Part shown: piece after piece, positions 1 through 64,000 of the stretch
How the letters are laid out: the number at the start of each line of letters is the position of its first letter
Numbering within the stretch: position 1 is the first letter of the stretch
Source: Neocallimastix lanati (nom. inval.)
Taxonomy: Eukaryota > Neocallimastigomycota > Neocallimastigomycetes > Neocallimastigales > Neocallimastigaceae
Length of the DNA: 64,000 nucleotides
Assembly: GCA_016946835.1 (NCBI GenBank)
Contig: JACVTC010000010.1
Span: forward strand, 62,001-126,000
Direction of reading: 5' to 3'
Notes under the pieces: model-generated
Databases searched by the model: none
The model's input: only the letters and a program-made list of their open reading frames with translations
What the model was told of the DNA's origin: nothing
Program-made: the position numbers and the translations under genes

Positions 1-387
1 TAATAATAATAAAATATTTATATATATATATATACATGGAAAAATACATGTATTTATATAATTTTATTTTTTTTTTTATTATTTATATATCTATTAAAAT
101 TATTTAATATTATAATATTAACCAATTATTACCATCTTACGCAAAACCTGTAAAAACAATTTTATTTTAACAATATATTGTATTAATATAATATACAGTA
201 TATTAATAATTAATTTAAAATATATATCTTATATCTTTAATTATGAATCAATCAGAAAAGAAGGATAAAATGAAATAATAATGAATAAAAATTAAATAAA
301 GTATAATTATAATATATAACGAGTTAATATTATATAATATATTTTATATCACAATATTTATTTTATATATATATATATATAAATATA

Positions 388-608
388 ATTTTTAGTTCCA
401 AAAAATAAAATTAGAAATAATAATAATAAAAATAAAATTGATATTATCAGTTAATTCTTACTGAAAATATATATATATACAAATATTAACATTCTTTTAA
501 ACGAAATTTTATTTTTAGTTCCAAAAAATAAAATTAGAAATAATAATTATAAAAAAAAAAAATTGATATTATCAGTTAATTCTTACTAAAAATATATATA
601 TATAGATA
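388..608. repeat. Two-copy direct repeat, about 122-bp period
   Basis: A block containing TTTAGTTCCAAAAAATAAAA starts near 391 and again near 513. It continues through a shared segment ending in TATCAGTTAATTCTTACT. The two copies differ mainly in A-run length. Confidence 0.7.
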
Positions 609-1548
609 TACAATTTTTTAATTGTAATTAGATTAGCAAAAATAAAGCAAACAAAAACAAAATAAACTAAAAAACAAACAAAATATATATATATATATAT
701 ATATATGATATTACGAAATTAATAATAATTGATATCATCATTAATTTTAATTTTAGTAATAATAATATTAATAATATTAATAATATTAAGGCTCTTTATA
801 ATTTTTATAAATTAATAATTGATACAGATTAGAATGAATTTTTGAAACATTATGAAAAATTTTATTTAAATAATATCAAGAATTTTTTTTTATTTCTTTT
901 TTTTTTTTTTTATAATTTAAATTCAAGAATTTTTTTTTTATTTTTAATTATAAGATAATTTTTGTTTATAACAATAATTACTACTAATTTTAAATTTTTT
1001 TATTTTAATAACTAATATTTCATATTATTTTATGTCATAGTAAATTAAATAACTTTCAATTTTTTAACTTTGTGTTAATTCTTTTTTATTTTTTATTTTT
1101 TATTATTAATTTTTCATATATTGAATAAAAATCTATTGGCTGATCAAATACTTTTAAATTTTAAAATTATATAATGGTATGTCCAAATTATGACCAAAAT
1201 ATTTATAAATATATTAAAGTATATATAGAATTAAATGAAATAATATATAAAAATATATTAAAATATATTAAAATATATATATTGGATAATATAAAAAAAA
1301 ACCAATCAATAATATTAATTAGAAAATATTTAATAACCCTTTTTTTTTTTTTTTATATTTATTTTAGAAAATGTTGCATTTCGGAATGTGGCTTATTAAT
1401 TGAAATTTAATTTAATTAGTAATTTATTAAGATTAATATTATTAATAAAATTTAATATGTCCAGATTTTAATTATTTCAATTATAAAAAATTATTATTAT
1501 AAATTTATAAAGTAGAGAATAATTTAATTATATATATTCATTATACTT

Positions 1549-1665
1549 TAATATATATTATTAATTATTCCAAATAAATAATAGACATAATATATATTAT
1601 TAATTATTCCAAATAAATAATAGACATAATATATATTATTAATTATTCCAAATAAATAATAGACA
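1549..1665. repeat. Three-copy tandem repeat, about 39 bp
   Basis: The unit contains ATTATTCCAAATAAATAATA followed by GACATA and occurs three times head to tail. It is low complexity and has no coding potential. Confidence 0.75.
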
Positions 1666-2045
1666 TATTTTTTTTTTTTATATTTATTTATGTCTTTTTT
1701 TTTTTTTTTTTTTTTTAATATCTTTTTTTTTCTTTTTTTATTTATTTAGTTTAATTATTATTATTATTAAAATTGATTTTATTAAATCCTTTTTTATTAT
1801 ACTTAATATTTGTTATTATTACTATTCTTTATTATTATTTATTGTTATTTTTTATTATTACATATAATTATTACTCTTAATTATTAATTATTATTATTAT
1901 TATAATTAATATTAATAATTTTGTATAATTTTTTTCTATTTTTTTAGTTAATTATTTTACATTTACTTTAATTTTTCAACCATTTTATTTGAATTATTTT
2001 ATAAGAAGTTATTTAGTTCTTTAAATAAAAGTTATAATCTTTTTT

Positions 2046-2320
2046 TTTTTTTTATAATTTTAAAGATGACTTTTTGGCCATTAAAAAAAATTTTTTTTTT
2101 ATAATTTTAAAGATGACTTTTTGGCCATTAAAAAAAAAATTTTTTTTTTATAATTTTAAAAATTATTTTTTTTAATGACCAAAAAGTCATTTTTAAAATT
2201 ATATATATAAAAAAAAAAGTTATAACTTATCTTTAAAATTATAAAAATAAAAACGGCTTTTTGACCATTAAAAAAATAGTTTTTTTTTTTATAATTTTAA
2301 AGATGACTTTTGACCATTAA
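2046..2320. repeat. Direct and inverted copies of a 50-bp unit
   Basis: The unit (AAAGATGACTTTTTGGCCAT flanked by A and T runs) is present three times in one direction, at about 2063, 2111 and 2301, and once inverted near 2175 as AATGACCAAAAAGTCAT. A further related copy lies near 2255. The inverted arrangement could fold as a hairpin. Confidence 0.65.
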
Positions 2321-2660
2321 AAAAAAATTGTAAATCAAAAATTTATATTATATATTAGATTATTGAATAATAATAGTGAAATGAACAAAAAAGTGTTTAC
2401 TATAAATAAAAAAAAAATATTATCATTTCTTTTATATTATAAATTATAAACTAAATATTTTTATTTATCATAATATCTTAATATTTATTATTTTCTATAT
2501 GATTGTTTATTAAAATGTTTAATTTTTTATTTAATCTGTATATTATATATTTATTGCTATATCGAAATTTTATTATTTTATTTTATTTTATGTTGTTTTA
2601 TGTCTTTTTTTTTCCACCTTTATTTTTTTTTTATATTATTAACATTCTTTATTTAAAATA

Positions 2661-2737
2661 AAAAAGACATAAAATATAATTACAATGATAATAAAATTAT
2701 TTTTTATTATCATTGTAATTCTATTTTATGTCTTTTT
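2661..2737. repeat. Near-perfect 35-bp inverted repeat (hairpin)
   Basis: The left arm starts AAAAAGACATAAAATATAAT and reaches about 2695. The right arm starts about 2701 and ends ATTTTATGTCTTTTT. The arms are complementary over about 35 bases with a loop of only a few bases. The motif TTTTATGTCTTTTT also occurs just before, near 2598. It may be the palindromic core of a small foldback element or simply a replication-slippage palindrome. Confidence 0.6.
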
Positions 2738-2930
2738 AAGTCATTGTTTTTCCTCCTTTATTTTTTTTTTATATTATTTATTTTCTTTATTTTTATTTAT
2801 TATTTATTTATTTTTTTTTTTTAATTTTTTTTTTTTTTTATGCTTTAGATAAATATTTATCCTTTTTTTTTTTTTTTTGATTTATATCAAAATTTCTAAT
2901 CATTGAAACTTTAAAATTGAATAAATATTT

Positions 2931-2971
<41 letters not shown>

Positions 2972-3275
2972 TATTACATTACTTCTTTAGATAAATTTTT
3001 TTAAATTTTTTTTTTTTTTTTTTCTTTAATTTATACTACATTCTTTATTTTTAAAAAAATTTTTTTATGATATAAAATTATAATGTGATAAAATTTTTTT
3101 TTATGAAAATAAGTAAAATTTTTATAATTCTATATCAATAATAAAATCATAATTATTATAATTATTGATATAGATTTATTAAAAACTCACTAGTTTTATA
3201 TTCTACATTCTCTCCCTTTAAAATAAGAATTAGAAACAACTTTGAATAAAATACATAAATTTATTATTTAATGTT

Positions 3276-3320
<45 letters not shown>

Positions 3321-3963
3321 AATTACTATTTTTGATACGATAATAAAAATTCTTAATAAATTATTAATTTTACTAATATTAATAAGATTATCACCATTTT
3401 ACCTCTTCACTACATTATTAGTAATGATACTATTATTTTCACTATCACTAATATTAATATTCTTATTTTTTCACTATTAATAGTATTACTATTTATTAAT
3501 TACATTATTACTATATTGTTCTAATAATTATTATTAATATTACACACTTTGTTACTATTATCAGAATCAGAACTTGAATCTACCTTATAAATATCTTATA
3601 CCATAGTGTTCACATTACTATGTGATGTTGGACAATATTTGATAATTACAAAAAAAAAAAAAAAAAATTTTTTTCCTAAAGAATATCAATATCTATAAAA
3701 AATATTTCATTCGAAATTCACTAAAAAGATAGCATTTAGTAAACCAATATTTCAGTCAAGGTGTACTATTTATTCTCTATATATAACAAACAACAAGGAC
3801 AGCATTCTAGACAGTCGTCTTCAACCATATTGCCAGGTTTAGCAGGTTTAGCAACACTAGCATGCATGGAATTTATATCTACATCTGGCAATGAAGAACC
3901 AATTGGAAACCAAGGCTATATTAAGGATGCTTACAAGTTGAGCTTTAAGTAGTAGTTAAGTAG

Positions 3964-4175
3964 TCTCCTAATTTTCTCAAATTCATTATTTTTATAAGCC
4001 TTTACCCTTGACAGATTTTCCTACCATATTTCTATCCCAGTTAAAGTTTTTAAAGTGTTAATTATTTTTTCTCCTAATTTACTCAAATTCATTATTTTTA
4101 TAAGCCTTTACCCTTGACAGATTTTCCTACCATATTTCTATCCCAGTTAAAGTTTTTAAAGTGTTAATTATTTTT
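3964..4175. repeat. Perfect-looking tandem duplication, about 106 bp
   Basis: A segment starting CTCCTAATTTNCTCAAATTC and containing CCCTTGACAGATTTTCCTAC occurs twice back to back, followed each time by the same T-rich tail. It lies just upstream of the gag-like fossil and probably belongs to the decayed 5' part of that element. Confidence 0.8.
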
Positions 4176-4559
4176 TTGTGATAGAATTTTATCTAATTTG
4201 TCTATTAAAATTTTTTCCTTTTTTTTTTTTTTTTATTTTTTTTTTTTTATCTCATGCATGACGTCTACAACGTTTTATCTCTCATAGTAAAACAGAGATA
4301 ATAAAATTTGGAGTATTTTCTATTTTTTTAAAAAAAAAAAATTTACCTGAGCATTCACACATTTCCCCGATAGAGGAGGAATTTCTAAATTCTTTAGAAA
4401 CACAATAAAGGAAATAATTCAATTTAGTATATAATCTTGTATTAACTTATATAGTATCTGTGAGATTCTCATTCTTTCTCTGTTTTGATCCAATTAAGGG
4501 TAGTTAATACCAAATTTTAGCCAATTATTATAGCTGAAAACTTATATGTGGTGGTACAT

Positions 4560-6556
4560 ATGGAAAAAGAAAAAGAAGTAAATAGAGTTCTTACTTTGGA
4601 TGAATGTGTTAAATTAATTAAAAAGAAATATATATTCGAGAGAAACTTTGAAGGAAGATAAACTACATCAATTAAAAAAAATTATTATATCCCAAATGAA
4701 AGTGTGTGATTTTAATACTAGATTTTTGGAACTATACAATCAATTAGATTTCGATGATAAGTCTTCTATATCTGTTATTGATTATGAAAATGCTTTACGA
4801 CCAAGAGGTAGAATTTATGAAAGGGTTGTTACGGCTGATGTATATAATCTAGAGGATGCCTGTAAATTAGCGAAAAATATTTGTGAGTATAATAAACGAA
4901 TCTCGAGTAGACACTGAAATGTAGGGTTCTTATACTATTAATATTAGGAACAATTACAATAGTGTAATAAACTATAGCTGAATTGAAAGATCAAATTATA
5001 AATATTAATTTTTCTAAAAAATATAATAAAAATGCAGTTAATATATGGATTGAAAATAACAATAGGAATCAGAGGAATTTTAGGAATTCACCTATAAATA
5101 TTGTGACTCAAGGAATACAAAATAATAACTTAAATAAAAGTACTAAACCTAGACAAAACACTCATAATTATTATAGATTTGGAATAGAAAATAATAATAA
5201 CAATAATTTAAACATTAGTAATGATAATAATATATCATACTATTGTAGAAATCGGAAAATTTTAAAACCAGATTTAAAAATTAGTTCAACAAATAATAAT
5301 AATATTAAGGATAATAATATTAAAGTAAATAATAATAATGATAAAGATTATAACAATATTAATAATGTTAATGAAAATATAATTAATAATAATTCAATTA
5401 ATAGTATTATCAATAATAGTATATCTAACTTGGCTACAAATAATAATAATAATAATAAATAATAATGATAATAATGATAATAATGATAATAATGATAATG
5501 ATATTTATAAAAATAAAAAAAAATAATAAAAAAAAATGACACATTGGATAACATAGTAAATGTGGAACGAAATAAATTATACGCGTTCAAAATGGATAAT
5601 TTCAGAGAAAACAATTATAAAATAGGAAATGCTAATAATGGAAAATGTGAAACAAATAGTAATATTATAATTACTAAAGAAGAAAATAAAAACAGTTTCA
5701 TTGGTAATACAGATATTAAGAAAAATCAAAATAATAATATGGAAATTAATAGTATTGTAACAATAAATATTAAAAGTATTGATAATAATGAAAATATTAA
5801 TTCAAATAGTAAAAAGAATAAAGATAATAATAATATTATTGAGAATTCTGAAAATATAATTAACAAAAGAAATAGTAATAAAAATATAAAAGAAGTAATA
5901 AATATTAATGAACTTTTAAAAGTTGAAATCATTAACAATAGAACTAATAAGTCTATAACTCCTAGTTTGGTAATGGAATTGAATGTAATTATTAATAAAA
6001 ATTCAAAAATAAACAATATTAAAATTATTCCAAATGATAATAAAAATAAGCAATTTACAAATAAAGCATATTCAGTTACTAATAATATTAATATAAAAGA
6101 AAGAAAAATTATTAACAAAAATTCTCTCATTGATGAATATAGTAAAGTCGTAAATGTTGGTAATGATCGGATAATAAAAATTAATAAAATTTAAAAAAAT
6201 AATTAAAATTCCAAATATTCGAATTCAAAATAACAATAAAAATAAAATAAATACTAATAAATTCATGATGTCCAAACCTGAGATTGCGTTAAAGGAGATT
6301 ATTAGTTATAATAACAATTGCGTTGATACAAAACCAATAATTAGAAATTATAGATATAAAGAAAATAAAATTTTAAAATTAATAGTTATAGTAGTTAAAC
6401 CATATATTTTCTTTTATATAAAAAAAATATATAGTTTAATTTTTATCAAGGGCATTTCTGATATAAAAAAAATATATAGTTTAATTTTTATCAAGGGCAT
6501 TTCTGATATAAAAAAATATATAGTTTAATTATTATCAAGGGCATTTCTGATATAAA
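4560..6556 (+). mobile_element. Degraded Ty3/gypsy-like gag fossil with Asn-rich tail
   Basis: The peptide around 4660-4900 reads VCDFNTRFLELYNQLDF and later VYNLEDACKLAKNICEY. This matches the layout of the retrotransposon Gag domain in the younger element at 50057-51025 (FDVRFNTLCNQVN and SLQDAMKIT). A very asparagine-rich stretch follows to about 6190, like the low-complexity tails of other elements in this window. No reverse transcriptase, integrase or paired LTRs were found, so this is a broken 5' remnant with several breaks. It is older than the elements at 25-52 kb. The link to Ty3/gypsy is an inference from weak similarity. Confidence 0.5.
6417..6556. repeat. Three-copy tandem repeat, about 46 bp
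   Basis: The unit contains TATCAAGGGCATTTCTGATA after an A-rich stretch and TATATAGTTTAAT. Three copies stand head to tail at the right end of the gag-like fossil. Confidence 0.8.
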
Positions 6557-8713
<2,157 letters not shown>

Positions 8714-9406
8714 TTAATATAAGGATAACAATAATACACCTAATGATACAATAAAGGTAGTTCCAACCTTATAGGTACTATAAGCACCACTAGAATTTAG
8801 TATTTTAGCACATTCTTCAGATTTAAAATAATTAGCAACTGAATTCAAATCAGATTTTTTAATAGGTGATACAGAACTATCTAAATCTTTATATATTTCA
8901 GGAAGATCAGTTATAAATTTAAGAGTTTCCTCCGTACAAATTTTGGATTCACAGTTAGCTTTGAAATCTTCCTCAGTTAATTCTTTTCCAGAAGCAAAAG
9001 CTTTAGATATTGGACAAATATTTTCATATTCGTCATATAAGCATGAAAGACTTAATTGTAAACCTACACCCTTCACATTTTCTTCGAAACCAGTGTTCTG
9101 TATTTCCTCATAATCTTTACAATTTGGTATAATACCTAATGGATCTTTAAAGAATTTTTGACATCTATCACTATTTAAAAGAGCACAAGCATTTAATGGA
9201 TTTAATTGATAATCTTTAAGAGTTACATGACAACCATAGAGTTCATTATTCGATATATTTTCGATATCGTTTATACATTCAGCAGTAGCATTAACAAACA
9301 CTAAATCATTAATTTCATTTTCAAAATAATAATTGAAAAAGTCAGTATTTAAAGCATAGACCGAATACGAAACTAATAAAGGAGAAATTAATGCTAATAT
9401 TTTCAT
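8714..9406 (-). CDS. Secreted, probably GPI-anchored cysteine-rich protein, unknown function
   Basis: A 230-residue protein that I do not recognise. It begins with a typical signal peptide (MKILALISPLLVSYSVYA, cleavage likely around residue 18-19). It ends with a 15-residue hydrophobic tail (TTFIVSLGVLLLSLY), the classic layout for GPI anchoring, with a plausible anchor site in the NSSG stretch at 204-207. There are ten cysteines (44, 59, 74, 82, 96, 122, 131, 152, 157, 199), an even number that could form five disulfides. N-glycosylation sequons lie at N39, N50 and N204. The start chosen is the first ATG and fits the signal peptide. It is a single uninterrupted frame and much less AT-rich than its flanks, which supports a real gene. 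It stands alone, with no neighbour within 4 kb. A role at the cell surface is inferred; the function is unknown. Confidence 0.8.
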   Translation of the reverse strand: MKILALISPLLVSYSVYALNTDFFNYYFENEINDLVFVNATAECINDIENISNNELYGCHVTLKDYQLNPLNACALLNSDRCQKFFKDPLGIIPNCKDYEEIQNTGFEENVKGVGLQLSLSCLYDEYENICPISKAFASGKELTEEDFKANCESKICTEETLKFITDLPEIYKDLDSSVSPIKKSDLNSVANYFKSEECAKILNSSGAYSTYKVGTTFIVSLGVLLLSLY

Positions 9407-11021
9407 TAGTTCTTATTTTATTTAAATTAAAATATATTTAAAAATAATAGTACTGTCTTTATTTATTGAAGCAATACGTCAAAAATATATATAATTTATA
9501 GTATTTTTTTTTTTTAATTTTTATATTATTTTTTTTTTGTAATATTTAACTTATTTTTTTTTATAAATATATATTTCAAATTTATATATATATAATTTTT
9601 TATTATTAGTAGTATTTTATTTTCAATTTGTTTATTTTTTTTTAAATAAAAACAAAAGTATAAGAAGATATAAAAAACAAGCAATTAAAAAAAAATAAAA
9701 AATAAAAAAATAAATAATAAAAAAATAAAAAATAAAAAAATAAAAAGTTATTATGACCTTTATATATTATTTGTATTAATGTATGACAAAACATAAAAAG
9801 CAATATTTTAAATTTTAAAGGAGTAAAAAATTAAAATTTTATATTAAAAAAAAAAAAATTAAAAAAAAAATTAAAATGTTTAATATACACTAATAATATA
9901 AATGAACAAATTAAATTATATATATATATTATATATATATTAGTAAATATACATTTATATATAACTGTCATTAATTTTATTATTAATTTTTTTTATTTTT
10001 TTTTTTTTATAATTTCTTTTCTATTTTTTTTTTTTTTAACAATAATTACTAATAAAATTTTAATAACTTTAATTAAGATTTATGAAAAAAAAAAAAAAAA
10101 AAAAATTGTATATACATTTTAAACAATATATTATATATTAAAATTTATATTAAATTTATAATTTTTAAAAAGTAAATATTATAAAACTAAGTTTTAATTT
10201 CACTTTGAGAATAATATATACAAAGAAAAAATATTTTTTATCGATGAATTTTTATTGAAAATATTATATATATATATTTTAATGATGATATTATGACTTT
10301 TATTTTTAATAATAATATTATTATAACAAAAATAATATTTTATAAAAATAATATATATTATTACAATAATATTTAAATAAAAGCAACTAAACTGTGCAAT
10401 CAATTTTATTTCAAATTTGTTATTTTGAATAATCGACTAATGTTATTTAGAAGAACTTCGTTTTAAGTGTTTATAGTCTAATGATTAGCTATATTAATAA
10501 ATTACTAAGACAATAAATATATCAATTTAAATTTTCATTTTGGATAAAATAATAATAATAATGATAAGGAAAACAATAAATAAATAAATAAATAAAAAAG
10601 CTTTCACAACCAAGAAAATCAATATTTTAATAGCTAATTAATGAAGAGCTTCTATTATAAGACTTTCTAGTTCATCAAACACATAGAATACTAGTATATT
10701 AATTTCTGTATAACTAACAATGAAGAATCGATATCAAAAAGAAGCTTTTTATGATATTAACTGTCTTCATTCCAAAAAAAAAAAAAAAAAAAGTTTAATG
10801 GAAATCATCTTATCACCTTTATTCTATTAAAATTAAATACTAAAATTTTAATAAACATTAATTTATCTAATTAAAGTTAAAAATATTAAAAAAATTTTTA
10901 CAGATTAAAAAAATATATATATAATATATAATATATAAAATATAATATATAATATATATATTAGAAATAAAGTTATAATAATATTTGAAATAGAATGGAA
11001 AACTTAATTTCATCTTTTTCA

Positions 11022-11052
<31 letters not shown>

Positions 11053-13607
11053 CATATTTTAATATATACAGATTAAATTTAGATATCTCAAATAATGTAT
11101 TTATCCTATAAAAATTTAAAAATGAAATTAACTAATGAATCTATGCAATATAAAATCTTTTATAAATAAATAATATATAAAATATATTAATTCCAAGAAT
11201 TGAAATCATGTAATTCTATTGGTTATATAGAAATAAATGAATCTTTTCTTGAAAAGGAATTAAATTTTACTAAAAATTGTTATTTAAAATAAATTTAATT
11301 AAAGAATATTGAAATATAATATTTAAAAAACATTGTTATATATTGTTATTATATATTATCCCTTCAATAATTATAATTTATTATAATATATATATATTTA
11401 TATTATATTATTTAAAATAATAGATTTTATAATTTTATTACTCATATCTTAAAAACTAAAACTAAAATCAATACTAAAAATAAAAAAATAGAAGTAAAAA
11501 TAAAATTGAAATTAAAATTAAGTATTAAAATTTAAAAAATAAAATAAAAAAAAAAAATAAAATAATAAAATATAATAAGAATAAAATAAAAAATTTAATA
11601 AAATATAATAATAAAAAAAAATAAATCCTAAAATCAGTATTCTAAATTGATAAGTTGGTCACATGAATAAACTTCCGTAAGGAGTAAAATATTTTTTGTT
11701 CCCCATTATGTTTTATGAATACGAACTTAATGATATTAATTAATATAAATTTATTCATTTATTTTCATTTATTTATTAAAATGGAATATTTAATTATTTA
11801 ATTTATATAAATTAATTTATTATTAGCATTTAAAGATATATATATCTATTTTTTTTTTTTTTTTTTTAATTTTAATTTTTTAATTTTCTTTTAATTAATT
11901 TTGAATATTTCATTCATTCTATAGAGAATTTACATTTACATGCTACTTTTTAAAATAAAATAAATTAATTTATTACTTATTAATTTATTAATATTATCAA
12001 TTAATATTATTGGATTTATTATTTATGTAATATTTTTTTCTGCTTTTACTTAATTATTATATATTTAATAATGGTTAATACTAATTTAAATAGTATATTA
12101 AATTTATTAAATTCCTTGACTTTTCATTTTAATTTCCATTTAGAGGTGTAAAAATAATTATTAAATATTTATTTTAATATTCTATATATATTAAAATTAT
12201 ATAAATTAATATTTATTATAAATTTTATTTATTTATTTTTTATTTATTTATTTATTTATTTATTTTTAAAAAAATTTAAAAATAAATTAAATAAATAAAA
12301 TATTTTAGAAAAAATAGAAATGATTAGTTTATAATTTAGATATTTTAGTTCTTTCTAGCTTTAAAATCAAAAAAAAAAAAATTTTACTATAAAAAAAAAA
12401 GCATTCCTACAATATCTTAATTTAGGTTATTTTTCTTAATGCATATTAGAATTATAAAATTTATATAATGAAAAAAACAATAATTGAAATGATTTTAAAA
12501 TTTTAAATAAATTATTGTTTTTATTATATATATTATTTTTTAAAATAAATTCACTCTGCTCCTTTTTTGCTAATTTAGATACTTTAATTTATATTAGTAA
12601 TTCAAGTAATTAATTTAAAATATTTTAATATATTTGAATGTTTTAAATTCAACAAATTTATTTAAAAACTAAAATTCATTTAAAAACTAATGATTAGTAT
12701 AAAAAAGGAGTTTATTTTTTTTTCATAATTATAATTATATATTAATTTGATTAAAATAGTAGTTGTTAATATCTAATGAACATATAATATCCTTTATAAG
12801 ATATATTTTTAATAGACTTAAAAAATATTAAAGTAGCTATCTTTTTAAATGTTACTTATATAGATTAAGATATCATATCTCTAATATATGAACTATTTTA
12901 ATATCTAAAATTTTAAATGCATATATCACATTATCATATTATATATTAATAAATAATATTTTTTTTTTATTTCTTCATTAACTAATTAATAACATAAATG
13001 ATATTAATTTGAAAAGTTTTATAATATCTAAACTATAATATAAATACAATATTATAAGATATTATATAATATATATACAACATATAAATATGCTAAATAA
13101 TAAATATTTATTTTTAAAAAAACTAGAATGTATTAATTTATTATCAAAAAATAAAAAAATTAAAAATTTTAATTAGAGTATATTAAATTTAACAAAATTA
13201 TATGTAGATTATGTACATATTTTAATACCAATTAATTATTTAATAATAATTAATTATTTGAATATATATATTATATTCATTCCTTTTTTAATTATAGAGA
13301 TAATTAATCAATTTATTTAAAAGAACGAAAAAATGAAATACATTTGAAATAAATATATTTTCTTAATATTATATTTAATAAATTGTAATAATAAGTATAT
13401 TTAAATAAAAAAAAAAAGGCCAATTAATATATTATAAGAATAATAAAAATAAAAATAAAAATAAAAATAAAAATAATATTTATCTTTTTATAATATTTAT
13501 AATAAATAAATATTTAAAATTCAAAGATATATTAATGAAAATAACAAAAGTTCATTTTCAATGGTAATTAAAAAAAAAACCTAATATAAAAAAAAATTAA
13601 AATATTT
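9407..13607. other. AT-rich intergenic DNA, no gene seen
   Basis: Mostly homopolymers and A/T microsatellites. A somewhat more complex stretch at about 10430-10780 contains scattered G and C but no open frame, splice-site pattern or RNA motif that I could identify. An (AAAAT)n-like run lies near 13445-13475. Confidence 0.6.
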
Positions 13608-13759
13608 TATAATTTTTATTTTTATTTTTATTTTTATTTTTATTTTTATTTTTATTTTTATTTTTATTTTTATTTTTATTTTTATTTTTATTTTTATTTT
13701 TATTTTTATTTTTATTTTTATTTTTATTTTTATTTTTATTTTTATTTTTATTTTTATTA
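13608..13759. repeat. (TTTTTA)n hexanucleotide microsatellite
   Basis: About 150 bp of uninterrupted TTTTTA repeats, roughly 25 units. It is one of the purest arrays in the window. Confidence 0.95.
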
Positions 13760-14287
13760 TTTATGGAAATAATTAATTTTCTTATAACATATTAATAAAA
13801 TATTAATAGTTAAATTTTCACAATTTCTAAAGTCATTCTTGTTTTAATACAAAAAAAAAAAAAAAAAAAAAAAATTTTTTTTATTATATCAATTAATAAT
13901 ATTTATAAAAAATTTTTTATTAATAAAAATATGTAAAATATTGCTTTTTATATGCTTTAAATATTAAAAGTAGACCCAAATATATTAATTATACATATAT
14001 AAATGAAATTTCTCAATCTCAAAAATAATAAAATTACAGAGAAAAAAAAAAAAATAAAATTTTTTCTGTGATATTATTAATATTATTATTTCAATATTAA
14101 TATATTAAATACCTATAATTAACCAAAAATATATATATATATATTTAAAATTAATATTAAAAAAAAAAATTAAAATATATTAAAATAAATTTTATTTGAA
14201 ATTATTGGATTTTTTATTTTTTCATTTTTTTATGTTTTATTGAATAGAGAAAGAATATATATTTAGAATCTAAGTACGTTTCGCAAT

Positions 14288-14608
14288 AGTGTATTTTGAA
14301 ATGTGGCGTATTTTCTTAAGTGGCTTGTTTTTTAATAATTAAGAAATAATTAAATATATAATATTAAATAAATAATAAATATTCTTTTTTTTATATATAT
14401 AATTTATTAATATTTAATTGTAAAAATAATTTTTATAATTCTTTTTTAATAAAATATATTATTATTTCTTTTGATATAGGTATTTAATAATATTTAATTG
14501 AAAAATATATTATTATTTTTATATATATTTATTTATGATTGTATAAAATATCTTAAAAATGTATGGTTTTATTTTGAAATATTATAAGCCACATTACGAA
14601 AATGCACA
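14288..14608. mobile_element. MITE-like unit with imperfect terminal inverted repeats
   Basis: The left end reads GTGTATTTTGAAATGTGGCG. The right end, read on the other strand, is GTGTGCATTTTCGTAATGTG followed by GCTTA. The two ends agree at about 20 of 24 positions and flank some 320 bp of AT-rich DNA with no coding potential. Related single ends occur near 1372-1400 (TTTCGGAATGTGGCTTA), 14737-14753 (TTTTGTAATGTGGTGTC) and 15940-15953 (ACGAAATGTGACTT), so this is a dispersed motif. No clear target-site duplication was seen. It could be a non-autonomous DNA transposon or a decayed repeat family. Confidence 0.4.
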
Positions 14609-14869
14609 CTCCCCTCCCCTCCCCATATTTATTACTTTATTAATGAAATATAATTTAAATATTTTATTATATTTTAATTATATTTCATTAATAAAATATT
14701 TATAGTTGATATAGTATTATGTGTGGAATCTGAAAGCTAAATTTTGTAATGTGGTGTCCAAATCATTTTAATTTGATGTTACAAATTTTTTAATATTTTT
14801 TAATACAATTATATATAAATAAATCAGGTTTAGTTTAGAAATAAATAAAACTGTGATAATTATTTTATT

Positions 14870-15125
14870 ATTTATATTTAATTATTTTATTATTTGTATT
14901 TATTTATATTTAATTATTTTATTATTTGTATTTATTTATATTTAATTATTTTATTATTTGTATTTATTTATATTTAATTATTTTATTATTTGTATTTTTT
15001 TATATTTAATTTTTTATTATTTGTATTTATTTATATTTAATTATTTTATTATTTGTATTTTTTTATATTTAATTTTTTATTATTTGTATTTATTTATATT
15101 TAATTATTTTATTATTTGTATTTAT
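14870..15125. repeat. 32-bp tandem repeat array, about 8 copies
   Basis: The marker TATTTGTA recurs at 14891, 14923, 14955 and 14987, a 32-bp period, and continues with slightly shorter units to about 15125. It creates a repetitive plus-strand open frame (LFIFNYFIICIF motif) that is not a gene. Confidence 0.85.
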
Positions 15126-15290
15126 TATTTAAATTTAACTATAAATAAATTTATATCAAATTATTTAGTAAATAAGAAAATATTTAAACCATTTTATTTT
15201 TTAATAATTAAATATAAATAATAATTAATTTTATAAATAGTTTATTTTCTAGTATATATAAAATAAAATATTATCTTAAAAGTACTTTAT

Positions 15291-15337
<47 letters not shown>

Positions 15338-15985
15338 GAATAATTAAAAACTAAATAACTAATATTAATTTATTCATAATAAATAAATAAAATAAATAAT
15401 AAATAAAATAATATTAATAACAAATAATAAAGAAAACATCTTTTTTTTCTTTTTTTAAAAATTATAAATTAAAAATTTATTTAAAAGATTTTTAATTATA
15501 GAATATATAATTAAATATATATTTATTTTAATATTTAATTAAAATATATTATTATAAATGGAAAAAAAAAATATAAATATTGAAAAAAGTAAAACTAATC
15601 AAAGAAAAGAACAAATTATTATTAACAAAAAGTAAAAATGTATCTATATCAATTAATTATTAATAATCATAAAAGTTTAAATAAAAAAATTTTTTTATTA
15701 AAGAATATTTTATATTTAAAGAATGTTTTATTTTAAAGAATATTTTATTCTTAAAGAATATTTTATTTTTAAAGAATATTTTATTTTTAAAGAATATTTT
15801 ATTTTTAAAGAACATTTTATGTATATTAAAATAAAAATTAAATTAATTTTGTTAAAATATAAACTATATTTATTAATATATAAAATATATTAAGGTAATT
15901 ACAAATTTATAAATTATAAGAAAATACAGGATTATTTATACGAAATGTGACTTATATAATAAACAATAATGCTTTTAATCTTAAG
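15126..15985. other. AT-rich spacer with poly(A) and short tandem repeats
   Basis: It holds a run of about 38 A at 15297-15335 and a tandem repeat of a 20-bp unit (TTTTTAAAGAATATTTTATT) at about 15700-15820. No gene is seen. Confidence 0.7.
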
Positions 15986-17282
15986 ATCCAGTTAAAACCT
16001 AAACTTAAATGAAGGTATTCAAGAATGATACATTTTGAATTTCTCCATTTATAAAAAGCATTTTTATTTGAAGAGAAGCACAAAAGCCAACAATTGGAAA
16101 TATTTGAAGATCACGAGATAAGGCATATACACTAGCGTTGAGTTCCTTATTGAAATAACTCTTATTTTTTTTTCTTCTTTTCAATATTAAGATAATCTTC
16201 GTTGTTCGAGGAGTCAGAATCAATACACTGCAACAATGCAGTGTTAATTAAGGATTGTACATTACTTTATTACTGGATAAAAAACTAGAGAGAGAAAATA
16301 AGGATTTTCTAACTTTAGTATTCATATAAGTGATAATGGGCTCAAGGGTAAGATCATTACTGAAGGGGATACCTAAGTAAATATATGCAGATTCTTTAGG
16401 GATAAAATACATACCAAGGTGAAATGTATGTTCTTCATAACCAAGGATATGAAACAAAATTTAAGAGTTTAATAACCATTGTAGCGCATTTATTGATACC
16501 AAAAGATATTTCATTTTTATTAGCCCAATAAAAAAATATGACGAAGTAGAGTCTTCATTTTTCTATCACTAGGCGCTATGAGAACGATATCATCAGCAAA
16601 AAGACCACCACAACATTTTTTATTACCAATACTATCACCATATTTATCACAATTGTTTAAAATATCATTAATGAATAAATTAAAACAAAATAGGTGATAA
16701 CGGGCAACCTTGTCTAACACCATGATGAATAGGAAATTCATTTGATAACATGTCAAGGTAACGAGCTCTAGCTTTAGACGTAAGATAGAGATTGAAAATG
16801 AAATCAAAACATTTGTCACGGATACCAAGGTGAAAGATTTTTGTTAGAATGCTGAAAATGGTAACAGAGTCATAGGCTTTTTTTTACAAATCAAGAAAAG
16901 TTACATATGTGAATTGACCTTTTTATTTTCTTCTTTGACAAATTTCTCTAATAGAAAATGTAGAGACTGATACATTCTTCATGATTGCGAAAACCAAACT
17001 GTTAAGGTCTAATAAAATTATGTTCAAAAAAAGCATATTTAGAGATTCAATCTGTGACTACTTTTGTTAGAATTTTATAGACCGACATTGATAAGAGAGA
17101 TACCTCTATAATTATTACAATTAAGAGAGTTCGTCTTTCTTACTTCTAATGTTAGACAACCATAAAATGTGACTACTTTTGTTAGAATTTTATAGACCGA
17201 CATTGATAAGAGAGATACCTCTATAATTATTACAATTAAGAGAGATCGTCTTTCTTACTTATAATGTTAGACAACCATAAAA

Positions 17283-17285
<3 letters not shown>
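15986..17285 (-). mobile_element. Non-LTR (LINE) reverse transcriptase fragment A, broken
   Basis: On the minus strand the conserved blocks of a LINE reverse transcriptase appear in order but in several frames. They are NNYRGISLINV near 17100-17235 (duplicated), a motif A block KKAYDSVTI near 16870, GVRQGCPLSPILF near 16690-16730, the catalytic GGLFADDIVL near 16580-16620, and YLGIPFSNDLTLEPI near 16330-16400. Stops and frameshifts separate them, so the copy is dead. Upstream parts (endonuclease, ORF1) were not found. A 115-bp segment at about 17053-17282 is present twice in tandem and duplicates the NNYRGIS block. The copy ends next to the poly(T) at 17289, which belongs to fragment B. The exact clade is not resolved. 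Confidence 0.75.
17053..17282. repeat. Tandem duplication inside LINE fragment A, 115 bp
   Basis: Starting with TGTGACTACTTTTGTTAGAA at 17053 and again at 17168, the two copies match to the end of TGTTAGACAACCATAAAA with about two base differences. Confidence 0.85.
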
Positions 17286-17313
<28 letters not shown>

Positions 17314-18580
17314 TAGACTTAGAACTTAAAGAAAACTTTATTTAATTTATAATAATAATAAAATTACACGATTTAAATGAAAAATAAAATAAAAAAAATT
17401 TCAATGGAATACCATTTCATCATCAATCTAAAAGATCAACAAATTAATGATATTACGTTTTGTTTGAAACTCCACAATCCACACAAAATACGGAACAATC
17501 GACGAAGTTTGAACTTAGTTTAAAAATATTGTCAACTAATTGTCTTTGTTCCCCCCCCCCCCATCATTAAGTTTAATTTTTTCATATATTGAACACCTGC
17601 CAAGAAGAGCACTAAATATAAAATAATAAATATTATTATCATAATCCTTTTCTGAATCTAAAGAAACATCCAAGGATGTTTGTTCCATTATCATTGCAAA
17701 CTTCAAAAAGAGATTATCTAAAAAAAAGATAGACTTATTTCTGTAATTTTCCAATTCTTTACGGGAAAAGATCCAGAGGAATAGATTTATTAATAAGAAA
17801 TCGAAAGTATGAATTTAACTTTATCATTGAAAACCAATACAATCCATATTAAACAGTAATTTAAATGTAAAGATTCATCAAAAGGAATACCAAGATAAGT
17901 ATAGTTGTCAGTTTTATGTAATTTGTTACGACCAATAAAGAAAGAATGGATCTTCGTAATTTTATCGGTTTTAACAAAGTTAATCGGTTTTTGCAACAAG
18001 AGTAACTTACTAATTCCAAAAGTCATTTCATTTTTTAATAGCCCATTCATGAACCTTATTCAAAACTTTCTTAAGAGCTTGCTTAGACGGAGCAACTTAA
18101 AACAATATCATCGGCAAAAAGTCCACCACAACAATATTGAGAATCTAGATATACACCATACTTATCCCAATTATTCAGTACATCATTAATGAACCAATTG
18201 AATAAAATAGGAGATAGAAGGGCATCCTTGTCTAACATCCACGATTAATCGAAAATTCTTCTGTGAGATTACCATTAAAAAAAAGCACGAGCTTCAGAGG
18301 ATAGATAAAGGTTCCTTACTTAAAAAGAGAAGACATTTACCTCTAATTCCTAAGTATTCCTAAGTTATATAATTTGGTTAAAAATATTAAAGATAGGTGG
18401 TACTGAATCATAGGCTTTTTTAAAATCAAGAAAAGCAAGATAAGTAAAATTTCATTGAATTTTTCTTCTTTAACTATTTCTATAATTAATATATATGAAC
18501 TTATACATTATTCCTTATTTATAAATCCAAATTGTTCAAGTTTATATATTTTAATTATAAATCTAAATTGTTCAAGAAAA
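17286..18580 (-). mobile_element. LINE fragment B, 5'-truncated and broken, with poly(A) tail
   Basis: Minus-strand blocks in order are: a short 'QFGFxN'-like stretch near 18500-18540, FLDFKKAYDSVP near 18410-18440, FNWFINDVLNN with CCGGLFADDIVL near 18090-18215, and MTFGISK then YTYLGIPFDESL near 17880-18030. The 3' part runs to a poly(A) tail, seen as the T run at 17289-17314. The blocks lie in different frames, so the copy is inactive. It resembles fragment A across the FADD and YLGIP blocks but is clearly a different copy. Its tail abuts the broken upstream end of fragment A, which suggests insertion into or beside it. A run of 12-13 C at 17551-17562 is conspicuous in this sequence. Confidence 0.72.
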
Positions 18581-18931
18581 ATTAAAGATATAAATACAAA
18601 TATACTTCATAATTTTAATACCTTTTTTTTTATTTTTATTTTTTTTTATTTTTAATACCTTTTTTTTATTTTTATTTTTTTTTATTTTTAATCATAAATT
18701 TTAATTTTATTTTATTATTAATTACAAATTTAAACATACATATTTTAATATAAAAAAAAAAAAATTTTCTTTGTTGTAGTTTTTTTTAATATTTATGATT
18801 TCAAAATAATTATATAATTTAAAATTAGATATTTAATATTTACTAATTTTTTTTTTTTTTTTTTTTTTTGGAATATATAACAAAGGATAAAAAATTTCTA
18901 TTTATATCCTATTTTTTTTTTTTTAATTAAT
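18581..18931. other. AT-rich spacer downstream of the GH45 gene
   Basis: T-rich repeats (ACCTTTTTTTTATTTTTATT occurs twice near 18619 and 18657) and homopolymers. It probably includes the 3' untranslated region of the minus-strand gene to the right, but no specific signal can be picked out. Confidence 0.5.
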
Positions 18932-20765
18932 TTATTGATGAATACAGTCAGTATTCTTAGTTAATTCAGCTGGACATTCTACTTCATCGAAGACCATGGT
19001 TGGGTTATCAGCGTTAAGGAACCAATCGAATCTCCAGTAACAAGATTCTTGAATTTCTTTTGGAAGTCCTTCACAATCATCACGACTGGCAACACCACCG
19101 TAACGAGTACCCCAAACTTCATCTGGAGTATTGAATTGAGCGGAACAACCGTTGAAGATACCGAAACCACCACCTGGAATTTGAATATCAAAGTGATTAT
19201 CACCAAGATCACCACCAGTGTTAGTAACTTGGACAACCATTTGCTTACCCTTAACTGGACCAGAAGTGAAGGTTAAAGCGTAACAACGACAACACCATTC
19301 CTTTTCGGTTAAACCCTTGATAGAGGCAGCGGCATAACCATAGGATAAAACTTCAGAAACAGCCCATGGTCTTTGGTCTGAACACATGTAAGATTCACCA
19401 CCTTCACAACCAGATTTAGCATTGTAGTTTGTAAGAGCAGTGAAACCATCAGCCTTACATTGTCTGACTGGAGCAGAAACAGGTGCTTTGTCTGGCCATG
19501 AACAAGATGGCTTACAACAATCCCAGTAACGAGTAGTAGTACCTTCCTTAGTACCAATTGGGTATTTGTATTCTGATGGATCATATTCCTTATTGAAGAT
19601 ATCATTACATTCACACATTCTAATTTCACAAGCCTTACCATTTTCATAACCCCAAAGGAAACCACCTTGGTTTTCAGTGACATTACATCCTTCACACCAC
19701 TTTTGACCGTGTGGACCGGTACCAGTAGCTGGCTTTAATTCAGCTTCTGGATCTGGTTCACATTGTTTGAAACCTTCGCTACCCTTACAAGAGGTACCAG
19801 CTTGACAACATTTTTCTTCCATACCACCACCACCACATTGTTTCCATGCTGCTACACAATCAGTCTTATCAGTGTTAACAGTACAAACTGGTTCGAACTT
19901 TGTCATAGTGTAAGAACCTGAACCGCCTGAATTATTGTTTTTGGTTTTTGTAGGTTGAGCATTATTCTTTGTGGTAGTTTTTTCTTCTTTTGGTGGAGTG
20001 TTATCCTTTACAATACCACACCAATCACCATCTTCAACTCCCCAATCACCTATTAAATTTTCGTAAATTAATTATTTATTTTATTGTTTTATTAATTATT
20101 TTTATTTTTAAGAATTACTATTAAATTTTTTTTTAATAATAAAACCTTTCTTTATATTTATATTTCAATAATTTATTCAATATACCTTGATCATCAGTAT
20201 ATACAACTTCATTTCCCTTACAACATGGATATGGAGCAGCCCAACATGCAGCTTGACTTACTGGTTCAATACCACACCTTATAAGTTTATTATTTAATTT
20301 TCATTATTTTAAATATTAATAAACTTATAACACATTTTTTTATATACAATAAAAATTTTCATATTTTTTTTATTAATTTTATTTATAAAACATTTAAATT
20401 ATTTAACCTACCATTCACCATTTTCAACACCCCATTGGCCTTGATCATCTTCATAAACTACTTCCGCTCCAGCACTACAACATGGATAATCTATTATTTC
20501 ACATTAAAATTTATTAATTACATTACATTAAAAAAAAAAATTTAATTATCTTCTATTTAAATTAACATTTTTATTTTTTCTTTCTTTATTTTCTTTTATT
20601 TGTTTTTATTTATTATAAATTTCATTTTTTTATTCGTTTTTATTTAATGTAAATTTCATTTTTTTTTATTCATTTGATTTTAATTGTCATTATACCTGGA
20701 AGGAATGAACAGGCTTTAGATAAAGCGACTAAGGAGGAAATAGTTAAAATATTTTTAAATTGCAT
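18932..20765 (-). CDS. GH45 endoglucanase with two fungal dockerins and a CBM1-like module (4 exons)
   Basis: Predicted to cut internal beta-1,4 links of cellulose as part of the extracellular cellulosome. Exons on the minus strand are 20765-20696, 20490-20412, 20277-20186 and 20049-18932, with GT..AG introns of 205, 134 and 136 bp. They join in frame to 452 residues. Residues 1-19 form a signal peptide ([18 protein letters not shown]). Two fungal dockerins follow, about 24-54 ([15 protein letters not shown]) and 62-93 ([19 protein letters not shown]), then a K/T/N-rich linker to about 125. A CBM1-like region is at about 144-177 ([14 protein letters not shown]). A cysteine-rich stretch at 197-228 ([17 protein letters not shown]) looks CBM10/dockerin-like. 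The GH45 signature [14 protein letters not shown] is at 251-264, giving nucleophile/base candidate D257. [17 protein letters not shown] gives the second acid D368. All catalytic landmarks are present. The ATG near 19906 is internal and is not the start. Confidence 0.93.
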
Positions 20766-22737
20766 TTTCTTAAATTTATTACTTTATAAATTATTTTATT
20801 ATTTTTGAAAAATATATATATTAATCTATAATATTCTTATTCTTTGTTATTTTAAAATTTGAGTCCTGCTCTTTGTTCGTAATTTAAATATTATCCTATT
20901 AATAAAAAAATACAGATTAAATAAAAAACATAGAAGAAAAATTAAAAATTTTTTTTTTTTTTTGGTATTTTTATTTTTTATTTATAAAGAAAATTTAATT
21001 AAAGAAATAAATTAAGTAAATGGTAAAAAAATAAAAACTAATTAATATAAAATACTAATAAAAGTATATTATTTATCATTATTATATAATTTATGTAAAT
21101 CTTTTTTTAGAATAAAACGGTATTTAATAATTAATGCATTATATATAAATAAATATATTAAAATTGTAAAGTAATATATATATATACAATATAAAAAATT
21201 AAAATTATTGTAGTATTTTTTTAATATAATATTTTACTATTATAAATTAATTTTAATATTATTTAATTTTATTTACTCCTATAATGACCTCTTATTATAT
21301 GTGTGATTATAATACTAAAAAATATATTAAACACTTTTTAATATATTATTTGTTTATTATAATAATAAATAATTATAAATATAATATATAATAAATAATT
21401 AAATAATAATTATAAATAATAATAAATAGTAAATAATAAACAATAATGATAAATAATAATAAATAATAATAATTATAAATAATAATAAATAGTAAATAAT
21501 AAACAATAATGATAAATAATAATAAATAATAATAATTAAGTAATAATAATAAATAATTAAATAATAATTATATAATAATAATAAATAATAGTAAATAATA
21601 ATGGTAGAAAATAATAGTAATAGTAGTACTAATAATTAACAATAGTATGATTATCATAATTTTTAGTTTTATTATATATATTGAACTTTTTTAATTTAAT
21701 TCATAGCTAATTATAATAAATTATCCAATCTTTTAAATGTTATTATTTGTTCCAATAAAAATTAATAATTTATATAATAATAATAATAATAAAAATGTAT
21801 TTAATTTAAAATTCATATAATAATCTAATTAAAACCTACTGTTTGATTTATTAATAATTGAAACACATTTTATTATTTATTAAGCTTTTTATTCAACTTT
21901 AAATTTGATACGGATAAAACTTTAATAAATAATTTTTTTTGGAGCTTATTTTTTAAAATTTAAAATAAATAGCAAAGAAAAATTATTGGTTATAAAAATT
22001 TTGAAATATTATTTTTATTTTATTTTTTATTTTTTTATAAAACTTTGAAAAATATAAAAAAATTATAAAAAATTATAAATTATATTATAGTATATATATA
22101 TATATATTTTTTTTTTTATACATTTATAATGAAAAAAAAAGTACTGTTATGATTTATCTAAGAATGTATTATATATATAAAATAAATTATGAATAAATGA
22201 AATAAATTCCTTTCATAAAAAAAAAGATACCAAAAAAATATAATTAAATGTAAGAAATAACTAAATATTTTTATTAAAATAAACTATTTGTCTGTATTAG
22301 ACGTGACTTTATCAAATAAAATAACAAACACATACATTTATATATATTGAATGAGACATAAAAAATATTATATAAAATTATTCATGTAAAACAAAAGAAT
22401 AATATTAAATTTTAATATATCAAATAATAAATTACAAAAAAATAATACTAATAATAAATAATAAATAATAATTATAATAGATAATAATTATAATAAATAA
22501 TAATAATAAAATAATAATAATAAATAATAATATAATAAAATAATAATAATAAAATAATAATAATAAATAATAATAATAAAATATTACTAATAATAAATAA
22601 TAAATAATAAATAATAATAAATAATAATTATAATAGTAAAGATTTGAAAGAATTTTATTTTCTTTTGAACAATATAGAAATTAAATAATTATAGGATAGA
22701 GGTATTATATATATTAATTTTTATTAAAAAAGAATAA
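20766..22737. other. AT-rich intergenic DNA upstream of the GH45 gene
   Basis: The first few hundred bases should contain the GH45 promoter. A slightly more complex stretch at about 20840-20900 (GAGTCCTGCTCTTTGTTCG on the plus strand) stands out, but no specific site can be named. The rest is AAT/AATAATAA repeat (21360-21620, 22440-22640). A 60-bp segment containing AATAGTAAATAATAAACAAT is repeated near 21425 and 21485. Confidence 0.55.
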
Positions 22738-22740
22738 TAC

Positions 22741-22807
<67 letters not shown>

Positions 22808-22829
22808 TTATTATTATTATTATTATTAT
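22738..22829. repeat. (ATT)n microsatellite abutting a copia LTR
   Basis: About 30 ATT triplets with one interruption near 22807. The array stops exactly where the copia LTR begins with TGTTAG. Confidence 0.95.
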
Positions 22830-23150
22830 TGTTAGCTTTATTAAATTTAGATCTATAATATTCCTTATGGAATATGGTATACAAGGGAAATAAGTGATCT
22901 ATCTTTCAGCTTTAAATAAGTAATAAAGTCACATGTTACTACATGCGTTTTCCATAACATAGAATAAATTAAAAATTAATTAAATAAATATTAAAAGATA
23001 ATTAGCATAGATTTATACAAGACGATAGATCATAATACATTTAAGTAATCATTAAATATAAATAAATACACATAAATATAAATAAATACTATAAATAAAT
23101 ATATAGTTAAATAAATTAAATATATAGTTAAATTATGAGTGCAGTCAACA
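22830..23150 (-). repeat. Ty1/copia 3' LTR, 321 bp
   Basis: It starts TGTTAG and ends CAACA, so it has the TG..CA termini with a TGTT/AACA inverted repeat. It is directly followed by CTCCCCCTCAA, which on the coding strand is the polypurine tract TTGAGGGGGAG, the standard boundary between internal region and 3' LTR. Only this one LTR was found. Confidence 0.85.
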
Positions 23151-24165
23151 CTCCCCCTCAAATAATATTTTTAGATAAAAATGTTATTTGTAAATTTTTG
23201 TATCTTTGGTCCATTTGAGTCCTTGGTTAATATGTCCGCTAGCATGTTTTCAGTATCAATATATTCTAATTTTACTTTCTTCTTTGCAATATTGTCCCTG
23301 TTGAAATGATATCTTACACTTATATGCTTTAATTTTGTATTTATTTCTCCGTTCTCCATTATTTTCTTACTTGCTTGATTATCTGTATAGATTTTAACAG
23401 TTATCCATTTGTTTAAAATTTCTTTTATTATATTTCTAATCCATAATATTTTCTTTATATTTTCGGAAGTGCTTATGTACTCTGCTTCAGCAGTAGTAGT
23501 CGTAGCAACACTTGTTTGTTTCTTGGACAACCAGCATATCGGACTTGTTCCCATAAGTATTATTCCTCCTGAGGTAGATTTTCTATCTTCCAAACAGCCG
23601 GCAAAGTCAGAGTCGGTATATATGCAACAAGCTCCCCCTTTCCATTATATTCTATCTTAAATTCTTTGGTACTGTTAATATATTTTAGAATATTTATTAT
23701 TTTGTTCCAATCCGATATAGTTGGATTTTCACATTTTCTTGAAGCTTTATTTACAGCGAAAGCTATGTCAGGTCTAGTACATTCCGAAAGGTATATTAAG
23801 GAACCTATTGCGCTTTTGTAGATTGTTTTATCGAAAGGTTTATTGTTTTCTGATATTTTATTATCACCAGTACATGGTGTTTTTCTTTTCTTTGTATTAT
23901 CAATATTAAATTTATATAACATATTATTTATAAAATTTTTCTGTGAAATAATATATGAATTATTTTCTTTCTTTACTTCAATTCCTAATATGTATTCAAT
24001 TGGATCACATTTAGATATTTTAAATTTTGATTTTATTTTATTTATTATTTGTTTAATGTATTCGTTTTCTCCAGCGATGACCATGTCGTCCACGTATAAG
24101 CCGATAATGCATTTTGTTATATTATTTTTTGTAAATTTGAAAATACATTTTAGAACTCATCTTTA
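22830..24165 (-). mobile_element. Ty1/copia retrotransposon fossil, 5'-truncated
   Basis: Coding on the minus strand, the region 23171-24120 carries the C-terminal half of a copia Pol. Parts are the reverse transcriptase from the catalytic MDDMVIAG block (the GLYVDD motif lies at its start, near 24095), then ILGIEV, SAIGSLIYLSECTRPDIAFAV, and the RNase H with RKSTSGGIILMG, AEAEYIST and NMLADILTK. These are hallmark copia blocks. Integrase, gag and the 5' LTR are absent, so it is a broken remnant with few further breaks in what remains. The 3' LTR and polypurine tract are intact at the left. Confidence 0.88.
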
Positions 24166-24721
24166 TTAATATTTTAATTGTAAATATTGTTTAATTTAAT
24201 AATGAATTATTCTTTATATCTCTTTTATTAATTTTATTATTTTTAATGTAAATAGTTTAAAATCAAAGAAAAATATAAAAACATGTAAATATTTCTTATA
24301 AATTATTCTTTATTATTAATTATTTAATAAATTATTATAGATTTTTTATTTGTTTTAATAATCAAAAAGTATGATTATTAATTATTTAATAAATTATTAT
24401 ATATATTTTATTAGTTATTAATAATCAATTTTATTATTAAAATTTAAAATAAATTAGTATAAATAATAAATATTTCATTTTATTATTTTATTAGTTTTAA
24501 CAATTATTTTATTAATTTAAACAAAATTAATTATTAAATAAAATAAAGATTAATATTAAAATAAAAATAAATTTTTTTTAATAAAACATTTTTGTGTTTA
24601 ATAATAAAACATATTTATTTTTTTTAAATTTCTTAAATCTATTTTATTCAGTATTTATCCTCGTATTCACTTCTACAAAATTTAATTTTTGTAGATTAAG
24701 AATATCAGGTATAAATTAAAA
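24166..24721. other. AT-rich flank; original left flank of the tRNA-Thr gene
   Basis: No gene. The last bases before 24722 (GGTATAAATTAAAA) are, once the 27.7-kb block of insertions is removed in thought, the natural upstream neighbour of the tRNA-Thr gene at 52453. Confidence 0.6.
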
Positions 24722-24865
24722 TGGGACGTAATGCTCTATATTAATTATTTTTATTATATTTTATTTATTTTTATTTTATTTTATTAATATTATTATTTTT
24801 TTTTTTTTGATTAGGTTATTTTCTTAAATTTAAGAAATTTATATTTTTCTGAACGTAACGTTCCA
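24722..24865 (-). repeat. Element 1 3' LTR, 144 bp
   Basis: It runs TGGGACGTAATGCTC to CGTAACGTTCCA and is followed on the right by the purine-tract complement GACGTCCCCTCTTAAGAG. This is unusually short for a Ty3-type LTR, but both ends are defined by the second copy at 29973. Confidence 0.85.
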
Positions 24866-24915
24866 AGACGTCCCCTCTTAAGAGTAGACTTCGTCCCTTG
24901 AAGTCCTTTAATTGG

Positions 24916-27900
24916 TTATAATTCCAAAAAATAGGGAATTACGTTCTTTAAGTGTATATTTCTTTCAGCAATTTCCCCAGATATCGGGTAACAGACAGTA
25001 ACGGTGTTGAACTCCTTTTTTATTATTTTTAAAGGTCCGGTAAAGTATGGATCTAACTTTCTTCTATTGAAAACCTTGACTAATACTAGATCCCCTGGTT
25101 TATAATCCGAACGCAATCTTCTTATTTGTTTACGGCGGTCACTCCATAGTTTATTTGCAGTCTCGATATTTTCTACTGTTTCTTTGATCCACTTTATGAA
25201 TTTCTGGAGCCAATATTCTTCTTCCTTTTCATATTTATTCCTACTTTCCTTATTTAATGTTAGTTCCAATGGTTGTAGATCTTGGCGTCCATACAATAGT
25301 TCGAAACTACTAAACTTTGTTCTTTCATTTTTGCATGTCCTCAAGGCCCACAAAGCACTGGGTAGAATCTCATCCCAATCATCTTCTTCGTTGGCTAATA
25401 ATTTTAAATACTTAATGACTTCCTTGTTCCTGTTTTCGACTTCTCCATTGGTCGAGGGGTGGTACGTAGTTGCATAATTTACGTAAACATCATGGAGATC
25501 CAAAAAAACTTTGGTCTTATCTGAGTAGAACTGTGGCCCATTATCTGTAATCAACAGCTCAGGAACCCCATGACGAGCAAATACTTTTTTTAAAAATCTT
25601 ATTACATCATTTGAACCAATTTCCTTTAATGGTTCAGCTTCCACCCATTTAGTTAAATAGTCCACTAAGACTATTATATATTTGTTCCCAGCTCTTGTCT
25701 TTGGTAACGGTCCAACAAGATCCAATCCGACTCTGGAGAATGGGTATCCCGGCTTGGTTGGTAAGTTTTCTACATTTTCATTTTGCTTTTGGCGTTTATA
25801 CATTTGGCATTTTGGGCAGCATCTAATATAGGTTTGGATTTCTCTATTCATTCCTTTCCAATAATAATTGGGTTTCAACCGATAGTATGTTTTATAAATA
25901 CCTTCGTGACCTATGGCATGAGCAGCTTCAATCAACTTTAACTTTTCTTCTTCGTTGTCAACTATTTTCCTAAGTCTTCCGTTTTGTTTATAATATTTCT
26001 TTCCTTCTATTTCGACGATTCTACTCTTGATAAAATCTTCAATATTTTGCGAGACGAGTACCACTTCATTACCTTTCTTCTCCAATTCTTCTATTTTTTT
26101 CATAGTGTCCATCCTGGACAGAGCATCGGCAATAACATTCTTCCTTCCCTCCTCAAATTGAACCTTAACCTGAAGAGCACTTAACGTAGTTACCCACTTT
26201 AAATGGCGGTTATTAGAGGGCTCCGTATTATTGCAGATTCCAACTAGGAGTTTGTGATCGGTCACCAATGAAGTAACTAAGTTATTTCCTAAAATATAAT
26301 GTTTAAATTTCTTTATGCAGTATAATGCTGCAGTTCCCTCCAAATCGGTAACACTATAGTTAGTTTCAGCCTTCCGTAGCGCTCTACTAACATAATGAAT
26401 TGGTTTCTCAACTCCATTATCATCCTTTTGTATGATGACGCCTCCAATTCCACTGCGAGATGCATCGCTTCTTATAATGAATGGTTTATTAAAATCCGGT
26501 GGTATTAGTATAGGAGCCTGTATTAATCTTTCTTTGAGAGTCTTAAAAGCTAAGTCGGATTCTTTAGTCCACTCAAATTTTGAATCTTTCTTTAACAACT
26601 GAAAAAGTGGACTGGCAATTTGGGCAAAGTCCTTAATAAACTTTCGATAATACCCAACTGCTCCTAGAAATGAACGAAGTTTAGATACATCTTTTGGAGG
26701 GATCCAATTATATATAACATTCACCTTTTCAGGAATTGGTTGTACACCTTTGGTAGATAAGAAGTGACCTAACAATTCCACTTCTTCTTGAAAGAAATGG
26801 CATTTTTCCAAGTTCAACTTCAATCCGTTATCTTGTAGTATGGTGAAAACCTCGCTAAGATCCTTAACATGCTGTTCATAAAAAGGAGAGAAAACAACCA
26901 AGTCGTCAATGTAAACAAAAACACTCTTACCAATTAAGCTAAAAAAAATCCTATTCATCTCCCTTTGGAAAGGTTGCGGGAGCGTTACACAACCCAAAGG
27001 GCATGACCTTAAAGTTATAATTTCCATAAAGTGTTGTGAAACAAGTTATCTCTTGATCTTCCGGGTACATTGGCACTTGGTGGTAACCCGAAAATAGATC
27101 AATAGTTGATAGAACTTGATTCCTTCCAATGTAACTTAGGATATCGTCAATGAGAGGTAGAGCGTATGCATCCTTTTCTGTTAAACTGTTAACTCTCCGG
27201 TAGTCCACGCACATCCTATATTGACCATTTTTCTTTAAAACTAACACTACGGGAGAGGACCAAGGAGAGTGGGAAGGTTCTATCAGGCCATTGTATATCA
27301 ATTTTTCTAACTCTTTCTTTAACGCTTGAGCCTGAATCTTCGATAAACGGTATGCCCGCTGTTTAACTGGCTTGCTTCCTGGTTTGAGTATGATCCTGTG
27401 TGGTAGAAGTTTGGTTGGTTTCAAGTCGTCTGCTTTCATGGCCAAAATGTCTTTAAAATCTTCGAACAGCTTGGTAGCTGGATCCTTAACCACTTTTGGG
27501 ATTAAATTAATAATTTTCTCAGCACGAGTTTCCTTATTATCCAATGACTCTTCATTTGCTGTAATCAGGGACACGGTTATATTTACTGGTTTACTTGTAT
27601 CTACTTCTTCCACTTCTTCTGAGGTCTCATTATTTTCGTCGTCAGCATTTAAACGTAAATCGTAATAAATTGGTGCAAGTCTTATTGGGAAATTATTTTT
27701 ATCAGTAGTATACAACGTATCATCATTAAAGTTTAGTATTAATTTATGTTTCTTAAGTGAATCTACCCCAATTAATAATTCAAATAGATCGTCCTTTTCA
27801 ATAACTCTGAAATAATCTTTAAAAGTTAAAAGTTACTGGTCCTATAGAGATCTCTAGTTCATAGATATCGGAAGACATAGTAGTATTGATATATGCTTGT

Positions 27901-28481
27901 AATATCATTTCGGTGATGTTTCCAACTGGCTTTTTGTTTATTTTATACTTCTTCAAAGCAGCACGAGTAACCATATTAATACTAGCACAAGAGTCCAGAA
28001 AGATTTCGCCATTTTGTCCTTCTATTTGCCCATAAACTTTTGAGATTTTATTTTCACTTATTACATTTACTGCATTAGTGATCACACTTTCCTTGGTAAT
28101 TGTTTTTGATGTTGTTTTTGGCTTTAACTTTAATTTCTTCTGGAAAGCTGAACGAAACTTTGGAAAGAGATCAAATAAATGGACTAATTTGGTACCAACT
28201 TCAGTGTCGGCTACCTTATCCACTAGGTCCTCTATTAGATATTCTTCAAACCCGTCCATCAAGCGGATGTGACGTTCTAGATTCGTCACCCTTTCAGCCA
28301 GGTCTTGTTCTTTATCTTCATTCAGGCTACCTTCTCTTAGTTCTTTCAGCCTCTCCTCTTTATTACTTCGTTTAACGGGTTCTATTCTTTTCTCGGCTAA
28401 ATAAGACAAATCTAATTGATCTAACCGAGAAGTATTAGCAATTTTAGTTACTTGTTCTGGCTCCCCTGGATTCATTTCCAT
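24916..28481 (-). pseudogene. Element 1 pol (protease-RT-RNase H-integrase), fossil
   Basis: This carries the complete domain order of a Ty3/gypsy Pol without a chromodomain: protease, reverse transcriptase, RNase H, and integrase ending in the GPY/F-type motif DPYFTGPLKII. The reverse transcriptase has MPFGLCNAPATF and the YIDD catalytic box. The integrase has the HxxxH..CxxC zinc site and the aspartate/glutamate blocks (GLDLVGPLP, TDNGPQF, NGEVENRNKE). The region is broken in a few places and is treated as a fossil. Confidence 0.85.
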
Positions 28482-28837
28482 ATCTACTGATTCCCTGTTC
28501 TCCGCTAAGTCGTTGGAGTTCCCTTGTTGGTTGGTAATAGCGTTGACATTTTCCTTCTTCTTAGCTTTTGTATTTTAAATTTTTTCTTGTTGTTGTGGTT
28601 GTGAATTATAAACCATAGCAGGGGTTGATATAGGCACTGGATTTTCTTTTAAATCAGAGTTATTTATTGACCTTGGTTTAGCATAGGGAGTATTTCTCTG
28701 GTTTCTAGGGATGTTCTTCTTTATTGCTGGAATAACGACTTCGGCATGTGCATTTGTAGTATGGACTTGGTCATTCAGCTCTTGATTAGATGCAAGTATG
28801 CTGGTTTGTTTACTGGAAGTTTTCCTTCTCCCATCTT

Positions 28838-29830
28838 CTAATTTAAAAGTCCCTTTTCTTTCATTTCCGCTAGATCTTTGAAGGTATAGGGACATTCTGG
28901 TGACTTATGACCAAGTTGATTACATCTAAAGCACCTAAAAGTACTAGATTTCTTGGAAAGCTCATCTTTAGCTTCTTGATCGTTAGTATCCAATGTTACT
29001 CTTTTCGGAATAGTTTTAAAATAGATTTGTTTCTTGTCTGTCCTCAGGTTGCCCATAAATCTTCTATCCGAAATTGGATTTGGCTTAGAATAATAATTTC
29101 TTGGTTGATATCTTCGATTACTATTCCTATTGTAACCAAAAGGGGTTTTTATATATCTTAACTCATCCTTGTATTTGTAATTATCTTCCTTATCTATGAA
29201 ATTCTGGTATATAGTGTGGCTAGTCATATAACTTCTGTTTTGCGTAACCATGGTAGCGTTTCTTGAGCTCTTTTTCTTCTTTAGTTGTAATTCCTCATTT
29301 CTTTCTTGAATTTCTTTTTCGGTAGTTTCCGCAAGCTCAGCGATTTTATATGCTTCCTGTAAAGTATCTACCTTGGCAATAGACACTTGAGAACACGGAA
29401 AAACCCTAGAGCTAATGGAATCCTTGTATTCTTTAACGGTAATTAACTTTTGGTAGTCCCGATTAAGATTGTGATATAATTTTTTGTAACGGTGGTTAAA
29501 CTGTTTTAATGACTCACCTTCTGCAATCATTAAGTTTCGTAAAATGGCCCATTTATCACCCTCTGTTATTTCTAGATAGCTTTCTACCACTTTTTGAATT
29601 TCGCTGAACTTGGGATAACGTTCTTCTCCATTTCTCCGAATAGCTAATGCTTTAACGGCGTCTTTAACATCATCTTCTACAGCAGCAAGTACCCAAATGA
29701 ATACCTTCTTTGGTTCTGTAATATCATAAAGAAGAAGGTATTCCTTAAGATCATCCACCCATTCGAGAACATTTTTCCCATAATCTTCTAAGCGTGGGAG
29801 TTCTCTATTGATTTTAGCAGCATCCAACAT
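28838..29830 (-). CDS. gag: Element 1 Gag, nucleocapsid CCHC
   Basis: An uninterrupted 330-residue Gag-like frame of the Ty3/gypsy type. The capsid-like part has the retrotransposon Gag pattern (GESLKQFNHRYKKLYHNL, then LQEAYKIAELAETTEKE). The C-terminus has the zinc knuckle CFRCNQLGHKSPECPY (CX2CX4HX4C), which binds element RNA. It sits first after the primer-binding site, as expected. Confidence 0.85.
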   Translation of the reverse strand: MLDAAKINRELPRLEDYGKNVLEWVDDLKEYLLLYDITEPKKVFIWVLAAVEDDVKDAVKALAIRRNGEERYPKFSEIQKVVESYLEITEGDKWAILRNLMIAEGESLKQFNHRYKKLYHNLNRDYQKLITVKEYKDSISSRVFPCSQVSIAKVDTLQEAYKIAELAETTEKEIQERNEELQLKKKKSSRNATMVTQNRSYMTSHTIYQNFIDKEDNYKYKDELRYIKTPFGYNRNSNRRYQPRNYYSKPNPISDRRFMGNLRTDKKQIYFKTIPKRVTLDTNDQEAKDELSKKSSTFRCFRCNQLGHKSPECPYTFKDLAEMKEKGLLN

Positions 29831-29948
29831 AGTGTATTATTAAGTTTATGTTTAACAATATATATATATTTTTTTTATATAAATATTTTATAACAAGTTA
29901 TATATATAATTTTTTTTTATAATGATTTATAATGTTTCATAGAGCATA

Positions 29949-29966
29949 CGCCCGGATTCTCCACCA
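29949..29966 (-). other. Element 1 primer-binding site
   Basis: On the plus strand it reads CGCCCGGATTCTCCACCA, that is, the 3' end of a tRNA including CCA. On the element's strand it starts TGGTGGAGAATCC, six bases after the 5' LTR. The same 18 bases occur in element 2. I could not name the primer tRNA; it is not the neighbouring tRNA-Thr. Confidence 0.75.
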
Positions 29967-29972
29967 GAAATT

Positions 29973-30113
29973 CGGGACGTAATGCTCTATATTAATTAAT
30001 TTTATAATATTTTATTTATTTTTATTTTATTTTATTAATTTTATTATTTTTTTTTTGATTAGGTTATTTTCTTAAATTTAAGAAATTTATATTTTTCTGA
30101 ATGTATCGTTCCA
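29973..30113 (-). repeat. Element 1 5' LTR, 141 bp
   Basis: It matches 24722-24865 along its length with about six substitutions and T-run differences. It ends ..CGTTCCA. Directly after it come TAA and the solo LTR of family 2. Confidence 0.85.
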
Positions 30114-30116
30114 TAA

Positions 30117-31765
30117 TGATACGGGCTGGGGTTGAAACACTAAGATATTCAAAACAAAAAAAAAATAAATATTAACACATAACTATAAAAATAAATTTGG
30201 AAACAAGAAAAAAAATTAAATTTTAAAATATTCTTTATTTAAATTTAAAATTAAAATTATTTGTTCCCAGTATTAAAAAGAAAGAAATTTATTCTTCTTT
30301 TTATACTTTTATTTTAATACATTTTATTTATTATTAATATATTCTTTATAAAAAAAAACTATTATAACTATTTTATTTTAATTTTTAACTATTATTTTAA
30401 ATTATTTTTTTAAAAAAAAAAATAACATTTATTAAATTAAAATATAAAAAATTAATTTAGAGATTGTATCACGAAGGGCATTCCGGGCGGTAGCTTCTTC
30501 TTGATATTGTTTTTCAGAGAGAGAATTATACAGAATTGATATTTTCTGTATTTTAGATCATTTTTTTTATTATTGAAATTCTGTATTTTAGTTCATTTTT
30601 ATTTTTAATAAAGATTTAATTTATTTTTGATTTTTGATTTATTTTTAGTTTATTTCAAAGGTTTAGAAAATATTATACAGAAACTTATAATTCTGTATTT
30701 TATATCAAATATTTATTGAAATAGGTTTTTATTATTCTTAATATAAAAACAGGAATTAGTAATGATTTTAATATTATATAATTTTTAATAAGAATATTTA
30801 GTAATAATTATTATTATATTTAATATTAATAAAATATTTAATAATAATTTTTATTAGATTTAATATTAATAAAAGAATATTTAATAAGAATATTTAATAA
30901 TAATTTTCATTATATTTAATATTAATAAAAGAAAATTATAAGAATATTTAATAATAATTTTATTTTATTATTATTAATGTTGAAATTACAACTGAATTAA
31001 ATTTCAATTTCAATTAATTTCAATTAATACTATTAAAAACAAAATAATTAATAAAAATTTATAATTCATTAATTATTCTTTAAATTTTATTTATTTTATA
31101 ATATTATAAGTTATTTGATCATCTTAGGACCAGCTTAGGCCTACTGATTCTAATGATATCATATTAAGCTTAAATATTATTAATAAATAAAATATTTATT
31201 CAACATGAATCATTTGGTCATGTCATCCTTGATTCATAAATTAATGTTTATGTATTAATTTATGTTATATTGATTTAATTAATTATTAATTATTAATTAC
31301 TATATTAAATATTTAAATTTAATATTATATTATATATATTAGCTAATATATTAGATTAAAAAATATTATTTATTTATATTAAACATATTCTTATACTAAA
31401 TATTATTATTATCAACTTTATATTATTATTATCAATATTCTCAAACCTACAAAGTATAAAAAGAAAATTCAAATTTATCTTTTTGTTCTTTGTAAGGTTA
31501 TAGTTAACCTATTATAATATAACTATATATTTTTATTAATAAATAAAAATTTTTTATCATATCAAACCAATTATTAGTTTTAATTAAGTGTTAAATTAAC
31601 AAATTTAACTTTATAACTCTTTTATTTTAGTAATTTACTTATATCTATATAGCTATATTATATAGATATATCAACCTGATTCCTCGTTAAATTCAATCTG
31701 TCTACTTTTTAACAATTAAGAGTATTTAATAGGAAATACAAGGTATTTAGTGACACCCCGTATCA
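30117..31765 (-). mobile_element. Solo LTR of the element 2 family (LTR A), carrying a nested LTR
   Basis: It starts TGATACGGGCTGGGG and ends ACACCCCGTATCA, the same termini as both LTRs of element 2. It is about 907 bp once the nested 30978-31714 insertion and its duplicated 5 bp are taken out. Several base differences separate it from both element 2 LTRs, which agree with each other, so it is an independent insertion and not a part of element 2. It is flanked by ATAA on both sides (30113-30116 and 31766-31769). Internal-region loss by LTR-LTR recombination is the usual origin of such solo LTRs. Confidence 0.85.
30978..31714. mobile_element. Nested solo LTR E inside LTR A, 737 bp
   Basis: A block absent from both other LTRs of the family. 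It begins TGTTGAAATTACAAC and ends CTTTTTAACA, giving TGTT/AACA termini, and is flanked by ATTAA on both sides (30973-30977 and 31715-31719). Removing it and one ATTAA restores the sequence found in LTRs 31770-33333 and 42054-44519. The TGTT..AACA ends are like those of the copia LTR at 22830, so a copia origin is possible, but the sequences are not alike overall. Confidence 0.82.
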
Positions 31766-31769
31766 ATAA

Positions 31770-33333
31770 TGATACGGGCTGGGGTTGAAACACTAAGATA
31801 TTCAAAACAAAAAAAAAAATAAATATTAACACATAACTATAAAAATAAGTTTGGAAACAAGAAAAAAAAATTAAATTTTAAAATATTCTTTATTTAAATT
31901 TAAAATTAAAATTATTTGTTCCCAGTATTAAAAAGAAAGAAATTTATTCTTCTTTTTATACTTTTATTTTAATACATTTTATTTATTATTAATATATTCT
32001 TTATAAAAAAAAAAACTATTATAACTATTTTATTTTAATTTTTAACTATTATTTTAAATTATTTTTTAAAAAAAAAAAATAACATTTATTAAATTAAAAT
32101 ATAAAAAATTAATTTAGAGCTTGTATCACGAAGGGCATTCCGGGCGGTAGCTTCTTCTTGATATTGTTTTTCAGAGAGAGAATTATACAGAATTGATATT
32201 TTCTGTATTTTAGATCATTTTTTTTATTATTGAAATTCTGTATTTTAGTTCATTTTTATTTTTAATAAAGATTTAATTTATTTTTGATTTTTGATTTATT
32301 TTTAGTTTATTTCAAAGGTTTAGAAAATATTATACAGAAACTTATAATTCTGTATTTTATATCAAATATTTATTGAAATAGGTTTTTATTATTCTTAATA
32401 TAAAAATAGGAATTAGTAATGATTTAAATATTATATAATTTTTAATAAGAATATTTAGTAATAATTATTATTATATTTAATATTAATAAAATATTTAATA
32501 ATAATTTTTATTAGATTTGATATTAATAAATGATTTTAATAAGAATATTTAATAATAATTTTTATTAGATTTAATATTAATAAAAGAATATTTAATAAGA
32601 ATATTTAATAATAATTTTTATTATATTTGATATTAATAAAAGATTTTAATAAGAATATTTAATAATAATTTTTATTATATTTAATATTAATAAAAGAATT
32701 TTATAAGAATATTTAATAATAATTTTTATTATATTTAATATTAATAAAAGATTTTTTATTAGAATATTTAATAATAATTTTTATTATATTTAATATTAAT
32801 AAAAGATTTTTTATTAGAATATTTAATAATAATTTTTATTATATTTAATATTAATAAAAGATTTTTTATTAGAATATTTAATAATAATTTTTATTAGATT
32901 TGATATTAATAAAAGCATTTTATAAGAATATTTAATAATAATTTTTATTATATTTAATATTAATAAAAGAATTTTATAAGAATATTTAATAATAATTTTT
33001 ATTATATTTAATATTAATAAAAGATTTTTTATTAGAATATTTAATAATAATTTTTATTATATTTAATATTAATAAAAGATTTTTTATTAGAATATTTAAT
33101 AATAATTTTTATTAGATTTGATATTAATAAAAGCATTTTATAAGAATATTTAATAATAATTTTTATTATATTTAATATTAATAAAAGAAATTTATAAGAA
33201 TATTTAATAATAATTTTTATTATATTTGATATTAATAAAAGATTTTAATAAGAATATTTAATAATAATTTTATTTTATTATTATTAAGAGTATTTAATAG
33301 GAAATACAAGATATTTAGTGACACCCCGTATCA
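31770..33333 (-). repeat. Element 2 3' LTR, 1564 bp
   Basis: TGATACGGG..CCCGTATCA termini. The first 650 bp are nearly the same as in the partner LTR. From about 32420 to 33290 it is an array of roughly 50-60 bp units (core GAATATTTAATAATAATTTT) with about 15 copies. Confidence 0.9.
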
Positions 33334-33345
33334 TAATCTCCCCGC

Positions 33346-36300
33346 TTAAGATGAGACTTCGTCCCCTGAAGTCTGATTATACCAAGTATAATAATGAACA
33401 AGATTTTTCTGGTGTACATTTCTGTCAGCTATTTCACCAGTGTAAATATCACAAATACAAGCGGTATTATAATTCATTTGAACAATTCTAAAAGGACCAG
33501 TGTAAAAGGGGTCTAACTTTCTTCTTGAGAAATTTCTAACTAAAACTAAGTCCCCTGGTTCAAAAACAGTATTCATAGATTTTTGTTGTTTTCTTCTATT
33601 TTCCCATAATTTATTAGCATTATCAATATTAGCAGTGGCTTCCATAATCCATTTATGATGAGTTGTAAATTTTCTAATTAAATATTCATCAAAGGTTTCA
33701 TTTATATTTCTATCATTATATGCAATTGTTAATTCGAATGGTTATAGATCAGTTCTACCATATAAGAGTTCAAAACTAGAAAATTTTGTAACTTCACTTT
33801 TGCAAGTTCTTAAGGCCCATAAAGCAACTGGAAGAATTTCATCCCAATTCTTTTCTGTTCCTCCAAGTAGTCTAATATATTTTATAATTTCTCTATTTCT
33901 ATTTTCAACTTGGCCATTACTTTCAGGATGGTAAGTACTGATGTAATGAACATAAACATTATATAAATCTAAAAATCCTTTTGTAGCATTGGAAGTAAAT
34001 TGCGGACCATTATCAGTGATTAAAATTTCAGGAATGCCATGTCGAGAAAATACATTAGTAAGAAACTTAATAACGTCTTTAGATTCAATTGTAGGAAATG
34101 GTTCGGCTTCTACCCATTTTGTAAAATAATCAACTAAAACAATTATGTATTTATTATTTGATTTAGTGATAGGTAAGGGTCCTATAATGTCTAAACCAAC
34201 TCGAGTAAAGGGTAAACCTGGTTTAGTAGCAAATGATTCATTACCTCTATTAATTGGTTGTGGTCTGTTCATTTGACAATCATGGCAAGTTTTAACAAGT
34301 AATTCTACATCTTTGGACATGTTTTCCCAACAATATTTCCTTTTAAGTCTATCGTATGTATTATAATAGCCTTCATGTCCAACACTATGCGCAGCTAATA
34401 ATAGTTCTATTTTCTCTTCTTTGTTTTCGACAAATTTACGAATATTTTCTCCGTCTTTAAAATATTTAATATTATCTATAATAATTATTTTCTTTTTCAA
34501 ATATTCTTTAATAGCAATACTATTATTTAATTCTTCAACTTCAGTATTATTATTGTCATCATTAGTTGTAACAAAAATTATTTCATTTTCATTAAAATTA
34601 TTTTCAATAGAATCTTTATTTAAAGTATAATAATTTTCCAATTTATTATTATCTTTACTTTTATTTAAATTAATATTATTTTCATTATAGTTATCATTAA
34701 TTTTAGAATTACATATATTAAGATTTTTATTATAAGAATTTTCAGAAATATTAATTAAAGGATTTTTATCAAAATTATTTTCATAAAAATTTTTAATACA
34801 ATTTTTATTAATATTGTTATAATTAAGTTTTTCAGAAAAATTTTTAATATTATTTTGATTATGGTTACAAAATTCCTTTGAAAATTTTTTAATATCGTTA
34901 CTACTATTATTACAATTATTATCAAAATTTTCTAAATAAAAATTTTTGTCATTATTATTATTATTATTAAATTTTTCATAATAACTATTAACACTGGAAT
35001 TATTATTTAAATTTTTAAAAATATAATTATTATTATTATTATTATTATTTAATTTATTTAAAGAATTAATTATATTATTATCTAAATTATTTTTATTAAA
35101 ATTAACGTAATTATTTTCTTCAGAAATATTATTTATAGGATAATCATTTTTATTTGTATTATTCATTCTATTTATATTTTCAATAGAATCGTAATTAATA
35201 TTTTCATTATTATTCAAATGAATAAACAAAGTATTATTTTTAATTTCTTTATTAATATTTTTAGAGTCAGGAATTAATCGAGAAAGTGCATCAGCAATTA
35301 CATTTTTCTTTCCTTGTTCATATTTAACTACAATTTTTAACATACTAAAAGTTATAACCCATCTAGCTTGACGAGCATTATTTGGTTCTTTATTATTAAA
35401 TAAGCCTATTAAAGGTTTATGATCAGTATATAAAATAGTATCATATTTATTACCACTAAAATATGGTTTAAATTTTAAACAGCAATAATAAGCAGCTGTG
35501 CCTTCTAAATCAGTAATACTATAATTTATTTCAGTAGGTTTTAAAGATCTACTAATGTATTGAATTGGATGTTCGATGTTATCTTTATCTTTCTGCATTA
35601 ATACACCACCTATTCCATCTAATGAAGCATCCGTTCTAATTAAAAATTGTTTATCATAATCTGGATATTTAAGAATAGGAGCTTCAATAAGTTTTTCCTT
35701 AAGAATTTTAAATCTTTCTTCAGTTATATCATCCCAGATATATTTTATATTTTTCTTTAATAGTTTAAATAATGGTTGAGCAATTATAGCAAAATCTTTA
35801 ATAAATTTTCTATAATATCCAATTGCACCTAAGAAAGATCTTAATTGAGTAATATTTTTAGGTGATTCCCATTTGGATATTACATCTACCTTTTTGGGTA
35901 CTGGCTTTATACCTTCTGTGGATAAAATATGGCCTAATACTTCAACTTCTTGTTTAATAAAATGGCATTTTGATAAATTAGCCTTTAGACCATTTTCTTT
36001 AATAATATCAAAAACTTTTTGTAGATCCAATATGTGTTGTTCTAAGGTATCAGAAAATATTACTAAATCATCCATATAAATGAACATACATTTACCAATT
36101 AAAGGCAAGAATATTCTGTTCATTTCACGTTGGAAAGTTGCAGGAGCATTACAAAGTCCGAATGGCATAACTTTGTAATTATAATTTCCAAACATTGTTG
36201 TAAAGCAAGTTTTATCTCTGTCTTCTTTTTCCATAGGAATCTGATGGAAACCAGAAAATAAGTCAAGCGTGGTTAAGTACTTAACTTTATTGCCTATAGA

Positions 36301-38682
36301 AAATAATATTTCTTCTATATAAGGTAAAGGATATGCGTCTTTAATAGTAATATCATTTAATTTTCTATAATCCACTACCATTCTCCATTTACCATTCTTT
36401 TTAGGAACGAGAATAACTGGGAACGACCATGATGATTTTGAAGGTTCTATCAATCCATTTCTTAATAATTTACTTATTTCTTCTCTTAGTATACTCATTT
36501 GCTTCTTATTTGCTACTCAATACATTCTTTGTTTAATTGGCATTCGACCACTTATGATTTTTATTTTATGACTTAGTAATTTCGATTTACCTAAATCATC
36601 TGTATCAAGTGCCAATACATTTATATTATTTAATAATAAAAACTTTAGTTTGTTTCTAATTTTTGTTGGTGCTTTCGCCGCAATTTCATGAATAGTTATT
36701 TCCTTTACACTTTTAAAATTCTTAACAGTATTTTCAATAGAAATATCAATATTTTTGATTACACTGTTATCATAATTCTTTTTATCATTAATTTCATTTA
36801 TTTTTGTTAATAAAGAATAATTATTTTGTAAAGAATTTTTATTATCTTTTTTGTTACCACTTATAACGAAATCATTAATATCTTTAACATGATGATTAAT
36901 TTCGAAAGAATTTTTATTATTAACATCTTCATTAAAAATTGTGGAAAAATTTTTATCACTAATAGTATTATCAACATCTTTAGAAACTATATTATCATTA
37001 TTATCATTACAAAAATTTTCAGAAGGTTTATCAGTATTAATATTATTTTTATTAAGGTTTTCAGAAAGATTATTAATATTATTTTTATTAAGGTTTTCAG
37101 AAAGATTATTAATATTATTTTTATTAAAAATTTCAGAAAAATTATTAATATTATTTTTATTTCCAAAAATATTATAAGGATTATTAGTATTATTAATGCT
37201 ATTTAAGTTTTCATAAATATTATTAATATTATCTAAATCTTTAGAAATATTATCAGTATTATTAACATCATATAAATTTTTAGAGAAATTATTAATATTA
37301 TTTTTATTATTAAAATTTTCAGAAGAACAATTTTTATTATTAATACTAATCGAATTATTGATATTATTTTTATTAATAGGTTTTTCAAAAATATTATTAA
37401 TTCTATTATTAAAAATTTTATTAGAAAAATTTTTACTGTTAAAATTTTTATTAGATAGACTTTTACTAGAAAAATTTTTATTAGAAAAATTTTCGATATT
37501 ATTATTATTATCGATATTAATTTCATTTGGATTATCATGATTATTTATAGTATTAAAATTTTTGTTAGTATTATTATTATTAATATCTTTATTAGAAGAA
37601 CAATTATTATTATAAATTTTAGAAATTTTATCATTATTAATTTTACATCCAAATACATTCTTTAAATAATTATCATTATTATTTATATTGCAAAAATTAT
37701 TTCCATCTTTATCATTATGATTTCCAAAGGAATTATCAATATCATTATTATCATTATTTTCTTCATATAAAATTTGAATATATTTATCTTCGGTGGTTAA
37801 TAAATAATCAACTAGCACATCTTTATTCAATTCTTCTTCGAATTCATCTTTAATATCATCTTCTTCATCTTCTATTTCCGTCACACTTTCAAAACTTCCT
37901 ATCTTTCGTATCTCATCTGTTTTTTGATACAAGGTGTGATCAGAGAAGTCCATAATAATCTTCATTCTAGCTAGCGCATCCACACCAATTAATACTTGGA
38001 AAATATCATCTTTTTCAACCAATCTAAAGATTTCCTTAGAAGTAATATTTCCAATTGTTATTTCTATTTCATATAATTTTGAGATGAGCGTGGTATTAGT
38101 ACAAGCTTGATATAAAGTTTCTTTAATAGCAGAAATTGGTTTAAATGGAATTTTATTATTTATCATGAAGGTTTTGGTGATCATATTAATAGAAGAACAG
38201 GAATCTAAATATACTGTAGTTTCTACGTTTTCTACCTTACATTTTGTTTTTACAATCTTATCTTTCTTAATTGTTGATAAGATTGTTTCTTCATCTTCTA
38301 TAATTGTTGTAAACTTTAAGGCTTTAGATAATTCAGTTCTCAATTTAGGATTGATATTGAGCAACTGTCCGATGGTAATATTAGCGAACTTATTTCCAAT
38401 ATCGTCCACTATATTATAATTATCTTGATTTCCTGTTATTTTTAATTTTTTTGTAATATTTTCCTTATTGGATTTTTCTACCTTTTTTTCACTTGGAAGT
38501 TGTATTTCTTTAGCTAATTCTTTTATTTCTTTTGCTCTTTCTTTCTTGTTTCTTCTTTTTGCTTCTTCGATTGAGGGTTCATTTATAAAAGATGGATCAA
38601 GATGATTTAACGCTTCTGTTTCTTTTTGATTTTCATTTCCTTTATTATTACTATTAGTTTCACTTTCTGGTTCCATTTCCAT
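33346..38682 (-). pseudogene. Element 2 pol with two Asn-rich insertions, fossil
   Basis: The parts in order are: protease block YLDSCSSINM near 38.2 kb; an Asn-rich region at about 36.75-37.75 kb; reverse transcriptase with MPFGLCNAPATF and YMDD; RNase H with TDASLDGIGGVL; a second Asn-rich region at about 34.5-35.25 kb; integrase zinc site, GLDIIGPLP, TDNGPQF and NGQVENRNRE; and a GPY/F-type end (DPFYTGPFRIV) without a chromodomain. Both Asn-rich regions lie between folded domains, not inside them. The gene is broken in about two places and is treated as a fossil. Confidence 0.85.
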
Positions 38683-38909
38683 TTGTTCCTGATTATTTGA
38701 TGGAACTTTAATTGGTTGAGGATTTTCTTTTAAACTTTTCTTAGTTGCTTTCTTATATGGTTTATTTTCATTAGTTTTTCTACTTCTTCTTTCAGCTACA
38801 ATGGCTATTTCTTTATTATCTTCTATATTCGAAGATTCTTTAGTTCCAGTAAGTGAATTAGTTAAAAGAGTTGTATTGGTTTGATTTATGGGAGTATTCC
38901 TTCTCCCAT

Positions 38910-40241
38910 TTAGAAGTTTAAAGGTTGATTATTGTTATTAAAAAAATTTTGGTTATTATTAATAGGATCTATGTTATTATGATTAGGATTTGAACTGTTA
39001 TAACTAGTATTATTATAATTAGTATTAACATTAAAGTTTCCATTTGAGTTATAATTATTTACATTATTAGTATTAATTTTAGAGTTTCTATTTAAATTAC
39101 TAATATTATAATTACCATCATAGTTATTATTATTGTTTAGGTTATGATTTCTGTTTGTATTGCTGTTATTTGTAATGTAGAGATTATTGTTATTAAGTCT
39201 TCCAGTAGCTTCCATATCAGCTAGTTCTTGATAAGTATAAGGACAATCTTGCATCCTATGACCAGGTTGATGACATTTAAAACAATTTAGATTAATATTA
39301 TTAGACATAAAATTTTGATTTCTTAAATTATTTTTAATTCCGGGTACTTTATTATTGCTAAAATTATTATTCATGTTGTTAAAATTTGGATTATTGTTAT
39401 TATAATTATTACCACTATTATAACCATTTCGGAAATGATTTATATTTCTGTTATTAATAGAGTTATTATAATTATTATTATAAGAATTTCGATAATTATT
39501 ATTATAATTATTTGAATGATTATAACCATTATTTTTATTATAATTATTATAATTATTATAGTTATAATTATTATAATTAGAGCGATAATTATTGTATTCA
39601 TAATTATTAGGATTGTCATAATTTCTATTATTATAATTATTACTATAATTATTTGGAAAAATAGAATTTAGACCTCCATAAGTATTGGTAAACATAACGA
39701 CATTTCTATTTCTATTGGGCATTTCAGAAGCAGTCTCTGCAAGTTCAGCTATTTTAAATGCTTCTTCTAAATTAGCTGGTTGAGAAGTTATTACTTCCTT
39801 TCTAGCATATGGACGACTTAATAATGAATCCGTGTAATCATTAATAGTAATAAATGCTTGACTTTCTGGAGTAAGTGATCCGTATAATTTACCGTATCTC
39901 CAGTTAAAGTCTTTAATTGATTCACCCTTTTGTATTTTGAGTGATTTTAGGTTAAAGCATTTTTCTTGAGGAGTAGTATCTAAAAATTTTTCAATGGCAG
40001 TTTTAATATCCGTAATACTTGGATATATGATCATTTCAGCCTCTTCATCTTCTTCTTTAAGATCTTCAATTACTCCTTTTAATCGTCCAGGAACACATTC
40101 TTTTGCCCAAGCAAACATTTTTCTAGGGTCATCAATATCTGAGAGTTCCATTACCCTATTGAACTCTTCAGCCCATGATTCTATGTCCCTATCGAAACTA
40201 CCAAGTCGTGGCAATAATTTAGCTATTTCGCTAATCTTCAT
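38910..40241 (-). CDS. gag: Element 2 Gag with Asn-rich region and CCHC knuckle
   Basis: An uninterrupted 443-residue Gag. The N-terminal third has the Ty3-type Gag domain (GESIKDFNWRYGKLYGSL, NLEEAFKIAELAETASE). Residues about 190-310 are mostly Asn with Tyr and Arg. The zinc knuckle is CFKCHQPGHRMQDCPY near residue 325, and a second Asn-rich tail follows. The homopolymeric stretches are of the same kind as in its pol and in the fossil at 5-6 kb. Confidence 0.87.
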   Translation of the reverse strand: MKISEIAKLLPRLGSFDRDIESWAEEFNRVMELSDIDDPRKMFAWAKECVPGRLKGVIEDLKEEDEEAEMIIYPSITDIKTAIEKFLDTTPQEKCFNLKSLKIQKGESIKDFNWRYGKLYGSLTPESQAFITINDYTDSLLSRPYARKEVITSQPANLEEAFKIAELAETASEMPNRNRNVVMFTNTYGGLNSIFPNNYSNNYNNRNYDNPNNYEYNNYRSNYNNYNYNNYNNYNKNNGYNHSNNYNNNYRNSYNNNYNNSINNRNINHFRNGYNSGNNYNNNNPNFNNMNNNFSNNKVPGIKNNLRNQNFMSNNINLNCFKCHQPGHRMQDCPYTYQELADMEATGRLNNNNLYITNNSNTNRNHNLNNNNNYDGNYNISNLNRNSKINTNNVNNYNSNGNFNVNTNYNNTSYNSSNPNHNNIDPINNNQNFFNNNNQPLNF

Positions 40242-40266
40242 TTTTTTTTTTTTTTTTTTTTTTTAA

Positions 40267-40457
40267 AGAAAGAACACAAAAGAACACAAAATTGCTTAAA
40301 TAGAAACGAATATAAAAAAAATTTTTTTTTTTTTTTTATATGGATATATATATATTTTTTTTTATTTATTTTATTTAAAATATAGTTTTATAAAGAAATT
40401 TATTTTCTAATATTTATATATATATATAGATTTTAACAAAAAAAAATGATAAAGAAA

Positions 40458-40511
<54 letters not shown>

Positions 40512-41707
40512 AAGATAAATATTATGGAGAAAATATATTTATATATTTTCTTTTATTAATAAAGAACAATAAAGAACACAAAATTTCTTTTATAGAAACG
40601 AAGATTTAAATTTTTTTTTTTTTTTTTTTTTTATTTAATATTGTTTAAAAATTGTGTTTTACAGGAAATTTATTTATAAGTATATATATAGAAATTTATT
40701 TCTTTTTTTTTTTTTTTTTTTTAGATTTTAACAAAAAAAATAAATGATAAAGTAAATCCTATTAAAAGGAAAATAATTATTATAGAAGATATTTTTTTTT
40801 TATATGGATTTTAAAAAAAATGATGAAGTAAATCTTATTAAAAAGGAAGACAAATATTAATGAAGAAATTTTTTTTTTTTTTTTTTTTAGAACAAATTCC
40901 AAATGAAGAATAGTTTTTAGCGATAGAAAAGGCTTGTTAGTAGAATTATTATTATATAAATTAGTATATTTTTTTTTGTATATATTTTAATAAGGGACAA
41001 TCAAATATATATTATAACTTTATTATTATTTTCGATTCCCGCAAGCATTTACTCTGCGTCTTTCGACCTCCACTATTTAACCGTCAGTTCCAAGTAACCT
41101 TTAACTGTTCCTGCCTATTGAAACAAGGGCTTTATGGATTTTTCAATTAAAGGTCTGATATTGAAACCTTATTAAATAGCGCTCTACTCCCCCGCTTATA
41201 CATGTAAACGCTCTTATCTACTCTCTAATAAAAAGTTACTTTAATAATTTATTATACCTGAATTTAATCAAGCCACTAATAAATTACCATATATTGTATA
41301 TTCCCGGAAAACGATGCTGATTTTAGAAATAATTAATAATAATAATTTTTATTTAATTAATAATACGGAATTACTTAATTCACCTATCCCAATCGATGAG
41401 CCTTTAGCTATAGAGTTTTTCATCTAACAGCCGCTCTCCCTGATGGTAGGTACTGAATGAATTTAGTATTCTAATATTAAGAAAATAAAAATTTAAAATT
41501 AATAATTATAAAACTTATTTATTATTGTTGAATAAAACTAATTATTCCAAGTTTTTCAATATCTTGAAAAATCCTCTTGATAGACTTTCCAGATAGAACA
41601 AACTCTCTTGATGGAAGTAATTATTTTAATAATAAATAAGAATTGAGCGGAAGTGCTCTTCTAAAATGTAATTTTTTTTTTTTGAATTATTATATATAAA
41701 TAATATA

Positions 41708-41742
<35 letters not shown>

Positions 41743-42025
41743 TATTATTATTATTTTTATTATTATTATAAGTAAAAATAAATGTTTTATTATAACAAAT
41801 AAAATTTACGAATTAAGTTTCATAAAAAAAAATTTTTTTTTTTTTTTTTTTTTTTTTGTATAAAATTTGTGTAACTAAGTAAAAAAAATTAAATAATTTT
41901 TCCAAAAAAAAAATTAAAGTTTTATAAATTTTATATTCCCTATAACAAAATAATAAGTTTAAATAAAAAAAATTATATGTTTAATATTTATTCTAAGGTT
42001 TCTTTTCATCTTATAATGTGTTTCA
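40267..42025 (-). other. Element 2 long 5' leader
   Basis: About 1.8 kb between gag and the primer-binding site, very long for a Ty3-type leader. It contains several T runs of 20-45 bases, a duplicated 130-bp segment (AAAGAACACAAAA..ATAGAAACGAA near 40267 and 40570), and a more complex stretch at 41035-41650 with no open frame. It may hold packaging or dimerisation signals, but none can be identified. Confidence 0.55.
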
Positions 42026-42045
42026 GGCGCCCGGATTCTCCACCA
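42026..42045 (-). other. Element 2 primer-binding site
   Basis: The plus-strand sequence GGCGCCCGGATTCTCCACCA is identical over 18 bases to the element 1 site. It lies eight bases from the 5' LTR, a longer gap than the usual zero to three. Confidence 0.75.
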
Positions 42046-42053
42046 AATTTTTA

Positions 42054-44519
42054 TGATACGGGCTAGGGTTGAAACACTAAGATATTCAAAACAAAAAAAA
42101 AAATAAATATTAACACATAACTATAAAAATAAGTTTGGAAACAAGAAAAAAAAATTAAATTTTAAAATATTCTTTATTTAAATTTAAAATTAAAATTATT
42201 TGTTCCCAGTATTAAAAAGAAAGAAATTTATTCTTCTTTTTATACTTTTATTTTAATACATTTTATTTATTATTAATATATTCTTTATAAAAAAAAACTA
42301 TTATAACTATTTTATTTTAATTTTTAACTATTATTTTAAATTATTTTTTAAAAAAAAAAAAAATAACATTTATTAAATTAAAATATAAAAAATTAATTTA
42401 GAGCTTGTATCACGAAGGGCATTCCGGGCGGTAGCTTCTTCTTGATATTGTTTTTCAGAGAGAGAATTATACAGAATTGATATTTTCTGTATTTTAGATC
42501 ATTTTTTTTATTATTGAAATTCTGTATTTTAGTTCATTTTTATTTTTAATAAAGATTTAATTTATTTTTGATTTTTGATTTATTTTTAGTTTATTTCAAA
42601 GGTTTAGAAAATATTATACAGAAACTTATAATTCTGTATTTTATATCAAATATTTATTGAAATAGGTTTTTATTATTCTTAATATAAAAATAGGAATTAG
42701 TAATGATTTAAATATTATATAATTTTTAATAAGAATATTTAGTAATAATTATTATTATATTTAATATTAATAAAATATTTAATAATAATTTTTATTAGAT
42801 TTGATATTAATAAATGATTTTAATAAGAATATTTAATAATAATTTTTATTAGATTTAATATTAATAAAAGAATATTTAATAAGAATATTTAATAATAATT
42901 TTTATTATATTTGATATTAATAAAAGATTTTAATAAGAATATTTAATAATAATTTTTATTATATTTAATATTAATAAAAGAATTTTATAAGAATATTTAA
43001 TAATAATTTTTATTATAAAAGATTTTAATAAGAATATTTAATAATAATTTTTATTATAAAAGATTTTAATAAGAATATTTAATAATAATTTTTATTATAT
43101 TTAATATTAATAAAAGAAATTTATAAGAATATTTAATAATAATTTTTATTATATTTAATATTAATAAAAGATTTTTTATTAGAATATTTAATAATAATTT
43201 TTATTAGATTTGATATTAATAAAAGCATTTTATAAGAATATTTAATAATAATTTTTATTATATTTAATATTAATAAAAGAATTTTATAAGAATATTTAAT
43301 AATAATTTTTATTATAAAAGATTTTAATAAGAAGATTTAATAATAATTTTTATTATATTTGATATTAATAAAAGATTTTAATAAGAATATTTAATAATAA
43401 TTTTTTATTAGATTTGATATTAATAAAAGAAATTTATAAGAATATTTAATAATAATTTTTATTATATTTAATATTAACAAAAGAATTTTATAAGAATATT
43501 TAATAATAATTTTTATTATAAAAGATTTTAATAAGAAGATTTAATAATAATTTTTATTATATTTGATATTAATAAAAGATTTTAATAAGAATATTTAATA
43601 ATAATTTTTTATTAGATTTGATATTAATAAAAGAAATTTATAAGAATATTTAATAATAATTTTTATTATATTTAATATTAACAAAAGAATTTTATAAGAA
43701 TATTTAATAATAATTTTTATTATAAAAGATTTTAATAAGAAGATTTAATAATAATTTTTATTATATTTGATATTAATAAAAGATTTTAATAAGAATATTT
43801 AATAATAATTTTTTATTAGATTTGATATTAATAAAAGAAATTTATAAGAATATTTAATAATAATTTTTATTATATTTAATATTAACAAAAGAATTTTATA
43901 AGAATATTTAATAATAATTTTTATTATAAAAGATTTTAATAAGAAGATTTAATAATAATTTTTATTATATTTGATATTAATAAAAGATTTTAATAAGAAT
44001 ATTTAATAATAATTTTTTATTAGATTTGATATTAATAAAAGAAATTTATAAGAATATTTAATAATAATTTTTAATTTTTATTATATTTAATATTAATAAA
44101 AGAATTTTATAAGAATATTTAATAATAATTTTTATTATATTTGATATTAATAAAAGATTTTAATAAGAATATTTAATAATAATTTTTTATTAGATTTGAT
44201 ATTAATAAAAGAAATTTATAAGAATATTTAATAATAATTTTTATTATATTTAATATTAATAAAAGAATTTTATAAGAATATTTAATAATAATTTTTATTA
44301 TATTTAATATTAATAAAAGAAATTTATAAGAATATTTAATAATAATTTTTATTATATTTAATATTAATAAAAGAAATTTATAAGAATATTTAATAATAAT
44401 TTTTATTATATTTGATATTAATAAAAGATTTTAATAAGAATATTTAATAATAATTTTATTTTATTATTATTAAGAGTATTTAATAGGAAATACAAGATAT
44501 TTAGTGACACCCCGTATCA
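42054..44519 (-). repeat. Element 2 5' LTR, 2466 bp, with expanded array
   Basis: It has the same termini and first 650 bp as the 3' LTR (one substitution seen apart from homopolymer length). The repeat array runs from about 42680 to 44460 and is about 900 bp longer than in the partner. It includes a higher-order unit of about 230 bp that occurs roughly four times between 43310 and 44050. Confidence 0.9.
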
Positions 44520-44522
44520 ATA

Positions 44523-45539
44523 TGTAATAATTTAATTAAAAGATTATAATTAAATTATTAATCATTAATATTAGCTCTAACTGCTAATATTAAAGGTTTA
44601 GAAAAGAATCATACTTACCTATGGTTCTTTCTAATTATCGAGTTTATTATAACGAATTATAATAGACGAAACACTATATTGATAAGGAAAAGTTTTAATT
44701 ATAAAATTTGTTTTATTAAAATAATTTGTTTTATTTTTTATTAAAAATTTTAAATGTTAAAACTTATTGTTATTATTATTATATTATAATTGCTATAATA
44801 ATAACTCTTGATTTCTCAAAGAGAACTCAAGAGCCTTATTTATACTTTTTTGTCAAAATAAAGTTAAAATCAAAAGGGGTTCTAATCTTAACAAATCTCT
44901 TATCTAGGAAAAGACTAGAAGAAAAACCTAGATAAGTTTTTTGATCGATATTCTATCCATATCGATCATCGCGTTAATTAAGTAAAACCGATTACTTTTA
45001 AGAAGTAATTGGAAAAACCTTAATTAACCGATTACTTAATCTAATATAATGATCGAAAATAAAAGAATAAAATAATGAAAATTATTTCGATCATAAAATT
45101 TAAAATTTAATCTATTTAGTTCTATTTTATAGAACTTTACATAAAAAATATAAAACAATACATTAATAATAAAATACATGATTAATACAATACAGAATAC
45201 ATGATAGAATACAGAATACATGATAGAATACAGAATACATGATAAAATACAGAATAGTGTTTTAGTTTATGATTTAATAAGTGAGAGAAAACTAAAATTA
45301 ATAAATTTAATAATTAAGTGAATAATTAAATAAAGTTAATATTATTTTAAATGTATAAAAATTATTTGATTAAATAAATTTTTAATATTAAACTAAATAA
45401 AATTTTAATATATAATTAAATAAATTATTAATTATAATTAATTGTATAAATGAAATATGAGTTAAATAAAAGTTATATTAATTATAACCTAACTAAGAAA
45501 ATATAATTATTTTGTTAAAAATAATTATAGATTCTTACA
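44523..45539. mobile_element. Solo LTR D of another family, 1017 bp
   Basis: It begins TGTAATAATTTAATT and ends ATTCTTACA, giving TGTAA/TTACA termini, and is flanked by CAATA on both sides (44518-44522 and 45540-45544). The left CAATA includes the last two bases of the element 2 LTR, so it inserted exactly across that LTR edge and is younger than element 2. No coding sequence. Around 45185-45257 it holds three to four copies of a 21-bp unit (GAATACATGATAGAATACA). Nothing else in the window resembles it. Confidence 0.8.
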
Positions 45540-45547
45540 CAATAAAA

Positions 45548-46283
45548 TGACAAACGATTCTATTATCTTAATTTGAAGTTATTACTTCAAAAGTGATAAT
45601 AGATGTATCAAGTTTGAATTAATATAAATTTAATATGAATGAATTTATGTTATTATTATTAATAATTAAGTTATTATTATTCTAGCTTAACACTGAATTG
45701 TTATTAATTTTTCAAAATTATACATTTCTTTTGTGTTTAGAATTAATTTTTATTATTATATTTATTAATTTTTATTATTATTTATTAATTTTTATTATTA
45801 TTTATTATTATAATATTTGGTTATTATTTTTTTTATTACATTTCTAATAACAACGAGAAATTAATTTTATAAAATATTTACAAGTATTTATATTTTTACA
45901 ATAATTTAAAGTATTTACAATTTTTAATAATAAAATAATTAAGAATAATTATATTTATAAAAATAAACAATAAAATAAACAAATAAACAATTAATACAAG
46001 AATTATTATAAACAAAGAATTCAAAATAATAAAAAAAAAGAGAAAATTGTTTACAAACTATTTACTTTTAATTAAAAAGAGAAATTAATTAACATTAATA
46101 TTTCATTATTTTAAAAATTAAAATAGAATTAAAGTATAATTTCGAGTTTTAGAATTTAATTAAAATAAATCTTTTTATTATGATTTTAATTTCAAATTTT
46201 AATTTATTAATTTGTTGTTGAATAGGTTAGATATTATTCAAGCTTTCTAATAATTTTATGCTTAAGAATTCCAATCTGTATCA
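45548..46283 (-). repeat. Element 3 3' LTR, 736 bp
   Basis: TG..CA termini. It contains a short TTATTAATTTTTATTATTA repeat near 45765-45810. It is followed by CGTCGGCCCTTAAGAG, whose complement is the purine-rich tract. Confidence 0.92.
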
Positions 46284-46295
46284 ATTCGTCGGCCC

Positions 46296-49200
46296 TTAAG
46301 AGATGACTTCGTCCCTTGAAGTCAAAGAATTTTCTTGAAGTACATATGGAAAAACATTTTTAATATGAACATTTCTATTTAAGAGTTTTCCAGTAGTTGG
46401 ATCTTCTAATACTAAGGTATTGAATTTTTGTTTATTAACAACTTTAAAAGGTCCGTAAAAGTAAGGATTTAATTTACTTCTTCCTATAAGTCTTATCATT
46501 ACGTAATCTCCTGGTTTATATTTCTTCTTTAGTGCATTTTGAAATCCAATACGGTGTTCCCAATATTTATTTGCATATTCTGAATATTCAGTAGCCTGTT
46601 TTACCCAATTTTGATGTCTTAAGAAACGTCGAAATATATATTCTTCTTCTGATTCATTTGGATCTTTGTAAATATCGGGGAACATGACTTCTAATGGCCA
46701 AGTGTCGTGTCTGCCATAAAGTAATTCGAAACTACTAAATTTTGTTTTTGAATTTTTAGTAGTTCTTAAGGCCCATAAAGCCGATGGAAGATATTCATCC
46801 CATTCAGACTCATTTTCTACTAATAATCTTAATAACTTCCCTATTTCTCTGTTTCGATTCTCAATCATTCCATTCGATTCAGGATGATGCGGGGAAACGT
46901 AATGAACCCATGAACCATAAAGGTCAATCATCATCTTTGTTACTTCAGAGATAAAGGAACTACCATTGTCGGTAATTATTATTTCAGGTGGTCCATGTCT
47001 TGTAAATATTTCAACAAGAAATTTTATTACTTCTTCGGATTTCATGTTCGGGATTGCTTTAGCTTCAACCCACTTGGTAAAATAATCGACTAAGGTTATT
47101 ATATAATTGTTACCATTTTTAGTAGTTGGTAACGGTCCTATTATATCGAGTCCTACTCTAGTAAATGGTTGTTCAACAGGGGTAGCATTATCTCCAGAAC
47201 TTTTTGGAAATGGTTTAGGCCTGCATGTTTGACATTTGTGACAACTTTTTATCCACATTCTTACATCATTCCAAATGCCAGGCCAATAGTAAGATTGCAT
47301 AATTCTATTAGTAGTTTTCTCTGCTCCTTCATGTCCTACTAAATGGGCACGATTAATAATATCCTTTTTGTCTTCATCTTTATAGATGACTTTTAAATAA
47401 AGATCATTTTTTTTATAATATAGAGTATTATCAACAACTTGATAATTCTTAGTGAAGTATTTTATTATACCTTCTGGTAGATCCAAATCCCTTGGATTAA
47501 AGTCGGCTAATATTGCATTAGCGCATTGAATAATTCCTTTTGAATTTTTAGAAGGTAATCTTGATAACGCATCAGCGAATACATTTTTCTTTCCTTTCTC
47601 GTAAATAAGTTCAATCTTATATTTGTTAAATTCTTCTATCCATCTTGCATGACGATTAGAAGTAGGAATACTTTTTTTGAAAAACCCAAGTAATGGTTTA
47701 TGATCCGTAATAAATTTTGTTAAATTTTTATTGCTTAATATATATTGACTAAAATATTTTAAACTAAATATAACAGCTAATCCTTCTAAGTCCGTTACGG
47801 AGTAATTCTTTTCAGATGTAGAGAGTGTTCTACTTACGCAACAGATAGGATGTTCAAGACTATCCTCTTCCTTCTGTAAAAGAACACCACCAATACCTTT
47901 AAGAGAAGCATCAGTACGAATGATGAATTCCTTTTTAAAATCTGGGTAACTTAATATTGGATCATTAAGTAAACATTCTTTAATATTTTCGAAAGCTTCT
48001 TCGCATTCATTTGACCATATATATTTTGAATTCTTTTTTAATAACTTAAAAAGAGGGTCAGCAATAACTGAGAAATTTTGAATAAATTTTCTATAATAAC
48101 TAGCTAAACCTAAAAAAGAACGAAGTTCACTTACATCTTTAGGATTGTCCCACAAAGCAATACTTTGTACTTTTGATGGAATTGTTTTTAATCCTTTTGA
48201 TGTTAGAACATGACCTAATACTTCAACACTTTCTTGAAAGAATTTACATTTTTGTAAGTTAAGAGAAAGATTGTATTTAGAAAATATTTCAAAAGCTAAC
48301 TTTAAATGTTTAAGATGTTCATCAAGAGTTCTTGAATAAATTACAATATCATCTAAGTAAACAAATAAACATTTACCGATTAAAGGAAGTAATATTCTAT
48401 TCATCTCCCGTTGGAAGGTAGCGGGAGCATTGGTAAGGCCAAATGGCATTACTTTAAAATTGTAATTGCCGAATTTTGTGGTAAATGCTGTTTTCTCTAT
48501 ATCTTCTGGATTCATTGGAATTTGATGATATCCAGAATATAAGTCTAATGCGGAGAATACCGTCGCACCATTTACTGAATAAATTAGTTCATCTATAAAT
48601 GGTAGTGCGTAAGAATCTTTTATAGTAATTTCATTTAATTTGCGATAATCAATACACATTCTCCATTTCCCATTTTTCTTTTGAACTAATAGAACAGGAA
48701 AAGACCATGGAGAATGTGAAGGAACTATAAGTCCTTTTTCTAATAGTTTAATTATTTCCGATTTAAGAATATCTGCATGCTCTTTTGATAATTTGTATGG
48801 TTTTAATTTTATAGGTTTATTACTAATTGTCACAATTGAATGTGGTTCTAAATTAGCTGTACTTAATTGTGACATTGAAGTTGCCATACAGTTTTTATAC
48901 TTCTCAATTAAATTTTTAAATTCTGTCTTAAATTTTTCCGGGACAGATTCAATAATTTTATTTAATGTATCGATGAACTCTTGTTGTTCATCTTTTTCTA
49001 TAATAATGGAATTAACAAGAGGTATTTCTGATTTACTATTAATTATATAAGTTACTTGTTTAATTCCTTTCTTAATTTTCTGGTAGACAGCATCATCATC
49101 TGGATCTATATACAAACGATACTTTTTCTGAATTCCTCTACCAAATATAATTTCAAAATATGGATTCGTATAATTAATTACATAGAATTTTTCTGTAATA

Positions 49201-49718
49201 GTTAATCTATTATTTACGTTTATTTTTAATTCAATGTAACTATTTGTAGTTACTTTAGTACCATCCACAATGGTAATATCTTCTAAATTTTCACATTGTT
49301 TAATTACTTTATGTTTTAGTTTGCCTAGACAATTATTTGTTATAACATTAACGTTTGCACCGGTATCGTATAAGATTTTAAATGTCTTATTATCTATTTC
49401 ACCACAAATAATAGGAAGACTTGTATTAGTTAAGGAACAAAGAATTTTCTCAACTCTTGGTTTACAACCTTGTTCAAGTTCTTTTCTAATGGACGGACTT
49501 GCAGATAATAATTGAGATAAACTAATTTTTGGAAAAAGGTTATTAGCTTCTTCAGTTATACTAAACTTTTCATTTTCATTTAACATTTGGATATTGGTCA
49601 TTTTTCTTTTCTTAATAGTTTTTGGTTTTTCTGATTCTTTTTCATTATTACTTTCAATATATGAGGCTCCATTAATCTCATTTTCATTGCTATTTTCTTC
49701 TTCATTAACTTCCATCAC
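46296..49718 (-). CDS. pol: Element 3 Pol (protease, RT, RNase H, integrase)
   Basis: 1140 residues from the first in-frame Met; the open frame continues upstream towards gag. Domains are: aspartic protease with YDTGANVNVIT (Asp118); reverse transcriptase with MPFGLTNAPATF and the catalytic YLDDIVIYS near 455; RNase H with RTDASLKGIGGVL near 600; and integrase with HxxxH..CxxC near 790-830, then GLDIIGPLP, TDNGSSF and NGMIENRNRE for the D,D,E triad near 859, 914 and 952. It ends with the GPY/F motif NPYFYGPFKVV and a short tail. There is no chromodomain, so it is not a chromovirus. Gag and Pol lie in different frames, and such elements commonly make Gag-Pol by programmed frameshifting. Confidence 0.93.
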   Translation of the reverse strand: MMEVNEEENSNENEINGASYIESNNEKESEKPKTIKKRKMTNIQMLNENEKFSITEEANNLFPKISLSQLLSASPSIRKELEQGCKPRVEKILCSLTNTSLPIICGEIDNKTFKILYDTGANVNVITNNCLGKLKHKVIKQCENLEDITIVDGTKVTTNSYIELKINVNNRLTITEKFYVINYTNPYFEIIFGRGIQKKYRLYIDPDDDAVYQKIKKGIKQVTYIINSKSEIPLVNSIIIEKDEQQEFIDTLNKIIESVPEKFKTEFKNLIEKYKNCMATSMSQLSTANLEPHSIVTISNKPIKLKPYKLSKEHADILKSEIIKLLEKGLIVPSHSPWSFPVLLVQKKNGKWRMCIDYRKLNEITIKDSYALPFIDELIYSVNGATVFSALDLYSGYHQIPMNPEDIEKTAFTTKFGNYNFKVMPFGLTNAPATFQREMNRILLPLIGKCLFVYLDDIVIYSRTLDEHLKHLKLAFEIFSKYNLSLNLQKCKFFQESVEVLGHVLTSKGLKTIPSKVQSIALWDNPKDVSELRSFLGLASYYRKFIQNFSVIADPLFKLLKKNSKYIWSNECEEAFENIKECLLNDPILSYPDFKKEFIIRTDASLKGIGGVLLQKEEDSLEHPICCVSRTLSTSEKNYSVTDLEGLAVIFSLKYFSQYILSNKNLTKFITDHKPLLGFFKKSIPTSNRHARWIEEFNKYKIELIYEKGKKNVFADALSRLPSKNSKGIIQCANAILADFNPRDLDLPEGIIKYFTKNYQVVDNTLYYKKNDLYLKVIYKDEDKKDIINRAHLVGHEGAEKTTNRIMQSYYWPGIWNDVRMWIKSCHKCQTCRPKPFPKSSGDNATPVEQPFTRVGLDIIGPLPTTKNGNNYIITLVDYFTKWVEAKAIPNMKSEEVIKFLVEIFTRHGPPEIIITDNGSSFISEVTKMMIDLYGSWVHYVSPHHPESNGMIENRNREIGKLLRLLVENESEWDEYLPSALWALRTTKNSKTKFSSFELLYGRHDTWPLEVMFPDIYKDPNESEEEYIFRRFLRHQNWVKQATEYSEYANKYWEHRIGFQNALKKKYKPGDYVMIRLIGRSKLNPYFYGPFKVVNKQKFNTLVLEDPTTGKLLNRNVHIKNVFPYVLQENSLTSRDEVIS

Positions 49719-50056
49719 TATATCATCACTAGTATTTGGTTCATTTTCTTCAGAATTGCTAAGCTTTCTTCTTCTAGCATCTTTAATTACTTTCTTTTGT
49801 TGTTTTACTAATTTTGTTTTGGGTTCACTTAATAATGAAGGCTTTACTATAGATTTGTTATTTAATTTTCTTGTCGAAGTTTTTCTCTTTTGTACTGTAC
49901 CGATAAAGTTTGAAGAATTTCTTTCAATATTACTTTCTTCTTTAGTGAAATTTTCTTTGTCATTTTCACTTCTTTCGAAATTATTTTCATTTTCATTTTC
50001 ATTTTCATTTTCATTTGCAATTTTAATTGTCCTGGGAGATTGCGTACTCCCGATTA

Positions 50057-51025
50057 TTAATTTAAATGGCTTTCGTCGTTTTCAGGGCAATCATTCATTT
50101 TGTGACCAATTCGTTTACATTGTACACAAAAATTTATTTTTAATTGTTCTAATTTTTTTGTAATGTCATCTAAATCTTCTATTGTTGATTGAGGGTACCT
50201 TAAAGTGTTCATTCTATGTTCAATTCCTTTGTTTATTTCTTCTCTTGATTGCATTTTATACCTATTATTTCTTATATTGTTATTATAGTTATCATTATGT
50301 TTATTTTTATTATCGTAACGATTATAATTATTATTATTGTTGTTATATTGCTTATTATTCGATCTGGAATTTGAAGTTGAAAAATAATCATTTCTATAAT
50401 TATAATTGTTATAATTATTATTATAATTTTTAGATTCATTGAAATCTTTTATTTCTTTCTTGTTAACTCCGTGTAATTTTTTATATTTATTTTTATTTTC
50501 TTCCATTAAAGCAATAATTTTTCCTTTCTTGGATGTTATTTTCATTGCATCCTGAAGTGAGGTTGGTTCCTCTTCTAATAAGGCTTCATAAATTTTACCC
50601 CAATTCTTAAAAGCATTAATATAATATGAAGTGATAACTTGGTCACTAATTTCTAAATTCACTTGATTACACAGGGTATTGAATCTTACATCAAATTCAG
50701 AAATTCTTTCCCCTTTTTTAATAGTGACTGTAGATAATTCCAATAATCTGGCATTTTTAGAGGTAGAGACTCTGAAATGTCCTCTTAATTTATTTATTAT
50801 AGTTTTGTAACTATCTGGTGCTTCTTTGTTTAATGAATTGAATACAATGGTTCTCGCTATATCTGTAGTTAAGGAGATTAAGTATTCAATTTTATCTTCT
50901 TCTTCTTCTATTTTATTAGCTTTACACCAGCGTTCATACGAAAAATGCCATTCCTCAAAGGAAACCTTATCCTTCCCTAATATAGGTAACCTATTAAAGG
51001 TTATTGCCTTGGTTGAATTTTCCAT
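50057..51025 (-). CDS. gag: Element 3 Gag with CCHC knuckle
   Basis: 322 residues starting MENSTKAITFNRLPILGKDK. A Ty3-type Gag domain spans about 20-180 (GERISEFDVRFNTLCNQVN, SLQDAMKITSKKGK). A Tyr/Asn/Arg-rich basic region follows at about 205-265, then the zinc knuckle CVQCKRIGHKMNDC near 300-313. The capsid-like part shares the pattern of the Gag proteins of elements 1 and 2 but is clearly divergent, so the three elements are separate families. Confidence 0.92.
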   Translation of the reverse strand: MENSTKAITFNRLPILGKDKVSFEEWHFSYERWCKANKIEEEEDKIEYLISLTTDIARTIVFNSLNKEAPDSYKTIINKLRGHFRVSTSKNARLLELSTVTIKKGERISEFDVRFNTLCNQVNLEISDQVITSYYINAFKNWGKIYEALLEEEPTSLQDAMKITSKKGKIIALMEENKNKYKKLHGVNKKEIKDFNESKNYNNNYNNYNYRNDYFSTSNSRSNNKQYNNNNNNYNRYDNKNKHNDNYNNNIRNNRYKMQSREEINKGIEHRMNTLRYPQSTIEDLDDITKKLEQLKINFCVQCKRIGHKMNDCPENDESHLN

Positions 51026-51149
51026 TATTATTATTATTTTATTTATAAATTTTAAAAAGAAACCTTACAATTTATATTTTCGCTTATCTTAATTTATGAA
51101 TTTATGAATTATTTTACTTATTTCTTTTTTATTTATTCTTGCAAAAAGA

Positions 51150-51215
<66 letters not shown>

Positions 51216-51583
51216 ATTCTTTCGACTGTAGATAGTAGTATTTGTATACAATTTTATTTTAATTAACACCTTTGCCTCACAACCATAAAAAAAACCGGCG
51301 GTGTTAATATAACAAAAAGGGAACAAGTAAACCCTTAAAAGAAAATTTTAAAACTATATATTTAATCTTAGACCTTCGGTGATCTAAGCGCATTAACCGT
51401 TGTTAACTCGTTTACTGCAACCTCACTCTGTTGAAGAGATATGGGATTAGATTACGTCTTTTATAGTAATCCTTTACGCAGTCTCTAACCAAATAGATTC
51501 GTCTAAACGAGTTGCAAATGAGCTTATTGAATACACTCAAAAACAACGTATAACCGAGTATTCTAACACTCGTCCTAATAATT

Positions 51584-51624
<41 letters not shown>

Positions 51625-51701
51625 CTACTTAAATCTACTTGAATAATTAAAATAGATATAACTTACTCGTATAGGAGTTATATCACTCACTCTCCACCAA
51701 T
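51026..51701 (-). other. Element 3 5' leader and primer-binding site
   Basis: It contains a T run of more than 50 bases at 51153-51210 and another at 51585-51621, so the transcript would carry long A runs. The primer-binding site is at 51686-51699, with the plus-strand end CTCTCCACCA, sharing only its last nine bases with the sites of elements 1 and 2. Confidence 0.7.
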
Positions 51702-52437
51702 TGACAAACGATTCTATTATCTTAATTTGAAGTTATTACTTCAAAAGTGATAATAGATGTATCAAGTTTGAATTAATATAAATTTAATATGAATGAATTT
51801 ATGTTATTATTATTAATAATTAAGTTATTATTATTCTAGCTTAACACTGAATTGTTATTAATTTTTCAAAATTATACATTTCTTTTGTGTTTAGAATTAA
51901 TTTTTATTATTATATTTATTAATTTTTATTATTATTTATTAATTTTTATTATTATTTATTATTATAATATTTGGTTATTATTTTTTTTATTACATTTCTA
52001 ATAACAACGAGAAATTAATTTTATAAAATATTTACAAGTATTTATATTTTTACAATAATTTAAAGTATTTACAATTTTTAATAACAAAATAATTAAGAAT
52101 AATTATATTTATAAAAATAAACAATAAAATAAACAAATAAACAATTAATACAAGAATTATTATAAACAAAGAATTCAAAATAATAAAAAAAAAGAGAAAA
52201 TTGTTTACAAACTATTTACTTTTAATTAAAAAGAGAAATTAATTAACATTAATATTTCATTATTTTAAAAATTAAAATAGAATTAAAGTATAATTTCGAG
52301 TTTTAGAATTTAATTAAAATAAATCTTTTTATTATGATTTTAATTTCAAATTTTAATTTATTAATTTGTTGTTGAATAGGTTAGATATTATTCAAGCTTT
52401 CTAATAATTTTATGCTTAAGAATTCCAATCTGTGTCA
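51702..52437 (-). repeat. Element 3 5' LTR, 736 bp
   Basis: It matches 45548-46283 base for base except about two substitutions (one near the middle at AATAACAAAAT, one in CTGTGTCA at the end). The right end is followed by AAAACTACAGGTAGT and then the tRNA. Confidence 0.92.
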
Positions 52438-52452
52438 AAAACTACAGGTAGT

Positions 52453-52524
52453 GCCTGTTTGGCTTAGTGGTAGAGCGTCGCTCTTGTAAAGCGAAGGTCG
52501 GTGGTTCGATTCCGTCAATAGGCA
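52453..52524 (+). tRNA. tRNA-Thr(UGU): tRNA-Thr (anticodon UGU), no intron
   Basis: It folds as a complete cloverleaf. The acceptor stem is GCCTGTT with AATAGGC (one G-U pair) and A73 as discriminator. The D stem is GCTT with GAGC. The anticodon stem is TCGCT with AGCGA around the loop CTTGTAA (anticodon TGT, reads ACA). The T stem is GGTGG with CCGTC around TTCGATT. The internal Pol III promoter is present: A box TGGCTTAGTGG and B box GGTTCGATTCC match the consensus. It is followed two bases later by a T8 run. The CCA is not encoded, as expected for a nuclear gene. Confidence 0.97.
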
Positions 52525-52526
52525 TA

Positions 52527-52534
52527 TTTTTTTT
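52527..52534 (+). terminator. Pol III T8 terminator of tRNA-Thr
   Basis: Eight T residues directly after the discriminator base plus TA; the standard Pol III stop signal. Confidence 0.85.
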
Positions 52535-53112
52535 ATATTCTCTTCTATTTTATTAATAGAAAGGAGAAATAGAGTTAATGAAAATATATATTTTATATTT
52601 TATAAAAGATTAATTTAAATGTCATAAGCGATTTAATTTTTTTTAATACATTTGTTCTGTATTTTAATTTATAAATTCATATATTATATATATTTTTTTT
52701 ATTTTAATTTTATATATAATATATATATTTTTTAGTAGACTAGGAAGAAACTTTATTTAATAAAATATATTATAAAAAAAAAAAAACATGAAAATAAAAT
52801 ACATGAATTTTACATGAAATATTTAAAAAAAAAAAAAAAGATATTATTAATAAAGTCGCATTCTTTTCCCTCCCTTATGGAAAACTGACATTTAAGACTT
52901 CATATACTTCATTTCCGTCAAAGGAGAACGCAATGCGTAAAAAAAATTTCCGTCAAAGGAGAACACAATGCGTAAAAAAAATTAATAGTTTCATCAAAAA
53001 TCTTCTTCTTTCTTATTAAATTTTATTATTATATATATATTATATATATATTTTTTTATTTTTATAATTTCTCTCTTGATTAAAAATAATATAAAAAAAA
53101 AAAAATAATTTT

Positions 53113-53845
53113 AATTAAGCTTTTTTTTTTTTTTTTTTTTTTTTTTCAATATTATATATTATTTATTAATACTTTTTTAATTATTATTATTTACTATTTA
53201 TTTATTTATTATTCATTTATTATTTATTACTCATTTATTTATTATTTATCTATTCAATTATTTTTTGTTATTTTTTGGTCACTTTTGACTAATTATTGAA
53301 ATATTATTAAAGGAAATATAAACCATAAAAAAAATTATATTTATTACTTTTATATTTATCTTAATTAAGCTTTTTTTTTCAATATTATATATTATTTATT
53401 AATACTTTTTTAATTATTATTATTTACTATTTATTTATTTATTATTCATTTATTATTTATTACTCATTTATTTATTATTTATCTATTCAATTATTTTTTT
53501 TTTTTTTTTTTTTGGTCACTTTTGACTAATTATTGAAATATTATTAAAGGAAATATAAACCATAAAAATAATTATATTTATTACTTTTATATTTATCTTA
53601 TAGATTAATTTTTATTTTTATTTTTTTAATTATTATTATTTACTATTTATTTATTTATTATTCATTTATTATTTATTACTCATTTATTTATTATTTATCT
53701 ATTCAATTATTTTTTTTTTTTTTTTGGTCACTTTTGACTAATTATTGAAATATTATTAAAGGAAATATAAACCATAAAAAAAATTATATTTATTACTTTT
53801 ATATTTATCTTATAGATTAATTTTTATTTTTATTTTTTTTTTTAT
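53113..53845. repeat. Three-copy tandem repeat, about 230 bp
   Basis: The unit runs from an AAGCTTTTTT / ATTATTATTTACTATTTATT stretch through TTTTTGGTCACTTTTGACTA to TATTACTTTTATATTTATCT. Three copies follow each other (marker GGTCACTTTTGACTAATTAT at about 53278, 53514 and 53727). They differ mainly in T-run length. Confidence 0.85.
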
Positions 53846-53879
53846 TTTAAAATAAAAAAAAGTATCTTAAATATATTAT

Positions 53880-54235
53880 ACATATATCTTAATTTTAAAA
53901 ATAAAACATATTAAATATTAAATATTATTAAAAATAAAACATTTCAAATATTAAATATTATTATATATAATTGAAACATTTTTTTAAATATTATTAAAAA
54001 TAAAACATATCAAATATTAAATATTATTAAAAATAAAACATATCAAATATTAAATATTATTAAAAATAAAACATATCAAATATTAAATATTATTATATAT
54101 AATTGAAACATTTTTTTATATATTATGAATCTAGTTATTACAAGAATAACTAAAAGCTTTAAAAATAAAACATATCAAATATTAAGTATTATTACATAAA
54201 ATTAAAACATTTTTTCTATATATTATGAATCTAAT
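53880..54235. repeat. Degenerate tandem repeat, about 32-bp units
   Basis: Repeats of AAAATAAAACATATCAAATA followed by TTAAATATTATT, about seven copies, with two longer units ending in TTGAAACATTTTTTTATATA. Confidence 0.75.
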
Positions 54236-54274
54236 ATTATAATCAATTTATTAATAAATTCTAATAATAATTAC

Positions 54275-54670
54275 TTTAACAAATATTAATTATTTTTTAT
54301 TATAATAAAGAATTTGTTATTATAATATTTATTTAAATAATATTTTTTATTAATAATATATATTATATAACAAATATTAATTATTTTTTATTATAATAAA
54401 GAATTTGTTATTATAATATTTATTTAAATAATATTTTTTATTAATAATATATATTATATAATTATTTTTTATTATAATAAAGAATTTGTTATTATAATAT
54501 TTATTTAAATAATATTTTTTATTAATAATATATATTATATAGTTTATTGAAATTTTTATATTATTATCAATTAAAAAAAGAATTTGTTATTATAATATTT
54601 ATTTAAATAATATTTTTTATTAATAATATATATTATATAGTTTATTGAAATTTTTATATTATTATCAATT
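54275..54670. repeat. Tandem repeat, about 80-115 bp, four copies
   Basis: The marker AAAGAATTTGTTATTATAAT occurs near 54307, 54398, 54479 and 54575, each followed by the same TATTTATTTAAATAATATTT segment. Confidence 0.8.
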
Positions 54671-55480
54671 AAAAAAATAATATAATTGATCTTTAGGACC
54701 AGATATTTACATAATTTATTTTAACAATTTTTTTAAAAATAATTTATATAATTTTTTTTAAATATAATTAAAATAGCTATTTTGTTTAATTAAATTTTTA
54801 TTTTTTCAGATAATAATATAATGATATTAAAATATTATTTATTACATTTATGATATTTTTATTATTAAATTTATAAATTTAATAATAAAATTTCCATTAT
54901 AAATAAGTATTAATTCAGATATAATAATAAATTAATTATATACTATTTTTGTTATTAATAATATTAATTTAGATATAATAATGATATAAATATTTTGATA
55001 TTAATAATTGTTATTAATAAATATTAGATTAGGTATATACATATTAATATATAATAGAAATTAAAATTTTGTATAAATAATTACATTTAAATTGATTAGA
55101 ATATTAAAATATATAATAATATAAAATAATTTTATAATATATTAATTTAATAATATTTTTGTTATCAATAAATATTAAATTGGGTATAAAGGGTATAAAT
55201 ATTATAATAACAAGTTTTGAAATTTTAATATTAATATTAGATTTTAAAATAGATATTAAAATAGATTGGAATATTAATATGTTATTAATAAAGATATATT
55301 ATTAATAAAGATATGTTATTAATAAAGATATGTTAATCATATCCATATAATTAATATATTATTTTTTCATAATATATAATATAGTATTTAATATGTAATA
55401 TGTATTTAATAAAAAAAAATAATAATTTGATTAAATTTAATCCCTAAAATATTCCTATTTTTTTTTTTTCTTTAATGATT

Positions 55481-57889
55481 TTACATCTTTTCATGGAAAG
55501 TACGAGCAATAACTTCCTTTTGTTGAGCTGGTGTTAATTTAACAAAGTTAACAGCGTAACCAGAAACACGAATAGTAAGGTTTGGATAGTTTTCTGGGTG
55601 TTCCATAGCATCTTCTAAGGTTTCACGTTTAAGAACATTAACATTAAGATGGTGAGCACCCTTGGAGAAGTATCCATCTAATAATCCTGAAAGATTACCT
55701 TGGCGTTCCTGTAAAGTTTTACCAATGGTGTTTGGAACAATGGAGAAAGTGTTGGAAATACCATCCATACAAGAGTCGTAGTTGACCTTGGCAACAGAAG
55801 AAAGAGAAGCAACAGCACCGGAGAATTCACGTCCATGCATTGGGTTACAACCAGGAGCAAATGGTTGACCAGCTTTACGACCATCAGGAGTAGATCCTGT
55901 CTTCTTACCATAGACAACATTGGAAGTAATGGTAAGAATGGAAAGAGTGTGAGTAGCTCCACGGTAAGTTGGAGTCTTTCTAAGCTTAGTGATAAGCTTG
56001 TCGGTAACGGTCTTGGCAAAGAAATCAACACGATCATCATCATTACCGAATTTTGGGAATTCTCCTTCAACCTTGAAGTCAACAGTTAAACCGGTCTTTG
56101 GATCACGAATTGGTGTGACCTTAGCATACTTGATAGCTGAGAAGGAATCAGCAACAACTGAAAGACCGGCAACACCAAAGGCCATAAGACGACGAACATC
56201 AGTGTCATGGAGAGCCATTTGAAGAGATTCATAGCAGTATTGATCATGACAGAAATGGATGACATTCATGGTGTTGACGTAAAGCTTGGCAATCCAATCC
56301 ATAGCCTTGTCGTAAGTTTCCCACATCCAATCAAATGGAATTGGTCCTTCTGGAACTGGACCGAAGTCTGGTCCAACTTGCTTGCCAGTTCTTTCATCCT
56401 TACCATGGTTAAGGACGTAAAGCATAAGCTTAGCAAGGTTGCAACGAGCTCCAAAGAATTGCATATCCTTTCCAATTCTCATGGCGGAGACACAGCAGGC
56501 AATTCCGTAGTCATCGCCGAATCTGGCAGACATAAGAGCGTCAGATTCATATTGGATGGAGGAGGTATCGATGGATACCTTGGTGGCAAAGTCCTTGAAG
56601 TTCTTTGGAAGAGCCTTGTTCCAGAGAACTGTAATGTTTGGTTCTGGAGCTGGACCTAAGTTGTAGAGTGTGTTGAGAACACGGAAAGAGGTCTTGGTAA
56701 CTAAGGTACGACCATCACTTCCCATACCACCAAGAGACATGGTAACCCAGGTTGGATCACCAGCAAATAAGTCGTTGTATTCTGGGGTACGTAAGTGACG
56801 AGCAAAACGTAACTTCAAGATGAGGTTATCAACAATTTCTTGAGCTTCGGCTTCGGTGATAACTCCATTCTTTAAATCGTTTTCAAAGAAACAATCAAGG
56901 AAGGCGTCAACACGTCCAAGAGACATGGCTGCACCATCTTGTTCCTTAATGGATCCTAAATAGCCAAAGTAGACAAATTGTGTGGCTTCTCTGGCATTTT
57001 TGGCTGGCTTTGTAATATCAATGCCATATGATTTGGCCATTTGTGTAAGTTGCTTAAGTGCCTTAACTTGGTCGGCAACTTCTCCAATTAATTTCATAGT
57101 TGGTTCATCCATTTGTCTCTTTTGTAATTCTGCTTTATCCTTTTCCTTTTGTGCAATAAGACGATCAGTACCGTAAAGAGCAACACGACGGTAGTCACCA
57201 ATAATACGACCACGTCCATAACCATCAGGTAAACCTGTCATAATGGCATTGGAACGACCGGATCTCATTTCCTTTGAGTAAATATCAAAGACTGCTGTAT
57301 TGTGAGTCTTACGGTAGTCGGTGAAAATGTGTTCTACTTCCTTATCCATTGGAACATTAACTGCCTTAAGGGCATTCTTAACCATGTTCACTCCACCAAA
57401 TGGTTTAATGGCTCTCTTAAGTGGAACATCTGTTTGGTAACCGTAGATAACTTCATTATCCTTATCAAGGTAACCTGGCTTGTGTGAGGTAATGGTAGAT
57501 GGTGTGTGTGGATCTACATCGTATAAACCACCATTGGCACGTTCTTTGGCTAAATACTCTTCGGCCTTGGCGAAAAGTTTCTTGGTTCTCTCAGTTGGTC
57601 CAGCAAGGAAAGAACCATCTCCTTCATATGGTGTGTAGTGTTTCTTAATCCAACCTTCAACATCGATTTCTTTCTTAGCAGCGGCATCATTAGTGATGCA
57701 TGGTGCTTGAGAAGTATAGTTCATAGATTGAGTAGCCTTAGAAGAAGAAGACTTCATCATAAGGGTTGAAGTCTTCATTGGAGAGGTGTGAAGAGAACGT
57801 GAAACCCTTACACCAGCAACTTTAGTAGCTGCAACAGCATTAATTGGAACAACAGCGTTGTTAACTTGACTTAAAATAATGCTTTCCAT
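55481..57889 (-). CDS. PFL: Pyruvate formate-lyase, copy 1 (complete)
   Basis: A glycyl-radical enzyme that converts pyruvate and CoA to formate and acetyl-CoA, central to mixed-acid fermentation in anaerobic gut fungi. It is 802 residues long, against about 760 for the Escherichia coli enzyme. The active-site pair is Cys465-Cys466 ([11 protein letters not shown]), and the radical glycine is Gly777 in RVSGYAVNF near the C-terminus; spacing agrees with the bacterial enzyme. Residues 1-60 are an extra leader rich in Ser, Ala, Lys, Arg and without acidic residues after Glu2 ([10 protein letters not shown]), like a mitochondrial-type presequence, so hydrogenosomal import is likely. No introns. 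Codons favour C or G at third positions (GCC, ACC, AAG) far more than the flanks allow, suggesting strong expression. A bacterial origin is established for fungal PFL. The activating enzyme is not in this window. The ATG chosen is shared with copy 2. Confidence 0.97.
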
Positions 57890-58085
57890 ATTTTACTCTA
57901 TATTTTTTATATAAAATAAAATTCTTTAATTATTTCTCTTAATTATTTAATTCCGGGTATATAATCAATTTGAAGTGAAGAAAAAAAAAAAATATTTTTG
58001 AGTGAAAAATGTTTCCTTTTATATTTTTAAAATTTCAAAAAATGCTTTTTCATTTAGGAAATATTACCATATTGTAATTAAAAAA
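57890..58085 (-). promoter_or_regulatory. Conserved PFL copy 1 upstream region
   Basis: About 195 bp directly upstream of the start codon, matching the region upstream of copy 2 in inverted orientation. Reading towards the gene it contains AATATGGTAATATTTCC, a GGAAACATTTTTCACTCA block, a TATATA element in GATTATATACCCGGAATT about 70 bp before the ATG, and a T/A-rich leader. Similarity ends abruptly at an A-rich run near 58085. Which parts are functional cannot be told. Confidence 0.65.
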
Positions 58086-58592
58086 AAATAAAAAGAAAAG
58101 AAATAATTTAATTAATTTATTATTAAAAATTTAAAAATAATTAAATAATAAATTATTTTTTTATTTTTAATTATGATAAAGAAAAATGATGAAATAATTG
58201 AATTTAATTTAAAAAGATAAAAAAGGAAATATAATTAAATTATTAATAAATATTTATATATTTATTTTTAATTAAAAAAAAAATTGAAATGAATATTAAA
58301 ATAAAATTTTAAATTAAAATAAAAATATAAAAATTGAAATTATAAAAAATATTAAAATTATAACTAAGATAAAAACTAAAGTATAATTAGAATATTAAAA
58401 TCTCATATATTATTATATATATAATAATTTTTTATTATATTTTTTAGTACAACTAAAATGAAAATTAAAATGATAATAAAAATAAAATTAAAATATATTT
58501 AATATATTAATATCTCAAATATTATTATATAATTATTTTATATTATAAATTTTAGTTCTTTTTTTTTTTTTTTTATTTTTTTATTTCTTTAT

Positions 58593-58633
<41 letters not shown>

Positions 58634-59174
58634 ACTAAAAATTAACAATATAATATATATATGTATTTATAAATTATACAAATTAAATGTATATATATAT
58701 AGAATGTAATTATTAATTCATTTGAAATAGTTATACTATATTAATTTTATTAATTATAAAAATTAATTTAAAAAATATATAAAAAAAAATCCAATAAATT
58801 GAAAAATTAAAAAATATAAATGAAAATATATTAAAATTTAAATTAGAAAGAATCTCCATTTATGTGTAATTTTAATTAATGGATTTATTTTTCCTATATA
58901 AAATACAAAAAATATCTCTCTAAATTTTAAATATAAAATAATATGAAAAATAACTATGACAATAACCATTATAAATACATTTTAAGAATAAAATATATAT
59001 AAAAACAGGATTAATTCAAAATTTATTCAATTATTCAATTAATTAATAGAACAATATTTTTTAATTAATATTACATTTATTTATTAAAATATTTAAAAAT
59101 TATATATTTTTTATAACGAAATAAATTTTAATTCTATAATAATTTATATAATAATAAACAACTTATTTCAATAT

Positions 59175-59810
59175 TTAAAAAAAATATTTTTTTTATTTTT
59201 TATTTTTTATTTCAATATTTAAAGAAAATATCTTTTTTTTTTTTTATTTTTTATTTTAATATGTAAAGAAAATATCTTTTTTATTTTTTATTTTTTATTT
59301 TATTATGTAAAGAAAATATCTTTTTTATTTTTTATTTTTTATTTCAATATGTAAAGAAAATATCTTTTTTATTTTTTATTTTTTATTTCAATATTTAAAG
59401 AAAATATCTTTTTTATTTTTTATTTTTTATTTCAATATTTAAAGAAAATATCTTTTTTATTTTTTATTTTTTATTTCAATATGTAAAGAAAATATCTTTT
59501 TTATTTTTTATTTCAATATGTAAAGAAAATATCTTTTTTATTTTTTATTTTTTATTTCAATATTTAAAGAAAATATCTTTTTTATTTTTTATTTTTTATT
59601 TCAATATTTAAAGAAAATATCTTTTTTATTTTTTATTTTTTATTTCAATATGTAAAGAAAATATCTTTTTTATTTTTTATTTCAATATGTAAAGAAAATA
59701 TCTTTTTTATTTTTTATTTCAATATGTAAAGAAAATATCTTTTTTATTTTTTATTTTTTATTTCAATATGTAAAGAAAATATCTTTTTTATTTTTTATTT
59801 GTTTTAATAT
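59175..59810. repeat. 44-bp tandem repeat array, about 15 copies
   Basis: The marker AAAGAAAATATC recurs at 44-bp spacing from 59221. The unit is CAATATKTAAAGAAAATATC followed by two or three TTTTTTA blocks. Some units are shorter by one or two TTTTTTA blocks, so the array varies by whole 7-mers. Confidence 0.9.
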
Positions 59811-61739
59811 TTTATATTAAGTAAAATCACTAAATAGCTTTTAACATTTTTTATAAACTTCTTTAATAAAAAATAGATATAATTTTTTATTTACTGATTT
59901 AAAATTATATCTATTTTTTATTAAACATGAATTAAATCAGTAAATAAAAATTTTTATCTATTTTTTATTAAATATAAATTAAATCAGTAAAAAAAAATTT
60001 TATCTATTTTTTATTAAACATAAATTAAATCAGTAAAGTATGTATTTATATTTATTAAAAAATTATTTCTTTTTACTAATTTAATTTAGATAAGTTATTA
60101 AAATATTTATTTATTTACTATTTTAATTTAAATATGTTATTAAAATATTTATTAAAAAATAATTTCTTGTTTAGTAATTTAATATAGATTAGTTATTAAA
60201 ATATTTATTAATATTTATTCCTAAAATAGTACATATAAAATATTTTTAATAATAGTTTTATTATTAATAAGACATTTTTATATATATTTACATTTAAAAA
60301 TAACATTATTAATTTTTTTTTCCCCAATCATTTTAATAATTGTATATGGATTATTATTATTATGTACCTATTATAAAAAAAAATAAATGAGTATATTTTT
60401 TACTTTTATCTTAAAATTAAACCCATAATATATATATTAGAATTTTATATAAAGTGGTATTATAGACCAATACCAAAAAAAAAAAAAAAAAAAAAATATA
60501 TGTTTTAAATTGTTATAATTTAAAATGGACATACTATATAAATTATGAAATTAAATTAATTTATTTAATTATTCAATAATTTATTATATATAAAATTTAT
60601 TATTTTTTTCTATTTATAAATTATATAATTTATTTATTTATTTTTTTAAAATTATACTTAATTAATATATAATATTAAGGAAAATCCATTTTTAGAATTT
60701 TTTTAAAAATATATTTATTATAAAATGTAATATCTATACATACTGCAAAAAATTATTTAAAAGTATAAAATTTATCTTTTTTTTTCTATTTATATATAAT
60801 ACATTTAATGTTTATTTTTAAATAATATATATATTTATTTTTAAATAATAAAAGAAAATTTGATCAAAATAATTTTATAAAATTTATTTTCCATTTTATG
60901 CAATTACAATAACTATTTAAAATAAAAATTATAATTGTATATATATTCTATGATAAAAATAAATATTTAATCTATTTTTAAATTTTAAATATTTTAATTC
61001 ATATGTAATTAGTAATTACATTAACTTTTTGATTTTATTTTTAAAAAGTTTTAAATATATTTTATGAAATTAATATATTTTAAGAAATTGTATGAAATAA
61101 TTTTTAGTTTACATAATGATATATTAAAATTTTTATTTTCAATCTATTTTTAAAAATTAAATTTTTATTTATATGTAATATGTAATAAGTAATTACTTTA
61201 TGATTTAATTTTTAAATTGGTTTTAAGACTTGATTGAATTTACTATAAGAAAGTAGGGTAAAGAGTTGTAATTTATATAATATATTAAAAAATATTATAA
61301 ATATTTATAAGACTTGAAAAAGATTTTTCAATTAATTGCAATTTGAACACTTTTATAAATGGACGATAAGTAAATACCAAAAAATTTAACTGTATTTTCT
61401 TATTGTCCATTATATTTTAAAATGAATACAGATAAAAATAAGAAATTATATTACTCTAATTAAAATTATTCAAAATATTAGTTTAAGAAATTTGGATAAA
61501 CAGGTATTTATAAGAATGCATGTATTCTTATGAATATAAGTAAATAATTATAAATAATAATAAATAAAATGTATAAAGAGAAAAAAATAAAATGCATAAA
61601 GAAAAAAAATAATTTATTGTAAGGAAAACTATTAAATATCATATTAATTATGGAAAATACTTAATATAATAATTAATTGATAAAAATTTTTCCCATATAT
61701 GGAATTCAATTTTTATTCAAAATAGTTTTATATAATTTC

Positions 61740-62050
61740 TTGTTCATTTATATAATTTCTTGTTCATTTATGAAATTCAAAGTCTTAGAAATTAAAAATA
61801 AATATCATTTTTTTCAATTTTAAAAGATAATTTCTTGTTCATTTATGAAATTCAAAGTCTTAGAAATTAAAAATAAATATCATTTTTTTCAATTTTAAAA
61901 GATAATTTCTTATTCATTTATGAAATTCAAAGTCTTAGAAATTAAAAATTAATATCATTTTTTTCAATTTTAAAAGATAATTTCTTGTTCATTTATGAAA
62001 TTTAAAGTCTTAGAAATTAAAAATAAATATCTTTTTTTTTCAATTTTAAA
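61740..62050. repeat. 75-bp tandem repeat, four copies
   Basis: The marker TRTTCATTTATGAAATTYAA lies at 61761, 61836, 61911 and 61986, exactly 75 bp apart. The copies are nearly identical and contain AAAGTCTTAGAAATTAAAAA. Confidence 0.92.
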
Positions 62051-62964
62051 AATATAAAAATTAACAAAGTTATATAAAAATATACTTTTTAAATTTTTAT
62101 TTAAAAAAATTTTTTTTTTTATTAAAATCAAAATTAAAATTTAAAAATTATTTTTTAATTTGGAACTAATAATTTTTAATTATCATAATTTTCAATTTAA
62201 ATTTATTATTTTATAATAAATTAGTTATGTTACACGAAATTGAAATTTCATGACTTAAAAAATAAAATATATATTATAATTATTAAATTTATTAAATTAC
62301 CTATATATATTAAATTTACTAATTTATTTTTATTAATCATATATTTGTAAAATATTTTATTTAAAAAAACATATATCATTTTTTTATAAAAATTTTTCTA
62401 TAAAAAAAAAAAATTATTGATATATAACTTATTTTAAAAAGTATTTTTAATCAATAAATTTATAAAATTTATAAAAAACTTTTTATTTTTTTATATTTTA
62501 TATTTTTTATTATCATTTTTATTGTGTAATATACTTTAGTCAGTTTTTTAAATAAATATTTTTTTTATATTATTCTCATTAAAAAGTTTTTATTATAAAA
62601 ATATTTTATATTTACTAAAGTTTATTTCATTATTATAAGCATTAAAAATAGTTCTGTTAAATTTTCTTTATATCAATATTTTCAAAAAAAAAATTTTTTT
62701 TTTTTAATTTTTAATACTTCAAAATTAAATTTGTATTTTTTAAAAATAGATTAATTTAATTATTATTCTATTTTTAAAATTATAGTAAAAATATAGTATA
62801 ATTTATATTATACTATATTTTTATTAATAGTTTATCATTTAAATATTTATTTTTATTTTTGTGTCTTTTTTTGGAAATATATTTTGCTTCTTTTTTTGGA
62901 AATTATGTCAATTTTTTTATTTTTAATTAAAATTTGGTAATATTTCCTAAATTATTTTTATTTA

Positions 62965-63158
62965 TTTTTAATTACAATATGGTAATATTTCCTAAATGAA
63001 AAAGCATTTTTTGAAATTTTAAAAATATAAAAGGAAACATTTTTCACTCAAAAATATTTTTTTTTTTCTTCACTTCAAATTGATTATATACCCGGAATTA
63101 AATAATTAAGAGAAATAATTAAAGAATTTTATTTTATATAAAAAATATAGAGTAAAAT
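62965..63158 (+). promoter_or_regulatory. Conserved PFL copy 2 upstream region
   Basis: The inverted counterpart of 57890-58085, nearly identical over about 194 bp. The TATATA element is at 63085-63090. Just outside the shared block, GGTAATATTTCCTAAA (62936) repeats the copy found inside it at 62981. Confidence 0.65.
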
Positions 63159-64000
63159 ATGGAAAGCATTATTTTAAGTCAAGTTAACAACGCTGTTGTT
63201 CCAATTAATGCTGTTGCAGCTACTAAAGTTGCTGGTGTAAGGGTTTCACGTTCTCTTCACACCTCTCCAATGAAGACTTCAACCCTTATGATGAAGTCTT
63301 CTTCTTCTAAGGCTACTCAATCTATGAACTATACTTCTCAAGCACCATGCATCACTAATGATGCCGCTGCTAAGAAAGAAATCGATGTTGAAGGTTGGAT
63401 TAAGAAACACTACACACCATATGAAGGAGATGGTTCTTTCCTTGCTGGACCAACTGAGAGAACCAAGAAACTTTTCGCCAAGGCCGAAGAGTATTTAGCC
63501 AAAGAACGTGCCAATGGTGGTTTATACGATGTAGATCCACACACACCATCTACCATTACCTCACACAAGCCAGGTTACCTTGATAAGGATAATGAAGTTA
63601 TCTACGGTTACCAAACAGATGTTCCACTTAAGAGAGCCATTAAACCATTTGGTGGAGTGAACATGGTTAAGAATGCCCTTAAGGCAGTTAATGTTCCAAT
63701 GGATAAGGAAGTAGAACACATTTTCACCGACTACCGTAAGACTCACAATACAGCAGTCTTTGATATTTACTCAAAGGAAATGAGATCCGGTCGTTCCAAT
63801 GCCATTATGACAGGTTTACCTGATGGTTATGGACGTGGTCGTATTATTGGTGACTACCGTCGTGTTGCTCTTTACGGTACTGATCGTCTTATTGCACAAA
63901 AGGAAAAGGATAAGGCAGAATTACAAAAGAGACAAATGGATGAACCAACTATGAAATTAATTGGAGAAGTTGCCGACCAAGTTAAGGCACTTAAGCAACT
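63159..64000 (+). CDS. PFL: Pyruvate formate-lyase, copy 2 (cut by window end)
   Basis: The same start, leader and coding sequence as copy 1, in opposite orientation. The 842 bases in the window encode the first 280 residues and end at Gln280 plus two bases, still open. By eye the only difference from copy 1 over this stretch is one synonymous change (a lysine codon, AAG here against AAA in copy 1, near 63912). The active-site cysteines and the radical glycine lie beyond the window, so whether this copy is complete is unknown. It would carry the same hydrogenosome-type leader. Confidence 0.95.
   Translation, partial: MESIILSQVNNAVVPINAVAATKVAGVRVSRSLHTSPMKTSTLMMKSSSSKATQSMNYTSQAPCITNDAAAKKEIDVEGWIKKHYTPYEGDGSFLAGPTERTKKLFAKAEEYLAKERANGGLYDVDPHTPSTITSHKPGYLDKDNEVIYGYQTDVPLKRAIKPFGGVNMVKNALKAVNVPMDKEVEHIFTDYRKTHNTAVFDIYSKEMRSGRSNAIMTGLPDGYGRGRIIGDYRRVALYGTDRLIAQKEKDKAELQKRQMDEPTMKLIGEVADQVKALKQ

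What the first reader, a model, noticed from the sequence alone, without database searches (positions are those of the whole stretch)
24722..52524. Five LTR insertions stacked in a 6-bp window just upstream of a tRNA gene
Seen directly: removing element 3 joins ..ATAAAA to AAAACTACAGG before tRNA-Thr. Removing solo LTR D, element 2 and solo LTR A in turn leaves the element 1 LTR end GTTCCA followed by TAAAACTACAGGTAGT and the tRNA. Removing element 1 leaves AAATTAAAACTACAGGTAGT and the tRNA. The five target sites are TAAAA, ATAA, ATAA, AAAA and the ATA part of CAATA; all fall between -17 and -12 of the mature tRNA 5' end. Known: yeast Ty3 integrates within a few bases of the Pol III start, about 16-19 bp before tRNA genes, guided by TFIIIB, and some Dictyostelium elements also favour tRNA upstream positions. 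Inference: several unrelated LTR families in this fungus use the same Pol III landmark. Such tRNA-guided targeting in gut fungi is, as far as I know, not described.
Basis: partly seen in the sequence, partly recalled or inferred. Interest (0 to 1): 0.92.

Follow-up and report, generated by a model that had tools for sequence, protein, structure and literature searches.

The report
Retrotransposon towers stacked before tRNA genes
In a gut fungus, jumping genes of many kinds sit about 15 letters in front of tRNA genes, each newer one between the last one and the gene, so that ordered towers of them seem to build up at this one spot.

Summary
The nest is real. Five insertions (E1, solo A, E2, solo D, E3) come out one by one with exact target duplications of 4-5 bp, all at -19 to -12 of tRNA-Thr.

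The pattern is wider. In samples from the 199-Mb genome, 45 of 63 first-in-unit tRNA genes carry an LTR-terminal pentamer 10-19 nt upstream (peak 15-16), against 0 of 12 later members of tRNA clusters and 2 of 50 on the 3' side. Of 90 outward-facing ends of four families, 9 face a tRNA or tRNA-like gene and 73 show an LTR-like start 2-8 nt away (controls 6-9 of 81).

Targeting of Pol III start sites is known from Ty3, Tj1 and DGLT-A. New here, as far as eight paper searches show: the host phylum, the number of LTR termini (54 clusters), two distant Ty3/gypsy groups at one site, a large genome, and integrases that stop after the SH3 domain and so lack the chromodomain with which Ty3 contacts Brf1. 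TFIIIB guidance is inferred.

The parts
24129..24718 (.). sixth, oldest LTR piece (family F), left edge uncertain; its end lies 14 nt from the mature tRNA once all later inserts are removed
   Evidence: 94% identity to a stretch in L172; the same terminus lies 2 and 4 nt from E2 ends in L141 and L145
24722..30113 (-). element E1, Ty3/gypsy, LTRs 24722-24865 and 29974-30113 (5 mismatches in 140; the inner base 29973 is C where the other copy has T), target duplication TAAAA
   Evidence: RT, RNase H, integrase domains
30117..31765 (.). solo LTR A (family of E2, with a different middle part), target duplication ATAA
31770..44519 (-). element E2, Ty3/gypsy, LTRs 31770-33333 and 42054-44519 (1 mismatch in 666 before the minisatellite), target duplication ATAA; pol frame holds a stop codon
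44523..45539 (.). solo LTR D, target duplication CAATA
   Evidence: 756 exact copies of its 21-nt right end in the genome
45548..52437 (-). element E3, Ty3/gypsy, LTRs 45548-46283 and 51702-52437 (2 mismatches in 736), target duplication AAAA
51684..51699 (-). primer-binding site of E3, complementary to the 3' end of tRNA-Trp plus CCA
   Evidence: tRNA-Trp in L100
46299..49718 (-). E3 protease-RT-RNase H-integrase frame (protease not tested); 12 nt lie between its stop codon and the 3' LTR, and no chromodomain follows the SH3 domain
50057..51025 (-). E3 gag-like frame with a CCHC-like motif (recognised by eye)
   Evidence: no Pfam match
52434..52441 (.). target window (-19 to -12) in present coordinates; bases 52438-52441 are the tRNA-side copy of E3's AAAA, the others were mapped onto it after removal of later inserts
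52453..52524 (+). tRNA-Thr(TGT) gene, box A TGGCTTAGTGG, box B GGTTCGATTCC, T-run after it

Best explanation
Many Ty3/gypsy LTR-retrotransposon families of this gut fungus insert at one landmark, the upstream edge of Pol III transcription units, most often 14-17 bp before the mature tRNA. SHOWN (in samples): the position and its precision, its use by many LTR termini, and the serial order at tRNA-Thr. INFERRED: the integrase is held by the initiation factor TFIIIB (TBP-Brf1-Bdp1), as in Ty3. Each insertion leaves the gene and its internal promoter intact, so the site is remade between the new element and the gene and can be hit again; older elements are pushed outwards and shrink to solo LTRs, giving an ordered tower. 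Because the integrases read here end just after the SH3 domain, docking would have to work without the C-terminal chromodomain that contacts Brf1 in Ty3, perhaps by the SH3 domain and TBP alone.
For: Exact nested duplications. Gap histogram peaking at 15-16 nt; 45 of 63 first tRNAs at 10-19 nt against 9, 8, 4 and 5 at 0-9, 20-29, 30-39 and 40-49 nt; 0 of 12 internal tRNAs; 2 of 50 downstream. The same LTR terminus at different tRNAs and in towers, for example ..GTACATTCTTATCA at Arg, Thr, Glu and Gly tRNAs and beside D and E3. LTR side: 9 of 90 outward ends face a tRNA or tRNA-like gene, 73 show an LTR-like start at 2-8 nt, controls 9, 7 and 6 of 81. A second tower (from E3 in L169) followed for 10.5 kb reaches tRNA-Ala with an LTR end 15 nt before it; L172 reaches tRNA-Cys, L171 a tRNA-like gene. 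Best PDB match of E3 pol and D pol is Ty3.
Against: No new insertion was observed; selection for harmless sites may add to the pattern. 18 of 63 first tRNAs miss the strict motif; several show a decayed end, others no LTR. The internal-tRNA control is weak: the spacers are 7-15 bp, so the 10-19 nt zone overlaps the preceding tRNA and inserts there would be harmful. SINE heads, which also carry boxes A and B, show the motif at 10-19 nt in 2 of 13, as at 20-29 nt; only one of the two (L060) is a known LTR end. U6 0 of 6, 5S 1 of 8. Of seven towers followed, four (L166, L167, L170 for 7 kb, L168 for 13 kb) showed no tRNA. Six of the nine Pol III-type neighbours are tRNA-like by eye only; Rfam gave nothing above cut-off for the five tested. 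The pentamer set and the TG motif were chosen after looking at LTR ends. The tRNA loci are not a random sample. The E3 integrase piece alone matches foamy-virus integrase better than Ty3.
Confidence: 0.8

Rival explanations
1. No targeting: insertion is near random, but copies elsewhere are purged, and the tRNA upstream zone is merely the safe place where they survive.
For: tRNA upstream regions tolerate inserts; only surviving copies are seen in one genome. The absence between clustered tRNAs would follow from selection too.
Against: Purging would leave a zone, not a peak at 15-16 nt. 82 of 90 sampled ends lie at a tRNA-type gene or beside an LTR-like start, although other harmless sites should exist.
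Confidence: 0.09
2. Elements recognise a DNA motif (short A-rich stretch) or the ends of older LTRs, not the Pol III complex; towers are nesting into LTR ends.
For: Target duplications are A/T-rich; 73 of 90 outward ends show an LTR-like start 2-8 nt away. Four of seven towers followed showed no tRNA within 7-13 kb.
Against: A-rich stretches abound (window 19.6% G+C), but the distance to the tRNA, not the sequence, is what is kept. In the window all five successive insertions chose the tRNA side. LTR ends lie next to tRNAs of many kinds with different spacers.
Confidence: 0.07
3. The repeats spread by duplication of tRNA-plus-LTR blocks or by gene conversion rather than by independent insertion.
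For: Some sampled loci are near-identical copies (L016/L017, L013/L014/L022), and 34 of the 63 tRNA matches lie on one stretch of contig C555.
Against: Identical upstream pieces were counted once. One LTR terminus occurs before different tRNAs with different spacers, and both ends of D are seen at tRNAs. Own target duplications were found in the window and for D in L012 (CACAA).
Confidence: 0.04

Closest known systems
Ty3 (Saccharomyces cerevisiae; Metaviridae)
   Same: Ty3/gypsy pol; insertion about 15 bp before the mature tRNA (PMC5006619, section 11 read); best PDB match for E3 and D pol (7q5b); SH3 C-terminal domain.
   Different: Ty3 integrase has a vestigial chromodomain after the SH3 domain that contacts Brf1 and target DNA (PMC8632968, section 8 and passages read); E3 and D end 20 and 9 residues after the part that aligns to Ty3, and E1 and three further relatives end alike. 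Ty3 has two full-length copies in S288C (PMC5911963, section 10); here D alone has 756 exact right ends. Large genome, towers.
Tj1 (Schizosaccharomyces japonicus)
   Same: LTR element related to Tf1/Tf2; of 17 new inserts in S. [quoted passage not shown]
   Different: Self-primed according to that abstract; E3 here has a site matching tRNA-Trp. Of ten families in that yeast only Tj1 was tested in the abstract.
DGLT-A (dictyostelid amoebae)
   Same: LTR element about 15 bp upstream of tRNA genes (PMC5006619, abstract and section 11 read).
   Different: Compact amoeba genomes; towers are not mentioned in the parts that I read.
Tyl3, Ylt1, Tyl6 (Yarrowia lipolytica), Tca8 beta LTR (Candida albicans)
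   Same: Ty3/gypsy elements near tRNA starts, three of them in one host (PMC5911963, section 11 with Table 1 read).
   Different: Ascomycete yeasts; one to three such Ty3/gypsy elements per host in that table.

Membership tests
Ty3/gypsy (Metaviridae) LTR retrotransposons | pol order RT - RNase H - integrase | tested here: met
   Pfam domains in that order in E1, E2, E3 and D
Ty3/gypsy (Metaviridae) LTR retrotransposons | LTRs with TG..CA ends, short target duplications, tRNA primer-binding site | tested here: met
   (inner end of one E1 LTR is CG); E3 site matches the 3' end of tRNA-Trp in L100. The E1/E2 primer tRNA was not identified
Pol III-start-targeted elements (Ty3, Tj1, DGLT-A type) | bp-precise position just upstream of Pol III genes, for existing copies | tested here: met
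   on samples
Pol III-start-targeted elements (Ty3, Tj1, DGLT-A type) | also hits other Pol III genes (5S, U6) | tested here: inconclusive
   5S 1 of 8 examined of 9 matches (L101..GTATCA 8 nt upstream), U6 0 of 6; TAACA occurs 8 and 6 nt before U6 in L104 and L105, whose upstream parts are alike, so it was read as native; L101's LTR family was not identified
Ty3 mechanism | vestigial chromodomain C-terminal to the SH3 domain of integrase | tested here: not met
   no Chromo match (the vestigial domain of Ty3 itself went long unnoticed, so this alone is weak); E3 and D align to 7q5b up to residues 1439 and 1447 of 1547 with 20 and 9 residues left; only 12, 50 and 9 nt lie between stop codon and LTR in E3, E1 and D; no fold after the SH3 strands in a low-confidence model
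Ty3 mechanism | integration depends on TFIIIB (TBP, Brf1) | not testable with these tools
   needs biochemistry; restriction to the first tRNA of a cluster fits it but also fits selection
Pol III-start-targeted elements (Ty3, Tj1, DGLT-A type) | new insertions show the preference | not testable with these tools
   one assembly only; no empty allele
Chromoviruses (chromodomain Ty3/gypsy, heterochromatin or Skipper-2 type) | chromodomain in integrase | tested here: not met
   D carries the SH3_Tf2-1 domain, so it may descend from that branch; no tree was built

The most novel reading that the evidence does not exclude
A whole guild of LTR families from at least two deep Ty3/gypsy branches in an anaerobic gut fungus shares one docking site at Pol III start points, with integrases that lack the chromodomain Ty3 uses; most tRNA genes are therefore the base of a growing, time-ordered tower of elements, and these towers make up a sizeable part of a 200-Mb fungal genome.
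Probability: 0.55. Interest if true: 0.82.

Novelty: new variant of a known kind. Interest (0 to 1): 0.7.

Why it matters
tRNA-gene targeting has been explained as a way for parasites to live in compact genomes (PMC5006619). Here it looks like the habit of many families at once in a 199-Mb genome. The towers are ordered records: the element nearest the gene is the newest, so insertion order can be read from position. Ty3 docking is described as resting on an SH3 domain (TBP) and a chromodomain (Brf1, target DNA); elements found at the same distance without the second part make it possible to ask which contact sets the position, a question that PMC5006619 raises for DGLT-A.

Tried and rejected
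A search for an allelic or paralogous empty site gave only the window itself. Rfam on the tRNA-like neighbours gave nothing above cut-off (one weak snoRNA match, E 0.035, in L075). Divergence as a clock along the tower: E1 (5 of 140) is oldest, but E2 (1 of 666) and E3 (2 of 736) cannot be told apart. Left edge of the sixth LTR: not found; its homology stops at 24129 next to a stretch with a copia-like RT motif. Target duplications elsewhere: of four copies looked at, D in L012 is exact, D in L003 has one mismatch, E3 in L005 is not exact, and E3 in L016 is the LTR of a longer element whose far end was not fetched. Structure model of E3 integrase: mean pLDDT 63.5, used only for the absence of a fold after the SH3 strands; no fold search was made. 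No phylogeny was built. PMC6875170 and PMC5796279 came up in searches; the passages seen hold nothing on this question. PMC7175516: passages only.

Full report
WHAT IS THERE. The window is part of contig C2 of a 199,045,447-base, 762-contig assembly. Its GH45 protein matches named gut fungi (Anaeromyces robustus 76%; Piromyces sp. E2 82% over 70% of the query), so the host most likely belongs to the Neocallimastigomycota. The only tRNA found in the window is tRNA-Thr(TGT), mature 52453-52524. Left of it lie E3, solo LTR D, E2, solo LTR A and E1. Removing them from the tRNA side outwards gives exact duplications AAAA, CAATA, ATAA, ATAA, TAAAA; one base more no longer matches in any. All sites fall at -19 to -12. 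For A, E2 and D part of the duplicated target is the end of the previous LTR or of its flank, which fixes the order: each element went in between the previous one and the gene. LTR divergence agrees for E1 (5 of 140) but does not separate E2 (1 of 666) from E3 (2 of 736). Left of E1 a further LTR piece (24129-24718) ends 14 nt from the tRNA when all else is removed, so at least six insertions are stacked. The three full elements have their 5' LTR towards the tRNA (genes on the minus strand).

tRNA SIDE. Loci were chosen by tRNA features, not by LTRs: 30 loci of the best Rfam tRNA matches (of 63 listed), 30 loci of the box-B pattern GGTTCGANTCC (855 matches against 23 for the reversed pattern, 100 listed), and short stretches at all 27 further listed sites that do not read GGTTCGAATCC (14, 13; the GGTTCGAATCC sites, mostly a SINE, were left out). 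After dropping repeated upstream sequences, 63 first-in-unit tRNA genes with nine anticodons and 12 tRNAs that follow another tRNA within 40 bp remained. An LTR-terminal pentamer ends 10-19 nt upstream in 45 of 63; in the 0-9, 20-29, 30-39 and 40-49 bins it does so in 9, 8, 4 and 5; for internal tRNAs in 0 of 12 (spacers 7-15 bp, so that zone overlaps the tRNA before); for the heads of a tRNA-derived SINE in 2 of 13 (also 2 of 13 at 20-29 nt); the reverse motif 10-19 nt downstream of the tRNA in 2 of 50. The single-base histogram peaks at 15 (15 cases) and 16 (10). Of the 18 misses several show what looks like a mutated end (for example L013 Arg, L026 Arg, L115, L117) and some show nothing LTR-like (for example L027, L178, L181). 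The pentamer set was taken from LTR ends already seen, so the test is of position, not of the motif itself. Among 110 terminal 24-mers there are 54 clusters at up to 5 mismatches, 20 of them with two or more members; each family has two ends and some loci are duplicates, so the number of families is smaller. A few of these 24-mers (for example L011/L024 Thr) may be native sequence.

LTR SIDE. Exact ends in the genome: E3 right 96 and left 82, D right 756, E2 right 305, E1 right 36. For each of these five ends I fetched 20 flanks, one per contig except for E1 (15 contigs), leaving out the window's own copies and, for D, E3 and E1, copies that pair spacing marked as inner LTRs. Ten of 100 still proved to be internal. 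Of the other 90, nine face a tRNA or tRNA-like gene (tRNA-Arg and -Trp by ARAGORN, tRNA-Thr masked after 12 nt, six tRNA-like by eye), 73 show TG[ATG][AT] at 2-8 nt, mostly 3-4 nt, and 8 are unclassified; the same motif at three other offsets occurs in 9, 7 and 6 of 81. For part of these flanks homology to other loci begins at or near that TG; for others no relative was in hand. Several of these termini are the ones found directly before tRNAs. Following seven towers further, three reached a tRNA-type gene (L172 tRNA-Cys, L169 tRNA-Ala at 10.5 kb with an LTR end 15 nt before it, L171 a tRNA-like gene) and four did not within 7 kb (L166, L167, L170) or 13 kb (L168). For E3, Pol III-type genes face the right end in 4 of 19 and the left end in 1 of 19, a hint of preferred orientation; both ends of D are seen at tRNAs.

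OTHER POL III GENES. Of nine 5S matches eight were examined: one (L101) has ..GTATCA 8 nt before the gene, seven have no such pentamer within 40 nt. Of six U6 matches none has an LTR that I could recognise; TAACA lies 8 and 6 nt before U6 in L104 and L105, whose upstream parts are alike (84% over 303 bp), so I read it as native.

HOW IT PROBABLY WORKS. E1, E2 and E3 share 46-59% pol identity; D is 31-40% from them and carries an SH3_Tf2-1 domain. E3 and D pol match Ty3 best among solved structures, though the E3 integrase piece alone matches foamy-virus integrase better. In Ty3 the SH3 domain touches TBP, and a vestigial chromodomain behind it touches Brf1 and target DNA (PMC8632968, section 8). 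Here pol stops right behind the SH3 domain: E3 aligns to Ty3 up to residue 1439 of 1547 with 20 residues left, D up to 1447 with 9 left; E1, L166, L167 and L171 end alike; 12, 50 and 9 nt lie between stop codon and LTR in E3, E1 and D. So the position is Ty3-like, but the part that PMC8632968 calls a ruler is missing in the copies read. I infer docking on TFIIIB by the SH3 domain or another integrase part. Restriction to the first tRNA of a cluster fits the start-site complex, but inserts between clustered tRNAs would also be selected against.

WHAT IS KNOWN. Ty3, Ty3p, Tj1, Tca8 beta, Tyl3, Ylt1, Tyl6 and DGLT-A insert a few bp to about 30 bp upstream of Pol III starts or mature tRNAs (PMC5911963, outline and sections 10, 11 and 13 read; PMC4600332 abstract; PMC5006619 abstract and section 11). 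Eight paper searches listed nothing on such targeting in gut fungi; most subscription papers, and preprints, are not in that library. Hence a new variant of a known kind, on an unusual scale.

Noticed in passing
L032, L038, L047, L179, L180, L190; also L075, L078, L079, L096, L130, L171, L194: Small tRNA-like genes with box A- and box B-like motifs, some with a T-run, not reported by ARAGORN; several have an LTR end close upstream (about 7-17 nt, by eye). Five were tested against Rfam without a match above cut-off.
   Followed up: partly
window 31770-33333 and 42054-44519: The two LTRs of E2 differ by 902 bp in length through an AT-rich minisatellite (units of about 54 bp) although their first 666 aligned bases differ at 1 site.
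   Followed up: partly
L031-L060: A tRNA-derived SINE (GCCATGTTGGTCC.., ending CACCA-AATAATCGG) makes up most box-B loci; a known LTR end lies 14 nt before it in L060 and a decayed one about 15 nt before it in L050 (by eye).
   Followed up: partly
L002, L003, L116, L118, L187: tRNA genes in tight head-to-tail clusters (Asn-Arg, Cys-Gly, Ser-Cys-Gly) with spacers of 7-15 bp; LTR ends were seen before the first member only.
   Followed up: yes
G000 contig C555, 170-399 kb: 34 of the 63 tRNA matches lie in this stretch, some about 540 bp apart; the six seen (L025-L030) are tRNA-Arg(TCT).
   Followed up: no
window 24060-24128: A copia-like reverse transcriptase motif (reads YVDDM on the minus strand, by eye) directly left of the sixth LTR.
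   Followed up: no
window 51684-51699: The E3 primer-binding site matches the 3' end of tRNA-Trp (L100); E1 and E2 share another site (TGGTGGAGAATCCGGGCG) whose tRNA was not identified.
   Followed up: partly
L041: An LTR-like end lies inside the 5' part of a tRNA-Thr gene, replacing its first bases: a rare miss or a pseudogene (by eye).
   Followed up: no
window 18932-19906 and 55481-57889: Host genes beside the nest: a GH45 cellulase and a pyruvate formate-lyase with its glycine-radical domain.
   Followed up: partly
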